DNA of 64,000 nucleotides from Lutraria lutraria. Taxonomy: Eukaryota; Mollusca; Bivalvia; Venerida; Mactridae. The notes under the pieces are model-generated. The model worked only from the letters and a program-made list of their open reading frames with translations. It made no database searches and was not told the DNA's origin. Position numbers and translations under genes: made by a program. Positions 1-64,000 of the stretch are shown in pieces. Numbering within the stretch: the first letter of the stretch is position 1; each line of letters begins with the position of its first letter. Location of the stretch: positions 34,698,366 through 34,762,365 of the forward strand of contig OZ026833.1 in NCBI GenBank assembly GCA_964023205.1, read 5' to 3'.

Positions 1-3000
1 TAACGATCATATCCAATCAAGCCTACTGGGTCATGAGTCATTGGACTGGTACGAGGGCCTTTCAACATTGACCGGGATATACAGGAAGACAATGAAACAA
101 ATATCCACTTGGTGTAAGGAACCTAACATGTAGTGTAAACCTATGGACAGCTGACTCTCAGACAAAACCTCAGGCAGACAGATCCGGACTGTGATTAATG
201 CAATTGAATAATGACAGGCATGAAAAAATTGAAAATACATGAACACCTGAATATAAAGGTAAATATATACGACTGTTATAGTATGCTGTTTACTTTTGCT
301 TCTACATACAAATGTTGACTCTTAGTGCAACCTACTCTACAATCATATAAGTATAACACTGTGCAAATTCACTTAACTTTTAATTCATTATGCAGAAATC
401 ACAAATATTTTGTTTCCGTTCAATTTCTGCTTTATCAGACCATTTTTTAAATTTTATAGCAGGAAGAAAATGCTATGCCAGTGCGCTAAAAGTTATCAGT
501 TAAATATAGTCCAAATTAAATTAGGCATGCAGGCCTGATGCAGAAACACCACCTTATAGTGCCCGGTGGTGTTCGACATGTTGTAGCCTCGAGCCTTTAA
601 TCAAGTTTTTGCTGGACATAACACAATCATCCTACATGCACCAGTGTTCAGACAAACACAAAAATCAAACAAATGCACCAAGAGTCACTATCAGAACTTA
701 GCCATACACAAAATGAACTGATTAGGAGATTACTTCCCTTGTTTGCAAATTAGCTTTAATGTGATATATTATCATGTTTACCAGAAGAATTATTTATTTG
801 GTTATTCTTTGTTGTTGTTTTTTAATCACATAATAACAAAATTCTCAGTACTACTAAACTTAAACTTGATAAGAAGTGAAGTTCGACATGCATCTACTGC
901 ATCCAAAGCAGTATAAAATGAAATATATCTTGAAAAGAAACATACAGTCTAACTAAAAACACAGATATATGGATAAGAAAATGATATAGAAATATACTGA
1001 TCTTTCTAGTGTGCTGGATATCAAGGGCATCCACATATCACCATCATCCCATTGTATCCACATCAGTTGACCTCGCAAAAGAGAAAACAGAACTGCTGTT
1101 AGAATGTGATCAAAAGGGGATTAGTAAAGTGACACATCCAATTCGATTCCCAGCCTTTAAAGATAAATATCGATTTTACTCAACATGTTTCACAGGTCAT
1201 CTTTCTTGAGAAGTGTCAGGTAGTACTGGTTAGAATACAGTCCAGGAAAACTGGTTAGCTGAATCCTACTCTCCAATTCAATTAGAAGAGGCATCTTTGT
1301 CCAGATCCAGAGGACAAGTTTATGTGAAGTAAATATATTCAATCATGCATTATGTAACATGCTCAGCGTATCATCAAGTATGACACCATCTGAATTTTCC
1401 ACACTTTCTGAATTACTGGTTCCACCTATCAATATTCATCCTTCGTGAAAGCGTCCACAAACAAACAACTAGTTTGACAAAGATTCCTTACTTTATTCCT
1501 GCAGATGACAACCGCATATACTGTACCGCTATATAACGATCATATCCAATCAAGCCTACTGGGTCATGAGTCATTGGACTGGTACGAGGGCCTTTCAACA
1601 TTGACCGGGATATACAGGAAGACAATGAAACAAATATCCACTTGGTGTAAGGAACCTAACATGTAGTGTAAACCTATGGACAGCTGACTCTCAGACAAAA
1701 CCTCAGGCAGACAGATCCGGACTGTGATTAATGCAATTGAATAATGACAAGCATGAAAAAATTGAAAATACATGAACACCTGAATATAAAGGTAAATATA
1801 TACGACTGTTATAGTATGCTGTTTACTTTTGCTTCTACATACAAATGTTGACTCTTAGTGCAACCTACTATACAATCATATAAGTATAACACTGTGCAAA
1901 TTCACTTAACTTTTAATTCATTATGCAGAAATCACAAATATTTTGTTTCCGTTCAATTTCTGCTTTATCAGACCATTTTTTAAATTTTATAGCAGGAAGA
2001 AAATGCTATGCCAGTGCGCTAAAAGTTATCAGTTAAATATAGTCCAAATTAAATTAGGCATGCAGGCCTGATGCAGAAACACCACCTTATAGTGCCCGGT
2101 GGTGTTCGACATGTTGTAGCCTCGAGCCTTTAATCAAGTTTTTGCTGGACATAACACAATCATCCTACATGCACCAGTGTTCAGACAAACACAAAAATCA
2201 AACAAATGCACCAAGAGTCACTATCAGAACTTAGCCATACACAAAATGAACTGATTAGGAGATTACTTCCCTTGTTTGCAAATTAGCTTTAATGTGATAT
2301 ATTATCATGTTTACCAGAAGAATTATTTATTTGGTTATTCTTTGTTGTTGTTTTTTAATCACATAATAACAAAATTCTCAGTACTACTAAACTTAAACTT
2401 GATAAGAAGTGAAGTTCGACATGCATCTACTGCATCCAAAGCAGTATAAAATGAAATATATCTTGAAAAGAAACATACAGTCTAACTAAAAACACAGATA
2501 TATGGATAAGAAAATGATATAGAAATATACTGATCTTTCTAGTGTGCTGGATATCAAGGGCATCCACATATCACCATCATCCCATTGTATCCACAGCAGT
2601 TGACCTCGCAAAAGAGAAAACAGAACTGCTGTTAGAATGTGATCAAAAGGGGATTAGTAAAGTGACACATCCAATTCGATTCCCAGCCTTTAAAGATAAA
2701 TATCGATTTTACTCAACATGTTTCACAGGTCATCTTTCTTGAGAAGTGTCAGGTAGTACTGGTTAGAATACAGTCCAGGAAAACTGGTTAGCTGAATCCT
2801 ACTCTCCAATTCAATTAGAAGAGGCATCTTTGTCCAGATCCAGAGGACAAGTTTATGTGAAGTAAATATATTCAATCATGCATTATGTAACATGCTCAGC
2901 GTATCATCAAGTATGACACCATCTGAATTTTCCACACTTTCTGAATTACTGGTTCCACCTATCAATATTCATCCTTCGTGAAAGCGTCCACAAACAAACA

Positions 3001-6000
3001 ACTAGTTTGACAAAGATTCCTTACTTTATTCCTGCAGATGACAACCGCATATACTGTACCGCTATATAACGATCATATCCAATCAAGCCTACTGGGTCAT
3101 GAGTCATTGGACTGGTACGAGGGCCTTTCAACATTGACCGGGATATACAGGAAGACAATGAAACAAATATCCACTTGGTGTAAGGAACCTAACATGTAGT
3201 GTAAACCTATGGACAGCTGACTCTCAGACAAAACCTCAGGCAGACAGATCCGGACTGTGATTAATGCAATTGAATAATGACAAGCATGAAAAAATTGAAA
3301 ATACATGAACACCTGAATATAAAGGTAAATATATACGACTGTTATAGTATGCTGTTTACTTTTGCTTCTACATACAAATGTTGACTCTTAGTGCAACCTA
3401 CTATACAATCATATAAGTATAACACTGTGCAAATTCACTTAACTTTTAATTCATTATGCAGAAATCACAAATATTTTGTTTCCGTTCAATTTCTGCTTTA
3501 TCAGACCATTTTTTAAATTTTATAGCAGGAAGAAAATGCTATGCCAGTGCGCTAAAAGTTATCAGTTAAATATAGTCCAAATTAAATTAGGCATGCAGGC
3601 CTGATGCAGAAACACCACCTTATAGTGCCCGGTGGTGTTCGACATGTTGTAGCCTCGAGCCTTTAATCAAGTTTTTGCTGGACATAACACAATCATCCTA
3701 CATGCACCAGTGTTCAGACAAACACAAAAATCAAACAAATGCACCAAGAGTCACTATCAGAACTTAGCCATACAAAAAATGAACTGATTAGGAGATTACT
3801 TCCCTTGTTTGCAAATTAGCTTTAATGTGATATATTATCATGTTTACCAGAAGAATTATTTATTTGGTTATTCTTTGTTGTTGTTTTTTAATCACATAAT
3901 AACAAAATTCTCAGTACTACTAAACTTAAACTTGATAAGAAGTGAAGTTCGACATGCATCTACTGCATCCAAAGCAGTATAAAATGAAATATATCTTGAA
4001 AAGAAACATACAGTCTAACTAAAAACACAGATATATGGATAAGAAAATGATATAGAAATATACTGATCTTTCTAGTGTGCTGGATATCAAGGGCATCCAC
4101 ATATCACCATCATCCCATTGTATCCACAGCAGTTGACCTCGCAAAAGAGAAAACAGAACTGCTGTTAGAATGTGATCAAAAGGGGATTAGTAAAGTGACA
4201 CATCCAATTCGATTCCCAGCCTTTAAAGATAAATATCGATTTTACTCAACATGTTTCACAGGTCATCTTTCTTGAGAAGTGTCAGGTAGTACTGGTTAGA
4301 ATACAGTCCAGGAAAACTGGTTAGCTGAATCCTACTCTCCAATTCAATTAGAAGAGGCATCTTTGTCCAGATCCAGAGGACAAGTTTATGTGAAGTAAAT
4401 ATATTCAATCATGCATTATGTAACATGCTCAGCGTATCATCAAGTATGACACCATCTGAATTTTCCACACTTTCTGAATTACTGGTTCCACCTATCAATA
4501 TTCATCCTTCGTGAAAGCGTCCACAAACAAACAACTAGTTTGACAAAGATTCCTTACTTTATTCCTGCAGATGACAACCGCATATACTGTACCGCTATAT
4601 AACGATCATATCCAATCAAGCCTACTGGGTCATGAGTCATTGGACTGGTACGAGGGCCTTTCAACATTGACCGGGATATACAGGAAGACAATGAAACAAA
4701 TATCCACTTGGTGTAAGGAACCTAACATGTAGTGTAAACCTATGGACAGCTGACTCTCAGACAAAACCTCAGGCAGACAGATCCGGACTGTGATTAATGC
4801 AATTGAATAATGACAAGCATGAAAAAATTGAAAATACATGAACACCTGAATATAAAGGTAAATATATACGACTGTTATAGTATGCTGTTTTCTTTTGCTT
4901 CTACATACAAATGTTGACTCTTAGTGCAACCTACTCTACAATCATATAAGTATAACACTGTGCAAATTCACTTAACTTTTAATTCATTATGCAGAAATCA
5001 CAAATATTTTGTTTCCGTTCAATTTCTGCTTTATCAGACCATTTTTTAAATTTTATAGCAGGAAGAAAATGCTATGCCAGTGCGCTAAAAGTTATCAGTT
5101 AAATATAGTCCAAATTAAATTAGGCATGCAGGCCTGATGCAGAAACACCACCTTATAGTGCCCGGTGGTGTTCGACATGTTGTAGCCTCGAGCCTTTAAT
5201 CAAGTTTTTGCTGGACATAACACAATCATCCTACATGCACCAGTGTTCAGACAAACACAAAAATCAAACAAATGCACCAAGAGTCACTATCAGAACTTAG
5301 CCATACACAAAATGAACTGATTAGGAGATTACTTCCCTTGTTTGCAAATTAGCTTTAATGTGATATATTATCATGTTTACCAGAAGAATTATTTATTTGG
5401 TTATTCTTTGTTGTTGTTTTTTAATCACATAATAACAAAATTCTCAGTACTACTAAACTTAAACTTGATAAGAAGTGAAGTTCGACATGCATCTACTGCA
5501 TCCAAAGCAGTATAAAATGAAATATATCTTGAAAAGAAACATACAGTCTAACTAAAAACACAGATATATGGATAAGAAAATGATATAGAAATATACTGAT
5601 CTTTCTAGTGTGCTGGATATCAAGGGCATCCACATATCACCATCATCCCATTGTATCCACAGCAGTTGACCTCGCAAAAGAGAAAACAGAACTGCTGTTA
5701 GAATGTGATCAAAAGGGGATTAGTAAAGTGACACATCCAATTCGATTCCCAGCCTTTAAAGATAAATATCGATTTTACTCAACATGTTTCACAGGTCATC
5801 TTTCTTGAGAAGTGTCAGGTAGTACTGGTTAGAATACAGTCCAGGAAAACTGGTTAGCTGAATCCTACTCTCCAATTCAATTAGAAGAGGCATCTTTGTC
5901 CAGATCCAGAGGACAAGTTTATGTGAAGTAAATATATTCAATCATGCATTATGTAACATGCTCAGCGTATCATCAAGTATGACACCATCTGAATTTTCCA

Positions 6001-7245
6001 CACTTTCTGAATTACTGGTTCCACCTATCAATATTCATCCTTCGTGAAAGCGTCCACAAACAAACAACTAGTTTGACAAAGATTCCTTACTTTATTCCTG
6101 CAGATGACAACCGCATATACTGTACCGCTATATAACGATCATATCCAATCAAGCCTACTGGGTCATGAGTCATTGGACTGGTACGAGGGCCTTTCAACAT
6201 TGACCGGGATATACAGGAAGACAATGAAACAAATATCCACTTGGTGTAAGGAACCTAACATGTAGTGTAAACCTATGGACAGCTGACTCTCAGACAAAAC
6301 CTCAGGCAGACAGATCCGGACTGTGATTAATGCAATTGAATAATGACAAGCATGAAAAAATTGAAAATACATGAACACCTGAATATAAAGGTAAATATAT
6401 ACGACTGTTATAGTATGCTGTTTACTTTTGCTTCTACATACAAATGTTGACTCTTAGTGCAACCTACTCTACAATCATATAAGTATAACACTGTGCAAAT
6501 TCACTTAAATTTTAATTCATTATGCAGAAATCACAAATATTTTGTTTCCATTCAATTTCTGCTTTATCAGACCATTTTTTAAATTTTATAGCAGGAAGAA
6601 AATGCTATGCCAGTGCGCTAAAAGTTATCAGTTAAATATAGTCCAAATTAAATTAGGCATGCAGGCCTGATGCAGAAACACCACCTTATAGTGCCCGGTG
6701 GCGTTCGACATGTTGTAGCCTCGAGCCTTTAATCAAGTTTTTGCTGGACATAACACAATCATCCTACATGCACCAGTGTTCAGACAAACACAAAAATCAA
6801 ACAAATGCACCAAGAGTCACTATCAGAACTTAGCCATACACAAAATGAACTGATTAGGAGATTACTTCCCTTGTTTGCAAATTAGCTTTAATGTGATATA
6901 TTATCATGTTTACCAGAAGAATTATTTATTTGGTTATTCTTTGTTGTTGTTTTTTAATCACATAATAACAAAATTCTCAGTACTACTAAACTTAAACTTG
7001 ATAAGAAGTGAAGTTCGACATGCATCTACTGCATCCAAACCAGTACAAAATGAAATATATCTGAAAAAGAAGCATACAGTCTAACTAAAACACATAAGAT
7101 ATATGGATGACAAAATGAGATAGAAATATACTGATCTTTCTAGTGTGCTGGATATCAAGGGCATCCACATATCACCATCATCCCATTGTATCCACATCAG
7201 TTGACCTGCAAAAACAGAAAACAGAAGAGCAGTTAGAATGTGATA
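1..7245. repeat. 1,533-bp satellite array, about 4.7 copies
   Basis: Unit starts recur at 1, 1534, 3067, 4600 and 6133, exactly 1,533 bp apart with no length change, and only scattered substitutions separate the copies. For example, CACATCAG near 1060 and 7190 reads CACAGCAG in the middle copies. The last copy is clearly more diverged from about 7030 onward, as expected at the edge of an array homogenised by unequal exchange. The 71-aa and 66-aa open frames repeated in each unit lack any recognisable domain and are probably chance. No terminal inverted repeats or transposase were seen in the unit. Confidence 0.95.
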
Positions 7246-7259
7246 AAAGACGACAAATA

Positions 7260-7408
7260 CAGTAAAACCTTATGTATTCGACAATAATTTTCGGGGGCCG
7301 TGCATAATCAAAATGAGATCAACGGTCATGATTACCACTCTATATATATTTATATATATTCGAAAGCATTGATTATCCAAATGAAATTGTACAATCGGTG
7401 TTTTACAG
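7260..7408. mobile_element. Short MITE-like element inserted in the last satellite copy
   Basis: The ends read CAGTAAAACC and GGTGTTTTACAG, imperfect inverted repeats flanked by TA on both sides. This 149-bp segment interrupts satellite sequence, which resumes as a fragment after about 7471. TA duplication and CAGT-type ends suit a non-autonomous pogo/Tc1-group element. It has no coding capacity. Confidence 0.5.
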
Positions 7409-7425
7409 TACTTGTTATTATTAGG

Positions 7426-7510
7426 GGAACTAGGCAGTCATAAAGTTTACAGCAATATCTGCCTAGTTCCATATCAATATTCATCCTAAGTGAAAGCCTC
7501 CACAAACAAC
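7426..7510. repeat. 12-bp perfect inverted repeat plus satellite remnant
   Basis: GGAACTAGGCAG at 7426-7437 is the exact reverse complement of 7459-7470, with a 21-nt loop. Directly after it (7471-7510) comes a diverged piece of the 1,533-bp unit (ATATCAATATTCATCC and CACAAACAA). The hairpin therefore sits at a rearranged edge of the array. Confidence 0.6.
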
Positions 7511-9624
7511 AAATTTAATAATTAAGTAACAAGTAGAAGAACCTAAATTCTTTGAAAAACAGACGAGCTAAAAAGTAAAATGGACAGAAAAGTCAATATC
7601 CAGGTGTCTGTAGGTATCATTTCTTAATTTAAGTGTTTTAAATGTTTTACGAATATAAAAAATACATAAATAATAACAGTTAATACTACTTATGCATGAC
7701 TTACTAGTATGATATTCATAATTTGTGTACTTATTAGAAACATATGTCCTACTAAATTATTCTAATCATTAATGTTACTTAATACTATATTTTCATTATA
7801 ATACCAAAGAAAAAGACAAATATACAAATCAATATTCACGTCAAAAGTAGATTCTATATATTATTGTCAATTCATTTCGGTGCAGATTTCTTTTAAAAAA
7901 TGCTACTCTTTTTTTAAACAGGTGTAGTCACATTGCTACAGAAATGATCTGCAAAAATAGTTCTCAAATTGACCTAGAATAAGCGAGATGCAGGTTATCC
8001 CTCATTTATTTCTTTTAACCAAAATGTAATCAAATAAAGCAGATACTATTAATGAATATTAATATTAATGAATATTTAGTTTCGGTTACAATGGCTGAAT
8101 ATTATAAGGTTCACATACACTGTACGTCATTCCTTCTGCATTATCCTCTTTTTCATTCACACAATGGTCTTGAGGCTTGTGAAGCTCACACCAATCTTGC
8201 ATATGATGACAACCTTACAAGGTAAAACAATAAACAGATGAACTTTCAGCAATGGAAAACTATTCTTACAATATTTTTTTAAGAGAAATCTGACCACGAA
8301 TTCTGGTATTAATAAAATCATAAAGTTTCCTGTCAATGTTGTTAAAATAAGACCATTTTAAACAGACAACGCTTAAAGAATACTTTTAATGGCTCACAAA
8401 TACAATTAAGTAATATCATTTTCATCTACATACATAACTACTATCAAAAGTCAATCTCTGACTACTATACTGATAGGTTAGATCTCAGAAAGTAATGTCA
8501 TTCGTGGGCCTGATTTAAATACATATACACTTGCTTTACAACCAAAACACATCTATCCCACTAATCTGACCCTATCAATGTAACACACAATTAAATTACA
8601 AAAATTGTAAGTTAAATTGCCTTTAACTATGAAAATGATTAGATAAACCTAATAATACGTGAACGGGTAGAAAATGAATTTTACAAGCTTATTCACAACC
8701 TGATCAGTAATACAATACACATACAAATATAAAAACGAGCATTTGTAGTTGTTGTTTTTCAATATTTTTTAGGGAAAACGAAATAAATGTCACAAATAAT
8801 TATTACATACCACGTTCGTTGAAATACGGAACACATATTTCCTTATAAAACAAAACCCAACGTCTGTTCCTTGTGTTTTTTGGGCTCTAATGCGGTTACC
8901 CGCGAAAAATATTTCATGATTCACTCAAGCTTTTCTAGAAATATCATTGGTCGATGCAGAAATTTCTTTATCCCTATTTGGTATTGTAAAACGCCCACCC
9001 AGAAGCACGTGTTTCAGATAAACCGTTTCGTTTTCGTGTAGAGACAAGTCTACACGGATTTATCATAGCCTAGGGCACCTATTATTTGTGAGATTGAAAC
9101 TACAATAATTACAACAATATAACAACTATAAAATGCATACTTATCTACCCATATAAATTACAAAAAAAAATCACAGCAATATAACTTTCAATAACCCAGC
9201 TCTATTGTTTATTAATTATTACCTTGGCAACGAAATCAAATAATTATGCATCCGCAATTCAAGTAACTAGTTTACCAACTTGACAAGAAAAAAACGATGG
9301 TAAGGGACGGACCGTCCATTTTTCGGAAATGGATGTAAACGACAAGACATACACAAATTAGTAAATTAAACACTCGAACATTTCGTGAATCGGGAATTCT
9401 TGCTCTCTATGTCTCAGTCCACATGAATAAAATTACGATATGCCTTTGACAGCACTGAAGTCAGTATAATCATGGTTCAGTTTGTAAGAAATGTATTACT
9501 CATGCAGACCTCACATCAGTGAATAGTGATAGACAGTGATATCATGAAAGATGACTGGTGCATTAGGCCTAAAAAGGTTTGTTTCCGGTTACCAGACCTA
9601 CCGTAATTTTCCCCGCGACCCTGG
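7511..9624. other. AT-rich spacer, no gene seen
   Basis: No open frame with protein-like composition, no RNA gene and no obvious tandem repeat is visible here. The segment is AT-rich with short homopolymer runs. Confidence 0.6.
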
Positions 9625-10808
9625 TGCCGTATCTATAAAGCTTCTTAACTTAAGATTTTCTTAAATTTTGACTTAAATACACGAAATCTGTTCATTTTGC
9701 TCTTAAATTTGAGAAATATCTTAAGTCATATTTATAAATGATCTTAACTCTATTTTTAACTTAAATATCGACTTATTTTAAGATAGCTAAAAGGTATCTT
9801 AAATGTTTTAAGAAATTCTTAAAGCATGCACATTTTGTTTACCGAATCACCAACAGGACAGAAACAAAATACTATTAGCTAAAGTAATAGAGGGAACTAG
9901 GTTCTATATTGCACTTTATTGATAAGCCTTTCTATTTGTTATTTATCACCAATGTTTCGAAGAAATCAATATTGTTAGGACTGATTCTACTGCAGTTATT
10001 CATATCCAAGTCATTACCTATAAATTCTAATAATAATTCTCGCCTAAATGTGTAAATACCATGCGTAATTCCATCTTATTTTATTACGTTCGATTCTTTT
10101 ATTACAAGTACCTTGACTTACATTTGGACCGGAATAACTGGCGAACCCTATAGGGGTCCTTTCAAGACAAAGCTAGTCCATACATACGCTATCTCAATAT
10201 TTCCATCTACTGATGTACATACTCACATACCAAATTTCATCACCATATTTTGACTTTTCTGTTTCCGAAGCAAAAACAATTTTGACCAAGGAGTGAAAAA
10301 AAACAAGTTATTTTCTAGGTAAATAAGAATTCCGGGTGCATGCCCCCGGATCTCCCTAGAGTGACCCTGGGGCTGGACCTCCCTAGAGTACCCCGGCTTA
10401 AATTTGTATCTGGCTACGCCACTGTATACATGTATATACGACTCATTGGTGAAATTATGACACTGTCATTATCAACAACATCACTACTCAGTAATATGAT
10501 AGAACATTTGTGAACTTTAACACGCATTTTGCATGATAAAGTAGATATAAAATGCTGAATTGATAATTGATTTATTTATCTTATATTTTCACAGATGTGC
10601 GGGCGCGAGCGTGATAGAAATCAATTCGGTTCTATTTTTAGGAGGGAAAACCCCGGATTTCCGTAGCAACGCCATCTTAACATATCTTCCAGATTAAGAA
10701 TTTTCTTAACTAAAAAGTTCTTAAGTGCGTTCATAAATATCACTTATCTTAAGATAAATATATTTCTTAGCTTAGCTAATTTTGACCGAATTTAAGAAAT
10801 ACGGGCCC
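9625..10808. mobile_element. Non-coding inverted-repeat (MITE-like) element, long copy
   Basis: The left end reads TGCCGTATCTATAAAGC followed by many CTTAA/TTAAG blocks. The right end is a run of TTCTTAA blocks closing with AAGAAATACGGGCCC, so the termini are inverted. The first 300 bp are strongly similar to the copy starting at 11011, including a shared stretch with ACCGAATCACCAACAGGACAG. The middle (about 10120-10660) is absent from the shorter copy and may be a later insertion or a deletion in the other copy. No transposase frame is present. Confidence 0.6.
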
Positions 10809-11010
10809 TGGACCTTTCATTGAGCTGGAGGAACAGTGCATCAATTTTCTCACATTTTCCACACGCTTTTAATACCTATCTATCAATCCTGTTTTTAATG
10901 AGCATTAACTAGAAACAATATAATAGTTTACGTTTTATTTAACGATAAGACCGTCGCAAAAGTGTTACATAATCTTGAGAATTACAACCGAACTTAACGT
11001 TAATATTCTG

Positions 11011-11542
11011 GGGCCGTATTTATAAAACTTCTTAATTTAAGATTTTCTTATTTTTTTACTGAAATTCCTGAAAGAAATCTGATCCTTTTGTACTTAAATT
11101 TGAGAAATATCTTAAGTCTTATTTATAAATGATCATAGCTTTATTTTCAGGCAACTTAAATATCGACTTATTTTAAGATACTAGTAGCTAAAAGGTTATC
11201 TTAAATCTATTTTGTTTACCGAATCACCAACAGGACAGAAACAAGATATACTGAGGGAGATAGATTCTATATATTGCACATTGTTGATAAGTCTGACAAT
11301 TTCAAAGTATTTGTAACTCATCTCCAATGTTTCGAAGAATTCAATCTTGCTAAAGCCTAAATATCATACTTACAAACGATACAGTGTAAATAACATTAAA
11401 GAAGTTTCGCGACTGCCTATTTTAAAGACATTTCTTTTTAATTAAGATTGTTCTTAACTAAAATATTTCTTAAGCCCGTTCATAAAAATCACTTATACAA
11501 GTATTTAACTTCGCTATGTTGGATGCTTTATAAATACGGGCA
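11011..11542. mobile_element. Non-coding inverted-repeat (MITE-like) element, short copy
   Basis: It begins GGGCCGTATTTATAAA and ends TTTATAAATACGGGC, a clear inverted pair. The interior repeats the CTTAAATTTGAGAAATATC block and the CACCAACAGGACAG block of the copy at 9625. About 530 bp and non-coding. Confidence 0.65.
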
Positions 11543-12180
11543 CTAGTTCATTTAATGATTTAAGTCACCCGTCACATGTTTTTGTTTGTTTCGATAATCT
11601 TTCTAGGAACAGTGAAAGCTTGTGGTATATGTTGTTTGTCTGTACAGAAATCAGTGAGCTTCATCTTTAAATTGATATATGATTCATAACAATCGGTTGA
11701 GTTTAGAGTCAACTGGAACCAGTTTACAGAGTAACTAAACCGTACTTTCTCCTATTTTCTATTTCCAATTGTCAACTGTGTACGTCAATCGTGTATGATT
11801 TCGTTTCTGGTTATACATGTAGTTATAACCAAATCGAACTATGTTGGCAACGAAATAATAAAATTTCAGAATGAACCCCAAACGAAAAATTTATGTTCAA
11901 TCATATTTCGTTCTCAGGCAAATTGTGACGGATGAAATGAAATCTAAATATGGTACAGACAGATAGTGTGTGTGATCTTGCTGGTATAAACTTTCTCGCA
12001 TATCACGAGAAAACCTGCTATTCCTCGTTTAGAGAATGAACAAATAAAAAAGATATGTTTATATAGCAGACGCAAATTACCAAGTATAATACACAATCAA
12101 TGTCACGTGTTTATATCCGTTAAATGTGTTTGTGTGTTTACAGACAGTCAACTATATTAATTGTAAAATAACCATCCTTA
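11543..12180. other. Spacer, no gene seen
   Basis: AT-rich sequence with no protein-like frame. I see nothing to annotate between the MITE-like element and the minisatellite. Confidence 0.5.
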
Positions 12181-14185
12181 AATCCAAACAGCTTGAATCT
12201 CGAACATTCAAACTCTCTGCACTCAAACCCCAGCTCTCAAATCTCACTACTCAAATGCTGACTTAAAATCTCCACACTCAAATTATAGCTCTCAAAACTC
12301 AGCACTCATACCTTAGCTCCCAGATCTTAGCACTCAAATCTCAGTACTCAAATCCTGGCTCTAAACTCTGCACTCAAATCCTAGCTCTCAAATCTCAGCA
12401 CTCATACCTTAGCTCCCAGATCTTAGCACTCAAACCTTGGCTCTCAAATCTCAGTACTCACATCCTGGCTCTAAACTCTGCACTCAAATCCTAGCTCTCA
12501 AATCTCAGCACTCATACCTTAGCTCCCAGATCTTAGCACTCAAATCTTGACTCTCAAATCTCAGTACTCAAATCCTGGCTCTAAACTCTGCACTCAAATC
12601 CTAGCTCTCAAATCTCAGCACTCATACCTTAGCTCCCAGATCTTAGCACTCAAATCTTGGCTCTCAAATCTCAGTACTCAAATCATGGCTCTAAACCATG
12701 CACTCAAATCCTAGCTCTCAAATCTCAGCACTCATACCTTAGCTCCCAGATCTTAGCACTCAAATCCTGGCTCTCAAATCTCAGTACCCAAATCCTGGCT
12801 CTAAACTCTGCACTCAAATCCTAGCTCTCAAATCTCAGCACTCATACCTTAGCTCCCAGATCTTAGCACTCAAATCTTGGCTCTCAAATCTCAGTACTTA
12901 AATTCTGGCTCTAAACTCTGCACTCAAATCCTAGCTCTCAAATCTCAGCACTCATACCTTAGCTCCTAGATCTTAGCACTCAAATCTTGGCTCTCAAATC
13001 TCAGTACTCACATCCTGGCTCTAAACTCTGCACTCAAATCCTAGCTCTCAAATCTCAGCACTCATACCTTAGCTCCCAGATCTTAGCACTCAAATCCCGG
13101 CTCTCAAATCTCAGTACTCAAATCCTGGCTCTAAACTCTGCACTCAAATCCTAGCTCTCAAATCTCAGCACTCATACCTTAGCTCCCAGATCTTAGCACT
13201 CAAATCTTGGCTCTCAAATCTCAGTACTCATACCTTAGCTCCCAGATCTAAGCACTCAAATCTCAGTACTCAAATCATGGCTCTAAACTCTGCACTCAAA
13301 TCCTAGCTCTCAAATCTCAGCACTCATACCTTAGCTCCCAGATCTTAGCACTCAAACCTTGGCTCTCAAATCTCAGTACTCACATCCTGGCTCTAAACTC
13401 TGCACTCAAATCCTCGCTTTCAAATCTCAGCACTCATACCTTAGCTCCCAGATCTTAGCACTCAAATCTTGGCTCTCAAATCTCAGTACTCAAATCCTGG
13501 CTCTAAACTCTGCACTCAAATCCTAGATCTCAAATCTCAGCACTCATACCTTAGCTCCCAGATCTTAGCACTCAAATCTTGGCTCTCAAATCTCAGTACT
13601 CAAATCATGGCTCTAAACCCTGCACTCAAATCCTAGCTCTCAAATCTCAGCACTCATACCTTAGCTCCCAGATCTTAGCACTCAAATCCTGGCTCTCAAA
13701 TCTCAGTACCCAAATCCTGGCTCTAAACTCTGCACTCAAATCCTAGCTCTCAAATCTCAGCACTCATACCTTAGCTCCCAGATCTTAGCACTCAAATCTT
13801 GGCTCCCAAATCTCAGTACTCAAATCCTGGCTCTAAACTCTGCACTCAAATCCTAGCTCTCAAATCTCAGCACTCATACCTTAGCTCCCAGATCTTAGCA
13901 CTCAAATCCTGGCTCTCAAAGCTCAGTACTCAAATCCTGGCTCTGAACTCTGCACTCAAATCTTAGCTCTCAAATCTCAGCACTCATACCTTAGCTCCCA
14001 GATCTTAGCACACAAATCTTGGCTCTCAAATCTCAGCACTCAAATCCTAGCTCTCAAATATCAGCACTCATATTTTAGCTCTCAAATTTCGATACTCGAA
14101 CCCTAGCTCTCAACTTTAAGCATTCAAATCCTGGCTCTCAAATTTTAGTACTGAAATCCTGGCTCTCAAATCTCTACTCAAATGC
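12181..14185. repeat. 110-bp higher-order minisatellite built from 14-bp monomers
   Basis: The block CTCATACCTTAGCTCCCAG recurs at 12401, 12511, 12621, 12731, 12841 and 12951, an exact 110-bp period, and the array continues to about 14185 with decay at both edges. Each 110-bp unit divides into segments of 28, 28, 28 and 26 bp starting CTCTCAAAT, CTCCCAGAT, CTCTCAAAT and CTCTAAACT. Each of these is two variants of a roughly 14-bp monomer close to CTCTCAAATCTCAG. It is non-coding and strongly strand-biased (pyrimidine/A-rich top strand). Confidence 0.93.
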
Positions 14186-14671
14186 CTTTATGTCAGATTG
14201 TACTTGTCTTAGTTAGTATCTTACTAAGGATAGGGTTTTACACTGACTTTAGAACACTCATAAAGCCGACTGTTATATTAAAACATAGCGTCTGATACAA
14301 GAAATTAACCATCCATATATACTGACCAAAAATGAAAACATTATAATTACATAGAATTCAAAAGTACATAATTTTTTTGTTGATCAATTCATATTAGGGA
14401 TATTTCTTCTGTTATCGAAGCTTCAATGTCATATTTTTTATTGTTGTCTCTGCGTAATTAATTGGATCCAAAATCATATATTGCACATTTTTATGAATAA
14501 TTCAGTTTAGGGAGACTGAATGAAAATTTAAAATGATCACACAGCACTTTGAAACAAGAAATTACTGACTGCGCAAAAATCACCAGTTACTAATGTAACA
14601 TTCCGAATGCATTGCAGAATACATCGCATTGAATTTACGTAACGTTGTATGAGCGCGTTAGGAATTCGTTG
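14186..14671. other. Spacer, no gene seen
   Basis: No coding or RNA signal was identified. The stretch just before the transposase relic may hold its eroded 3' end. Confidence 0.4.
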
Positions 14672-14917
14672 CTATTCTAATAGTAGTGTATTTTGAAGGT
14701 CATTTATGGTATCAGTTTGATGACTGGACCTGGCACTCCGACCCAATTCATCCCATTCTATGTGTTCTATTAGGTTCATGTCCGGGGATAAAGCGGGCCA
14801 AGGTAAGACGTTAATGTTATTTTGAGCAAGGGATTGTGTGGTTATATGCACCTTGTGAGGCCTTGCATTGTCGTGCTGAAAAATGCCAGGTCCGTTACTT
14901 TGCATTAATATTATCAT
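14672..14917 (-). pseudogene. Tc1/mariner transposase, C-terminal remnant
   Basis: The 81-residue frame contains QHDNARPH, LPWPALSPDMNLIEH and WDELGR in order, the hallmark catalytic-domain motifs of Tc1-like DDE transposases (second Asp in QHDNARPH, final acidic region around SPDMNLIE). The DNA-binding N-terminus and the first catalytic Asp are missing, so the copy is truncated and cannot be active. No intact inverted repeats were found around it. Confidence 0.9.
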
Positions 14918-14979
14918 GGTATTGCACTAGAGAGGTTAAACTTATATAGATAAATCATGCTGTGTGAAAAAATCATGTT

Positions 14980-15045
14980 GTTATTGAAGGGAGGGGTTTC
15001 TCAAGAGAGGGCCGCTCTGGAGAGGTTGTATATAAGTCAACATCT
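14980..15045 (-). repeat. Fragment of an interspersed repeat also seen at 62390 and 63815
   Basis: The segment with TTGAAGGGAGG, CTCAAGAGAGGG and CTCTGGAGAGGTTG is the reverse complement of sequence at about 63815-63880. The three copies are diverged and non-coding. Confidence 0.6.
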
Positions 15046-15890
15046 ACATCAGTCTGTTAATGATCAACATATTTATGATATAAAAGTGTAAAATTGAGAG
15101 AATTTCTTATAGTGTAATATCCTAAATAGAAATGTACTATTTAAAGGGAAGCTAATCTTGCATAACGAATACACACGAATTGCCTCCCTTGTGTGCCATA
15201 ATGTGTGCCATAATTTATAACGTGATTAACTTTGCATGTAGATGAACTGCCGAGTTGTTAGAACGTAAGCAGGGCTCAGACATTTATAGGATAAACGTAC
15301 ATTGTACTTGCAATGAATGATCCTATTTCTTTATACCTTTCACTTGTAAATCTGTAAATCAGTATTCCAATTTTTGTAAACTATAGATTTCTTGTAATAA
15401 GTATACATCAGTATGTTATAATGAGTTTATTTGAAATCAGTAGGGGCTGAGGTCAATGTGAACATACATTTGCATACATGAAATTGCAATGACATGATAT
15501 TGGCAAGCAATACATACATGTAAATGCTGCATTTTCCCCTTAATATTTTTAAAAGTTTATCAAATATATGAAATATATGTTAAGTATAGGTATGTAAAAA
15601 AGTACATTTTTGCGACAGTCTTATCTTTTAGATGGTTATCTAAGACACACAATGTTTTTAAAATGATCTTCAACATGTTTCAATAATGACACCAAGGGAC
15701 ATTGTTTACATAGTCATCGGCGTAAATAATTAACATCACATACTTAGGCATTTGATATACATTTTAAAATCACCAACCGGTTTTCTCTCCTAATTCTTCA
15801 GAGCATAATATAAAATGGCGTCTCAGTCTGCATAGCAAAGTCATTAAAAATTACTACAACAATTATCATGTAACCTATGTTGGTGCGAAT
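15046..15890. other. AT-rich spacer, no gene seen
   Basis: I see no coding frame, RNA gene or tandem structure in this stretch. Confidence 0.45.
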
Positions 15891-15896
15891 ATTTGC

Positions 15897-16050
15897 ACAG
15901 TCAAGCCTGTGTTAGCGGCCACCTCCGAACACATACGTCTTTCCAAAACCATCATTGGTTATATAGAACTAAATGACCTAGCTCCGATAAAGGTCACATT
16001 ATGTCTTATACAAGGTCAGCCTTTGTTCACATGTTTTACTGTATTAAATC
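15897..16050. repeat. Short interspersed repeat, related copy at 21612-21725
   Basis: Both copies share CAGTCAA-rich starts, a CGGCCACCTCCGAA or CGTCCACCTCCGAA core, and a later GGTCAGCCTTTGTTCAC or GGCCTTTGTTTACAG block. It is non-coding, with the look of a MITE or SINE fragment. Confidence 0.5.
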
Positions 16051-16141
16051 GAGATGACCAGTTGTTTCTCTTCTGGTGACACATGCTCCCAAAATGTCGC
16101 ATGAAAGTGATCACTTTATTTATGTCAACTCACGTGTTTTC

Positions 16142-17232
16142 TTTCACCAGGAGTGAGACACATCTGGAGTGATTCCTTCCGTGAAGTGTTTAACCAGTGT
16201 TTTAATTCACACGTCATTCCGTCTGTTTGGGCAAATTCAATTATTAAGCCAATACCTAAAAGTAATCAGAATGATCCCCGTGTTCCCTTAAACTTTATAC
16301 GACTATACCCCCAGCAGAGCTATTCAAAAAGTGTCTTCTTACGTTTGTAATATGCTACGTGAAAAGACACACATTTCGCGCTATACTATCAAATCGCTTG
16401 AAATTAAAATTATCATCTAAACATAGTTCATCAATAAAACAAAACAAACAAAAAAATATATATAAATACATGTACATGTAATACGGATCTGTATATTAAA
16501 TTCGCTGAATTAATTTCTTATGATTTATTATTATATGTAAAATATGAACATAAAAAACTACAATTTCTTGGACAGCTTTGTCGCCAATCACCAACATATC
16601 TGGCTAAGCAAGTTTTCAATGACAGACTTACTCATTTTCTGAATTATGACCGTCAAACTCAAGGGTATATTCCAGATGTCTATTGTCTCTTACGAAAATA
16701 TAACCTTATACATTACTTAGATATTTATACAAACTATGGCACATTTCCCTCAAAATATACTTGGAAACGGATTTTACAGCAACATGTGTTGAAGAAAGTA
16801 CGCCAAGACATCTTAAATGAAATTATTACAGAAGCACCATGTTTGTCTTAACTATTAATTGTTGACCAGCCCTCTAAATTATGGACATTGTCAATCCAGA
16901 ACTGTAGAATATCACACATGTGTGAACAGCTGATGTGCATATCTGCAAATTTTTTCTCACGAACATTTATTTGTTGTTGCATAAAATGTGAAAAATTAAG
17001 TGATAATTTATATATTCACCTTGTTTGTTTCTGCAAGGAAAATGATCAAATACGTTGTAAAATATGGAATGTCATCATGGAGCGTTTTGGTCAGCAAACT
17101 TACAATGCATTCATTGACATGACAGCAGGTCAACAATGTAATTTTCTGTTGAGTTGTGCGATCTTGATTACTGAGGACAATCAGTTTACCTACCTTGACC
17201 TATCGTTATACATGTGTAGATTATTTAATTAG
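16142..17232 (+). pseudogene. Non-LTR retrotransposon (LINE) ORF2 relic
   Basis: The first part translates to FNQCFNSHVIPSVWANSIIKPIPKS, resembling the fingers region of LINE reverse transcriptases. Stops and a deletion follow. From about 16555 a long frame (KLQFLGQLCRQSPTYLAKQVF and onward) resembles the C-terminal domain of LINE ORF2 with its late Cys/His region (CCCIKCEK...HLVCFC). A TAA near 16850 interrupts it and the central catalytic palm (YADD) is missing. It is a decayed 5'-truncated or internally deleted copy. A related C-terminal domain lies at 33263-34330. Confidence 0.75.
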
Positions 17233-19182
17233 TTTAGATGAACATGTCTGTCTTGTTGTTAAGTCGCCTAAACAATTTCTTAAATGTTATATCGCTACAT
17301 TGTAGAACAGCTACATTTTATTTCACTGTTTAGGTATTTTGCAATTGTAACTTATTCCATCATCTATTCACATTTATCGCCAGTAGTTGTTTTTTTCTCA
17401 TTTCAATGATAAGAGCTAAGTCTTTAACCTATAGATATTAAATATGATAAATGCTCGAGCACTGAATTATGTGATTTAATACTGCTTATGCTGCAATGCG
17501 ATTATTCATTGATAGTGCTTTATTATATTATTGTATATTAACGATAACATGTACATTGTATCATGTATTATATTATATGCTCTCCGTGTCTGGAGGAAAT
17601 AAAGATATATATAAATTACGGAACTGAACGCTTTATCTTGAAATTAAATAACATAAATCAAGACCGGAATTTAATGTCAACGCTAAACATTAAACACAAC
17701 CTATGGATGATGTGTGCTATTTTGTGTATCACATGTGTTTCAAATATTTCAAAACAAAAGTGTAAATTATAAACCGTGCCAATTTGAAACAAGCACGGTC
17801 GTGATTCGAGTTATTCACGATCTCATGTTCGCAAGGCCAAGTGTTTCATGAATTGTAAAATATCATGTGTTATTTACTTAACTATTGTACTTCGTTCTGG
17901 TTCCATCACACATAAATCATACGATAAAATGCAAATTAATGTTCAGTATTGAAATTACTAATCCTTAATGATGATTCGTCACAACTCCAGACAATGATGA
18001 AACAACATTTATCACTATCATGAGACTAGAACCCGCATTTATGAGAAATGAGATCGATCACAAATCTCCAGTACATCTCATCTTTTAAACTTAACTTATT
18101 TCAGACCACTATGTAGCACACATTCGAGCAGACAATTTACTTAAAACATGTGGTTTTGAATAAAAATATTGATATTAAACACCGTTGAAAATTGATATTT
18201 GGGCTGGGAAAATGAATCTCAAATCTTGTAAGATTGAGGTGTGGACCTCTGTGCTCAAGTGGTTATAGCCTATGATTATGACATGATGGCCTCTCACAGT
18301 ACTGAGTTTGAAGAAACTTACCTGTGAGGCTGTGACCAGACAAATTTCAGTTGTGAAGACGCCGTCCAAATAGCTTACTGAAGGTAGGTCATGGCCCTAC
18401 ACATGTGTACGCTTGGAGCCACTGCTCCACCCATCGTTGAAGCTGTAGATGTCGTTAAATAGCCCTGGGTATAGGGGTGACACCTTAAAACAGTGAAAGA
18501 ATCCATGTAAACTCCAGTGCCTGTTGATCGCTTCTTCTTTTCTTCGCGTTAGAAAGTCATAAAATTAAACATTAAAACTTAGTTCTATTGACCTGTCTTA
18601 CAAACAAATGTATCGAAATCGAAAACCTGGTTTTGTGACAATTCCTGTCACTTTTATTTATATGAGACACGTACATGCATCTAAAGTTTTCTTACTAAAA
18701 TATATGCAGTATTGCTGATTTCATAATGACCAGCCAAAATACCAAATGAGAACAATTATAACTTATAATTATCTGAATGTATATATCAAGAGACATTGTA
18801 TGATATTCATTATTTTTGTTGGCTATTCTTTATATTAGTTTGCGTATAATTTGTGTATCGACGTAATGGTTGCGGGTATTGATTACTGGACATTAAACAT
18901 TGTACATGTCAGTTTCACAATACAGTCAATAATATCACAGCTCTGACCAATATTAGCCATGAGTCATTATCATCGTGAAATCTCGTTGTCTAATACAACA
19001 TGTGAATCAAAGGAGGTCGTTTTCTTGAGTACATGTATGTTAGTCTCTTTGATATTTGAATTGGTATTTACTGATTGACACGTCATAGCTTGTATGTATT
19101 CTAATAAGGTGTACATGAGAGTGTAATTTGGGCATACATCATACTAAACTAGGACAACGGGAGTTTGGTTAAATATTCCCGA
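17233..19182. other. Spacer, no gene seen
   Basis: AT-rich. Around 19020-19100 a short stretch resembles 25454-25530 (TTTGATATTTGAATTGG and ACTGATTGACAC), so at least one dispersed repeat is present. The small open frames here have no supportable identity. Confidence 0.5.
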
Positions 19183-19385
19183 GAAGGTAACGCGCTGGAC
19201 TACTACACGATAGGTCGTGGGCTCGATTATCGGTCCTGCCTGTCGAATTTCTCAGAGACGCTTTTGCCGTGTCATCATCAAAACTACTGGGCAAAGTACT
19301 GTGCCTAGAACGTTACAGGAATATGGGCGAGGCGTTTATCGGTGCAAGCTTTACACTGAGCACGATTAAAAACCAAGAAAAACTA
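19183..19385 (+). mobile_element. tRNA-derived SINE, degenerate
   Basis: GGTAACGCGCTGGACTACTA followed by GGTCGTGGGCTCGATTATCG resembles a pol III A-box and B-box (normally near GGTTCGAATCC) in a tRNA-like head. A roughly 130-bp unrelated body follows, ending in an A-rich stretch. The B-box is degenerate, so this copy is probably inactive. Confidence 0.55.
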
Positions 19386-19558
19386 TTTCAAAGGTAGGGA
19401 TATGAATTTCCGTTTCTCCTCGTTTCTGAGTCTTTTTGCAACAGATAAATAAATGTATACTGAGTAATTTTTTTTCGTTGACCAAAAACACAAGCACAAC
19501 ATATCCTACGAAATGAATTAGCCAAAAAAATTATAGGTTTACGAGAGTACGTAAAAAT

Positions 19559-19596
19559 GATGACGTCACAGAACGTCTCGAACGTACGACGTCATT
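19559..19596 (+). promoter_or_regulatory. CRE-type sites upstream of the five-exon gene
   Basis: A perfect TGACGTCA palindrome lies at 19561-19568 and a second near-match (ACGACGTCATTG) at about 19587. Both are within 85 bp of the first ATG at 19643. No TATA box is evident. The position fits a CREB/ATF-responsive proximal promoter. Confidence 0.45.
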
Positions 19597-19642
19597 GTCT
19601 TAACAACGGCATTCAAGTCGCGGCGCTCGTCCATTCAGCAAC

Positions 19643-22138
19643 ATGGCGAGAGAGAAACTGAAGATAATTCTAGTCCATGCGACAACAGAGACAAAGATCA
19701 ACACTGAAAATTGTCTGATAACCACATCGACACGTGTTGAACACAAGGATGAAGTAAGATCTGACGGATCTGAGAAAATAACAGACGATGATGACAAATT
19801 TGAAGACAAACAAGATGCTGGTGTTGAGATCGTGAAGAAAGACGAGAAGAAACGAAAGAAAAAGAAGAAAAAGGTAAAGATACCTCCTGTTATTATGATT
19901 GTCATTGCTCTAGCGCAGAATAATATAAAACGATATTGTGTATCAATATATACCACAACATTCACGAATTAGTTTAAGCTTTGTAAAAAGGATATTTCGA
20001 GATAAATACGTTTGATGATAAATCAGTAACACACATGTATATATTTTATTATCAGTTTTATTAAGTAAAATGCCTCAGTGTTATCGCATAAAAAGTACCA
20101 GTTGTATTCATTGATAAGCCTGACAACTGCCTGTATGTGTATGTAATAGGAGGAGGAAAATAATGTACCCGATGCGTGGCAGCAACTGAACTTATTTGGC
20201 TAATTTATAGATACAAATATAGTATGCAATACTACTACTACGTGTATTTTATCTGTTGGGTAGATTATCGTCAGGAATTCATGGTCCGTTAGAATTAAGT
20301 AACTTGTCTAGTATGTTACTGGTATATAATATAAGCCTTATTTTACTTACAACAGTGTTATATAATTCAAGGATAAGACCAAAGTCATATCTAAAGAGGC
20401 AACCCGAATAGAGACACATACAAATGTCAAACTTGAACCCATAGTAAAGCCGGCCCCCAAACGAGCCCCTGTACCTGACAACACTGGAGGCTGCTTTGGG
20501 TTCATATCCAGTTGGGTAGCAAAGAAATTAGAGAAAAGGCGTAGAAAGAAAAGAAAGGCCATTAGAGAAAGATCCTCAAAAATCAAGAAAAACAAACTAA
20601 GTATGTAACTTTACTATGAATATTGATATGTCTGGTATAATTGCTAAACTTCTATGGTATGATTCCGACATCGAGGTAATAAATAACAAGAAATATCTTT
20701 AAAAAAATAATCGGCGCAGATGCAGTGCAAAATTAATGCCATATATAGATGTATAGTTTCTGGACATTGGCAAAGTCAAGCATGACGACACTTTGATACC
20801 AGGGATGTAACCTGGGATGCTAGTACTCGATTCACATGTTTTTAAGCCTCGTGTGTTTATTTGTTTAAGTCGGTTTCGTCAGTGCCTGCAGCATGATCAG
20901 ACATATTTGACATTTAAATATTTTAAACCACGTGTACAGTTCATGACCATGAACAATACTCTTGAGTTTATTTTGCATGGTTATTTAATTTTATACTGTT
21001 GTAGATTTTGATTGTTGAATTATTTTCAGACAATTACGAACAACTAACAATTACGAATTCTGCCCTAAAATGTCATAAAGACAACATTTTCAACCAATGA
21101 CAAACAACCTTATTCAGCTGAACATTTTGTATCTAACATTTTCATTGGTTCAAATGTAGGTCAAAATCAATTTTGATACAGCTGCGCCGAAAAATATATC
21201 TTTTTCCAATCTGCAATATCTCTTATGAAGGATATAAGATTTCTACTTATAACAGAATATAATACAGATATATATATAGCATTGATTTAATTGTACGTAG
21301 ATTGTATACTTTAATTCACACACTAATTATATAATAATTTAGTGTGCACTATTTACAGAAGAGGCTGACCACAAGAAGTCACGTGGGGGCGAGGCATTCA
21401 CTCTAGACTTTGACACCCATAAAATCAGAAAATCAGTTCTTCCAGCTATTAAACAGAAACCTGGACCAGTAAGTAACATGTAAATTGAAAAGGAAAAAAA
21501 TAAATTTATTAACATCATATACAAACTTTAGGTTTCATATTTAAACTAAATGTTCTTGGTATAAAGACTTATAATGTTTTATCAAAACTTATCAAACGAT
21601 CATGAAATCAAATACAGTCAAACTCGTGTAAGCGTCCACCTCCGAATAATGGCCGTCCTGTAAATAAAGGCCAAATTATATTTTCCTAAAGATGGCCTTT
21701 GTTTACAGGTTTAAATGTACACAATAAAAGGTACATGTTGTTGATTCTGCCATTCATGCTAAACGTTATGGACCATTACCATAATTTTTTAAATTTTTGG
21801 TATAAATCTTACCAAAACTTTCTTACTATACGATCATCATGTATTTGATACTGACATGTTTAACAATAGGACAATTATTATCATTTTAGATCAAACTTGC
21901 AATTGACTATGAGAGAAAGATGATGAAGGCTGAAATGAAGCGCAAAGAAAAGTTAGCAAAGAAAGTAGACTTTATTAACGCACAAGAAGAGAGAAGGTAT
22001 ACACATATAGTGTCTACTATAAATGATGCTAAAAACGTTCTGTCGATACAATTTAACAGATTGATAAAATACTTTTCACTCTCTCTCTCCCACTCCCCCC
22101 CCCCCCCTCTCTCCCACTCTCCCTCTCTCACTATCCCA

Positions 22139-22175
<37 letters not shown>

Positions 22176-22602
22176 CCTCCCACTCCCCCTCTCTCTCACT
22201 CTCTCCCATTCTTCCTCTCCCCCTCTCCCTCTCTCCCCCACTATCACTCTCTCAATCACCCTCTCTCTCCCCCTCTCTATCTCACTCTCCAACTCTCCCT
22301 CACTCTCTGTCTCTCTCGACGGCGAAATCTTCTTTGTTCTATATTTATAACATTTTCCTTCATTTTGTTGCAGATTTGAGAATATGGAGAGGAAATTAGA
22401 TAATGAAAGTGGGTTTAGGCAGATGGCAGAGTTTACCATCATGGCCAAACAAGGACAGGCCATGAGGAATAAAAGTATTATATTGAAGATGTACAGACGC
22501 TGCGCCAGTGTTACGAGACGAGCAAAGTCTATGATTTCACGTGTAGTTTTCGTTCCCAGTGAAGATGACGGTGTTGCCCGGGACAGCAACTTTCTGGACT
22601 GA
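19643..22602 (+). CDS. Five-exon gene for a Lys/Arg-rich protein of unknown function
   Basis: I rebuilt this gene from consensus splice sites that keep one frame open throughout: exons 19643-19873, 20372-20600, 21359-21468, 21890-21996 and 22374-22602, giving 301 residues. The donors (GTAAAG, GTATGT, GTAAGT, GTATAC) and AG acceptors are in compatible phases 0, 1, 0 and 2. The protein is hydrophilic. It has an acidic segment (about 40-60), then poly-Lys (about 68-77), several KKRRK-type clusters that would act as nuclear localisation signals, a probable coiled coil (YERKMMKAEMKRKEKLAKK), and a C-terminal region rich in basic and hydrophobic residues ending SNFLD. I recognise no domain. AATAAA near 22717 could end the transcript. 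CRE-like sites sit just upstream. The splice model is solid; the function is unknown. Confidence 0.8.
22078..22320. repeat. (CT)n/(CCCTCT)n microsatellite in intron 4
   Basis: A pyrimidine-only run of CTCTCT interrupted by CCC blocks, with a C-run near 22096. It lies wholly inside intron 4 of the gene above and creates spurious long Ser/Leu/Pro and Arg/Glu frames on the two strands. Confidence 0.95.
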
Positions 22603-23044
22603 ACAACCAAAATTTACTTTTAAATATTTGTCCTTATTTGTTCTTTCTATATTTTGTTAATTATTGAAATTCTTACATGAATTGGTCCCTTATTGCTTTC
22701 ATTGGCAAACGGGGAAAATAAATTCTTAATACAATGATCTTGTCGATACACTAAATTTGTCCAATATGAATTTATATATTGTCTCTTCATCAATAAACGT
22801 TTCACAACAGTATATGATATTTTCTTTTTTTTCTACAACAATCTGGATTATTAAGCAGAATGCTTAAAATATCGATATGAAATACAAGGACATGTGTCCT
22901 TAAACCATTCGATAGAATTGAGTGTGCTTTGTTTCAATCTTTCATTCATTTTATGACTGTTCCACTGGGAAAGCAATGCTGTCAAGTAAAGTACACATTG
23001 CTTTGTCATATTTGTAGTATCAATAGATATCAATAAATTATTTT
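22603..23044. other. 3' untranslated region and spacer
   Basis: AATAAA at about 22717 and a second near 22793 are candidate poly(A) signals for the five-exon gene. Nothing else was seen. Confidence 0.5.
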
Positions 23045-23272
23045 TATTGTGCCCCTGCATAACGTGTTATCCCTGTCCGTCCATCCGTTAAATGTTGGTT
23101 TCCCAGTGATAACTCAAGAAATATTTCGTGGATTGGTTTTTACATGAAGGTGTATAATAATGAAATACAGGTTCCATTAAAGTCCAAATATTTTCGCAGG
23201 AGTTATGGTCCCTCTTTTACTTAGTTCTCAGCGGGGGCATTCGTGTCCCCCGGACACATTTCTAGTTTACAT
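23045..23272. repeat. Interspersed repeat of a type common in molluscs
   Basis: It contains CTGTCCGTCCATCCGTTA, a middle section with GATAACTCAAGAAATATTTC, and ends GGGGGCATTCGTGTCCCCCG then ACACATTTCTAG. The GGGGGC...CCCCCG end can form a hairpin. From general knowledge, elements with these blocks are abundant in bivalve genomes. Non-coding. Confidence 0.55.
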
Positions 23273-25453
23273 GTATTTACCAACAACTGCATCATATAAC
23301 TACATGTATTTAGTTAGTACTGTTATTCTGAAAATCGTAGTTCTATTTACGAGGCAAGTAGTGTCATTTCCAAATTCCCTTTTAAATTAATGTTGATGTT
23401 ATTTTTAATGCAGAGTATATATCTTCTATATTTATATATATCACAACTCATTTGAGGAGCAAAACTCCAACAGCTATATATTACTTTTTTTCTACTTACA
23501 AGTATGTGTCACCTCTTACATCCGCGTAGAAAAAGTTGTATAAGTATACATTGCAGACTTTGCAGACTTTTATAGCCATTGTGTGCATCTAACGTCAGAA
23601 TTCGAAAATAACTACAGCAAATCAAAGTACTGAAAGTACTGTCGGACTTGATTTTTACCATACGAGACAAAAGAGAGAAATGTGTACCCACATCGTTCGA
23701 GCCCATACAAATATTTTAACATTTAAAATTACAGACCGATTTTTCATTCATATTATAATGCAGGTCATATGCATATAGGTAAATGACATAAGCTAGGGCT
23801 TTACTATAGTCCCTTTGCTAAAATTTTAAAATGAAAAAGCCTGATATTGGAAAGTTTAATGATTAGCACATTAATTGAGGACAATTTATTGCATTAAAAA
23901 CTCTTTATTGTACAAAAATAGTAAACAACACTTCAGTAACAGTAAATACAAACATTGATTCTTCTGGTTTTAACACAACAGAACATCGTCGCATTGAACA
24001 CATCCAGGGTCACTCAAATCAAAAAGGTCCTGACACAGTAGAGTAAGACCTATATGACCTATAGTTAACCCGATGTTGCATGAAATTCAGACGTGATTAT
24101 GTAATTCTAAATAATCTGGCGTAAAAGGAACTCTTAAACAGTAAATTGTAAAAGCACGTATCCAGTAATTTACGTTCGTATTTAGCGACTCGAATTATTA
24201 TTCTTAAGCCGCAGTTTTAACATTCAACCTTCGATAAATCAAACTCCCCACATCGGTTACGCTTTGCTACTAGCCACTGCGGTGAGTGAGTCTATAAATA
24301 GCGATTCCGTCATCAAAATAACACTAGTTGGTGTGAATATCACGGAATACGATTAAATGAGAATTCGCTGTGTAATATTAAGAAATGTTAGAAAGGCACA
24401 AAACACACACATCGATGGTAGATTGTTGCAAATGCATGAATACGTCCGTGGAGATTTTTATGAACTATTGAACGAAGACCGAAAGTAGAACTACTTTTAC
24501 GGTAAGATATTTTATTGGACAGTGAATACGCGGTTTTAATTCTACGCATTTGAAAATCTCATGTATTTACCGACAAGCACTTATTTCTAAGATACATGCA
24601 TCTTTCCATGTAGTTGCAATAGAATGATTTGAAATGTATTTAGATCTGACACACTTAATTGGGGAAAGATTCCAGATACTTCTATATAAACATACCATTT
24701 AGTTGCGCACTATTTCCTTTATGTGGCATTCTTTTAACCAAGCTGTTATGGAGTCCAGCGACAAATATAAGTCAACGATTACAAAGGACTTGATTTTGAT
24801 AAAAATCAAGTCCAAAAATGAAAGTTTATACATGCTTAAAGCGATTATGTCAGTGTTCCATTATTAAATTGTTGATTTTAAGCAATAATTGCGTGTAATA
24901 AAATATGCTGATTTTACTGAAAGCGCTCTCGATTCGATGTCACTATATTTAAGCAGTTGATGATCTTATCGTTATGGTTTCTAATACCTGTGTGTATTGG
25001 TCGATTACACAATGACACAAGGTTAGAAGTACGGTTTACATTATAACAGTTTTCGTATTAATAATATGAAGATCAAAGCACTAAAGGCACTGAATTTGTT
25101 TGAGTTTTCAAAGTGTACATTGTAATTTCTCACTTGTGTCATAACTTTTAGCGTTAGGAATCGAAGAATTTCTTCCAGGCAAACAGTTAAAAGGTGTAGC
25201 TTTTCCTTGGTAATTGCGGTAATTAACCTTAAGACGTACATTGTGTCCAGACTAGTATATACTTGTCTTCAAATTCCAATTCATAATGATGATAACACAG
25301 GCCTTTTTTTTAGTGTTTCATCTAACACATTTAAAACTCAACTCTTGACAGTTCTCTCAGTGCTTTGATCTGACGTTACCTCTCAACCACATTGAGTCAC
25401 CGGTCATTTATTTATATCGGTGAAAGCTCATTATTCAATGCGACAGGTGAGTC
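23273..25453. other. Spacer, no gene seen
   Basis: AT-rich. Only short open frames without recognisable composition are present, and I see no RNA gene or tandem array. Confidence 0.5.
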
Positions 25454-25660
25454 AAAAGACGTCGGTTTTTTTGGCTACGTTAGTCTTTTTGATACTTAAA
25501 TTGGCATGTACTGATTGACACATGTACGGTTACATATTATGTATGTAGGTCGGACACATGGTGAATCAGTATACATATAATTATTTAAAAACTATCAGTC
25601 TGAGAATAGTGGAACTGACTAGTCGCAGAACAATTCCAAATTGAATGAGGGAGACCAGGC
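25454..25660. repeat. Locally duplicated segment, copy 1
   Basis: GGTCGGACACATGGTGAATC followed by ACTATCAGTCTGAGAATAG and CCAAATTGAATGAGGGAGA recurs at 26700-26925. The second copy carries an extra roughly 85 bp in the middle. This is non-coding local duplication or two copies of one transposable repeat. Confidence 0.7.
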
Positions 25661-26145
25661 ACCGCATTGAAATTGTGTTTCATGTATTTGCGAACTTCAC
25701 AAATTAAGAATGTAAGTAAGCATTTGCGGAGAGAACTGTCATACTGATTTGGGGCCCGTCTTGTGTCAAACAACCCTGGGTGTGTGAAAGAAGACGACTT
25801 CATTGAAATGTCATTCCTTCGTTTCACATTCTCATATTGCATTCAGTCGAGTAGATTTAAACTTGATAATATGCAATAATTTTTATCACACCCTGAAGGT
25901 AACGAACACGCATAAACGTGTATCATCGACAAAGGGAAGTAACCCACTTACGTATAGGAAACGCACCCACCGAGCATCTAGGACACCGAGGGAAATGGAT
26001 GTTATGGTCATAATTATATCTATGTTTGTCTCTTATAGTAATTTCTGCTATCGTAAAACTTGCCAAGTTTACAGTAATAGGAAACAACTCAAGCGAACAC
26101 GTGCATAAAAACCTCTATATATAAGTTCCCATTCTCGTCAAACAG

Positions 26146-26240
26146 TGTGCCGCGCTGGCGCAGTCGGTAAAGCGCCGGACATTGAAAGCTTTCGAGACAA
26201 ACAGAATTTTTGTGGAGGGTTCGAAGCCGGCCACGGATCT
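26146..26240 (+). mobile_element. tRNA-like pol III unit (SINE head or tRNA pseudogene)
   Basis: TGGCGCAGTCGGTAAAGCGC is a good A-box/D-arm (GCGC stems), and GGTTCGAAGCC about 50 nt later is a good B-box. A T9 run at about 26240 is a pol III terminator. The roughly 93-nt length, imperfect acceptor pairing and GAAAGCTTTC palindrome in place of a normal anticodon arm argue against a functional tRNA. Confidence 0.5.
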
Positions 26241-26559
26241 TTTTTTTTAATTTTTATTTTTCGTTCGTTAGCGTAATGCAGGCTTCAAAACGTTCCGCAA
26301 ACGCTTGGCGTTTGTTTCTTGCAATTAAAATCTAATAGAAACAGCGTATTTTGTACTTTTGCATTAATTAATATTCATTTCTGCAATAATAGCGATTGTT
26401 AATCGCATTTCACGTGGGATTACTGTAACGAAACCAGCCGTATGACTTTAGTTTGATATGTTGCGCTATGTACCAATCAAGGCTGCTGTATTGTGTTATC
26501 ATTGCGTGTTGGGTTATTGTCGTTGGCGTCAATATGCATATGGTACGTACGTATCTTAC

Positions 26560-26925
26560 TGTGAATTTCATAAGCAGCGCGTGTGTTAAAGTAACAATTT
26601 GTTTTAATATCAATTACATGTATATAGAGACTGAACAAGTACGGTTACATATGTATGTAAGTCGGAGCGTGTGTTAAAGTTAAAAAAAAATTTAATATCA
26701 ATTATAAAGAGATTGAACATGTACGGTTACATATGTATTTAAGTCGGACACATGGTGAATCAGTATACATATAATTAGTTGAGTAAGTATAATAGTATGT
26801 TAGTGCATGTACATTGATGTGCTTGCATTACCGAATTGCATTTATTTAAAAACTATCAGTCTGAGAATAGTGGAACCAAGTAATCGCAGAATAATTCCAA
26901 ATTGAATGAGGGAGACCAGGTATTA
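26560..26925. repeat. Locally duplicated segments, copies 2 and 3
   Basis: The block GTACGGTTACATATGTAT...AAGTCGG occurs at about 26639 and again at about 26719, and matches the 25530 region. The longer second part (to 26925) repeats 25555-25660. The same ACACACGCGCTGCTTA motif appears inverted near 26575. Confidence 0.65.
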
Positions 26926-27927
26926 AAACAGATTATTACTTTAACACACGCGCTGCTTATGAAAGATTATTTTCAGATTAAAAACATTTCGATGGGTAAC
27001 CGAATCTCTCTCTATCTCCCTTTATGTCCGCTCTACTTTCCAACCATCACCCCCTTACACTCTAAATATTATCTCCTTAATCTATTTCTCAATTGTACTC
27101 TCTCCGTTACCTACTACACAATGTTTAGGAACAATTTAAGGCATTCTTGATAAAAAATAAGATCCTTGTTAATTTGTTAAAAACTAAAAAAAATCTTGTT
27201 CTAGACATTATTAGTCAAATTTCGATGCTTTATGTATTCTTTTAAGTCTCCTACTTGCAAGAGAATAGAGTTTGTTCCGTTATACACTGTGATCAGAAAC
27301 TTTGGATATGTAAGCATTTTTACATGAGACAATGAGTTCAAGGACACTTCATATATCAATCTTCAGCTGGACATATATTTTATCGCTAGTAATTATACAT
27401 TGTATAAACATTTCTGTCAACCTTATGTAAGTACATAATCATTATCATTGCCTTCTCCGCAGCACAGCACAGATACAGTATTATTCTATATTATGTATAT
27501 ATGTGCATGTACATTGTTTTTTGTTGTGTTTATAAATGTAAAACGTCCTCATGGGCCGCAAGGCTTAATGGATTTACTTAAATAGACCTTAAACTATAAA
27601 AAGGTAAAATGAAAATCGAAATTAATAATGTACATCTGGGATGCTGATATGCTCATAAGTATCTTTGGATCAAAATTGTATTTGGCACATAATTATACTA
27701 GATAACATGTACCACAAAATTAAATGAAAAACTATTTTTGACAAAAAATCAATATTATCTTCATTAAGTGTTAAAAAAACGGACGATTATATGACGAGTT
27801 TATTTCGTTTACTTACGATAAGCTAAAAACTGTAACCAAAAATGATAAAAATCAGACCTTAAAATCATTTTTTGTTATGTGTTCAGTCCTTAACTAGGAT
27901 GTGGGAGCACACTTGTTAGGTCATTAA
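26926..27927. other. Spacer, no gene seen
   Basis: AT-rich sequence without a supportable gene. Its right part may contain the 3' flank of the integrase-like element. Confidence 0.4.
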
Positions 27928-28757
27928 ATTACCTGAATTAATTCAAGGAAACAAAACTGGACTAAGCTTCTGTCGAGAAAGTCTCCGCTAAAACTGCCAT
28001 TATCTTGTAGGTCTCTTAACTGCTCGATCCAGTATTGCATGTGGTGTCGTCTTAGGTATCCCCACCAACTTTCGATTCTTTGATTTTCGGTACTAGCTCA
28101 ATCGATATAAGATCTATCATGGTCAGGATAATCGCGCCTGAAAAATGTTTGAAAATTTCGGACGTGTCCATTCTCTGTCCCGTAATCTCTCCTAACAAAA
28201 CGAGGACATCCACCATATCTTTTTACAGCTTCCAGATAGTAGCCACCGATTACCCTAGGGTTATTATTTGTATTATACACATTCAGCCAAATCATACGTC
28301 TGGAGAAACCACAAATGCAACCGCTTACACAAAGTCCGAATGGCTTTAGTTTATCGTAGCCATCCAAGTGCCAGATGAAATTTGGACCAGCAGCATAATA
28401 AGCACGCCTGCGAATACTTCTTGCTCGCCTCAGAGACACTCCAACCGGGTCCAAGTGGTTTAAAATGATACGCACATCTTCCATTCGTATATCCAAACCA
28501 CATTCCATACACCTAGCGGTCATCATACGATATCCATGTAATTGACCGGATTGACGAAGTTCGTTATGTATAAAATGAATTCCGCTATATATGTCTGAGT
28601 AATTTCTTCTTTTCAGTCCTAGCATTTTCAAGATTCTCTTCAAATGGCGAATACTGATCTGAACGCCACAGTCCTTACTTAAAACATACTGGATTTCCCA
28701 GTTTTTCAACCCCTTATTAAACAAATTACAAATTAGCGATTCCCTGTCCATTATCAA
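27928..28757 (-). pseudogene. IS3-like (rve) integrase/transposase, one frameshift
   Basis: A 219-residue frame from ATG at 28757 has a helix-turn-helix-like N-terminus (WEIQYVLSKDCGVQISIRHLKRIL), an HxxGYR segment (about 75) and an integrase core with FIWHLDGYDKLKPFG (Asp132) and RRDYGTENG (Asp191). The frame ends near 28098, but shifting frame there restores STENQRIESWW, which carries the expected catalytic Glu, and stays open to 27928. All three DDE residues therefore remain and a single small indel separates the last from the others. The organisation suggests the eukaryotic IS3-like (IS3EU) group; this assignment is from memory of family motifs. Confidence 0.75.
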
Positions 28758-28798
28758 AATGGCAGAACTGACACTTATTCTTATTGGTCAGCTATCGA

Positions 28799-28879
28799 GT
28801 GCGCACGTAGTAGCTATTGCGTGCGCACGTAGTAGCTATCACGTGCGCACACAGTAGCTATCACGTGCGCACGCGGTAA
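28799..28879. repeat. 22-bp CG-rich tandem repeat, four units
   Basis: GTGCGCAC starts units at 28799, 28821, 28843 and 28865, each followed by a variant of GTAGTAGCTATCAC. The core GTGCGCAC is palindromic. The array lies 42 bp upstream of the integrase-like ATG, where subterminal transposase-binding repeats or a promoter would sit. Confidence 0.85.
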
Positions 28880-28904
28880 ATAAAATATTCCCTATGTCCC
28901 CTTT

Positions 28905-29150
28905 ATGCCACCGTACGTATCGATAGATCGGGGGCATATTTTGTTTTTGGCCTCTCTGTTTGTCTGTCTGTTTGTCTGTTTGTACCAAACTTTAACATTG
29001 CCTATAACAAAACGCCTGCACCTACATCCATCAAACTTCATATGTAGGTTCCTCATGACAACCTCTACAGGACCTGTGCATTTTCAGGTCAGTAGGTCAA
29101 AGCTCAAGGTCACAGGGTCATTGCGTTTTTAAAAAATCCGACATTTCTTT
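28905..29150. repeat. Interspersed molluscan-type repeat, copy 1
   Basis: It shows GGGGGCATATTTTG, then repeated TGTTTGTCTG, then CTACAGGACCTGTGCATTTT and AGGTCAGTAGGTCAAAG. The CTACAGGACCTGTGCATTTT block and the AACTTCATAT block recur in the copy at 29530. Non-coding. Confidence 0.6.
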
Positions 29151-29529
29151 TTGGATACTACTACTACATTTTTCATGGGATTTTGACGAAACTTTCATTT
29201 TTGACGGAATTATGGCCTTTTGTTTATTTTGTGTGATTGTAACAGCGAAGTACTCTTGTTTCTTGTTTTCTCAAGGGATTTTGATAAAACTTTCATGGAA
29301 CTATTGTTATCGAGATACCCAATTCATGTTGTAAAGATTTTATGATTCGATAAATTTTGACGGAATTATGGCCCTTTGTTTATTTTGTGCATATGTAATA
29401 TATAGCGAAATACTCTTTTGTTTGCAACTACTTCTGTATTTCTCAAGGGATTTTTACCAAACTTTGATAGAACTATTGTCACCAAGTTCACCAGGTCATA
29501 TTGTATGGGTTTTGTGATTCGATCATTTT

Positions 29530-29695
29530 TAGCAGATTTACTGCCCTTTGTTTGCCTGTACCGAAATTTAACCTTGCCTATTAAATCAAAACGCTACCAC
29601 CTGCAATCATCAAACTTCATATCTTGGTCCATCATGACAATCTCTACAGGACCTGTGCATTTTCAAAAAGGGCAACCGGAGGGGGCATAGTGTTT
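29530..29695. repeat. Interspersed molluscan-type repeat, copy 2
   Basis: It shares CTGTACCGAAATTTAACCTTGCC, TCAAACTTCATAT and CTACAGGACCTGTGCATTTT with copy 1, and ends near GGAGGGGGCATAGTG. Confidence 0.55.
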
Positions 29696-32274
29696 AAAAA
29701 ACACATCTTGTTTAGGATATTTTTTTTCGTGACAAACCCTTTTGACGTCATCAAGCTAACACTAGCGATGATGTGAGTATTACGTGACCTGGGTGTACAC
29801 ATTGATGAAAAATAGGTAAAATGCTATGTAGGATGTTTAAATACAGAGCTAATTAAAATTGTACTGTAACAAATCGAGTTTACAGCAAAACAAATAAACC
29901 AATTAAACTTTACTGATGCCTGTTTAAATAATTTATTGATAAACATGTTATCTTTCTTTATGTTCCCGTTAATTAGGTAGTTTCACAAGATACCTATTTT
30001 GATCTTAAGATCAAGGAAACTCTGTAAGAGGAGTTTGTCTCATAATACTTCAACTCATTGAACTTTACCCTGATCAATTTGATTTTAGGATAACATGGTT
30101 GATTATCTTTGATAATCTGATCGACGCGAATGACGTTTAACGTCCGTACGGACATATCCTCGGGGAAGATAATGTTACAAAATGTAGATACCGATAAGTA
30201 CTTATATATACTTAATAATCTCGATAGGAATCGTTGGAGTTTGGTTAGCTGCTACTAGCACGTAGAATAACCGTGAAGAAAAAGATTCGAAACCGATTAA
30301 ATTTAAATACATTCAAATACTTTGCAAATTCCTGTTATAAACAGGTAAAATATGCAATAATACATACTGTTTACATTATCAACTGCCACAGTGACATTGG
30401 ATAGCGAATGCTAATTTCGTCCTCATAATTAACAATACATGTAGTAAATTGCACTATTTTATGTATATACAGACATGAGATTATTTCTTTCTCTCTTTTT
30501 TGTACCCAAATCTTTGGGAAAATGCTTGACAATATCTGTTTAAATATGGACCATCATTTAAAATCCGTGTACATTGTATTTGAAAAAAGTATGATGGAGG
30601 TGACAAACGTACATGTGTATTGTTATGATCATGCCATATGAGAATTACATGCAATTGAATTGAACAGCGTTATATTGATGTATACCAGTATTGACATGAC
30701 ATGATGAGCATGTATTTGTATTTATGCTTGAGTAATCTGAACACCACGTACTCATGGGCATATTGTCCACATGAAAATATGAAATAAATCTGGTAAAATC
30801 TTATATTGCCGTAATGTTGATACTAAATCATTAAAACCTTTTCTTTAGGCGGTTGTTTTTGTTTGTTTTTGTGAAATCAGACTTGAGACATTTTGTTCAG
30901 GTTTTATTAAATAATACAAAGGGATATGATTACATTATAGACAACAAAGATCAAATCATTCATACAAACACGAGAGTTAAGTTAAGTAACAACGAACAAA
31001 TACATACAAGTTTGGTACACACCACTGATATAAGAAACAGTGTCTGTTTAAGTTTCATGTTGGTAATTTATATTTAGACCAAAGTAAAAATACCACTTGC
31101 AGAGCTCCAGATAAATATTTGGGCAAGTGGTATTTTACTCCCTGTTTTCTTTAAGCAGGGAGTATTTACCCCTTAAAATGGTTTTATTTGTGGGGGTATT
31201 TCAATTTTTTGAAGGGTAATGACTGTCATCGATTTACTCTAAAGGGTATTCACTTATAAACACAATCTCTATCCAGAGTTGTCGTTCTGAAAGGAATCTC
31301 ATACATAAACTAAATGATAGGAAACTGACATCCGAGTCTGGTATCTCTTCGTTATATTATCCATGTTTTGATATTTGTACTTCCGTAATCGGTATATTTA
31401 ACATTGTAATCCAAAGCCAAACATAGCGGAATACAATGTTAAATAATCCCTAATGGCACAGCTTACAACGGAGGAGACTCATATAAAAGACTAAAATATA
31501 TACAAAAGAATGTTATTGATCAGTGTTGTTTGCCAAGAATTTTGGCATTGAGACGTAGACAGAGGTATGTGTGGTTTGGAAAAGAACGACAAATCTGGGT
31601 AGATGTTGTTATAACTTTAAACGTAATTAGCTGCATTGTGTTCTTCTGTACTTAATCTGTACATCATTGGCACATTACCTTTCGTACAGATACTGCATTT
31701 TAATTTGATATCAGAGCTAGATTTGTCGACAATTAACCACGGATGCATAGATTTCCATAACTGGATAGTTTTTCCGACAATTTCTCATTGGCGTGATGCT
31801 TACGATTTTTCCTAATAGACGGTTAACATATGAGAGAGTTTATTTATTTCAGATTCATAAGGCTCTCAGGCCCATGTGAACAACATATTTACATACATAA
31901 GTATATACAAATACATAGACGTAGCAAGTTGACAAAAGAGATGGTATAAATGTACATTAAGATTGGTCACCACATATATACGTATACAACTACAGTTTAA
32001 ACGGAGAAGGTGGAAAAAATGTTTATAGTTCATACATTTATGCATATTTAACTTATAAGAGGGAAAAAATAATCTGAAAGCTGTGACTTTACAAAAATTA
32101 TTTAGACAGTACAACAATTACAATAAAAAGAAAGAGAGAATATATGTATATATACATATATAAAGTGTTTACTACTAAATTGATTTGGTAACAATTTAAG
32201 ATAGTTTAACTGGAACAATATAATGTAATATTTACATGAAATAATCAAATACAGGACGATTTATACTAATAGAT
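29696..32274. other. Spacer, no gene seen
   Basis: AT-rich. Short frames (for example around 30853 and 31866) have no recognisable features and are not called. Confidence 0.5.
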
Positions 32275-32690
32275 ACATTATGACATTCTTACTGATGACA
32301 TGTTTACACTTATATATACATTATGACATTCTTACTGATGACACATTTACACTTATATATACATTATGACATTCTTACTGATGACACATTTACACTTATA
32401 TATACATTACCACTTTTTTACTGATGACACATTTACACTTATATATACATTATGACATTCTTACTGATGACATGTTTACACTTATATATACATTATGACA
32501 TTCTTACTGATGACACATTTACACTTATATATACATTATGACATTCTTACTGATGACACATTTACACTTATATATACATTACGACATTTTTACTGATGAC
32601 ACATTTACACTTATATATACATTATGACATTCTTACTGATGACATGTTTACACTATATATATATTATGGTATTTTAACTGATGATATAAC
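32275..32690. repeat. 43-bp minisatellite, about nine copies
   Basis: The unit begins TGATGACACATTTACACTTA and ends ATGACATTCTTAC. Starts such as 32293 and 32336 are 43 bp apart. Two unit types alternate, TGATGACACATTTAC and TGATGACATGTTTAC, hinting at a higher-order arrangement. Diverged single units continue to about 32820. Confidence 0.9.
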
Positions 32691-33262
32691 ATATGTTTAA
32701 AGACACATAGATTCAGTTTTCACAGAACATAAATGCATGACGTAATCAATACAGAGGAAGGTTTAAAGTTACATATACATTTTGACATTTTGATTGACGA
32801 TATAACATGTTTGAAGAGACATGGATTCAGATCTTCACCAACATAAAAGCATGATGTGATATATATTTATTATATTAATATAGTAATATATACTTACTTG
32901 TGTCGGATGTAAGTCTTATAACATAGAAAAATAAAACGAGTGTGATAAAACATGCATATATGTGTATATTAATAGACTAAGAGGAATACATACTCATATA
33001 AGTAATAAGTAAACTAATCTGTCAAAAAGGACAGTAAACGTTGTTGAAATTGCAAACAATTATTTGTGCAAAAAGAAATACAATGTATACGCAAGTGTTT
33101 GTTTAAAAACTATACATAGCTGCAGTTTAAGATTACGTATGGGTATAACAAGAGTATTAAGCAAGTATACAAATATAATCCACATAGACTTATATATGAC
33201 TGATACTGTTTCGTACTTCGAATGCTTTGAAAATATATACACTCAACTTCTTAATGACAGAT
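32691..33262. other. AT-rich spacer, possible LINE 3' region
   Basis: No gene seen. It lies downstream of the minus-strand LINE relic and may be its 3' untranslated part. Confidence 0.35.
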
Positions 33263-34330
33263 TCAATAGTAACTGTTTATATATCTTTTGCGTAGATCAT
33301 TAAAAAGAATGCATTCTAACATAAAATGAAATTCATCGTCTAACTTGTTACATAAATTACATTTTCTATTGTCTCTTGCCATCACAGGTCTTTGCCATCT
33401 ACCAGATTCTATTTTTAGGTTATGAGAGGAAAGTAAAAGCCGTGTCATGGCAATTCTATATTTTGGAATATTTAATATACTAAGGAAATATTGAAAATTG
33501 TGTTCAATTACATTATTATACAATATTGATCTGGTCGAATTGTTTATTCTTGCTTGCCAGGCCTGCAAATTATTATCTTTTAAACGTTGTTTGAATATGC
33601 ACATAAACTAATCAATATTGCCAACTCCTTGTTGCAACCATACGTCATAGAATCCAATTCTAGAAAGTAAATCTCTAACTAAAGTGACCCAAGAAGTTAT
33701 ATTTGGATTTGCATCAGCGTCTCGTTTGAGTGTGTCATAAATTATTCTACGAAATTTGCATTCATTGCTATTCACAATTTTCAACCAAAATTTTATAATT
33801 CGAAGATAGCGTATATTTATCAAACTAAATCTGCCTATAATACCGTATATAAAATCATTTGTCGTTGAACGCTTAACCTGAAGTATGTTTTTTAAGTATA
33901 TGGTATGTATACGTTCAATATTAACAGCTGTGTGGAATCCCCACACTTCGCACCCGTAGCATAATATTGGCAAGATTAATTTGTCGAATAATTCAAGTTT
34001 GTGATAAACACCAATATTTTCAAATTTAATTAAGTATTTGTTCAGTCTGAATATAGCTTTTAATGCTTTGTCTGATAAATTTAATTGAGTTTCATTAAAT
34101 GACCCACCTTGAGTAAAAATGATGCCCAAGTAAGAAAATGTTTTAACGATTTCAATAGGATTATTATTGTACATAAAATTCAGATAACGCGGTAAAGCGC
34201 CCGCTTTTCTGAAAACGACTATTTTGGTTTTATTGGAATTGACTTTGAGTTTCCATTTTTTGCAGTAATCATATAATAATACAATAAACATATACCGATC
34301 AATTCGTTCAATATTACTATACAAAGTCAA
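33263..34330 (-). pseudogene. LINE ORF2 C-terminal part, one in-frame stop
   Basis: The upper frame (34330-33611) has WKLKVNSNKTKIVVF, FSYLGIIFTQGGSF and LPILCYGCEVWGF in the order found after the catalytic palm of non-LTR reverse transcriptases. A single in-frame TAG at 33608-33610 separates it from the rest, which continues in the same frame and ends in a zinc-knuckle-like CNLCNKLDDEFHFMLEC. The YADD palm is missing upstream, so the copy is truncated. The stop could be recent. Confidence 0.85.
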
Positions 34331-35281
34331 GTCAAAGTCAAAATATATACAGAAACGTGATCCATCTTTAGATTTAACCCTTGTTATATATTTTAAGATA
34401 CTAGGGGTGCCAATTGGTTGTTTATCACGTTTTGTTGCCGATTTAAAAGCAGTGCAAAAAAGCAGTGCAAAAAAGCAGTAAATAATTACAACACATACAA
34501 GAATAATACGACAAATGTTACGTGGAAGCAGTGTTTCCGTGGGTCTACACTGTTTTCAAACAATTGTTCAGTTAGATTCGGCGGGCGGTTGACATAACCA
34601 GATTTCTGGACTGTCTTACTAACTCTTTCACAACGAGCCGGTAACTTCACCATAAACGGAGGAAAATCGAAATTGTAGTCAAATTTTCATAGAAGGGTAT
34701 GACCTACAACGACCGAAATTAAAACCCGCGACCACAGGCTCGCTGGGTTACAAATCCAGCGCACTGACATCTGGATATTGTTGATAGCATGACTATATCA
34801 CTCATATTGTTATGTAAATAACATAAATTGAGTTAATAAAAAGTGTTAGTTTGTTTGTAGAAAATGGGACAAATATAATCTTACCCTACGTCACTATACG
34901 CTGTCAGGATTTGCCACAATATATTTTATGGTTGTGTCAGAATATTTGTCATAAACTATGGTAATTCATATAATTAACTGAGGTATTTATCCTCATCATT
35001 TAATGATTACTCCTGAGTCGAAAACGTCTTCATTGTGATAGAAAAAGAGTCTTCATTGTTTTGATACATTCGCAGATTTCGGTAGTCTTATAAATCTCGA
35101 AACTTAATACAACGTTTTGTCCACTAGTTCCACTATTATCTCAAGCTTTATAAATGAAATATACGGACTTGTGAACTCAACGCTTTCGCTCAAATGACAT
35201 GTTTTGAGTTTATGAAAAAGATCTCTACCCCATCGTCTACAGTCAGACAATTTGTTAGAGTAAAGCTTGGTATTGGATCCG
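34331..35281. other. Spacer containing a SINE fragment
   Basis: Apart from the minus-strand SINE head at 34715-34785, nothing was identified. Part of this stretch is presumably the 3' untranslated region of the receptor gene to its right. Confidence 0.4.
34715..34785 (-). mobile_element. tRNA-derived SINE head fragment
   Basis: On the minus strand GCGCTGGATTTGTAACCCAG is followed by GGTCGCGGGTTTTAATTTCG, with the layout of a tRNA anticodon arm and B-box. The B-box is mutated from GGGTTCGAATC. It is a short relic. Confidence 0.5.
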
Positions 35282-36748
35282 TCATTTGGTACGTCCAGGG
35301 ACGGCATTTTGATCCATTGGGCCGGAAACGGTACCGTGCTTTCGTCCAGGGACGGAAAACGTGTCATTTACACTCCCAGAAATAAAGCTGCCATCAGAAC
35401 GACCAGGTACGTTATCATTGCTGGTTGTATCTGATTGTCTTACACCAACAGTTGTCATATTAATACCACTGTCAGGGACACAGACCGCGTTAGCTGGACT
35501 AGATGCACTGACTATACCTGATTGTCTGTGAACACTTATGTCATCAATTTCTACGTTGTCTGCTCGTCCTCCAGCTGAACCGGAGATATTAGATGCATTA
35601 GAAGAAAGCTCGCATATGTGCATGAATAAATAAAAGACAATGACACTAGCAAGAATTGTAAATAACGCACCAAAGAATATATACCGGAACATATGGACAT
35701 TGTCCACTTGTTCACACACTGCTCGCCTACTAACATCGCAATTTTCAACCAGTACAAACAAATTGTCCGCCTGTAACATTACAGAAATACAGTTGTTGAC
35801 ATATTGGTCAGTGTTGAAAGTAAAAAGTTCCCGATATCCATTTATGAGGTATAGTCTGTCTTGCTGGTGTCTATCAAAGACATGTATGAGATCTTGTAAG
35901 TTTTCATCAGTGGCTAACTGCCCCGAGTATTGGTCACACAGTAACTTAGCATCGATAATATTTGTTGATCGTTTATGCACAGGTACTACACATTGCTGTA
36001 AAAGACCATGTCCTGAGACCCTGGAACATTCCAAAGGTTGCTCACCCTTATCCATAAGGCATACAACTCCGTCAATATAAGAATCACAAAATCCACTGAA
36101 TATATTTACTCCACCAGTAAATGTTTTTACGAGATATTGACACAACTGGAAACGATCGTCATAGTTGTCGATTTTCGTGTCTTTACTGAAAGAACTGGTT
36201 GATAATACAGAAAAGAAATGATAGCCAGTAAAATTTACTGTATGTTCTATTGGATAGTAGTAAGTGTCGCAATATCTATCACCAACCACTGCACTATCGT
36301 TATACTCGTTAACACAATAACAAACGTCCTCAGTATAACCAAACTGGGTGGACAATGGCTTTTCAGCATAACATTCACGAGCGCATTGATACAGGGTACC
36401 GTTTAATTGAGTATCTGACCTCTCTATGTCTAAACCAGTATCATTTTTTGACAATAAATACCTTGATTGGTGTAGACATTCAACATAAGAGAATGTTGGT
36501 GAGATAAAGCCGTATCCAGATAGTCGCACTATATCGCCATCTTGTAATGAGTACTTCAATAAACTGATGGTGGGATAATCTTGGAAAACATATTTCATGG
36601 AAACAGGTACACAATCGACACAATATTCATTCGGCACGCCATCTTGACAAATGCCGTCTACTATCCTTAGTTTCTTAGATTCTGTCGTATCAATATATCC
36701 AAAATATAGGTATACAATAGATAAATAAGTAATACAAACAATATCCAT
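35282..36748 (-). CDS. Single-exon type I membrane receptor, WSC-like plus C-type-lectin-like
   Basis: The 488-residue frame has no internal stop. A hydrophobic N-terminus (about 3-18) looks like a signal peptide. The ectodomain has many Cys and N-glycosylation sites (NDTG, NGTL, NDSA, NFTG). Residues about 80-160 with CARECYAEKPLS, QFGYTEDVCYC are WSC-like. Residues about 245-347, with AKLLCDQYSGQLA, NCISVML and RAVCEQ, resemble a C-type lectin-like fold lacking the canonical Ca-binding EPN/QPD and WND motifs. A membrane segment follows (about 353-378, FRYIFFGALFTILASVIVFYLF). A 109-residue Ser-rich cytoplasmic tail contains three VPGR motifs. I infer a cell-surface recognition protein; multi-copy families of this kind are common in molluscs. 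The ligand is unknown. Confidence 0.8.
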   Translation of the reverse strand: MDIVCITYLSIVYLYFGYIDTTESKKLRIVDGICQDGVPNEYCVDCVPVSMKYVFQDYPTISLLKYSLQDGDIVRLSGYGFISPTFSYVECLHQSRYLLSKNDTGLDIERSDTQLNGTLYQCARECYAEKPLSTQFGYTEDVCYCVNEYNDSAVVGDRYCDTYYYPIEHTVNFTGYHFFSVLSTSSFSKDTKIDNYDDRFQLCQYLVKTFTGGVNIFSGFCDSYIDGVVCLMDKGEQPLECSRVSGHGLLQQCVVPVHKRSTNIIDAKLLCDQYSGQLATDENLQDLIHVFDRHQQDRLYLINGYRELFTFNTDQYVNNCISVMLQADNLFVLVENCDVSRRAVCEQVDNVHMFRYIFFGALFTILASVIVFYLFMHICELSSNASNISGSAGGRADNVEIDDISVHRQSGIVSASSPANAVCVPDSGINMTTVGVRQSDTTSNDNVPGRSDGSFISGSVNDTFSVPGRKHGTVSGPMDQNAVPGRTK

Positions 36749-39700
36749 GTTTTGCTTGTAATTTCGACTGTGGAAATGTTAAGAAATACAGCGTAAATAA
36801 TTATGAAACTCTTGACGTAAAGTAGATAGTTATATTCTAGATGTATCATGAGCACATGGTAAGTCTAAATGAGCACGCCTTCATCATTTGATCAATGATA
36901 AACAGGCCATGGGAAAAATATAAAGTTTTGTTGGTTTACAACACTCGGATATTACCCCGATATTCTCTCGCGGGAAATAAACACCCTGACAAGCACATTG
37001 AATATCTTTATGTTTCATTATAGTCTCATATAGCGAGTATGTATATACAATGTAATATGTATGTATTTATTTCTAGTATACCATCAAATACTAGTACACC
37101 AGGCGCATTTATCCTATGTTCTATACCACAATCTCTGGACAAATTGCAACCAAACATTTACTTTCATATTATATCATTTAACCTTATTTCAAGTGAGTAT
37201 TTCCTATACATAAATGTGAAACAAACTATTATATATCCTTATTTAAATATGCAGTGTATATTTGTTCGTCCGAAGAAAGTTGATTACAAAAGTATTTCAA
37301 ATTTTAAGTCACCCTTTGAGAATCGAAGCCATACAGCCAGCGCGCCAAATCAGAGCAATGGCAATTGTCTTCAGATTATTGGTTGAAATATCCATAGATC
37401 ATGTTCTTTATAACCAGGTAGGGGTATATACTTCTCATTGATTTGTTTCATTATAATGACGTTACGCAATGATTATATGGTAGTCATGTCGGACCATCGA
37501 ATTCCGGTGCGTCCACAAGTTATATCAGATACTCATAATAGAATAAATTTCTTTTAGTGACCACTGAAATATCAAAACCGCCTCATTATAGCGACTATTT
37601 ATTTTCAGACCAGTGATCAATGTCTGCTTTGGACACCATGATGGCTTTAATCAGCGCCCTAGCCATGCTGAGGCACGCCCAGGCAGTTGCCTCGGCTAAC
37701 ATTTGCAAAGCAATAACAAAAATAACTTGGGAAATCAATTTACTGAAATGTTAGAATAGGATAAGCTGTCACATATATTCTAAGTACATTGTATCAGGTT
37801 CCTTGAAGGCTTCACAAACCATGTTTTAACCTAAAATTATCGGAATCATGAACGTTGTATATGGCAGTTTTGTAATAATAAAGTTATACTTTACTATACG
37901 TCATGTATGAACATTATTTGCTGAAATATACAACAAGCGATATGACGCTCAGAGTTTAAAACAAGCGTTATATACATTATGTTCATTATAACACTATCGA
38001 ATGCATCTTCGTTAGATGGAATTTGTTGAAAAAAATATTTTTACTGCTCTGCAAATTTCTAGTCAATTACTCGGCGTGTCTCAGCGAGGCTACGACAATC
38101 TTATGTACAATGTACGAGGGCTGTCCTGGAAGTAAGTAGAATTTCTCTACAGCATGATTATTTACTAGACTACTGAGTAAAAATGTCTCTATTAATCTAA
38201 AACACCTCAAACATATAATTTGATATAGCTTATTTCTCGTTATAAATAGCCGTCTCCAGAGTAACAGCCGTACATCTAAGCGTCAGACCCTCTGATAACT
38301 GAAGTACATCAAGGGGGGTAATTATTCTAATCCTTTTCAATAAACGTCAAAATGTTTTAACTAGTATTTAGATAGATTAACTGAATTATATTGTATCATC
38401 ATACTAATTGATAATTAGCGTTCTTAGCGTATGAAGCCAACGATTCCTGCCTCAATACCATTCCTAGAACGTTCTTTTGGCTGATTTTTTTTAATCGCTC
38501 GTGAAGCCTAAATCGACTTGGCTATTTTGGTGTTCACTGTTTGTGGTTGGGACATGTCCGCTATATACTGTCATTTAAAGCGCGTGTTTCGTTTGTTGTG
38601 GACATATGTCTGTTGTTCACGGGCGCCTCTTAGCACTGGTTATAACTGTATTTATTTCTGAGAGTATGGTAGGAATAAAAATAGTAAAAAATTGAGTTTG
38701 GTTTAGAATAATATTTTATAAATATGCCATTAACACATTAACCGAAGCCAGGTGTGAATCGCCTTCTTAGAGTACTTGAATTTGTATAGAGTGTATATAT
38801 CATACCCCGGGGGTACACGTATTAACTACGTAGACGTAAAAAGGACCTAATTTGCAAATATTCACTAATAGTGCTTTAATTGACGTTTCAAATATTACCG
38901 GACTTCACCAACATATTGTACATTACAACGCGAAGTGCCATTTAAAAGAAATGTTGATTTGGTGTTACAGTGAATTTACTAGACATGAAAATACGCTCGA
39001 AGCCTATTGTTATTCACATTTTGTCTTGTATTATCGCGTTGGTATAAAGTATTGATATTTCGTTGGATATGATCATGTATGGTCTTTACAGACCGTCATC
39101 ATCAGACGCTTTGCGTCTATTTTTCTTTCGTCCCTGGGTGTCGAGGGACGGAAAACCTGCCTGATGCGTGTTTGTGGTCGCACGGTCATGCAAAGCTCCC
39201 CTGTCTGTCTACACATGTAAGGTATCTCTCTTATATTGACATTTTTTATTATTATTACCTGTTGGTCTCTTCTATGTAATGAGTGTGTATTGGCAAATAT
39301 TTTCATACTTATTATCTGTTGGCATATCCTTTAAATTACCGTTGCAATTGGCACCTTGATCTATCAGCATTCATAATAATATTCAGATACTTTTGACCGA
39401 TGGTACACTTTTAATAACCCAGAAGAATGTTTCAAATTGTTCATTTTTCGTAATTTCGTAGTTGCCTGTTACTCCAAAAATCTCCGTGTTCAAGTAATAC
39501 CATTTGGACCGCTGCATGTTTCCGTCTGTAAGTTATTTTTGCCTGTTTTGCATCTGTAAGTTAACACCAGAGTAGACAGACAGGAGACATAGGGTTCTCT
39601 GAGTGAGGGATTATATCATGGGAAAGTGTTCACCGGGAGAGGCTTCCCGGAATAGCGTCTTCCTTTAGGGCTCACAGGAGAGTTGGTACTGGGGGTTTGT

Positions 39701-40808
39701 TCTTTGGGGAGGGTCCCAGGGGTGGGTACCTTTGGCAGTGGAAGATTACAATATATAAGAAAAATCTACCGAATAATATTATCTAATAAAAAAGCTAGTT
39801 ATTATTGAACCAATGAAATATGTAGGCCTACAGCAATTCTTGAGTTATTTGATTTAAAAAACGGGCGTATATCAAAACTATCAATTTTCACACTGTCTCA
39901 TGCCTAAACATTTAAGAGAAATATAAAAAATTGATTCTGAAATTAGTGGTATTCATAATGAAATATCACCCACGATTGTCTTAATTATATTATTTTCTTA
40001 AAACGAAAGAAAGAAATTTACATCCAAAATAGCGTTTTATGATCTGAATACAATATAGGTCGATTTAGCTTTTGCTGAGTTATTGCTTGAAATAAAAGAC
40101 CACAATAAATGATCACATGCGCACTATATAATACTACATGCGTCTCCAGAAAGCATCTGTTGTACCTCCAACTATATTTTCATATCCGCACGAAACATTA
40201 ACGAAACATTGGTGATTGGTTAATTGATTTAAGATCTTTTTTAACATAATTAAACACAACTCTGTTATAATTACAGTTTATCAATAAGAAGTGTTTGACC
40301 GAATGTTAAGCAAGACCATGTTTAAACTAACACTTCCTGTAACGCCCTCCATTTAACTAACTCTTCAGTAGAAGGACACAATATTATTGTCATGCTTAAC
40401 AAACGAACCATCCATTTGCGTGAACAAGTCGTCACTAAACGAGGTTCACCTGTCTGTATAACATGCAATTATGATATAGACAAGCTATTAATAATCCCTA
40501 ACAATTATTTGACAACTGGTACATAATTATGATATACGTTTTTGTCTATCTGTACCGGACAATCCACCGATATAAATGTCATAAAGTACAAGTCCATGTA
40601 CAAGTCTGTACTTTAGTTGTTTGTCCGTCTAACTTGACAGGATTGTGTAAGTTTTTGACGAAGTGGTCGATCATATCAAGCAGTACGGCCGAACGTTATT
40701 AGTGACTATTTTGTCACGTTTCGTGGATATTCGAGCGATATTTAGTTAAGAGATCTTGTTATTTTTAGATTTTTCATTTTTTCTCAATTATATGTGTGTT
40801 ATCTCACA
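36749..40808. other. Intergenic spacer, no gene seen
   Basis: Four kilobases of AT-rich sequence between the receptor gene (transcribed leftward) and the carotenoid oxygenase gene (transcribed rightward), so it should hold both promoters. The short open frames lack protein-like features. I could not place a convincing TATA box for either gene. Confidence 0.5.
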
Positions 40809-43062
40809 ATGCATAAGCTGTATCGCACTATAGACCAGGAATATACGGAGCCGGTTGATGGACGTGTCATTGGTAAGATAATTAGTGTTTTTTTCTACAA
40901 GTTTCAGGTTCGTACTTCATTACCCGTTGATATATTTCTTCCGATAGTATAAAAAATAAAATGCTGTTTTACAAAGTAAACGCGGTTTCTAATAAATCCA
41001 TTTTAAATACAAATGTAGTTTGAATGTTTAGGCTATTAACATCATAAGGTGCTAAAATCAAACACAGAAAGTTACTATATACAGTGAAACAGGTAACATG
41101 TCTGTAAAATATTATTCTGTACAGTATAGGTAAGCGTTGGCTTACAGTTTTATCCACATATGATATAAAAAAGTCCTATGTTAGGAGAGCGTATGGAGAG
41201 ACGTTTACACCCCCCACCCTAAACAAATAACTGCTGAATGTATGGTAGTTTTTGTTGATGTTAACGTTCTATACATGTGTCTTAACGTGTTTTTTTTCTA
41301 TATCTCGTTTCACAGGGGACATCCCGGAATGGCTATCAGGAAACCTGTATAGAAATGGTCCGGGAAAATACGAAGTGGGTGAAGACAAGTTTAAGCATTG
41401 GCTAGATCCTTTAGCTATGCTGCAATGTTTCCGAATTGGTAAGTACATAACTAAATTCTAGCCATATACTCAATCAATAGAAATGTTTATTAGTAAACTA
41501 TTCATGAAAATACATGTTTATAGACACCTGGTTATAAATACCATCACTTAAGCAACTGGTGCTACAAATCTGGTCACTTATACCATACATTCTGCGGAAT
41601 CATTTATTTTCGTTGGGGATTTAATTTCGTGGATTTCGTGGGTCGGCTCATCCACGAAATTAAATCGACACGCATTTAAATGCAGAGATAAGACATTTCT
41701 TTTCGAAAATCAAAATCCACGAATTTATGTCCCAACGAAATAGCCATTTCAGTAAAAAAACACGAAAATTGAGCCCAACGAAAATTAATGAAAATACAGT
41801 ATGTGAACCGATTTGTTACGAATGTATTTTTTACGGATATATTGATGACAATTGCGATCTGTAAAAAAATTACCTGTTACACATGTGGTCCGTAACAAAT
41901 GTGATCTTGTAGACTTCAATTGTCACGTGACGTTTGGTGTTTTTTTTATTATAAATGCATGTATAAATTTGTATATTTGTTAATCATGTAATACGTGCAA
42001 GTCATTTATATTTAGTAATATTCAATTTTCTATTATTTTAATGTAGGGGAAAATTATCATACGTGATAAATTGTACAGAATGTCATTTTTAAACAACTGC
42101 GTGTTGCATGTTATATTTAGGAAACAAGAGGGCGACTTACCAATGTCGGTATCTTAGAAGTGACGCTTACCTCAAAGCTTTGGAAGCAAACCGGATTGTT
42201 ATACACGAGTTCGGCACAGTAGCGACACCTGATCCTTGCGTAAACAGCTTCAACAAGTAAGTAATACACTGAACTGTTTTCACAGAAAGTGTGCGGAATG
42301 GTAAAAAAGTGATAAGTGAATGTATCTTTCGTTGGCTCTATTACAAAGTCTAGGGCCGAGGGTAAAGTTAGGGGACAGGTCAGGTATTCAGAAACAGACA
42401 TATTACGCTTACGACGCAAACATCAATTGAAATATATTTGAATATATCAACTATTTTCGGGGCGTGTGCTCATGTTTCCGACAGTATTTCCGATATTGAT
42501 ACATAGACGGATTTCTAGCCTGGTCAGTGTTCTTGAATTCTGCGTTGTAGAACCGATATTGTCTTAATTGATAATTAAATATATGGTCATATATCCGTTT
42601 AGCTACCGTACGAATATTTAATACACCCTATTTATCACGAGAATAGTGTTCAAGTGCATATCCACTTGGGCGGCAGATATGGTTTTATATAGTGACTTTT
42701 ATAACACTGGCTGTCGTACTCACAAAAAGTATTACCATCGATAATATATCGAAACGAGGGTCAACACGTGTTATATATAAAGTGATATAATCTTATCCAT
42801 ATTCTCAATTGCTTCAATGGTTGTACTGTGTAAGACCAAACTGCAAGAAGTTCAGAAAGTAATGATAAGATAGGTGATCACGGTTTTCTCTGTAAGTATA
42901 CCTTGTAACATATATTTCAGACAATTAAGCAGATTTGAGATGGAGGATTCGACGGATAACACAAATGTCAGTTTCTTTCCCATGCAAGATGAGCTGTACG
43001 CTGCAACGGAGAGAAATTTCATCAATAAAATTGATCCAGAAACTCTTGACAGATCTGAAAAG
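40809..43062 (+). CDS. Carotenoid oxygenase (BCO/RPE65 family), exons 1-4
   Basis: Exons 40809-40872, 41316-41438, 42121-42256 and 42921-43062 join in phase (1, 1, 2, 0) with GTAAGx donors. The product begins [10 protein letters not shown] and contains [22 protein letters not shown] and [16 protein letters not shown], the N-terminal signature of carotenoid cleavage dioxygenases; most relatives have Gly after the Asp in the second motif where this one has Pro. Then come [17 protein letters not shown] and [14 protein letters not shown]. These enzymes split carotenoids (or isomerise retinyl esters) on a seven-bladed propeller with four His iron ligands, the first of which is in exon 5. The gene continues at 61319 after an intron of 18.3 kb that holds the Polinton. 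Which subfamily it belongs to cannot be told from this. Confidence 0.92.
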
Positions 43063-43195
43063 GTAAACGAAGTTAAACTTATAATGTTAAAAGACCATTA
43101 GCTTTTTGAATTTAGTAATACAGAACAATAGATAAAATGATAGTAAAATATATTTTATTTGTGCAGAATTTACATAGCCACACCTCGTAAAATGT

Positions 43196-43380
43196 TTGTA
43201 AAAAATACTGTGCTACATTTTATATAAAAAAAAATACTGTGCTACATTTTATATGTAAAAAATACTGTGCTACTTTTTATATGTAAAAAATACTGTGCTA
43301 CATTTTATATGTAAAAAATACTGTGCTACATTTTATATGTAAAAAATACTGTGCTACATTTTATATGTAAAAAATATGTA
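43196..43380. repeat. 28-bp minisatellite beside the Polinton insertion
   Basis: About six units of AATACTGTGCTACATTTTAT plus ATGTAAAA, with CTGTGCTAC recurring at roughly 28-bp steps from 43208. It lies in intron 4, about 70 bp left of the target duplication. Confidence 0.9.
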
Positions 43381-43452
43381 AGAAAATTTCAGAATGTTTA
43401 TTTTATTGCAAGCAAAAGTCAGTCTCGCTGATACTACATCTTTTATTTTAAC

Positions 43453-43458
43453 CGTATG
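43453..43458. repeat. Target site duplication, left copy
   Basis: CGTATG directly abuts the left terminal repeat and is repeated exactly at 60694-60699. A 6-bp duplication is the known size for Polinton integration. Confidence 0.95.
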
Positions 43459-43716
43459 AGTAGTATATGGCGGTACCCTGGGTACCAAATCAACGTAATT
43501 GGTACCCAGAAGTTTTCAAACTTTGCGCAAATTTGCACAATGTTGTACCCCAAAATAGTATGAAATGGATTTAAGGAATGTTCTGGGTACTGTGTGTGTT
43601 TTGTTATTTGTACTGTATAGACTAAATATTTATTTGAGACAATGAGAGAATTTTCTTTCGAAAAGACATGGTGGCCCTGAAAAGGGCCGTTGGTGGTCCT
43701 GAAAAGGACCGTTGGT
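43459..43716. repeat. Left terminal inverted repeat, 258 bp
   Basis: It matches the reverse complement of 60436-60693 except at 43568 and 43573. The outer part has a GGTACCC-T-GGGTACC palindrome (43472-43486) and three further GGGTACC-like motifs. The inner edge holds two histone-type stem-loops serving the gene at 43723. Confidence 0.97.
43673..43710 (-). terminator. Tandem histone-type 3' stem-loops, left end
   Basis: In the sense of the minus-strand gene ending at 43723, the RNA reads GGTCCTTTTCAGGACC, a 6-nt spacer, then GGCCCTTTTCAGGGCC. Each is a perfect 6-bp stem with a UUUC loop, as in metazoan histone mRNAs, and the flanks ACCAAC and ACCA are also histone-like. GAAAGA lies 14 nt beyond the second stem. 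The first stem begins 12 nt after the stop codon. Confidence 0.85.
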
Positions 43717-43722
43717 GGTTTT

Positions 43723-44313
43723 TTAAACCGTGTTTGCTGACTGATCTGGTTGGGTACATAGTTCGCATTGGCAGTCTGGTGGGGGATAGCAGAGCCTGCA
43801 TGTTGAATCCCCACAGGACCATTCCTGTTCTGGTACTGGTGGTTGTTCCGTGTACTCAACTTGAGCGGTAGTGATGATACGCCAATGCTCTTCTTCTTGT
43901 TGTTGTTCCCGTTGTCTATTCACCGTTCGTTCCCGAGCATCTCGCTGCCTTTCTCTGACTTGATCTCGAAATTGCTCTCGCATTTGAGATAATTCTTCTC
44001 TATGATGAAATCGATTGGTTTCAATGGTATTCAAAGTCTCACCAATGAATTGAAGATCACGTTCCCTTTTTCTAACAATGCTAGCCGCTAAGCGACTGAT
44101 TGAACGCCATACCCTGCTCTGTTTTTCAGTCAGTTGTTTTGCTGTTTTGAGTTCATTGAATAAAGCCTCCATCTTGAGTGTTTGAGTTCTCAGAATGAAA
44201 TGAGGCATTGTATTGTAAGACGGAGTATTTTTCTGTTGAAGCGCCGCCCACTCTCGTGGTTGGATGACGTCATATTGCTTGGATGACGTCACCCTAGGGT
44301 TGGATGGCGTCAC
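43723..44313 (-). CDS. Coiled-coil protein with Cys-rich tail, unknown function
   Basis: The frame is 196 residues if it starts at 44313. The middle (about 45-145) is a long charged helix, probably a coiled coil (ELKTAKQLTEKQSR...REELSQMREQFRDQVRERQR). The C-terminus has six Cys in CGDSTCRLC and CQCELC, possibly a zinc-binding cluster. The first 35 codons overlap three repeats of a TGACGTCATCCAA-like DNA motif that looks like promoter sequence, so Met36 (ATG at 44208, MPHFILRTQ) may be the true start, giving 161 residues. It is the gene nearest the left terminus and ends in the histone-type stem-loops. I recognise no homologue. Confidence 0.7.
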   Translation of the reverse strand: MTPSNPRVTSSKQYDVIQPREWAALQQKNTPSYNTMPHFILRTQTLKMEALFNELKTAKQLTEKQSRVWRSISRLAASIVRKRERDLQFIGETLNTIETNRFHHREELSQMREQFRDQVRERQRDARERTVNRQREQQQEEEHWRIITTAQVEYTEQPPVPEQEWSCGDSTCRLCYPPPDCQCELCTQPDQSANTV

Positions 44314-44321
44314 GCGCCAAT
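44265..44321 (-). promoter_or_regulatory. Triple CRE-like array with CCAAT box
   Basis: TGACGTCA at 44265-44272 and 44284-44291 and TGGCGTCA at 44305-44312 are each part of a TGACGTCATCCAA-type repeat spaced about 20 bp. A CCAAT lies at 44317-44321. They stand 57-105 bp upstream of the alternative ATG at 44208. CREB/ATF-type sites at this regular spacing suggest a promoter. Confidence 0.5.
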
Positions 44322-44399
44322 GTACCGCACAGACATGTGCTTGATTTTTATGAACTTAGAAAAAAGATAACAGACACCTAGTTTCAGTTTTTCTAAACT

Positions 44400-44405
44400 T
44401 TTATT
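44400..44405 (-). terminator. Poly(A) signal for the protease-end transcript
   Basis: AATAAA on the minus strand, 44 nt past the protease stop codon at 44449. It is the only canonical signal between the protease gene and the left-most gene, so the capsid block probably ends here. Confidence 0.55.
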
Positions 44406-44448
44406 TTTGTAACAAGAAAACAGTAACAACATGAAACAGTAACATTGT

Positions 44449-45075
44449 TTAATGATCACCATAAAGAGTTGTATTTCTATGTGTGATACTATGATACAAA
44501 CGGTTGTGACCTTCTGGTCTAGAGTTACGTTGAGCACAACACTTTTGTCCACACTTGTTCACATATTGAGCATGCATGTAATAAGTACCATAATATTGTT
44601 GAAACCAATGCGTCACATAAGTGTCATTTTTTCCATACATGTCCGGTTTGAATCGGGTTAACAGTATCTGGTTCAAGTCACATTCACGTGAGATAAAATC
44701 CAAAGCGAATAGACAATACACACCACACACCGGTAACATATCGCCTTGTATTCTCATGGCATTCCACAGATAAGTTTTGTTGGCATGTTTTTTCACAAAG
44801 GTTAGAATCTCTTCGAAAGGAGGTAATCCGTAGGAATCAAAGTACACTGCTTTATTGTCTTTTAAATAAAGAGCCACCCAGTGTTCTCCACGTTGATTCC
44901 CGTTATGGGTATTCACAATATAGGCTTTCACGTCATGCGGTTTCTCTGAAGGTAATTGATCTTTGGCACAAACACGAGCATGTAGTGGTTTTAATAACGG
45001 TGAATGATCTAATAGGTATTGTAGTTCATTCGTCTCCATAATGCCAATTTCTGTTGACACGTTCAGCCCAAACAC
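44449..45075 (-). CDS. PRO: Adenain-like cysteine protease (virion maturation)
   Basis: Adenain/Ulp1-type proteases process capsid precursors inside the particle. The frame shows GEHWVAL (His65), VYFDSYG (Asp80), Gln110 for the oxyanion hole, and VCGVYC (nucleophile Cys117), in the order and spacing of the C5/C48 fold. The length of about 200 residues suits the family. The first ATG at 45075 lies inside the preceding gene; Met13 (45039, METNELQYLL) also lies within it and aligns better with the usual start of the fold, so I favour Met13. The C-terminus has CGQKCC and many His/Asn. A poly(A) signal follows at 44400. Confidence 0.88.
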   Translation of the reverse strand: MFGLNVSTEIGIMETNELQYLLDHSPLLKPLHARVCAKDQLPSEKPHDVKAYIVNTHNGNQRGEHWVALYLKDNKAVYFDSYGLPPFEEILTFVKKHANKTYLWNAMRIQGDMLPVCGVYCLFALDFISRECDLNQILLTRFKPDMYGKNDTYVTHWFQQYYGTYYMHAQYVNKCGQKCCAQRNSRPEGHNRLYHSITHRNTTLYGDH

Positions 45076-45490
45076 TGATCCATTGATCTATGAACTGATT
45101 CTGAGTGAGTTCTTCTTTAAATTGAATCCATAATCGACACGCGTCTCCTTTTTCACTATCGGTCAAGGTCACTAATTCAGGATACCACTTTTCCATGACC
45201 TTGAACACGTCCAAACGTTGAATCGCTTTTTGAATGTAAAGTTCTGTCCACTCTTCCGTATTCGTGTATAAGCAGAGTACATGTTGTACTTGACTAGGAT
45301 GATTCACTCGACAACCATAACAGTCTTTATGCACTTGATTATAAATTAAAGATTGGAGTGCTTCTGTGACGTGATGATTCAAGCACTCTTGTAAAAAGTC
45401 CGTTCTTGAACTTGTACAACAAGGATACGCCAATAACTTCATTTCGTAATCTTGTCCTTTTTCCAGGTGTTCAATATCCATGTCTTCCAT
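45026..45490 (-). CDS. Conserved Polinton protein with Cys/His zinc-type motif
   Basis: 154 residues. The central CYGCRVNHPSQVQHVLCL has Cys-x2-Cys, then His and a later His and Cys, a probable zinc site. From memory, a similar CxGCxxxHPSQxxH block recurs in small unnamed proteins of other Polintons, so this is likely a conserved family. The gene starts one base after the major capsid stop and overlaps the protease start region, so it belongs to the packed capsid block. The function is unknown. Confidence 0.75.
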   Translation of the reverse strand: MEDMDIEHLEKGQDYEMKLLAYPCCTSSRTDFLQECLNHHVTEALQSLIYNQVHKDCYGCRVNHPSQVQHVLCLYTNTEEWTELYIQKAIQRLDVFKVMEKWYPELVTLTDSEKGDACRLWIQFKEELTQNQFIDQWISVWAERVNRNWHYGDE

Positions 45491-45491
45491 C

Positions 45492-46790
45492 TTAATAATC
45501 TAGAAGCACTTCTCTGAATTGATTGATTTCAATTTGATTGTCGTATTCCGCAAATACAATCACGTTGATGGCTTGTGCAAGTGCTGTTCCAAAGTGAAAT
45601 TCCAATCTCAGATTGCCCGTTTTTATAGGATGGAGTTGACCTTCCTCGCAACCTTGATCTGCTGTCAAGTCCAACCCCCAGAGTGTGTATCCGTTCCGAT
45701 AATCATTCATGCTCAATCCAAATGAACGATTGAGACCAAGAGCTCCTGTCGCTTGATAGAGTGACATGTAGGATCTTAGAACTTCTCCCGTTTCAAAATT
45801 GGGTTGAAACGCTTTGTTATGAATACTTTTTCCGTCAATGCTGACTTCTAGATGATTCAGTGTAAAATGACGGAACTCAAAGGGGTTGGTAGCCATGTCT
45901 CCATTCATGTCTCCATTTCTTACCATACCGATGATAAGACGTTTTGGCAATTGACCTTGAAATAAATGATCTTCAATCTTGGATCGTTGACCGTTAGGAA
46001 TCGTAAATGTTTTTACTTCAGTTCGTCGGATGGGGATTTTCATGTTATGTTGAGCAATCTGTTGATTGAGTTGATTGGCTACCACTGGCAGTAAATCTAC
46101 TGTTCTTACATTAAATCCTGCTTCTAGAAACTTGATTTTACCCGGTGAAGTACTCATGAGACAGAATTGAGGTGACGCTTTGTTTAGTCTTAAGCGTATT
46201 TCCATACCATTGGGTAAATATTTATCTTGCATCATCAGATCCAAATGAAGCCGTCCACATAGTTCCACCACACGACTTTGATGGACACGAGCACGTCTCT
46301 TACCATAGCCCTTGTTATCCCCGTCATGTACTTTTTCGAGCATATGACCAGCGGTGTCTTCAGCCCATAACTCTAACGCCTGAAGCTGAGTGTCTTTACA
46401 GCTTGAGGTGAAGGAGAGTAAATTTTCTATGTATGCCCGATAGGCATACGTGTCCGCATTGCTGGTGATCAGTTTATTATTCAGGTACACATCAATGCTT
46501 GAGAACATGCTGTGAAAGAAATTGTTGACGGTAGCAATTTCACTGTCGCCCGCTAGGTCTGTACCATCTGCCTGTATAATTTTTAGTTTTAGGTACAGGT
46601 AAGATTGATTCAGATCTGTCCATTTTTCTGTCTGTGCAGGAATCACAAATTCAATCGGAGCATTATTGTCCAGGGCAGAAATGGGATAATGCTCAGTCCA
46701 TTGACCTTCTTGCATGGCTGTCATGGTAGGTGGCACAACAGACACATCCAACTCTGTCTTACTACATTCACAGGAACCGTGTTGCATCAT
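45492..46790 (-). CDS. MCP: Major capsid protein, double jelly-roll (hexon type)
   Basis: 432 residues. The order of motifs (PIEFVIPAQTEKWTDLNQSYLYLKLKI, FFHSMFSSIDVYLNNKLI, then RLHLDLMMQDKYLPNGMEIRLRL and a second beta-rich half ending LEFHFGTALAQAINVIVFAEYDNQIEIN) matches what I know as the Polinton/adintovirus major capsid, annotated in invertebrate genomes as F54H12.2-like. Two stacked jelly-rolls per subunit would build the trimeric hexon of an icosahedral shell. The gene lies between the pX-like gene (2-bp gap) and the zinc-motif gene (1-bp gap). Confidence 0.87.
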   Translation of the reverse strand: MMQHGSCECSKTELDVSVVPPTMTAMQEGQWTEHYPISALDNNAPIEFVIPAQTEKWTDLNQSYLYLKLKIIQADGTDLAGDSEIATVNNFFHSMFSSIDVYLNNKLITSNADTYAYRAYIENLLSFTSSCKDTQLQALELWAEDTAGHMLEKVHDGDNKGYGKRRARVHQSRVVELCGRLHLDLMMQDKYLPNGMEIRLRLNKASPQFCLMSTSPGKIKFLEAGFNVRTVDLLPVVANQLNQQIAQHNMKIPIRRTEVKTFTIPNGQRSKIEDHLFQGQLPKRLIIGMVRNGDMNGDMATNPFEFRHFTLNHLEVSIDGKSIHNKAFQPNFETGEVLRSYMSLYQATGALGLNRSFGLSMNDYRNGYTLWGLDLTADQGCEEGQLHPIKTGNLRLEFHFGTALAQAINVIVFAEYDNQIEINQFREVLLDY

Positions 46791-46792
46791 GA

Positions 46793-47158
46793 TTAATCGA
46801 AAATATCAAGAGGTCTGGCCTGCTTAACTCGGCGATGATGAAGTTTCGAATGAGGTCTTTTCTTGACTGGTTTGCTCTTTATACGTCTTTTAGGGCTGGC
46901 CACGGCATGTAGCAAGGATTCACCCACATCTTTTAACACAGAGGCTCCACGTTTTCGTATTACTTGTTTAGCGTTTGATCCTGTCAAGATATCTTTGATA
47001 GCGGCTTTTCCTTGCTGGAGTCCTTCTTTTTTCAAGGTGCGAACTCCAGATTTCACAAATGGATTCAGTAAAGGCATGATTCTTTTCATGGCTTTCTTAA
47101 ACATAGATCCAAGTCCGTGTCCATATTGTCGAGGTTGACCTTGGTAAGTAGGTATCAT
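46793..47158 (-). CDS. Small basic pX-like virion core protein
   Basis: 121 residues, strongly basic. The N-terminus GHGLGSMFKKAMKRIMPLL could form an amphipathic helix. The C-terminus (KRRIKSKPVKKRPHSKLHHRRVKQ) would bind DNA or act as a nuclear localisation signal. Its position between penton and hexon and its composition match the pX-like proteins reported for adintoviruses, named after the adenovirus core peptide. Its ATG overlaps the penton stop as ATGA. The role in DNA packing or membrane disruption is inferred. Confidence 0.7.
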   Translation of the reverse strand: MIPTYQGQPRQYGHGLGSMFKKAMKRIMPLLNPFVKSGVRTLKKEGLQQGKAAIKDILTGSNAKQVIRKRGASVLKDVGESLLHAVASPKRRIKSKPVKKRPHSKLHHRRVKQARPLDIFD

Positions 47159-47997
47159 TGTCTTTGACGTAGGTGTAGTTTCACCATAGACTTCCCATGA
47201 ATAAACTGAATAGACTGGCCAGTGTCACCCCTTATATGGATAGTGATGGTGTCAAAGTCGGCTTTAGCCAGTGGTACATAGTGTAAATTCAAGAACTCGA
47301 AATGAATATGGGGGTTAGTTCCTGCTTTCGTTCTCGGATCAAATGGAGCTACACGTAAGATGGGGGCTTCTATGTTTCCCAAATAGGTATAAGACGCAAG
47401 GTCGGAATAAACAAACAAATGATTATGACCCATGTTAATATCTACGCCATGAGGAAACGGATCTGGAGTGTCTTTAAAAAAGATGGTCGAAGAACTATCA
47501 GGGGCTCCACCCAGTTTAATAAACATGTGAGGATGAAACTGAATGCCTAGTTGATCCGAACTGTCCAGTTTTGCGCGTTTACTTTGTCCTGAAAAACCCA
47601 TGGTAAATCGAAGGCCTTTCTGTCTAAATATTTTACCTAATTGATCTTTCACGGTAAAGTCAATCGTCTCGATCAAATGTTGGGGTGTGACATAAGTTCC
47701 TATAGGAATACAAAGTCGTACACCTTTTTCTTCTTTATTGGGGAGAGTACAATAGGTCTCAAAGTTTTCTAAGGCCTTACCCAGGACAGGATCATGTGTG
47801 ACAATGTAGAAATGTCGCTCTTCTTCAGTGACATTAATGACCTGACTAGGAACAATCATTTCCACTAAGGCAATTTCCCAATCTTGTTTATTGAGATGGA
47901 TGGGTTTTGCCAGTTTGGTACGAAAACAACATTGCGTATTGTCTTGGAATAAATCCATAGAGCTATCACTCATGAGTGTGATGTAAAACGAACTCAT
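47155..47997 (-). CDS. Penton / minor capsid protein, single jelly-roll
   Basis: 280 residues. It begins SFYITLMSDSSMDLFQDNTQCCFRTKLAKPIHLNKQDWEIALVEMIVP, a form characteristic of Polinton minor capsid proteins, with predicted beta strands throughout and the C-terminal INFxFLNLHYVPL-like region (HFEFLNLHYVPLAKADFDTITIHI). Pentons close the icosahedral vertices. It overlaps the small membrane protein gene upstream by ATGA and the pX-like gene downstream by ATGA, which suggests co-translation from one message or very dense promoters. Confidence 0.85.
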   Translation of the reverse strand: MSSFYITLMSDSSMDLFQDNTQCCFRTKLAKPIHLNKQDWEIALVEMIVPSQVINVTEEERHFYIVTHDPVLGKALENFETYCTLPNKEEKGVRLCIPIGTYVTPQHLIETIDFTVKDQLGKIFRQKGLRFTMGFSGQSKRAKLDSSDQLGIQFHPHMFIKLGGAPDSSSTIFFKDTPDPFPHGVDINMGHNHLFVYSDLASYTYLGNIEAPILRVAPFDPRTKAGTNPHIHFEFLNLHYVPLAKADFDTITIHIRGDTGQSIQFIHGKSMVKLHLRQRQ

Positions 47998-48281
47998 GTT
48001 GATTTAGGTTTATTGAATTTCAAGGAGGGATTCGGTAGAATATAACCTAGAGAACTACTTAAAAGCAGAAGCCACAATTCTCGATCGGGTCGTTGAAAAC
48101 ACAAATTAAATAGCGATACGGTAATAATAATAAATACCACTACAATTTGTGCAAAAAAAGTGACCTTATTTTTGGGTTCACACAATTTGGTTTGCTCTGA
48201 GGCAGTCACTACCACACTGGCCGTATCGGTTTGAGACATGATGTATTTATTAACTAAACGAGATGGGATTCGGGAATCCAA
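47994..48281 (-). CDS. Small two-helix membrane protein
   Basis: 95 residues from 48281, or 81 from Met15 (48239, MSQTDTAS), which I prefer because the upstream part overlaps the integrase 3' end. Two hydrophobic segments are visible, VTFFAQIVVVFIIITVSLFNL (about 40-60) and LWLLLLSSSLGYIL (about 69-82), with charged residues between. It could be an inner membrane component of the virion or an egress factor. I recognise no family. The stop codon overlaps the penton ATG. Confidence 0.6.
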   Translation of the reverse strand: MDSRIPSRLVNKYIMSQTDTASVVVTASEQTKLCEPKNKVTFFAQIVVVFIIITVSLFNLCFQRPDRELWLLLLSSSLGYILPNPSLKFNKPKST

Positions 48282-49348
48282 CTGTCAAATTTCGAAGGAT
48301 AACCTTTCCAATGTACTTTAATTTCACGTCTTCCGTCTACCTTACTCTGGCGATGTGCGAGCACTGATTCAATTTCATAGATAGCATCATCTTTTATAAC
48401 CTGTACTTCAGAGAAATAAAACGAACCCAAAATGGGTTCTCCGTCTAAATCAGTCAATTTCACAGTAGCAGGAGAGGTCTTTTTGACTTGGATCACTTTA
48501 AACAGTTCAGTGGTCCAGTTGGGTAGATAACCTTTATCAAATGTACGTTTTGTTTTATTGATACGAACAATATCTCCCACATGAAGGGTCGTCGACGCTT
48601 TTTTTCTTGATTTTCCATACAAGGTCAAGGCCACTTGAGATTCGTTATTCTCATTTACGGATACGGGTGCCATTTGTATACTACGATGAACACGATGATT
48701 ATAGGCATGCACGAGATCAGACAATACCTGAATATACCTTCGTGTTTTATGATGCGTAAAGTATTTCCACATGCGTGATTTTAAGGTCCGTTGAAAACGT
48801 TCCACTATACTAGCCTTCGTTTCTGGGTTTTCAGTCGTAAAATAATGAATCCCTACTTTGTCTAAAAACTGTTGAAACCTTTGATTCTTGAATTCTGTTC
48901 CTTTATCGGTTTGCAACGCTTTAGGTTGTCTCGTTTTAAGAATAGAGCGAAACGCTTCCACCAATGTGAGCCCCGTTTTATCCTTGAGGGGAACGACCCA
49001 AGCATATTTTGAAAACACGTCAATGACACACAACAAATATCGATAAGGGGTGTTGTACTGAGCCAAGGATTGCATGTCTGCCAAATCAGCTTGCCATTGA
49101 TGATCAATACCACCCACAATCGTTTTCCGTCTCGAGAATACCCTACGGATAGGTTTGTGCAGGGTATAGGTCTTTTGTCCCTTCAACCAGGATCGCACTT
49201 GACTTGGCGTAATGGATTTCAGTTGAGTTCGAGCTGCTGTAGTAAGACGTTCTACCCCACCAAAACCAGCCGGATGATGGGGATCATAATAAATCTGATG
49301 TAACAGACTGTCTACCTTTTTGTTCATGTTGTCTAGTAGGCTTCCCAC
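48254..49348 (-). CDS. INT: Polinton integrase with C-terminal chromodomain
   Basis: 364 residues. A zinc-binding-type N-terminal region (about 20-60) is followed by the rve core with Asp88 (WQADLADM), Asp148 (LQTDKGTEF) and Glu183 (IVERFQRTLKSRMW); 34 residues between the last two give the classical DDE(35) spacing. After an SH3-like region (LHVGDIVRINKTKRTF), residues about 317-364 form a chromodomain (YEIESVLAHRQ...EIKVHWKGYPSKFDSWIPESHLV), which in related elements is thought to steer integration to histone-marked chromatin. All key residues are present. The 6-bp target duplication fits this enzyme. It overlaps the gene upstream by 16 bp. Confidence 0.95.
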   Translation of the reverse strand: MGSLLDNMNKKVDSLLHQIYYDPHHPAGFGGVERLTTAARTQLKSITPSQVRSWLKGQKTYTLHKPIRRVFSRRKTIVGGIDHQWQADLADMQSLAQYNTPYRYLLCVIDVFSKYAWVVPLKDKTGLTLVEAFRSILKTRQPKALQTDKGTEFKNQRFQQFLDKVGIHYFTTENPETKASIVERFQRTLKSRMWKYFTHHKTRRYIQVLSDLVHAYNHRVHRSIQMAPVSVNENNESQVALTLYGKSRKKASTTLHVGDIVRINKTKRTFDKGYLPNWTTELFKVIQVKKTSPATVKLTDLDGEPILGSFYFSEVQVIKDDAIYEIESVLAHRQSKVDGRREIKVHWKGYPSKFDSWIPESHLV

Positions 49349-50082
49349 TTAGGTTCTGCTTTCATCTGTTTGACAGGTTTACTTATAGGTTCTGCTTTCA
49401 TCTGTTTGGCAGGTTTACTTATAGGTGAACGAGGCTCAACAAAACTATCAAAGAATTCATCATCTTCCTCCGAATCGTCTGCTTTTTGCATCCATGACCA
49501 TCTCCGTTTATTTCCTATCGCTTCTTGTGGTACATTGACATCTCTTAGTCCACTAGAAAACTGTTCCCATCCTCTAGGCTCCGACCCTTTTCTATGACGT
49601 ATGACATCATTGACCAAATCAATAATGTTGGATCCTTGTATTGGTTTTCCATGGTATTCCAACATCCCTTGATCATTCCATGACATGTGGGGATGATTTT
49701 GTAGAAAGTGTAATAAAAGCTGAGTTTTTCGACGCATAGTAGTAGGAACACTTTCAAGAATCCGATCCGTCAATGTAGCAGGAGCCGCTTGTGCACCTTG
49801 AGCAGCTGGAACAACCGGTGCAGCCGGTGCAACGGGTGCAGCCAGAGTAGCCGGTTCACGTGCTTTTTGATGAGACAGTTGAAACTTTTGCAAGACTTGT
49901 CCATAGTGTTGTGCTTTTTCTGATTCAGACAACGATTCATTTTGTAATACGTCTCCCATTTGTTTCTGTAAATCGGATGTTTGACTGACTTGCGGGGGAG
50001 GAGGTAAACGTGGTCGTTGTTCTGTTTTCCATCGATTCATCTCTTCTAGCATTTTGAACGGGACGATAGCCATTTTCTTCAT
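49333..50082 (-). CDS. Polinton-conserved protein of unknown function (virion candidate)
   Basis: 249 residues. The N-terminus MAIVPFKMLEEMNRWK is followed by a Pro-rich stretch, an Ala/Pro linker (AAPVAPAAPVVPAAQGAQAAP), and a folded module about 105-150 (RKTQLLLHFLQNHP...WNDQGMLEYHGKPIQGSNIIDLVNDVIRHRK). The last part is acidic and then carries two copies of ISKPxKQMKAEP. I recall the same N-terminal and central motifs in unnamed Polinton proteins from other animals, but no function. It overlaps both neighbours by a few bases. Confidence 0.7.
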   Translation of the reverse strand: MKKMAIVPFKMLEEMNRWKTEQRPRLPPPPQVSQTSDLQKQMGDVLQNESLSESEKAQHYGQVLQKFQLSHQKAREPATLAAPVAPAAPVVPAAQGAQAAPATLTDRILESVPTTMRRKTQLLLHFLQNHPHMSWNDQGMLEYHGKPIQGSNIIDLVNDVIRHRKGSEPRGWEQFSSGLRDVNVPQEAIGNKRRWSWMQKADDSEEDDEFFDSFVEPRSPISKPAKQMKAEPISKPVKQMKAEPKWEAY

Positions 50083-50450
50083 AGCTTTTTCACCAGTGTG
50101 GCAACACCTCCACTGAGTGCTCCTGCAGCAACAGCTTTAGCAATGATTGGAGCAAGAGCCAGTAATGGAAATAATCCTCCTTTTTGATTCAACACACGTT
50201 TCTTTTTTTGAATGGATACTCTTTTATCTGCTAAAGTGCGGAGATGTTGACGCTTGGACTTCAACCTTTGCTTTTGAGAGGGGGATAAGGCAACATTGCC
50301 TTTTAAAACATTCTGACAGCATTCTGACACACATTGAATCATTTCTTTAGATGCTCCATGTATCATCTTTCTTCTTAACCCATCTGGGGCTTGAGTTAAA
50401 CCCAAAACCAGATGTCCGTATTTATGCAGGAGTGGTCTCTTTGGTGCCAT
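50079..50450 (-). CDS. Basic protein with hydrophobic tail, Polinton-conserved
   Basis: 123 residues. A helical basic domain (VSECCQNVLKGNVALSPSQKQRLKSKRQHLRTLADKRVS) is followed by QKGG and a hydrophobic Ala/Gly-rich tail (LALAPIIAKAVAAGALSGGVATLVKKL) that could insert into a membrane. The same layout of helices, then a K-x-GG turn, appears in the N-terminal 115 residues of the next gene upstream, so the two are probably paralogues. A TATAAAAG overlapping the neighbouring stop codon (50486-50495) is a likely promoter. A virion-internal membrane-active role is a guess. Confidence 0.65.
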   Translation of the reverse strand: MAPKRPLLHKYGHLVLGLTQAPDGLRRKMIHGASKEMIQCVSECCQNVLKGNVALSPSQKQRLKSKRQHLRTLADKRVSIQKKKRVLNQKGGLFPLLALAPIIAKAVAAGALSGGVATLVKKL

Positions 50451-50485
50451 TATGTCAAATAATACCTGTTTTTACTTCTTTACAG

Positions 50486-50495
50486 CTTTTATACT
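50486..50495 (-). promoter_or_regulatory. TATA box overlapping a stop codon
   Basis: The minus strand reads AGTATAAAAG, including the TAA that ends the gene at 50489. It stands 36-45 nt upstream of the ATG at 50450. Confidence 0.5.
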
Positions 50496-51598
50496 AAAGC
50501 ATCAAAGGCTTGTCTTGAAGCTGGATTCATAGGGCCCTGTCTCATCAGGTGAATACGATGTCTCAAAAGGGGTTTCAAGACAGCCTGTCTTGATAAGGTA
50601 GACAAGGATAGGGGTGAAAAACGGCACAATGGAGTGTCTGGTGAACTTCTTGAACTGGGAGATGATCTACTAGATGATCTGCTGGATGAACTCCTAGGTG
50701 TGCTAAAACTACTTGACCCACTGGTTGAATAACTGCTTGGCCCACTGGTTGAATAACTACTTGGCGAACTGAAGCTGCTTGGTCCACTTCTAGATGAACT
50801 GCTTGGCCCACTGCTTGAATAACTGCTTGGCCCACTGCTTGATAAACTTCTTGAACTTCTAGATAAACTGTTTGATCCACTTCTTGATAAACTTCTTGAA
50901 CTTCTAGATAAACTGTTTGATCCACTTCTTGATAAACTTCTAGATGAACTTTTAGGTGTGCTAAAACTGTTTGATCCACTTCTAGAAGAATTTCTTAAGC
51001 TTTTAGATGAGCTAAAGTTCAAACTACTCACAGGACTGATAGGAGACCATTGTAACTTACTGATTGGAGTTACAGCCATAGAGGGTGTTGAAGTGGTTTG
51101 CTTTCGACGACGGAGAGTAATAAAACGTTCATTGATCTTGGCAGGCGATTTTCTAGCTTTTTTAGCTGGTGCTTTTCTAGGTTTTCTAGCAGGCGATTTT
51201 CTTTTAGCTGGAGATTTTCTAGGTTTTCTAGCAGGCGCTTTTCTTTTAGCTGGAGATTTTACAAATTTACGAATCGTCTTTTGACCATTCCATCGGAGTA
51301 AACTTCGTATCATGACTCCACCAAGAAATCCACCTCCTCCTGGTTTCAATATGAGTTGACGTTTAGTATCCATGTCCACTTGATCATCTCCCAGCTGCTC
51401 TAATTCATGCTGATGTTTTTGCATAAAGTTTTGTGTTTGTTTAGGTAGCACAATTTTCTTTTTTAAAATCACCTTTGCTGCTAAGGTGAACCACTTGAGC
51501 ATTTCTTTTAATCCAGACCGTAGCATTTGCTCCCGTACAGTAGGGTCTCGTTCCTGACCCAAATGTTCTAACGATTGAGCTATGGCTGTGGCTGACAT
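50489..51598 (-). CDS. Histone-H1-like/Ser-Arg-rich core protein
   Basis: 369 residues in three parts. Residues 1-115 are helical and end PGGGGFLGG, resembling the neighbouring 123-residue protein. Residues about 118-155 are tandem SPAKRK/APARKPRK repeats like the tail of linker histones or protamines. Residues about 175-335 are almost pure Ser/Arg/Gly/Pro with NSLSRSSRSLSRSG-type repeats. Such a protein could condense the packaged genome, a role filled by small basic core proteins in adenoviruses, and its SPAK/RS sites could be phosphorylated. The DNA behind the Ser-rich part is itself a repeat, so length may vary between copies. A TATA box sits 34-43 nt upstream of the ATG. Confidence 0.75.
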   Translation of the reverse strand: MSATAIAQSLEHLGQERDPTVREQMLRSGLKEMLKWFTLAAKVILKKKIVLPKQTQNFMQKHQHELEQLGDDQVDMDTKRQLILKPGGGGFLGGVMIRSLLRWNGQKTIRKFVKSPAKRKAPARKPRKSPAKRKSPARKPRKAPAKKARKSPAKINERFITLRRRKQTTSTPSMAVTPISKLQWSPISPVSSLNFSSSKSLRNSSRSGSNSFSTPKSSSRSLSRSGSNSLSRSSRSLSRSGSNSLSRSSRSLSSSGPSSYSSSGPSSSSRSGPSSFSSPSSYSTSGPSSYSTSGSSSFSTPRSSSSRSSSRSSPSSRSSPDTPLCRFSPLSLSTLSRQAVLKPLLRHRIHLMRQGPMNPASRQAFDALV

Positions 51599-51631
51599 GA
51601 TGACTGAATGATCTTATATGAGTAAACGATG

Positions 51632-51641
51632 TTTATATATA
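51632..51641 (-). promoter_or_regulatory. TATA box for the H1-like core protein gene
   Basis: The minus strand reads TATATATAAA, 34-43 nt upstream of the ATG at 51598, at the end of the ATPase gene. Confidence 0.5.
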
Positions 51642-52280
51642 CACAACTGGCCCACGTTTTTCTCCAGTGATCCAGTGATGAAAAATATCAGTTCTTAACC
51701 GATAACTGTCTGGTGTTTGAGGGTGAAAGTCAATCACTAAATACCCATGAGGTGTAGAGATAGCATCTTGATAAGCGGGTAACAAGTGTGGCAATTGAAT
51801 TTGATTCGCCAACACTTTGATTTGTCCTTTATCTCTTGTGTTTTGAAATAAGATCATGTAATGTGCATTTAAACTCAGGGTACGACTGGCTTTCGATTGT
51901 TGAAACATGTTTTGTGTAATGTAGATCACACTAGCATTACGATGGTGACCTTTTCGTGTAAACCATAATTTGATTTTCTCTTCATCTTTATCACCAAGCA
52001 TGTCATCAAATATAATTAAATGAGGAATGGATGTATCCTCTACTATCTCTTCATCCTCGTCAGGTATCCCCTGTATGAACCGAATACTAGGTTCTTGTTC
52101 TTGTAATTGTGCATAGGCTACTTGCCATTCTTTGTAACACCATACAATACGCTCAGGTACTACTTGAAACAAATCTGATTTGTATTCCAACACCTTTTTT
52201 ACGAATTGTGTTTTACCAGAGCCACTAGGGCCTGCGATAAACATATTGCAAGGATGCTTAAAAAGTAAACTGGACTCCAT
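51633..52280 (-). CDS. FtsK/HerA-type genome packaging ATPase
   Basis: 215 residues. Walker A is GPSGSGKT (17-24), preceded by PCNMFIAG as usual in the A32-like packaging ATPases. Walker B is HLIIFDDML with acidic residues 92-93. VIYITQNMFQQ (about 118-128) supplies the polar sensor motif. The length is typical for Polinton and adintovirus enzymes. It would thread the genome into preformed capsids. The gene is separated from its upstream neighbour by about 100 bp containing that neighbour's poly(A) signals. Confidence 0.93.
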   Translation of the reverse strand: MESSLLFKHPCNMFIAGPSGSGKTQFVKKVLEYKSDLFQVVPERIVWCYKEWQVAYAQLQEQEPSIRFIQGIPDEDEEIVEDTSIPHLIIFDDMLGDKDEEKIKLWFTRKGHHRNASVIYITQNMFQQSKASRTLSLNAHYMILFQNTRDKGQIKVLANQIQLPHLLPAYQDAISTPHGYLVIDFHPQTPDSYRLRTDIFHHWITGEKRGPVVYI

Positions 52281-52320
52281 GACGTGAAAATCACAACTAA
52301 CACTATTGGAAGAAAAACAT

Positions 52321-52330
52321 TTTATTTATT
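52321..52330 (-). terminator. Overlapping poly(A) signals
   Basis: TTTATTTATT gives two overlapping AATAAA on the minus strand, about 60 nt after the stop codon at 52388. They probably end the polymerase-side transcript. Confidence 0.5.
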
Positions 52331-52387
52331 TGTATAACCAGATAAAACATGATTGAGTTCTTTACAAGTTTATGTATGAGTACAAGT

Positions 52388-52750
52388 TTATGTATGAGTA
52401 CAAGAATAATCACAACAAGAACAACACATGTCATGTAAGGGTAACAACAGTTTGTCAGAAAATTCAAACACACATTCTGAATGTCCAAATTGACTCAGAA
52501 ATGTTAACACAGAGTCATTGTTCACCACCTGTTTGAACCAATCCGTTTCACTCAAGTCCATGGGTACTGATTGTTTATAAAATGAATTCATCACATGAAG
52601 TCCATGTTTCATTTCTTCAAACATGTCTGGTGTACTCAACTGTTGTCGAATCCATTCCAGAGAATGATGACCTTCAGGTATCTTCATACGATAAGCAAAT
52701 ACCAATGCTTTTCTCAACAGGGTATGGTTCATAATATCAAACTGTTCCAT
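52388..52750 (-). CDS. Small protein with Cys-rich C-terminus, unknown
   Basis: 120 residues, mostly helical by composition, with a C-terminal cluster DMCCSCCDYSCTHT (five Cys plus His) that could bind a metal or be lipidated. Its start overlaps the end of the gene upstream by 22 bp and poly(A) signals follow. I recognise no family. Confidence 0.55.
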   Translation of the reverse strand: MEQFDIMNHTLLRKALVFAYRMKIPEGHHSLEWIRQQLSTPDMFEEMKHGLHVMNSFYKQSVPMDLSETDWFKQVVNNDSVLTFLSQFGHSECVFEFSDKLLLPLHDMCCSCCDYSCTHT

Positions 52751-53037
52751 TCTCGAATCGTGTGAATCACTCTATCGTTACATACATAAGTATTCCAATC
52801 GTCTCGATGGATAGCTTTCAAGTCTAAGTGTGCACTGATCATAGCATCACGAATCATCTGTCTAAATAGTTCAAACGTGTGAGGATTCAGAATCCACGCG
52901 CGAATGTCCTTGACCTTGACAAGGTCATCTTGTACAATACTGTATAACGTATCCGTATACAGCTCAAAGTCCAAAATGTAATATAAACTTATAAATCGTC
53001 TAGATGGTTTAACCATAATTGAATATTTCCTGAACAA
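52729..53037 (-). CDS. Small protein of unknown function
   Basis: 102 residues from 53037, or 95 from Met8 (MVKPSRRFISLYYILDFE). No domain recognised. It overlaps the gene upstream by 49 bp and the gene downstream by 22 bp, in the compact style of this element. The lack of stops in an overlapping arrangement supports a real gene. Confidence 0.5.
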   Translation of the reverse strand: MFRKYSIMVKPSRRFISLYYILDFELYTDTLYSIVQDDLVKVKDIRAWILNPHTFELFRQMIRDAMISAHLDLKAIHRDDWNTYVCNDRVIHTIREWNSLIL

Positions 53038-53657
53038 ATCACTATTCTAGGTCGATTCGCATGAACGGCTTCAATCTCGTGTTTGACTTCTCTTAAGCGA
53101 TGCCTTAATTTATAGAACACGGCACGATACTGTAGAATATGAATAACATGAGTGAACGGTACCTGTCTCTTAAATACCATGATACCACGTATTTTAAACT
53201 GTGAATACGGACGCCATCCGGGGTGAGATCTCCCATTGTCCTCTTCAGCCATACTGAACCATATCACATTGGGGGTAGAACGAAAATTGTTAGCTAAGGC
53301 AGATACGTCGCTCAAATTAGCATCGTGGATTAAAAAATCCCATGTCGTAGATAACATACGATCTAAGCTTTGTTGTACCACATTCAGTTTTCGTAGAATC
53401 GGTAATTTTTGGTTGAATGACAAGTCCTGGCGATCACCTACATCCTTCAACAGTCTCTCTATCCGTCGATGATTTGTATGTTGTAAGCTATGTATAGCAT
53501 TATGAGTAGCCCATGTGTGCACTAACTCCATCTTCCATGTTTTAGCGTTAGCCCATATGACATAACGATAAATTTTAAGTCTCAGCTCTATCGGTAGTAA
53601 GGGTATCCAATCCATGTCTTTATGAATAATGACTTTTAGATGACTTGTTCTAGTCAT
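52989..53657 (-). CDS. Unknown protein with F-box-like N-terminus
   Basis: 222 residues. WIPLLPIELRLKIYRYVIW (about 17-35) resembles the first helix pair of F-box domains (LPxELxxKI), which would link a target to an SCF ubiquitin ligase; this is only a motif-level resemblance. The rest is helical and basic, ending RPRIVICSGNIQLWLNHLDDL. The 17 bp between the polymerase stop and this ATG contain TGACCTTGACCTTTT, a tandem nuclear-receptor half-site. Confidence 0.55.
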   Translation of the reverse strand: MTRTSHLKVIIHKDMDWIPLLPIELRLKIYRYVIWANAKTWKMELVHTWATHNAIHSLQHTNHRRIERLLKDVGDRQDLSFNQKLPILRKLNVVQQSLDRMLSTTWDFLIHDANLSDVSALANNFRSTPNVIWFSMAEEDNGRSHPGWRPYSQFKIRGIMVFKRQVPFTHVIHILQYRAVFYKLRHRLREVKHEIEAVHANRPRIVICSGNIQLWLNHLDDL

Positions 53658-53677
53658 TACCTAAAAGGTCAAGGTCA
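53658..53677 (-). promoter_or_regulatory. Tandem AGGTCA half-sites between polymerase and next gene
   Basis: The plus strand reads AAGGTCAAGGTCA (about 53665-53677), two nuclear-receptor half-sites with the TCAAGGTCA extended form. The position, directly before the ATG at 53657, makes this a candidate promoter element. Confidence 0.4.
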
Positions 53678-56600
53678 GTCATGTAGATAACCATATGGCA
53701 CAGTCATATGATTCTCGACCACAATACGTTTGGTATACACCGAACGAAATGTTTTGACTTGTTTCTCACTGGTCACGGTTCTGTCCTTATGACGTTTAAT
53801 CCGAGAAGCATATTCAACTACGGTCGAATAATGATGTCTGTCTTTCACACAATCCACCATCGTATTGAAATTCACTTGTTGAGTGGCATTGTAGTCTAAC
53901 GTAATGCCTTTCACTTTGCAATTTTGATGGAGTTCACCGTTTTCAATGTATTCATAGCCATAGTTCTTTGGACCTAAAGCGACATATCTCACAATACGAC
54001 CCTTTGGTACCTCATCTGTCCATTTTCCCAATCGACTGGAGATAATAGGAACATTATAGCCATCAGGGTCATGAATGTACATACAACTGTCTGTGTCAAA
54101 ATACAATACTCTCTTTCCTAGAGGTTCAAGCACTTTGTACAGTTCTAATCGAGCATAAGCCGTCACAAATGAAGCCACCACAGGATTGGCTGATGAATGA
54201 GGGTCTGCTTTGTCCGATTCATCAGTGTAATTCATTAACATGAATTCATCATGATCAAAACACTCTACATATTTCACAGACTTTTTAGGATCGTTCAGTA
54301 TTCCGTAGAACTGGTCCAATCGATGAACATACTCTGTTTTAGGCAAGAGGTTGGTTTGAGCATTTTTGCCCCAGAGACAATTCAGCATGGTTTTGGCAAA
54401 AGCTCGTTTTCCTGGATTTTTCTCCACCTGTTGCAAACGAATTCCTTCAGCTTCAAAATAATCCTGTTTAAATTTATCTTGAGCCTCTTCCGTATCCACC
54501 CCTGGAGGATATCCACTAGCCTCTTGTTTCATTTTCAAGTATTTGTCAATGTATTGCCGATAGACGTCCGTACTCCATTCATCCCAGTGCCATACATGAT
54601 ACACTTTTGATACTTGATAGCCTAAAGCAATAGCTTTAGCCAATTCAACATGAGTCCATGTGCCATACAAGAACCGTTCATACGGTGAATGTGTACAATA
54701 ATCCATCTCCTTCTCAGCACAGGTACGGCATAGCGTAAACACCATTTTGCTATTACAGTGTATGGGTAAGACAGGCATCCATAAATCTTGCGGGGGTAGA
54801 ACACGGCATTTAATCAGTCCTTTGTATTTCTCAATATGCTGTTGATCAATTTGTTCTTGACTCATGATCACTGGATGGCCTATCGGATAAGTCCTGTACT
54901 TGTTCACATACGGATAGAGAGAACAAATATCCACATATTTGATTTCTTGGTCGTTGTCTACTTCATGATACAGTCGAACGGCATTCGTACGACCTCCGAA
55001 CAAAGCTTCCCTGGGTTGTATCGGTTCTTGACCATGATAGAATCGTTCCACTCTTGTCTTATAGGCAGGATCCTTTTGACAACGCTGATCAAATTCACAT
55101 TCCCACATGACCACAACAGGGTACCCCTGTTCTTTCAAAGACTCCAGTCGTTTATACGTATCGTGATAGGCCTGTTGCATGCTTCTCAAAGTATACGGAT
55201 TGATGGTACTTCGGTTAGGAAAACAGGTGGGGCACCCATGGTACCAACATCCCATGAATTCATACACGGTGTTGGTCTCTTGACAATAGCCATCCACGTA
55301 ATAAGGTCCAATTTTGACTTCGCCTTTGTTATTCAAGGCATGCCGAATATGTATCTCTTCGGTGACAGCCATCATTTGTAGCCAACGTATGCCTTTCATG
55401 GAATACCGGGTTTTATTGGGATACCCGGCATCCGAAATCACGGCTAAACTATGAGGCGGCATGGAATTTTTGCGCCAGGCTTTGTTACACACTTGAGCTA
55501 ATGTGGTAGCTTCAGTAAATGGATCTATTTGATCACTTTCCAATAATTGTTGACGAAATTCTCCACACCCGCGTCTTAAAATGTCCACATCCGATTGACA
55601 GTATTTCTCCATTTCCTTTTGAAAATCAAATACGTCACCTTTTCTTTCATTGTACCAGGTTAAAAACTCTTCACGTCGCTCTGGTTTCATACTATCCGGT
55701 TTGTAAAAGTGTAGCGGCAAATAAGGTCCCACATAATCTTGATACTCTAGGGTGTTTGCATAGAATGGAAACCATCCTTTGGCTAACTCGGTCAGTCCAA
55801 ATGTATTGGGAAAACCGGAGAGAGGCATACTCAGGAAACTGAGGGAGTCAATCATGCGTATTCCATGCACTCTCAATTGAATGATTTTACTACCATTCAT
55901 AATCAACTGGGGTTTCGCCGTCCCCTGAGTGAGCACATATCTAAGAATAAACTGAGCGTCATAGCCTTGAGCATTGTGGGCTATCACTGTCGATCCTCGA
56001 TGGGTAGGGAGAAATAGCCAAGTACAGAATTGTTGTAACGTATTTTCACCACGGAATGTCATTTGTCTGGCTTCATTCACCTCTTCACAATACTCACATG
56101 GAGCTTTCACTGACTTACACATACAGTCACCACAAGCACGTTGAGCCACACAAAAATTAGGGATATGTTCTCCAGAATCAAAACGACATTCAAAATCAAA
56201 AAAGATGAATGGTACTTCTGGTTGTTTTCTATCGGGTGGTTCATACGTTGGAATGTAACAGTCATGATCTGGTCCTACTATGGCTTTACAACACCTGCAT
56301 TTCTTTGTCCCTGGGCAAACGTGACTCCGTTTCGTTTCAATCACCTTTTGCCCACATTTCTTACAATTCCATACGGATTCACAAATGGTTTTACGTTGTT
56401 TTCCCGTTTTTGTTTTATGATTGTCAAAACATGCCTGACTCTGGAATAGGCGACGACAATCTGGACATCTTATAGATTGTCCTGCTGGGCACAGGGTGTG
56501 AGCATAACACTGACAAATATGGCTACACTGGTGTCCTTCACGGTGATCATAACTGATATCGCACCATTCACAATAATAACTCCTTCCGAGAAATCCGGTA

Positions 56601-57466
56601 ATGGATACGATACAGTCATAATGATTATCATGGTGAAAGATATGAATCACACGACTTTTTTCAGTCATAGCAGGTGGTTTGAATAACAATTCACTTCCAT
56701 AATGTTGTGGATGGATTTTAATCACATAGCCTGGATAGAGATAGTCCTGTAGTTTTTGGTATTCTTCTATACCGCACGACTGATCCGATGAAATACCCAC
56801 TTGCTTCAACAATGCTTCAGCTTCGTATTTTTGAAGATTTTTCTTAGAGCGACGTACATAATTCCATCGTTTTTTCCATTCCGGGGCTTGATTTTCATGT
56901 ACTTTACACCGTCCTACCACAATCGATCTAGCTAAACACATAGAGTCCTTACTATTGTCAATACACACAACACTTGTCTTTGACTTCCGCATACTGGATA
57001 AGTTTGGTGCTTTAAACGTTTTCTTTCCGGTTCCCTGTGGCATAGCAATATGCGTAATTTCCATCTGTGCCGCCCCATCATGAATTTTAAATTGACGGTT
57101 ACTTTGTGCCACACGTTCAATTTCATCCAACAATGTATCTCCACTAATACGAGATGCCCTATTAAACGGAACATGTATTCCAAAGTCCAAATCAGGATGT
57201 AGAATAGATACTCGAACTCGATCATTCGACTTCACTTCACATCTCTTGTAGAGCTGATCCATCATATCATTAAACACCCTGTTTGTAAATTCAAACGATT
57301 GATTATACGGCTGAAATGTCACATCATATACTCTAGATTGAGTCTTGAATTTTCTTGACTTTCTTTCCATGCGTGACTGTATGTTATAATAGTCGCTCAC
57401 AGGCTCAAACTTACTTCGTTTAGTTGGAGGTTCATCCTCACCACTAGTACTGTCGGTATCTGACAT
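53675..57466 (-). CDS. POLB: Protein-primed family B DNA polymerase
   Basis: The open frame runs from 57532 (1,285 residues), but a TATA box lies at 57494-57503, so I start at Met23 (57466, MSDTDSTSGED), giving 1,263 residues. Numbered from the longer frame: exonuclease motifs Asp446/Glu448 (FFDFEC), IAHNAQGYD (517-525) and YCQSDVD (644-650); polymerase motifs DICSLYP (868-874), Lys1047...NCLWGK, and YFDTDS (1144-1149). All catalytic residues are present. Upstream of these, residues about 192-315 (DSMCLARSIVV...HDNHYDCIVS) look OTU-protease-like, and 320-430 hold several Cys/His zinc clusters. A segment at 746-815 (VDGYC...GCWYHGCPTC...WECEFD) resembles VSR-type endonucleases. It would replicate the linear genome from protein-capped ends. 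Confidence 0.95.
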   Translation of the reverse strand: MSDTDSTSGEDEPPTKRSKFEPVSDYYNIQSRMERKSRKFKTQSRVYDVTFQPYNQSFEFTNRVFNDMMDQLYKRCEVKSNDRVRVSILHPDLDFGIHVPFNRASRISGDTLLDEIERVAQSNRQFKIHDGAAQMEITHIAMPQGTGKKTFKAPNLSSMRKSKTSVVCIDNSKDSMCLARSIVVGRCKVHENQAPEWKKRWNYVRRSKKNLQKYEAEALLKQVGISSDQSCGIEEYQKLQDYLYPGYVIKIHPQHYGSELLFKPPAMTEKSRVIHIFHHDNHYDCIVSITGFLGRSYYCEWCDISYDHREGHQCSHICQCYAHTLCPAGQSIRCPDCRRLFQSQACFDNHKTKTGKQRKTICESVWNCKKCGQKVIETKRSHVCPGTKKCRCCKAIVGPDHDCYIPTYEPPDRKQPEVPFIFFDFECRFDSGEHIPNFCVAQRACGDCMCKSVKAPCEYCEEVNEARQMTFRGENTLQQFCTWLFLPTHRGSTVIAHNAQGYDAQFILRYVLTQGTAKPQLIMNGSKIIQLRVHGIRMIDSLSFLSMPLSGFPNTFGLTELAKGWFPFYANTLEYQDYVGPYLPLHFYKPDSMKPERREEFLTWYNERKGDVFDFQKEMEKYCQSDVDILRRGCGEFRQQLLESDQIDPFTEATTLAQVCNKAWRKNSMPPHSLAVISDAGYPNKTRYSMKGIRWLQMMAVTEEIHIRHALNNKGEVKIGPYYVDGYCQETNTVYEFMGCWYHGCPTCFPNRSTINPYTLRSMQQAYHDTYKRLESLKEQGYPVVVMWECEFDQRCQKDPAYKTRVERFYHGQEPIQPREALFGGRTNAVRLYHEVDNDQEIKYVDICSLYPYVNKYRTYPIGHPVIMSQEQIDQQHIEKYKGLIKCRVLPPQDLWMPVLPIHCNSKMVFTLCRTCAEKEMDYCTHSPYERFLYGTWTHVELAKAIALGYQVSKVYHVWHWDEWSTDVYRQYIDKYLKMKQEASGYPPGVDTEEAQDKFKQDYFEAEGIRLQQVEKNPGKRAFAKTMLNCLWGKNAQTNLLPKTEYVHRLDQFYGILNDPKKSVKYVECFDHDEFMLMNYTDESDKADPHSSANPVVASFVTAYARLELYKVLEPLGKRVLYFDTDSCMYIHDPDGYNVPIISSRLGKWTDEVPKGRIVRYVALGPKNYGYEYIENGELHQNCKVKGITLDYNATQQVNFNTMVDCVKDRHHYSTVVEYASRIKRHKDRTVTSEKQVKTFRSVYTKRIVVENHMTVPYGYLHD

Positions 57467-57493
57467 GATTATGATCTTAGAACTTCTCCGCCG

Positions 57494-57542
57494 TTTTTTA
57501 TACTTCGGGTTCAAGGTCACAACGCGTGACACTCTATAAAAG
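57494..57542. promoter_or_regulatory. Bidirectional promoter with two outward TATA boxes
   Basis: The minus strand has GTATAAAAAA at 57494-57503, about 28-37 nt before the polymerase ATG at 57466. The plus strand has CTATAAAAG at 57534-57542, about 34 nt before the ATG at 57576. Between them lies TCAAGGTCA (57511-57519), an extended nuclear-receptor half-site of ERR/FTZ-F1 type. The arrangement explains divergent expression of polymerase and zinc-knuckle genes. Confidence 0.65.
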
Positions 57543-57575
57543 ACGTACGCTCCGTCCGTTTTTTATCATTTCAAC

Positions 57576-57926
57576 ATGAGCGATCCTAAAATGAACCAAG
57601 TTGAAGAGAACCGAGATCAAACTTTGATGTATTCATTAAAGAAGAAAATTAAAGAGCTTAACAACTTAGCGGATCAGCTCTGTGGACAGAAAAATGTAAC
57701 ATGGGATCATATCAAGTGTTATCGTTGTGGAAAGAAAGGACATTATTCTACCAGCTGTACGGAACCCTTCAACAATGAATGCTTTTATTGTCATGAACAA
57801 GGACATTTCATCGCAGACTGTCCTAAGAAACAAGGTGAACAGGTCGATCTACAGGACGCAGAACAGAGTAAGAAAAAACGTAAATACAAAAAGAATCCAA
57901 CAAAAACTGTGAGTGACTTTGTGTAA
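57576..57926 (+). CDS. CCHC double zinc-knuckle nucleic-acid-binding protein
   Basis: 116 residues. A probable coiled coil (YSLKKKIKELNNLADQL) is followed by two perfect CCHC knuckles, CYRCGKKGHYSTSC and CFYCHEQGHFIADC (C-x2-C-x4-H-x4-C), then a Lys-rich tail (KKKRKYKKN). Knuckles of this form bind single-stranded nucleic acid, as in retroviral nucleocapsids and CNBP. Divergent partner of the polymerase gene, so a replication accessory or single-strand-binding role is plausible. AATAAA at 58031 is the likely poly(A) signal; no histone-type stem-loop follows in this sense. Confidence 0.85.
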   Translation: MSDPKMNQVEENRDQTLMYSLKKKIKELNNLADQLCGQKNVTWDHIKCYRCGKKGHYSTSCTEPFNNECFYCHEQGHFIADCPKKQGEQVDLQDAEQSKKKRKYKKNPTKTVSDFV

Positions 57927-58030
57927 TCCAGACAATGTGTTGGACAATGTGTTGGACAATTGTGTATAAATTGGAGACTAAGTGAGTTGTATTGTGTTGT
58001 ACTTTGTTGTACTTTATAAATGTTTTCAAA

Positions 58031-58036
58031 AATAAA
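58031..58036 (+). terminator. Poly(A) signal for the zinc-knuckle gene
   Basis: AATAAA, 105 nt after the stop codon, in the convergent gap before the stem-loop of the opposite-strand gene. Confidence 0.55.
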
Positions 58037-58101
58037 ATGATAGACAATGTAATATGCTTTTGTCTTTGCTTGAGAAACAAAACGAATCTAACACATATGG
58101 T

Positions 58102-58117
58102 GGCCCTAATAAGGGCC
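58102..58117 (-). terminator. Single histone-type 3' stem-loop
   Basis: The minus strand reads GGCCCTTATTAGGGCC, a perfect 6-bp stem with a UAUU loop, flanked by CCCAAC and ACCAT. It starts 10 nt after the stop codon of the gene at 58128-58352. The loop differs from UUUC but keeps U at loop positions 1 and 3. No clear purine motif lies 14 nt downstream; CAAGCAAAGAC is further away. Confidence 0.65.
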
Positions 58118-58127
58118 GTTGGGTAAT

Positions 58128-58352
58128 TTATTGCATTTCTGCAAGAAATAAGTAACGCCAATAGTTGGCTCTCAAATCCTCATCATAAAAGATGGCAAGG
58201 TCAGGGTATAAATTACCCATCTTGATATCCATCTTCACTTCTACACATGCATCTTGGAATTCAGACAAGTCTGGGTACAAATTACCCATCTTGACCACCC
58301 AAACATCTTCTTGTTCAGGTTCATCAGAAGAACTTTTCAAGCAGTTGCCCAT
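58128..58352 (-). CDS. Myristoylation-type mini-protein with two LYPDL motifs
   Basis: 74 residues. MGNCLKSSS is a strong N-myristoylation signal (Gly2, Ser/Lys-rich) with Cys4 available for palmitoylation. The first seven residues equal those I recall for the host membrane-anchored E3 ligase RNF11. An acidic linker follows, then KMGNLYPDL twice (residues 21-29 and 44-52). LYPxL is the known ALIX-binding late-domain motif used by viruses to recruit ESCRT. The protein thus looks like a minimal membrane-anchored ESCRT adaptor for egress or membrane remodelling; this is inference from motifs. It diverges from the gene at 58550 across four CCAAT boxes and ends in a histone-type stem-loop. Confidence 0.75.
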   Translation of the reverse strand: MGNCLKSSSDEPEQEDVWVVKMGNLYPDLSEFQDACVEVKMDIKMGNLYPDLAIFYDEDLRANYWRYLFLAEMQ

Positions 58353-58410
58353 GTTGAATCATGAAACATAAATGAGCTATGGAACATGAGAAAAACACTG
58401 ACCTAGAACA

Positions 58411-58494
58411 GACCAATGAAATGCCAGTAAAATAGACCAATGAAATGCCGTTAAAATAGACCAATGAAATACCGTTAAAATGGACCAATCAGAG
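58411..58494. promoter_or_regulatory. Four CCAAT boxes at 24-bp period, divergent promoter
   Basis: GACCAATGAAATGCCGTTAA-type units place CCAAT at 58413, 58437, 58461 and 58485. They lie between the genes at 58352 (minus) and 58550 (plus), about 60 bp from each ATG. No TATA box is visible on either side. GTGACCTTGCC at about 58512 is a nuclear-receptor-like half-site nearer the plus-strand gene. NF-Y-type CCAAT arrays are common in histone and other S/G2-phase promoters. Confidence 0.65.
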
Positions 58495-58549
58495 TCCTTG
58501 TATCATATGAGAGTGACCTTGCCTTGATCTAATTTCATTCTGTATCAAG

Positions 58550-58873
58550 ATGTCACAGAGAACAGTCAACATTATCAAAAGAAAATATGCCGCCTTAGGG
58601 CAGTATATAGAGCAGCTGGAAATGCAACTAGAAGAGCTGCGGTTGGAGGTGAAGACCCTGAGAGAGGGGAAGAAGTTTGCAGAGGAGGTTGTGGTCAGCT
58701 CTGGGGAAGAGGACTGGGGGGATACCCCTCAAGAATCAACCCCAGAGAACTGGGAAGATGAACTGGTAGAGGTTCCTTCGAACCTCTACCAACCTACACC
58801 GGACCCCAAGGATGTCCAGAAATGGGACAAGTGGTGTCCCGCTTGTATGGGGAGATGCGGTCAACGCCATTAA
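58550..58873 (+). CDS. Coiled-coil acidic protein with Cys tail, unknown
   Basis: 107 residues. Residues about 5-45 form a convincing coiled coil (YAALGQYIEQLEMQLEELRLEVKTL). The middle is acidic (SSGEEDWGDTPQ) with casein-kinase-like sites. The C-terminus is WCPACMGRCGQRH, a small Cys/His cluster. I recognise no family. The coiled coil plus C-terminal Cys cluster recalls the layout of the left-most gene, without clear sequence identity. Tandem histone-type stem-loops begin 20 nt after the stop. Confidence 0.7.
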   Translation: MSQRTVNIIKRKYAALGQYIEQLEMQLEELRLEVKTLREGKKFAEEVVVSSGEEDWGDTPQESTPENWEDELVEVPSNLYQPTPDPKDVQKWDKWCPACMGRCGQRH

Positions 58874-58883
58874 TCCCCATACA

Positions 58884-59005
58884 AGCACCAACGGTCCTTT
58901 TCAGGACCACCAACGGCCCTTTTCAGGGCCCCCATACAATTCAGAAAGAATCACTCTCATATTGTCAATATTTACAGTCCTATCTGATAACACCAAATAC
59001 AAATA
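58884..59005. repeat. Diverged internal copy of the inner terminal repeat
   Basis: Beyond the stem-loops, the sequence GAAAGAATCACTCTCATATTG and the following AATATTTA...ACAAATA stretch align with the right terminal repeat from 60484 to about 60550, with many substitutions and small gaps. So more than the hairpins is shared. Confidence 0.65.
58893..58930 (+). terminator. Tandem histone-type 3' stem-loops, internal copy
   Basis: GGTCCTTTTCAGGACC at 58893-58908 and GGCCCTTTTCAGGGCC at 58915-58930, with the same 6-nt spacer as in the terminal repeats. CCCCA follows the second stem and GAAAGA begins at 58944, 14 nt downstream, the place of a histone downstream element. Confidence 0.85.
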
Positions 59006-59035
59006 GACGGTGTGAGGTAAGTTAAACATTTCCTA

Positions 59036-59500
59036 CAAATATAAGTGATAGTATGATGTGTACAATCATTTTCAACAAATATAAGTGCTGTGATGTACAA
59101 AGTATTTCCCCCACAAATATAAGTGTTAGTATGTGATGTACAATCATTTTCAACAAATGTCTGCAAATTGCTGTGATAGTATTAAGTGTACAGTCTGCAA
59201 AGTGCTGTGATAGTATTAAGTGTACAGTCTGCAAAGTGCTGTGATAGTATAATGTGTACAGTGTTCAAATTGCTGTGATAGTATAATGTGTACAGTCTGC
59301 AAAGTGCTGTGATAGTATAATGTGTACAGTATTCAAATTGCTGTGATTGTATAATGTGTACAGTCTGCAAAGTGCTGTGATAGTATAATGTGTACAGTGT
59401 TCAAATTGCTGTGATAGTATAATGTGTACAGTCTGCAAAGTGCTGTGATAGTATAATGTGTACAGTATTCAAATTGCTGTGATTGTATAATGTGTACAAA
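59036..59500. repeat. 34-bp tandem repeat upstream of the last gene
   Basis: Units starting CTGCAAAGTGCTGTGATAGT recur at 59161, 59195 and 59229 and onward in 34-bp steps, ending in AATGTGTACAGT. Alternate units begin GTTCAAATTG or ATTCAAATTG, making a 68-bp higher-order pattern. Before 59161 are longer diverged relatives with CAAATATAAGTG. The array has no coding role and sits where an enhancer would. Confidence 0.9.
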
Positions 59501-59514
59501 GCATATCTACAATA

Positions 59515-59667
59515 TAACCTTGACCTTGACGTGTCAAACACTTGTTAAAAAAACTTGAAGTGTCACACTTGTAAAAACTTGAAGTGTCACACGTATTCAA
59601 AAAAACTTCTCACAATTGACCTTGACCTAATAGAACACTGGCGCGTGCAGGCAAAAAGTATAAATAC
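59515..59667 (+). promoter_or_regulatory. Promoter with TGACCTTGA sites and TATA box
   Basis: CCTTGACCTTGACG at about 59518 and TTGACCTTGACC at about 59617 each carry a reverse-strand TCAAGGTCA nuclear-receptor site. GTATAAATA at 59658-59666 is a strong TATA box about 36-44 nt upstream of the ATG at 59702. The two AACTTGAAGTGTCACAC repeats between them may also be sites. Confidence 0.6.
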
Positions 59668-59701
59668 CCCCGGCGCAGACACTATTTTTTCATTATCTAG
59701 C

Positions 59702-60415
59702 ATGGAGTCCTTCAACATGCCATACGATATATTGAGAGAAGCACTAGAATCATCTGAGTTGATAGACCCGAATGCGGGTATGCATTACAACCAGCCGAAG
59801 TACAACCAGCCAAAGTACGGTCAACTACAGTATAGGCAGCCACAGTACAGCCAATACAGTCAACCACTGTACAACCAATACAGTCAACAGTCCATGGTAG
59901 ATGTACAGCCTGAGGTAGATGTACAGCCGATACAACCCATGGTAGATGTACAACCCACTATGACGAATACACAACCCATGGTAGATGTACAACCCACTAT
60001 GACGAATACACAGCCCTCTATGACGAATACACAGCCTATGGTAGATGTACAACCCACTATGACGAATACACAGCCCCCTATGGCGAATACACAGCTTATG
60101 ACGGATAAACAGTCTATTACAAAGCCTACAACGGGATTGTCTGTTCTACAAGGTATCAGGGAAGAAATGGTACAGATGAATCAAGTCATGCAAGAGATGG
60201 TCAGACTCATGAAGAATCAAGAAGTACGGTTTAAACCACAAGAAATGATTGTACCTGTACAGTTTATGTATGATTCAAAGAAACGAAAACATGAGCATGA
60301 GAAAAAGAAACCGGAGCATGACAAAAAGAAACCGGAGATGACAGAAACGAAGAAACGAAAACATGATCTTGAGAAACAACCTCGGGGCAAGTATGGTAAA
60401 GAAATAAAGAAATGA
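59702..60415 (+). CDS. Repeat-rich protein with basic tail, unknown function
   Basis: 237 residues from ATG at 59702, chosen because the TATA box at 59658 lies inside the longer frame that opens at 59555. After MESFNMPYDILREALESSEL comes a Tyr/Gln/Pro segment of YNQPKY-type repeats, then tandem PMVDVQPTMTNTQ repeats (about 65-130). A helical segment follows (LQGIREEMVQMNQVMQEMVRLMKNQ, heptad-like), and a Lys-rich tail (KKRKHEHEKKKPEHDKKKPE) that looks like a nuclear localisation signal. The low-complexity half could phase-separate or act as a scaffold; that is speculation. Tandem histone-type stem-loops begin 27 nt after the stop, inside the right terminal repeat. Confidence 0.72.
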   Translation: MESFNMPYDILREALESSELIDPNAGMHYNQPKYNQPKYGQLQYRQPQYSQYSQPLYNQYSQQSMVDVQPEVDVQPIQPMVDVQPTMTNTQPMVDVQPTMTNTQPSMTNTQPMVDVQPTMTNTQPPMANTQLMTDKQSITKPTTGLSVLQGIREEMVQMNQVMQEMVRLMKNQEVRFKPQEMIVPVQFMYDSKKRKHEHEKKKPEHDKKKPEMTETKKRKHDLEKQPRGKYGKEIKK

Positions 60416-60435
60416 AGATCCGACTAACAGTCACA

Positions 60436-60693
60436 ACCAACGGTCCTTTTCAGGACCACCAACGGCCCTTTTCAGGGCCACCATGTCTTTTCGAAAGAAA
60501 ATTCTCTCATTGTCTCAAATAAATATTTAGTCTATACAGTACAAATAACAAAACACACACAGTACCCAGAACATTCCTAAAATTCATTTCATACTATTTT
60601 GGGGTACAACATTGTGCAAATTTGCGCAAAGTTTGAAAACTTCTGGGTACCAATTACGTTGATTTGGTACCCAGGGTACCGCCATATACTACT
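60436..60693. repeat. Right terminal inverted repeat, 258 bp
   Basis: Reverse complement of 43459-43716 with mismatches only at 60579 and 60584. It ends CCATATACTACT at the target duplication. Confidence 0.97.
60442..60479 (+). terminator. Tandem histone-type 3' stem-loops, right end
   Basis: GGTCCTTTTCAGGACC (60442-60457) and GGCCCTTTTCAGGGCC (60464-60479) in the sense of the gene ending at 60415. ACCA follows directly and GAAAGA starts at 60493, 14 nt after the second stem. Sequence and orientation relative to the transcript equal those at the left end. Confidence 0.85.
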
Positions 60694-60699
60694 CGTATG
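60694..60699. repeat. Target site duplication, right copy
   Basis: CGTATG, identical to 43453-43458. Confidence 0.95.
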
Positions 60700-61318
60700 A
60701 TCCAGAAAATTAATGGGGCTTTAACGCCACTCATTGGTTTCCCGTTGATTTCTATTTGTTTTTAAAACTTTTTACTAAACAAATAACTGTATACAGTGAA
60801 AGCTTATTCCTGTTTTTTCAATATATTTTGATTGTTTGTTTACTAAAATAGGATAAAATTGCGTGTAAAAATCCATGCTTTCATTTTCTATATCAAGTTA
60901 TTTTTTAAACTTATGACGTTACGTCATTATCACTGTATTTTTCTTGTGAAGAGTTACGCTTATATTTATTTCTATTTGTAAGCTGTTTTTATTTAAATAT
61001 AGAATCGTAATTTTTTATTTCCACTTTCCGATTTTCAATATATATATGTAATGTAAATAATAACCAATTAAGAATTTACTGACCATTTAAACGTTACTAC
61101 ACCAAACAACAGTCGTTTTTTCTCTCTGGTATACTTATCATGAGATTGTTACAATGTATAGACTAAGAGTATATAGATACGGCTGCTATGGAGCAAGATA
61201 AGAACGATTACATCAAAATTGCCCAACATAAATGTCCAGTGCAAGTAATAAAACGCACAATGTCTATCATCTAAAAAGTATACAAAATATCACACATCTC
61301 ATGTTTCTGTATTTACAG
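60700..61318. other. Remainder of the carotenoid oxygenase intron 4
   Basis: AT-rich intron sequence ending in a TGTATTTACAG acceptor at 61318. No gene seen. Confidence 0.7.
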
Positions 61319-63805
61319 ATAAAATTAGAGAATTATGTTGCCGTTAATTCAGCCACTGCTCACCCTCATTATGATTTGGATGGTACAGTACATAACCTTG
61401 GAAACACGTTTCAGGGATGGCCGAAAACATGCATCGTACGAATACCTCCAAAAAGAGGTAATTAAAGTGGTATAGCAAAAGGTGTTTCACACTAAAACTT
61501 CATAAAATAATGTAATCATGATACAAGAGGCCCTGAAACGATTGATTATTTTACTATTACTTTAATGCATAAAATCGTCCATTTTGCTTCATACGTTCGT
61601 CCGTCCTCCGACAACATGTGGTTTGCTAATGATATCAAATCAGTAACCAGAAACAGGTGTGCATGTACATATACTAAACTATAGTCAATAATATAATGGC
61701 GTTAACCAAACGTCAAGGGCTTTCTAGCATCATTTACAAATTAATAAATTTCAGCAATTTCAAATTTTATGAAAATATAATTATACAATCAATCCTGTGT
61801 AGAAAGCAATCAACAAAAGAAGAAACATCGCCATATGTACAGATGGCTTTAATTCAGATGTTGCTTTTTTATATTTTATCAATAATTATGCGCTAATTAG
61901 TGACCTTTGTTCTTGCACTGGCTTTTACCCGCAAGTGGTCGTAAACACNNNNNNNNNNNNNNNNNNNNNNNNNNNNNNNNNNNNNNNNNNNNNNNNNNNN
62001 NNNNNNNNNNNNNNNNNNNNNNNNNNNNNNNNNNNNNNNNNNNNNNNNNNNNNNNNNNNNNNNNNNNNNNNNNNNNNNNNNNNNNNNNNNNNNNNNNNNN
62101 NNNNNNNNNNNNNNNNNNNNNNNNNNNNNNNNNNNNNNNNNNNNNNNNTAACTTCCATTGTGGACCAGTCCATAACAAATTTAAGGGATATCACAATGAA
62201 AATTCAGAAGTCAGTCAGTCATCCAACAGTAAAGAGCCTGGTCAGACTTTGTGGGTGTGGAGGCTTGCCTGGCTCTATCCTAGTGGCAAAAGTTTAGCAG
62301 TTTCGGTTCAAGCATTTTAATGATTAATATAATAAACTTGGAGAATAAGAGTCTAATTGAAATAAAACCCCTGTCAGCGACCATTACATTACAACTTGTA
62401 CATAGAATCCCCCTTGAACAACAACCTCCCTTCAACAACACCATGATTTCCACATTTCACGATTTAACTACATGTATTAATTTGATCTCTCTAGAGCAAC
62501 AACCTCTCGACAGCAACACATAAATTTATGCTTCTCCCAAAGGGTGTTGTTTTGGAGAGGCTGCACTGTACAATATATCAAGACTACCGCACTAAAACGA
62601 CCATATAGATTCAGACTGATTTTCAATCTTTTCTTTGTACTTCATCTTGGTAATGAGGCCACCTCTATATTTAGACCGGTTACAATGCCCCCCCCTCCCC
62701 CGAAGATGGACATATTCTCAAGATTTTACTGTATATTCGTCAAGCAAATATTATTTTTCCTAGTGTATGCTGTCTCGGTTACAATGACATCTTATCAATC
62801 ACAACATTATTGTATGACTAAGAAACATTTAAATTTTAATTCATGAAAAGCGTCCATTACTTATCAATTGATCTAACGAAGAATTTAAACGCTACGTTTA
62901 CCTTAATTTTTTGTACATTCAAAAAAATCATTTTTTTATATTTAATTACTACATGTATTTCAATTGAAGATTTTTTTTCTTATTTTATTTTATTACAATA
63001 TATTTTCATTGCAGACTCGTTTTCGTATATTGAGTAAGAAAAATGGGGCAGAAATAAATACATCATTTAGATACGAGTCTGAGACCTTCATGTTTATGCA
63101 TCATGTAAATACATACGAGGAGAATGGTAAGTACATGCTCGTACATGCTCGATTCATTATGCTCAATGAATGTAGGATTGAGTAGTATTTTTCTTAAATA
63201 TTAGGATGTACATTGACAACTGCAAGGGCTAAAGTGCACTCGCTTTGTACAGTGCTTTGTTTCCACTGTCCTGTAATGAGGAACGATTTTTAATATCTCC
63301 ATGATAGAAAATGATTTACTGTGAGATTTTTCAAATACGATGATATTCTTTTGAGTTATTTTTCCTTTACATTTGCATAAAGATTTAAGGGAGTAACATA
63401 CGAACTATGTATTAACATATGAACTAATCGTATTTATCTACAGTATATGATTATGAACTATGTATTTAAATTATGTATCGATAATTATGTTTTGATAGAT
63501 TAATGGTGTATTGATATAATTATACACGAATATACGATTAAACTACATGTATCTTGATTAAATCTTGAAGACAGAAGTACTAATTTACGTTGTGCGTCGC
63601 CAAGCTGGATAAAAACGTGTATCAAGAAATAATAATTGAATTTTCAGGGTATTTGATAGTCGACATCATAGCTTACAAGAAAGATTCAGTGTTACAATAC
63701 CTGTATCTAAAAGAACTCACCACAGAACAATGTGAGAGAGAACACAGAAAGATTGAAGATCCGGAACTACGGAGATACGTTCTACCATTACATATAAAAC
63801 CTAAC
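61319..63805 (+). CDS. Carotenoid oxygenase, later exons (one exon missing, 3' end outside)
   Basis: Exons 61319-61457, 63015-63126 and 63648-63805 are supported by frame and splice consensus. The first contains SATAHPHYDLDGTVHNLG with an iron-ligand His. The second contains FMFMHHVNTYEENG with another. The third is GYLIVDIIAYKKDSVLQYLYL and onward. The 61457 donor is in phase 1 but the 63015 acceptor needs phase 0, and joining them gives an early stop. An exon of the family's HSFGMTENY region, with a further ligand His, is therefore missing; a 200-base run of N at 61949-62148 is the natural place. The gene runs past the window's right edge through a GTAAGT donor at 63806. Confidence 0.88.
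61949..62148. other. Assembly gap (200 N)
   Basis: Exactly 200 undetermined bases, probably a scaffolding gap of nominal size. It probably hides one carotenoid oxygenase exon. Confidence 0.9.
62390..62575. repeat. Interspersed repeat, copy in the penultimate intron
   Basis: CTTGAACAACAACCTCCCTTCAA, then CTCTAGAGCAACAACCTCTCG and TTTGGAGAGGCTGCACTGTA. It shares order and motifs with 63815-63990 and, inverted, with 14980. Non-coding. Confidence 0.65.
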
Positions 63806-63814
63806 GTAAGTATA

Positions 63815-63990
63815 GTGCAACCCCTCCAGAGTGACCCTCTCTTGAGCAACTGCCTCCCTTCAATAGCAGCACGATTTTCCCACTGTACGATTCAACTATC
63901 AATTTACCGTCTCTAAGGCAACATTAACTTCTCAACAACAACATAACTTTACCACTCCAAAAAGGTGTTTCTTTGGAGACATTGCACTAT
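63815..63990. repeat. Interspersed repeat, copy after exon at 63805
   Basis: GTGCAACCCCTCCAGAGTGA, CTCTTGAGCAACTGCCTCCC and TTTGGAGACATTGCACTATG correspond block by block to 62390-62575. It begins nine bases inside the intron. Confidence 0.65.
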
Positions 63991-64000
63991 GAGTACTGTT

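Follow-up and report, generated by a model that had tools for sequence, protein, structure and literature searches.

The question raised by this locus is whether a Polinton in the genome of the bivalve Lutraria lutraria ends several of its genes with the signal that forms the 3' ends of replication-dependent histone mRNAs in animals. We analysed a window of 64,000 nucleotides that contains the element, together with the histone genes of the host, further copies of the element and more distant Polintons. In the reading that we favour, with a probability of roughly 80%, the hairpins behind four accessory genes are working copies of the histone signal, and these genes would use the SLBP/U7 processing of the host.

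The element and its gene-end hairpins

The element bears the marks of a Polinton/Maverick, with PolB, an integrase, an ATPase, long terminal inverted repeats (TIRs) and a 6-bp target duplication (Table 1). Pfam searches placed PolB among the family B polymerases of viral/organellar type (PF03175, 129 bits), the integrase in the retroviral type with rve and chromo domains, and the ATPase in the A32-like packaging type (Pox_A32, 34.2 bits). Two other ORFs of the core array, which we take to encode the capsid protein and a protease, had no Pfam match. The putative capsid protein had 433 relatives at E ≤ 0.001, and both it and the putative protease (E 5e-9) matched ORFs of a distant Polinton, L002. 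None of the four accessory-gene products had a histone Pfam match at E ≤ 0.001.

Table 1. Features of the Polinton and its flanks, in positions of the window
Feature	Position	Strand	Remarks
Target duplication CGTATG	43453-43458 and 60694-60699		6 bp, flanks the Polinton
Whole Polinton	43459..60693	.	17,235 bp; based on TIR ends, 6-bp duplication and length
Left TIR	43459..43716	.	258 nt, with 2 mismatches against the right TIR; contains left hairpin pair
AATAAA	43629..43634	-	Possible fail-safe poly(A) signal downstream of left hairpins
GAAAGA	43654..43659	-	Candidate histone downstream element (U7 site); 13-nt gap past gene 1 second hairpin
Gene 1 hairpin GGCCCTTTTCAGGGCC	43673..43688	-	34 nt past stop; RF00032 35.8 bits
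Gene 1 hairpin GGTCCTTTTCAGGACC	43695..43710	-	12 nt past stop; identical to host H1 hairpin
Accessory gene 1	43723..44208	-	161 aa; coiled-coil-like with a Cys-rich C end; without Pfam match at E ≤ 0.001
AATAAA	44400-44405	-	Behind last ORF of core array
Core array	44449..57466	-	15 ORFs, without hairpins
Putative protease	44449-45039	-	In core array
Putative capsid protein	45492-46790	-	In core array
Integrase	48254-49327	-	In core array
ATPase	51633-52280	-	In core array
PolB	53675-57466	-	In core array
CCHC zinc-knuckle gene	57576..57926	+	Without hairpin; AATAAA at 58031-58036
Gene 2 single hairpin GGCCCTTATTAGGGCC	58102..58117	-	RF00032 31.0 bits; without GAAAGA behind
Accessory gene 2	58128..58352	-	74 aa, N-terminal MGNC
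Accessory gene 3	58550..58873	+	107 aa, coiled-coil-like
Gene 3 hairpin GGTCCTTTTCAGGACC	58893..58908	+	
Gene 3 hairpin GGCCCTTTTCAGGGCC	58915..58930	+	RF00032 31.7 bits; third pair varies among copies
GAAAGA	58944..58949	+	Candidate U7 site; 13-nt gap past gene 3 second hairpin
Accessory gene 4	59702..60415	+	237 aa, repetitive, basic C end
Right TIR	60436..60693	.	Inverted repeat of left TIR; contains right hairpin pair
Gene 4 hairpin GGTCCTTTTCAGGACC	60442..60457	+	
Gene 4 hairpin GGCCCTTTTCAGGGCC	60464..60479	+	RF00032 35.8 bits
GAAAGA	60493..60498	+	Candidate U7 site; 13-nt gap past gene 4 second hairpin
AATAAA	60518..60523	+	Downstream of right hairpins

The preliminary description had placed histone-type hairpins in mRNA sense at four gene ends, and both places and orientation were borne out. 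A scan of the 64-kb window for any perfect 6-bp stem beginning with GG and carrying a 4-nt loop found seven hairpins, all of them 10-48 nt past the stops of the four accessory genes, and none elsewhere. Six of the exact sites in the element read GGYYCTTTTCAGRRCC and one GGCCCTTATTAGGGCC. When up to three mismatches to the hairpin pattern were allowed, there were 13 matches against 2.39 expected, a number reached by none of 100 shuffles. The claimed fit to the metazoan histone 3' model was seen at all four sites with cmscan (RF00032, E 1e-6 to 6.3e-5), and no other Rfam family reached E < 1 anywhere in the window. Its gathering score of 34 was reached at two of the four sites, which counts against the favoured reading.

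The spacing of GAAAGA given for the three double sites also held, with 13 intervening nt after the second hairpin in each case. A purine-rich downstream element thus stands at U7 distance at three of the four hairpin sites, and the absence of GAAAGA behind the hairpin of gene 2 (the 58128 site) weighs against the favoured reading. So does the AATAAA that follows the second hairpin at a distance of about 39 nt at both TIR sites. Neither AATAAA nor ATTAAA was present within 300 nt downstream of genes 2 and 3.

The left and right double sites belong to one TIR sequence, and the inner double site, behind gene 3, has a 44-nt block identical to the TIR double site. The double sites are therefore copies of one another, so that within the element the four genes rest on about two hairpin lineages; this too counts against the favoured reading. 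Between the TIR and the inner double site, 7 of the 13 spacer bases differ, with GAAAGA and its spacing kept.

Host histone genes and other Polintons

The histone cluster of the host lies on C6, with 12 full-length H3 matches, and its repeat unit consists of five genes on one strand; another candidate cluster, C12, was rejected as a non-histone tandem gene. The H1 hairpin of the host is letter for letter the first hairpin of the element (GGTCCTTTTCAGGACC), and the core-histone hairpins have the stem of its second hairpin (GGCCCTTTTCAGGGCC). Host hairpins stand 28-31 nt past the stop. At H2A, a GAAAG purine core follows the stem after 13 nt, the same offset as GAAAGA in the element; the cores at that offset are weak in H4, H2B and H1, a point against the favoured reading. 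Six host histone hairpins (L070) scored 30.5-34.5 bits with RF00032, one of them at or above the gathering score. Sequence common to the element and the host histone unit amounts to 17-21 nt at the hairpins and nothing else. The common animal form GGYTCTTTTMAGARCCACC had no exact match in the host genome, in line with the GGCCC and GGTCC stems of this host. The host has an SLBP RNA-binding domain, split between two pieces on C10 that score 60.9 and 34.5 bits against a cut-off of 27.

Four CCAAT boxes occur at 58413-58489, the window maximum for any 197 nt. A divergent promoter for genes 2 and 3 like that of histone gene pairs was considered and dropped, since the five histone genes of the host unit share one strand and CCAAT boxes are common.

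The host genome holds 1,872 exact hairpins of the element type, and the reversed control gave none. Across 17 Polinton regions, 45 of 46 perfect GG-stem hairpins were of this type. The third pair of the second hairpin of gene 3 is C-G, U-G or U-A among copies, so pairing is kept. Damaged second hairpins were seen in one of 20 younger copies and in two older ones, L027 (gene 3) and L032 (gene 1), and both observations count against the favoured reading.

Three contaminant loci were compared. L002 is a distant Polinton (~35% PolB identity) present as a contaminant in a bacterial MAG; it carries the signal behind a zinc-finger gene, with the same hairpin architecture as the Polinton in the window. 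L001, which spans 8.5 kb and includes several ORF ends, lacks the hairpin, again contrary to the favoured reading, and L003 (3.6 kb) is mostly PolB. In IMG/VR, no relatives were found with the ATPase, a PolB alignment (25 proteins) or a capsid-family alignment (14). One hairpin-pattern search there gave no match and another gave five stretches, which we attribute to chance: they share nearly the same non-palindromic stretch, and they showed neither RF00032 at E ≤ 0.1 nor a match to the proteins of the window at E ≤ 0.01. Taken together, Rfam, the letters and spacing of host histone hairpins, the multi-copy family and one distant relative strongly support the initial proposal that Polinton genes carry histone-type signals for 3' processing.

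Processing model and alternatives

From these features we infer that the accessory mRNAs are cleaved and not polyadenylated, that U7 pairs with them and that they are coupled to the cell cycle. Host SLBP would bind the hairpin on transcripts of the four accessory genes and host U7 snRNP would pair with GAAAGA at the double sites, following the pathway outlined in parts of PMC7026596. The pre-mRNA would be cut a few nt past the second hairpin, where CA stands, leaving an mRNA that ends in the hairpin with no poly(A) tail. Such mRNAs would accumulate during host DNA replication, and ordinary AATAAA signals would serve the core array as well as the CCHC gene. If true, SLBP/U7 would have a non-histone client in a virus-like element, and the element a simple means of timing its genes to host DNA replication. 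This would also explain accessory mRNAs missed in poly(A)-selected RNA-seq, and would make the coupling of Polinton and host directly testable.

It is unlikely that the hairpins are mere passengers, captured once with a histone-type 3' end and then multiplied through duplication of the TIRs and gene conversion while the mRNAs are polyadenylated at AATAAA. The 44-nt block common to the double sites, the same hairpin copy in both TIRs and the AATAAA downstream in the TIRs would all fit such a history, and the copies are young, so that retention says little. However, genes 2 and 3 have hairpins with neither AATAAA nor ATTAAA within 300 nt, GAAAGA and its spacing are kept between TIR and inner site where spacer bases differ, the third-pair changes preserve pairing, the histone sequence past the hairpin is gone, and the same design recurs in L002. 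A function as DNA, in recombination, replication or as terminal-protein features of the TIRs, is suggested by the two of three double sites within TIRs but is very improbable, given two sites outside the TIRs directly past stops in mRNA sense, and loops and flanks that fit an RNA model and equal the host histone hairpins.

Giant viruses and virophages follow a hairpin rule at transcript ends, and the element might likewise end its transcripts at hairpins by a means of its own, unrelated to histone processing. We give this very little credence, since the first hairpin has the letters of the host H1 hairpin and the U7-type element stands at the host H2A offset; moreover, Pfam found no RNA polymerase or RNA-processing domain in the 20 ORFs scanned, most of which had no Pfam match at all. 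Just as far-fetched is a decoy that mainly competes for host SLBP/U7, with 3'-end formation secondary. The 1,872 genomic hairpins against 12 full-length H3 matches speak for it, but the hairpins belong to protein-coding genes and stand within processing distance of them, and a decoy would have no need of a downstream element.

Extending the favoured reading of working histone signals, we tentatively suggest, at somewhat less than even odds, that animal Polintons give their accessory genes the 3' end of a histone gene as a disguise. An H1-type and a core-type hairpin in tandem, joined by a U7 element, would yield tail-less, S-phase-limited viral mRNAs, and with more than 1,800 such hairpins in one host genome, far more than on its histone genes, the elements might in addition be competitors for SLBP and U7.

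Comparison with known systems

The sites resemble the metazoan histone 3' stem-loop (RF00032; SLBP, U7 snRNP) in the 6-bp stem, the 4-nt loop, the flanks (AAC on the 5' side, ACC(A) on the 3' side), the purine core ~13 nt past the stem, the place just past the stop codon, and letters that are those of the H1 hairpin and core-histone stems of this very host. They differ in that the gene products are not histones, three of the four genes carry two hairpins in tandem, and the hairpins lie in a mobile element, partly within its TIRs. H2AC18 and other histone genes have both a stem-loop and a poly(A) signal, as passages of PMC9756948 describe, and the TIR sites are alike in combining stem-loop, downstream element and an AATAAA usable as a fail-safe. 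The same passages describe an AATAAA overlapping the downstream element in H2AC18, whereas at the TIR sites it lies ~20 nt beyond.

With Polintons/Mavericks and adintoviruses the element shares PolB, the rve-chromo integrase, the A32-like ATPase, a putative capsid-family protein, TIRs and the 6-bp target duplication; it differs in the histone-type 3' ends of its accessory genes, for which we found no report on Polintons or adintoviruses in the literature searched. Transcripts of Mimivirus and virophage (a relative of Polintons) end in hairpins of variable sequence and are polyadenylated. The Polinton hairpins would likewise stand at the transcript end, but are instead short, fixed in sequence and host-like.

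Hairpins at the gene ends of the window Polinton

A scan of the 64-kb window for perfect hairpins with a 6-bp stem starting GG and a 4-nt loop returned seven. All seven were located 10-48 nt past the stops of four small Polinton genes (accessory genes 1-4), in mRNA sense, and none elsewhere in the 64 kb, which agrees with the preliminary description that hairpins end four Polinton genes. Three genes showed a tandem pair, GGTCCTTTTCAGGACC then GGCCCTTTTCAGGGCC (22 nt start to start). The RF00032 (Rfam histone 3' model) comparison proposed there was run on the element and gave RF00032 as the best match at all four sites, with scores of 31.0-35.8 bits. CA was located 3-4 nt past the last hairpin of the sites (ACCA or CCCA).

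Features of the window, with the hairpins that follow the accessory genes
Feature	Position	Strand	Details
Tandem repeats, left end of window	1-7248		1,533-nt units, first units 99-100% alike
Nested repeat array	12143-13131 and beyond		14-nt units in ~110-nt period
Polinton, whole element	43459-60693		17,235 bp; 6-bp target duplication CGTATG
Accessory gene 1	43723-44208	-	hairpin pair, left TIR
Core array	44449-57466	-	15 ORFs
CCHC gene	57576-57926	+
Accessory gene 2	58128-58352	-	single hairpin GGCCCTTATTAGGGCC
Divergent intergenic stretch of accessory genes 2/3	58353-58549		four CCAAT boxes, 24-nt spacing
Accessory gene 3	58550-58873	+	hairpin pair, inner site
34-nt repeats in tandem array, between accessory genes 3 and 4	59091-59566
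Accessory gene 4	59702-60415	+	hairpin pair, right TIR

No such hairpin was found within 300 nt downstream of any core-array ORF or the CCHC gene in the window; AATAAA started 44 nt past the last core-array stop and 105 nt past the CCHC gene stop. Accessory genes 2 and 3 had neither AATAAA nor ATTAAA within 300 nt, and the hairpin is therefore their sole visible 3'-end signal.

The double sites at the two ends of the element are one TIR sequence, with which the inner double site has a 44-nt identical block in common. Beyond this block, 7 of 13 spacer bases were changed between the inner and TIR sites, while GAAAGA (the candidate U7 site) and its spacing were unchanged. GAAAGA had been described behind the double hairpins; this held, after 13 nt, at the three double sites. 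The 58128 site, a separate form with a different loop, has no GAAAGA.

The left and right TIRs showed 2 differences in 258 positions, and Pfam domains of the element were PolB, an A32-like ATPase and an rve integrase with chromodomain. The closest named relative of the capsid-family protein was from Mercenaria (72%), and those of PolB were from oysters (up to 47%, among 120 of 1,415 homologues). The CCAAT boxes between accessory genes 2 and 3 were the highest count for any 197 nt in the window; one, GGACCAATCAG, has the same letters as a box upstream of host H3.

The Polinton family in the host genome and beyond

Genome-wide searches covered the 728.5-Mb host assembly. RF00032 gave at least 44 matches at E<=0.001, none of them at the window's own sites; scoring reached 75 of the 131,090 first-look candidates, which makes the count a lower bound. 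Five belonged to a tandem array on contig C12, and where the surrounding DNA was examined (24 of the other 39), all 24 were copies of the window Polinton family. CCAACGGYCCTTTTCAGGRCC had 1,872 exact copies (955 + 917) and its reversed control none. PolB gave 567 first-look candidates; the 37 scored were all 99-100% identical and 35 were without a stop, from which we infer a young family, probably of several hundred copies.

In 20 of these 37 PolB copies, the window's copy excluded, the 58128-type hairpin and the first gene-3 hairpin were each intact in all 20, and the second gene-3 hairpin in 19. This retention says little on selection because the copies are near-identical. Among more diverged copies, the second hairpin of gene 3 had C-G, U-G or U-A as its third pair. 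One fetched region (L027) had lost the second gene-3 hairpin and another (L032) the second gene-1 hairpin, each with the first kept. Across the 17 fetched 10-kb regions (L022-L038), 45 of 46 perfect GG-stem hairpins were of element type, and all 13 regions given to cmscan had an RF00032 match above the gathering score.

A search with a PolB alignment (25 of 120 homologues listed from 1,415) reached three Polinton contigs within bacterial MAGs (L001-L003), titled Nocardioides, Bacteroidia and Poribacteria. Their polymerase genes are those of animal-type Polintons, and the contigs are thus probably eukaryotic contamination of the public MAGs. One of the three carried the hairpin: L002 (8.9 kb; PolB ~35% identical to the window Polinton) had a single perfect GG-stem hairpin (35.8 bits with RF00032). 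It lies 28 nt past the stop of a C2H2 zinc-finger ORF (89 aa); a 13-nt gap separates it from AAAAAGAGA, and AATAAA is located farther downstream. The hairpin was absent from L001 (8.5 kb) and L003 (3.6 kb, mostly PolB).

The C12 array (L019-L021, ~22.87-22.92 Mb) repeats in units of ~1.5 kb. Each unit carries a non-histone ORF of 109 aa, which is followed by a histone-like hairpin, GGCCCTTTTCAGAGCC, containing a single C.A mismatch; in the one unit measured this hairpin lies 39 nt past the stop. RF00032 scored 29.4-31 bits at five places, under gathering. Relatives of the ORF product number 227; they include Pinctada and several Mya arenaria loci numbered close together, and the closest named is Mya (82%). 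The array may represent a tandem gene of bivalves whose 3' end is of histone type. With Mercenaria, oysters and Mya as the closest named relatives of these proteins, the host is probably a bivalve.

Host histone genes and the proposed 3'-end mechanism

The host histone cluster lies on contig C6 (PF00125 search, 47 matches genome-wide), with a repeat of mostly ~6.8 kb. At C6:25056817-25088553 some H3 genes are ~15.7 kb apart, so there is extra DNA between histone units there. One unit held H3, H4, H2B, H2A and H1, named from translations, with the H3 product checked by Pfam. Every gene had a hairpin 28-31 nt past the stop (30.5-34.5 bits with RF00032). The four core histones carry GGCCCTTTTTAGGGCC, and H1 carries the element's first hairpin letter for letter. 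The element's second hairpin combines the stem of the core histones with the loop of H1. At the offset of the element's GAAAGA, H2A has GAAAGT and H3 GAGACT, with weaker equivalents in H4 (GAATAG), H2B (CGACTG) and H1 (ATGTTG). Short-word blastn of this unit against the element gave, among the matches listed, 17-21-nt matches at hairpins only, and hence no larger captured histone piece. The SLBP RNA-binding domain was found in two pieces on contig C10.

The open full-text literature, which leaves most subscription papers and bioRxiv outside, yielded no report of Polintons with a histone stem-loop or SLBP and nothing on adintovirus hairpins with polyadenylation. In broader searches of it, none of the titles and abstract openings among the matches listed describes histone-type ends on Polintons. 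Two bivalve genome papers refer to Mavericks, with no mention of stem-loops or histones in the parts consulted (PMC10294476, PMC8905726).

In the known histone pathway the stem-loop is bound by SLBP, the downstream element pairs with the U7 snRNA 5' end, and CPSF73 cleaves between the two (PMC7026596). Judged from the sequence, SLBP and U7 would likewise form the 3' ends of the accessory-gene mRNAs. Histone mRNAs are linked to S phase, and by extension the element mRNAs might be too. AATAAA in the TIRs could serve as a fail-safe; some histone genes are described as using poly(A) signals in or past the downstream element (PMC9756948, PMC6303110). Set against the histone pathway, the element has the hairpin and a candidate U7 element at the distances of host histone genes, with CA behind the last hairpin.
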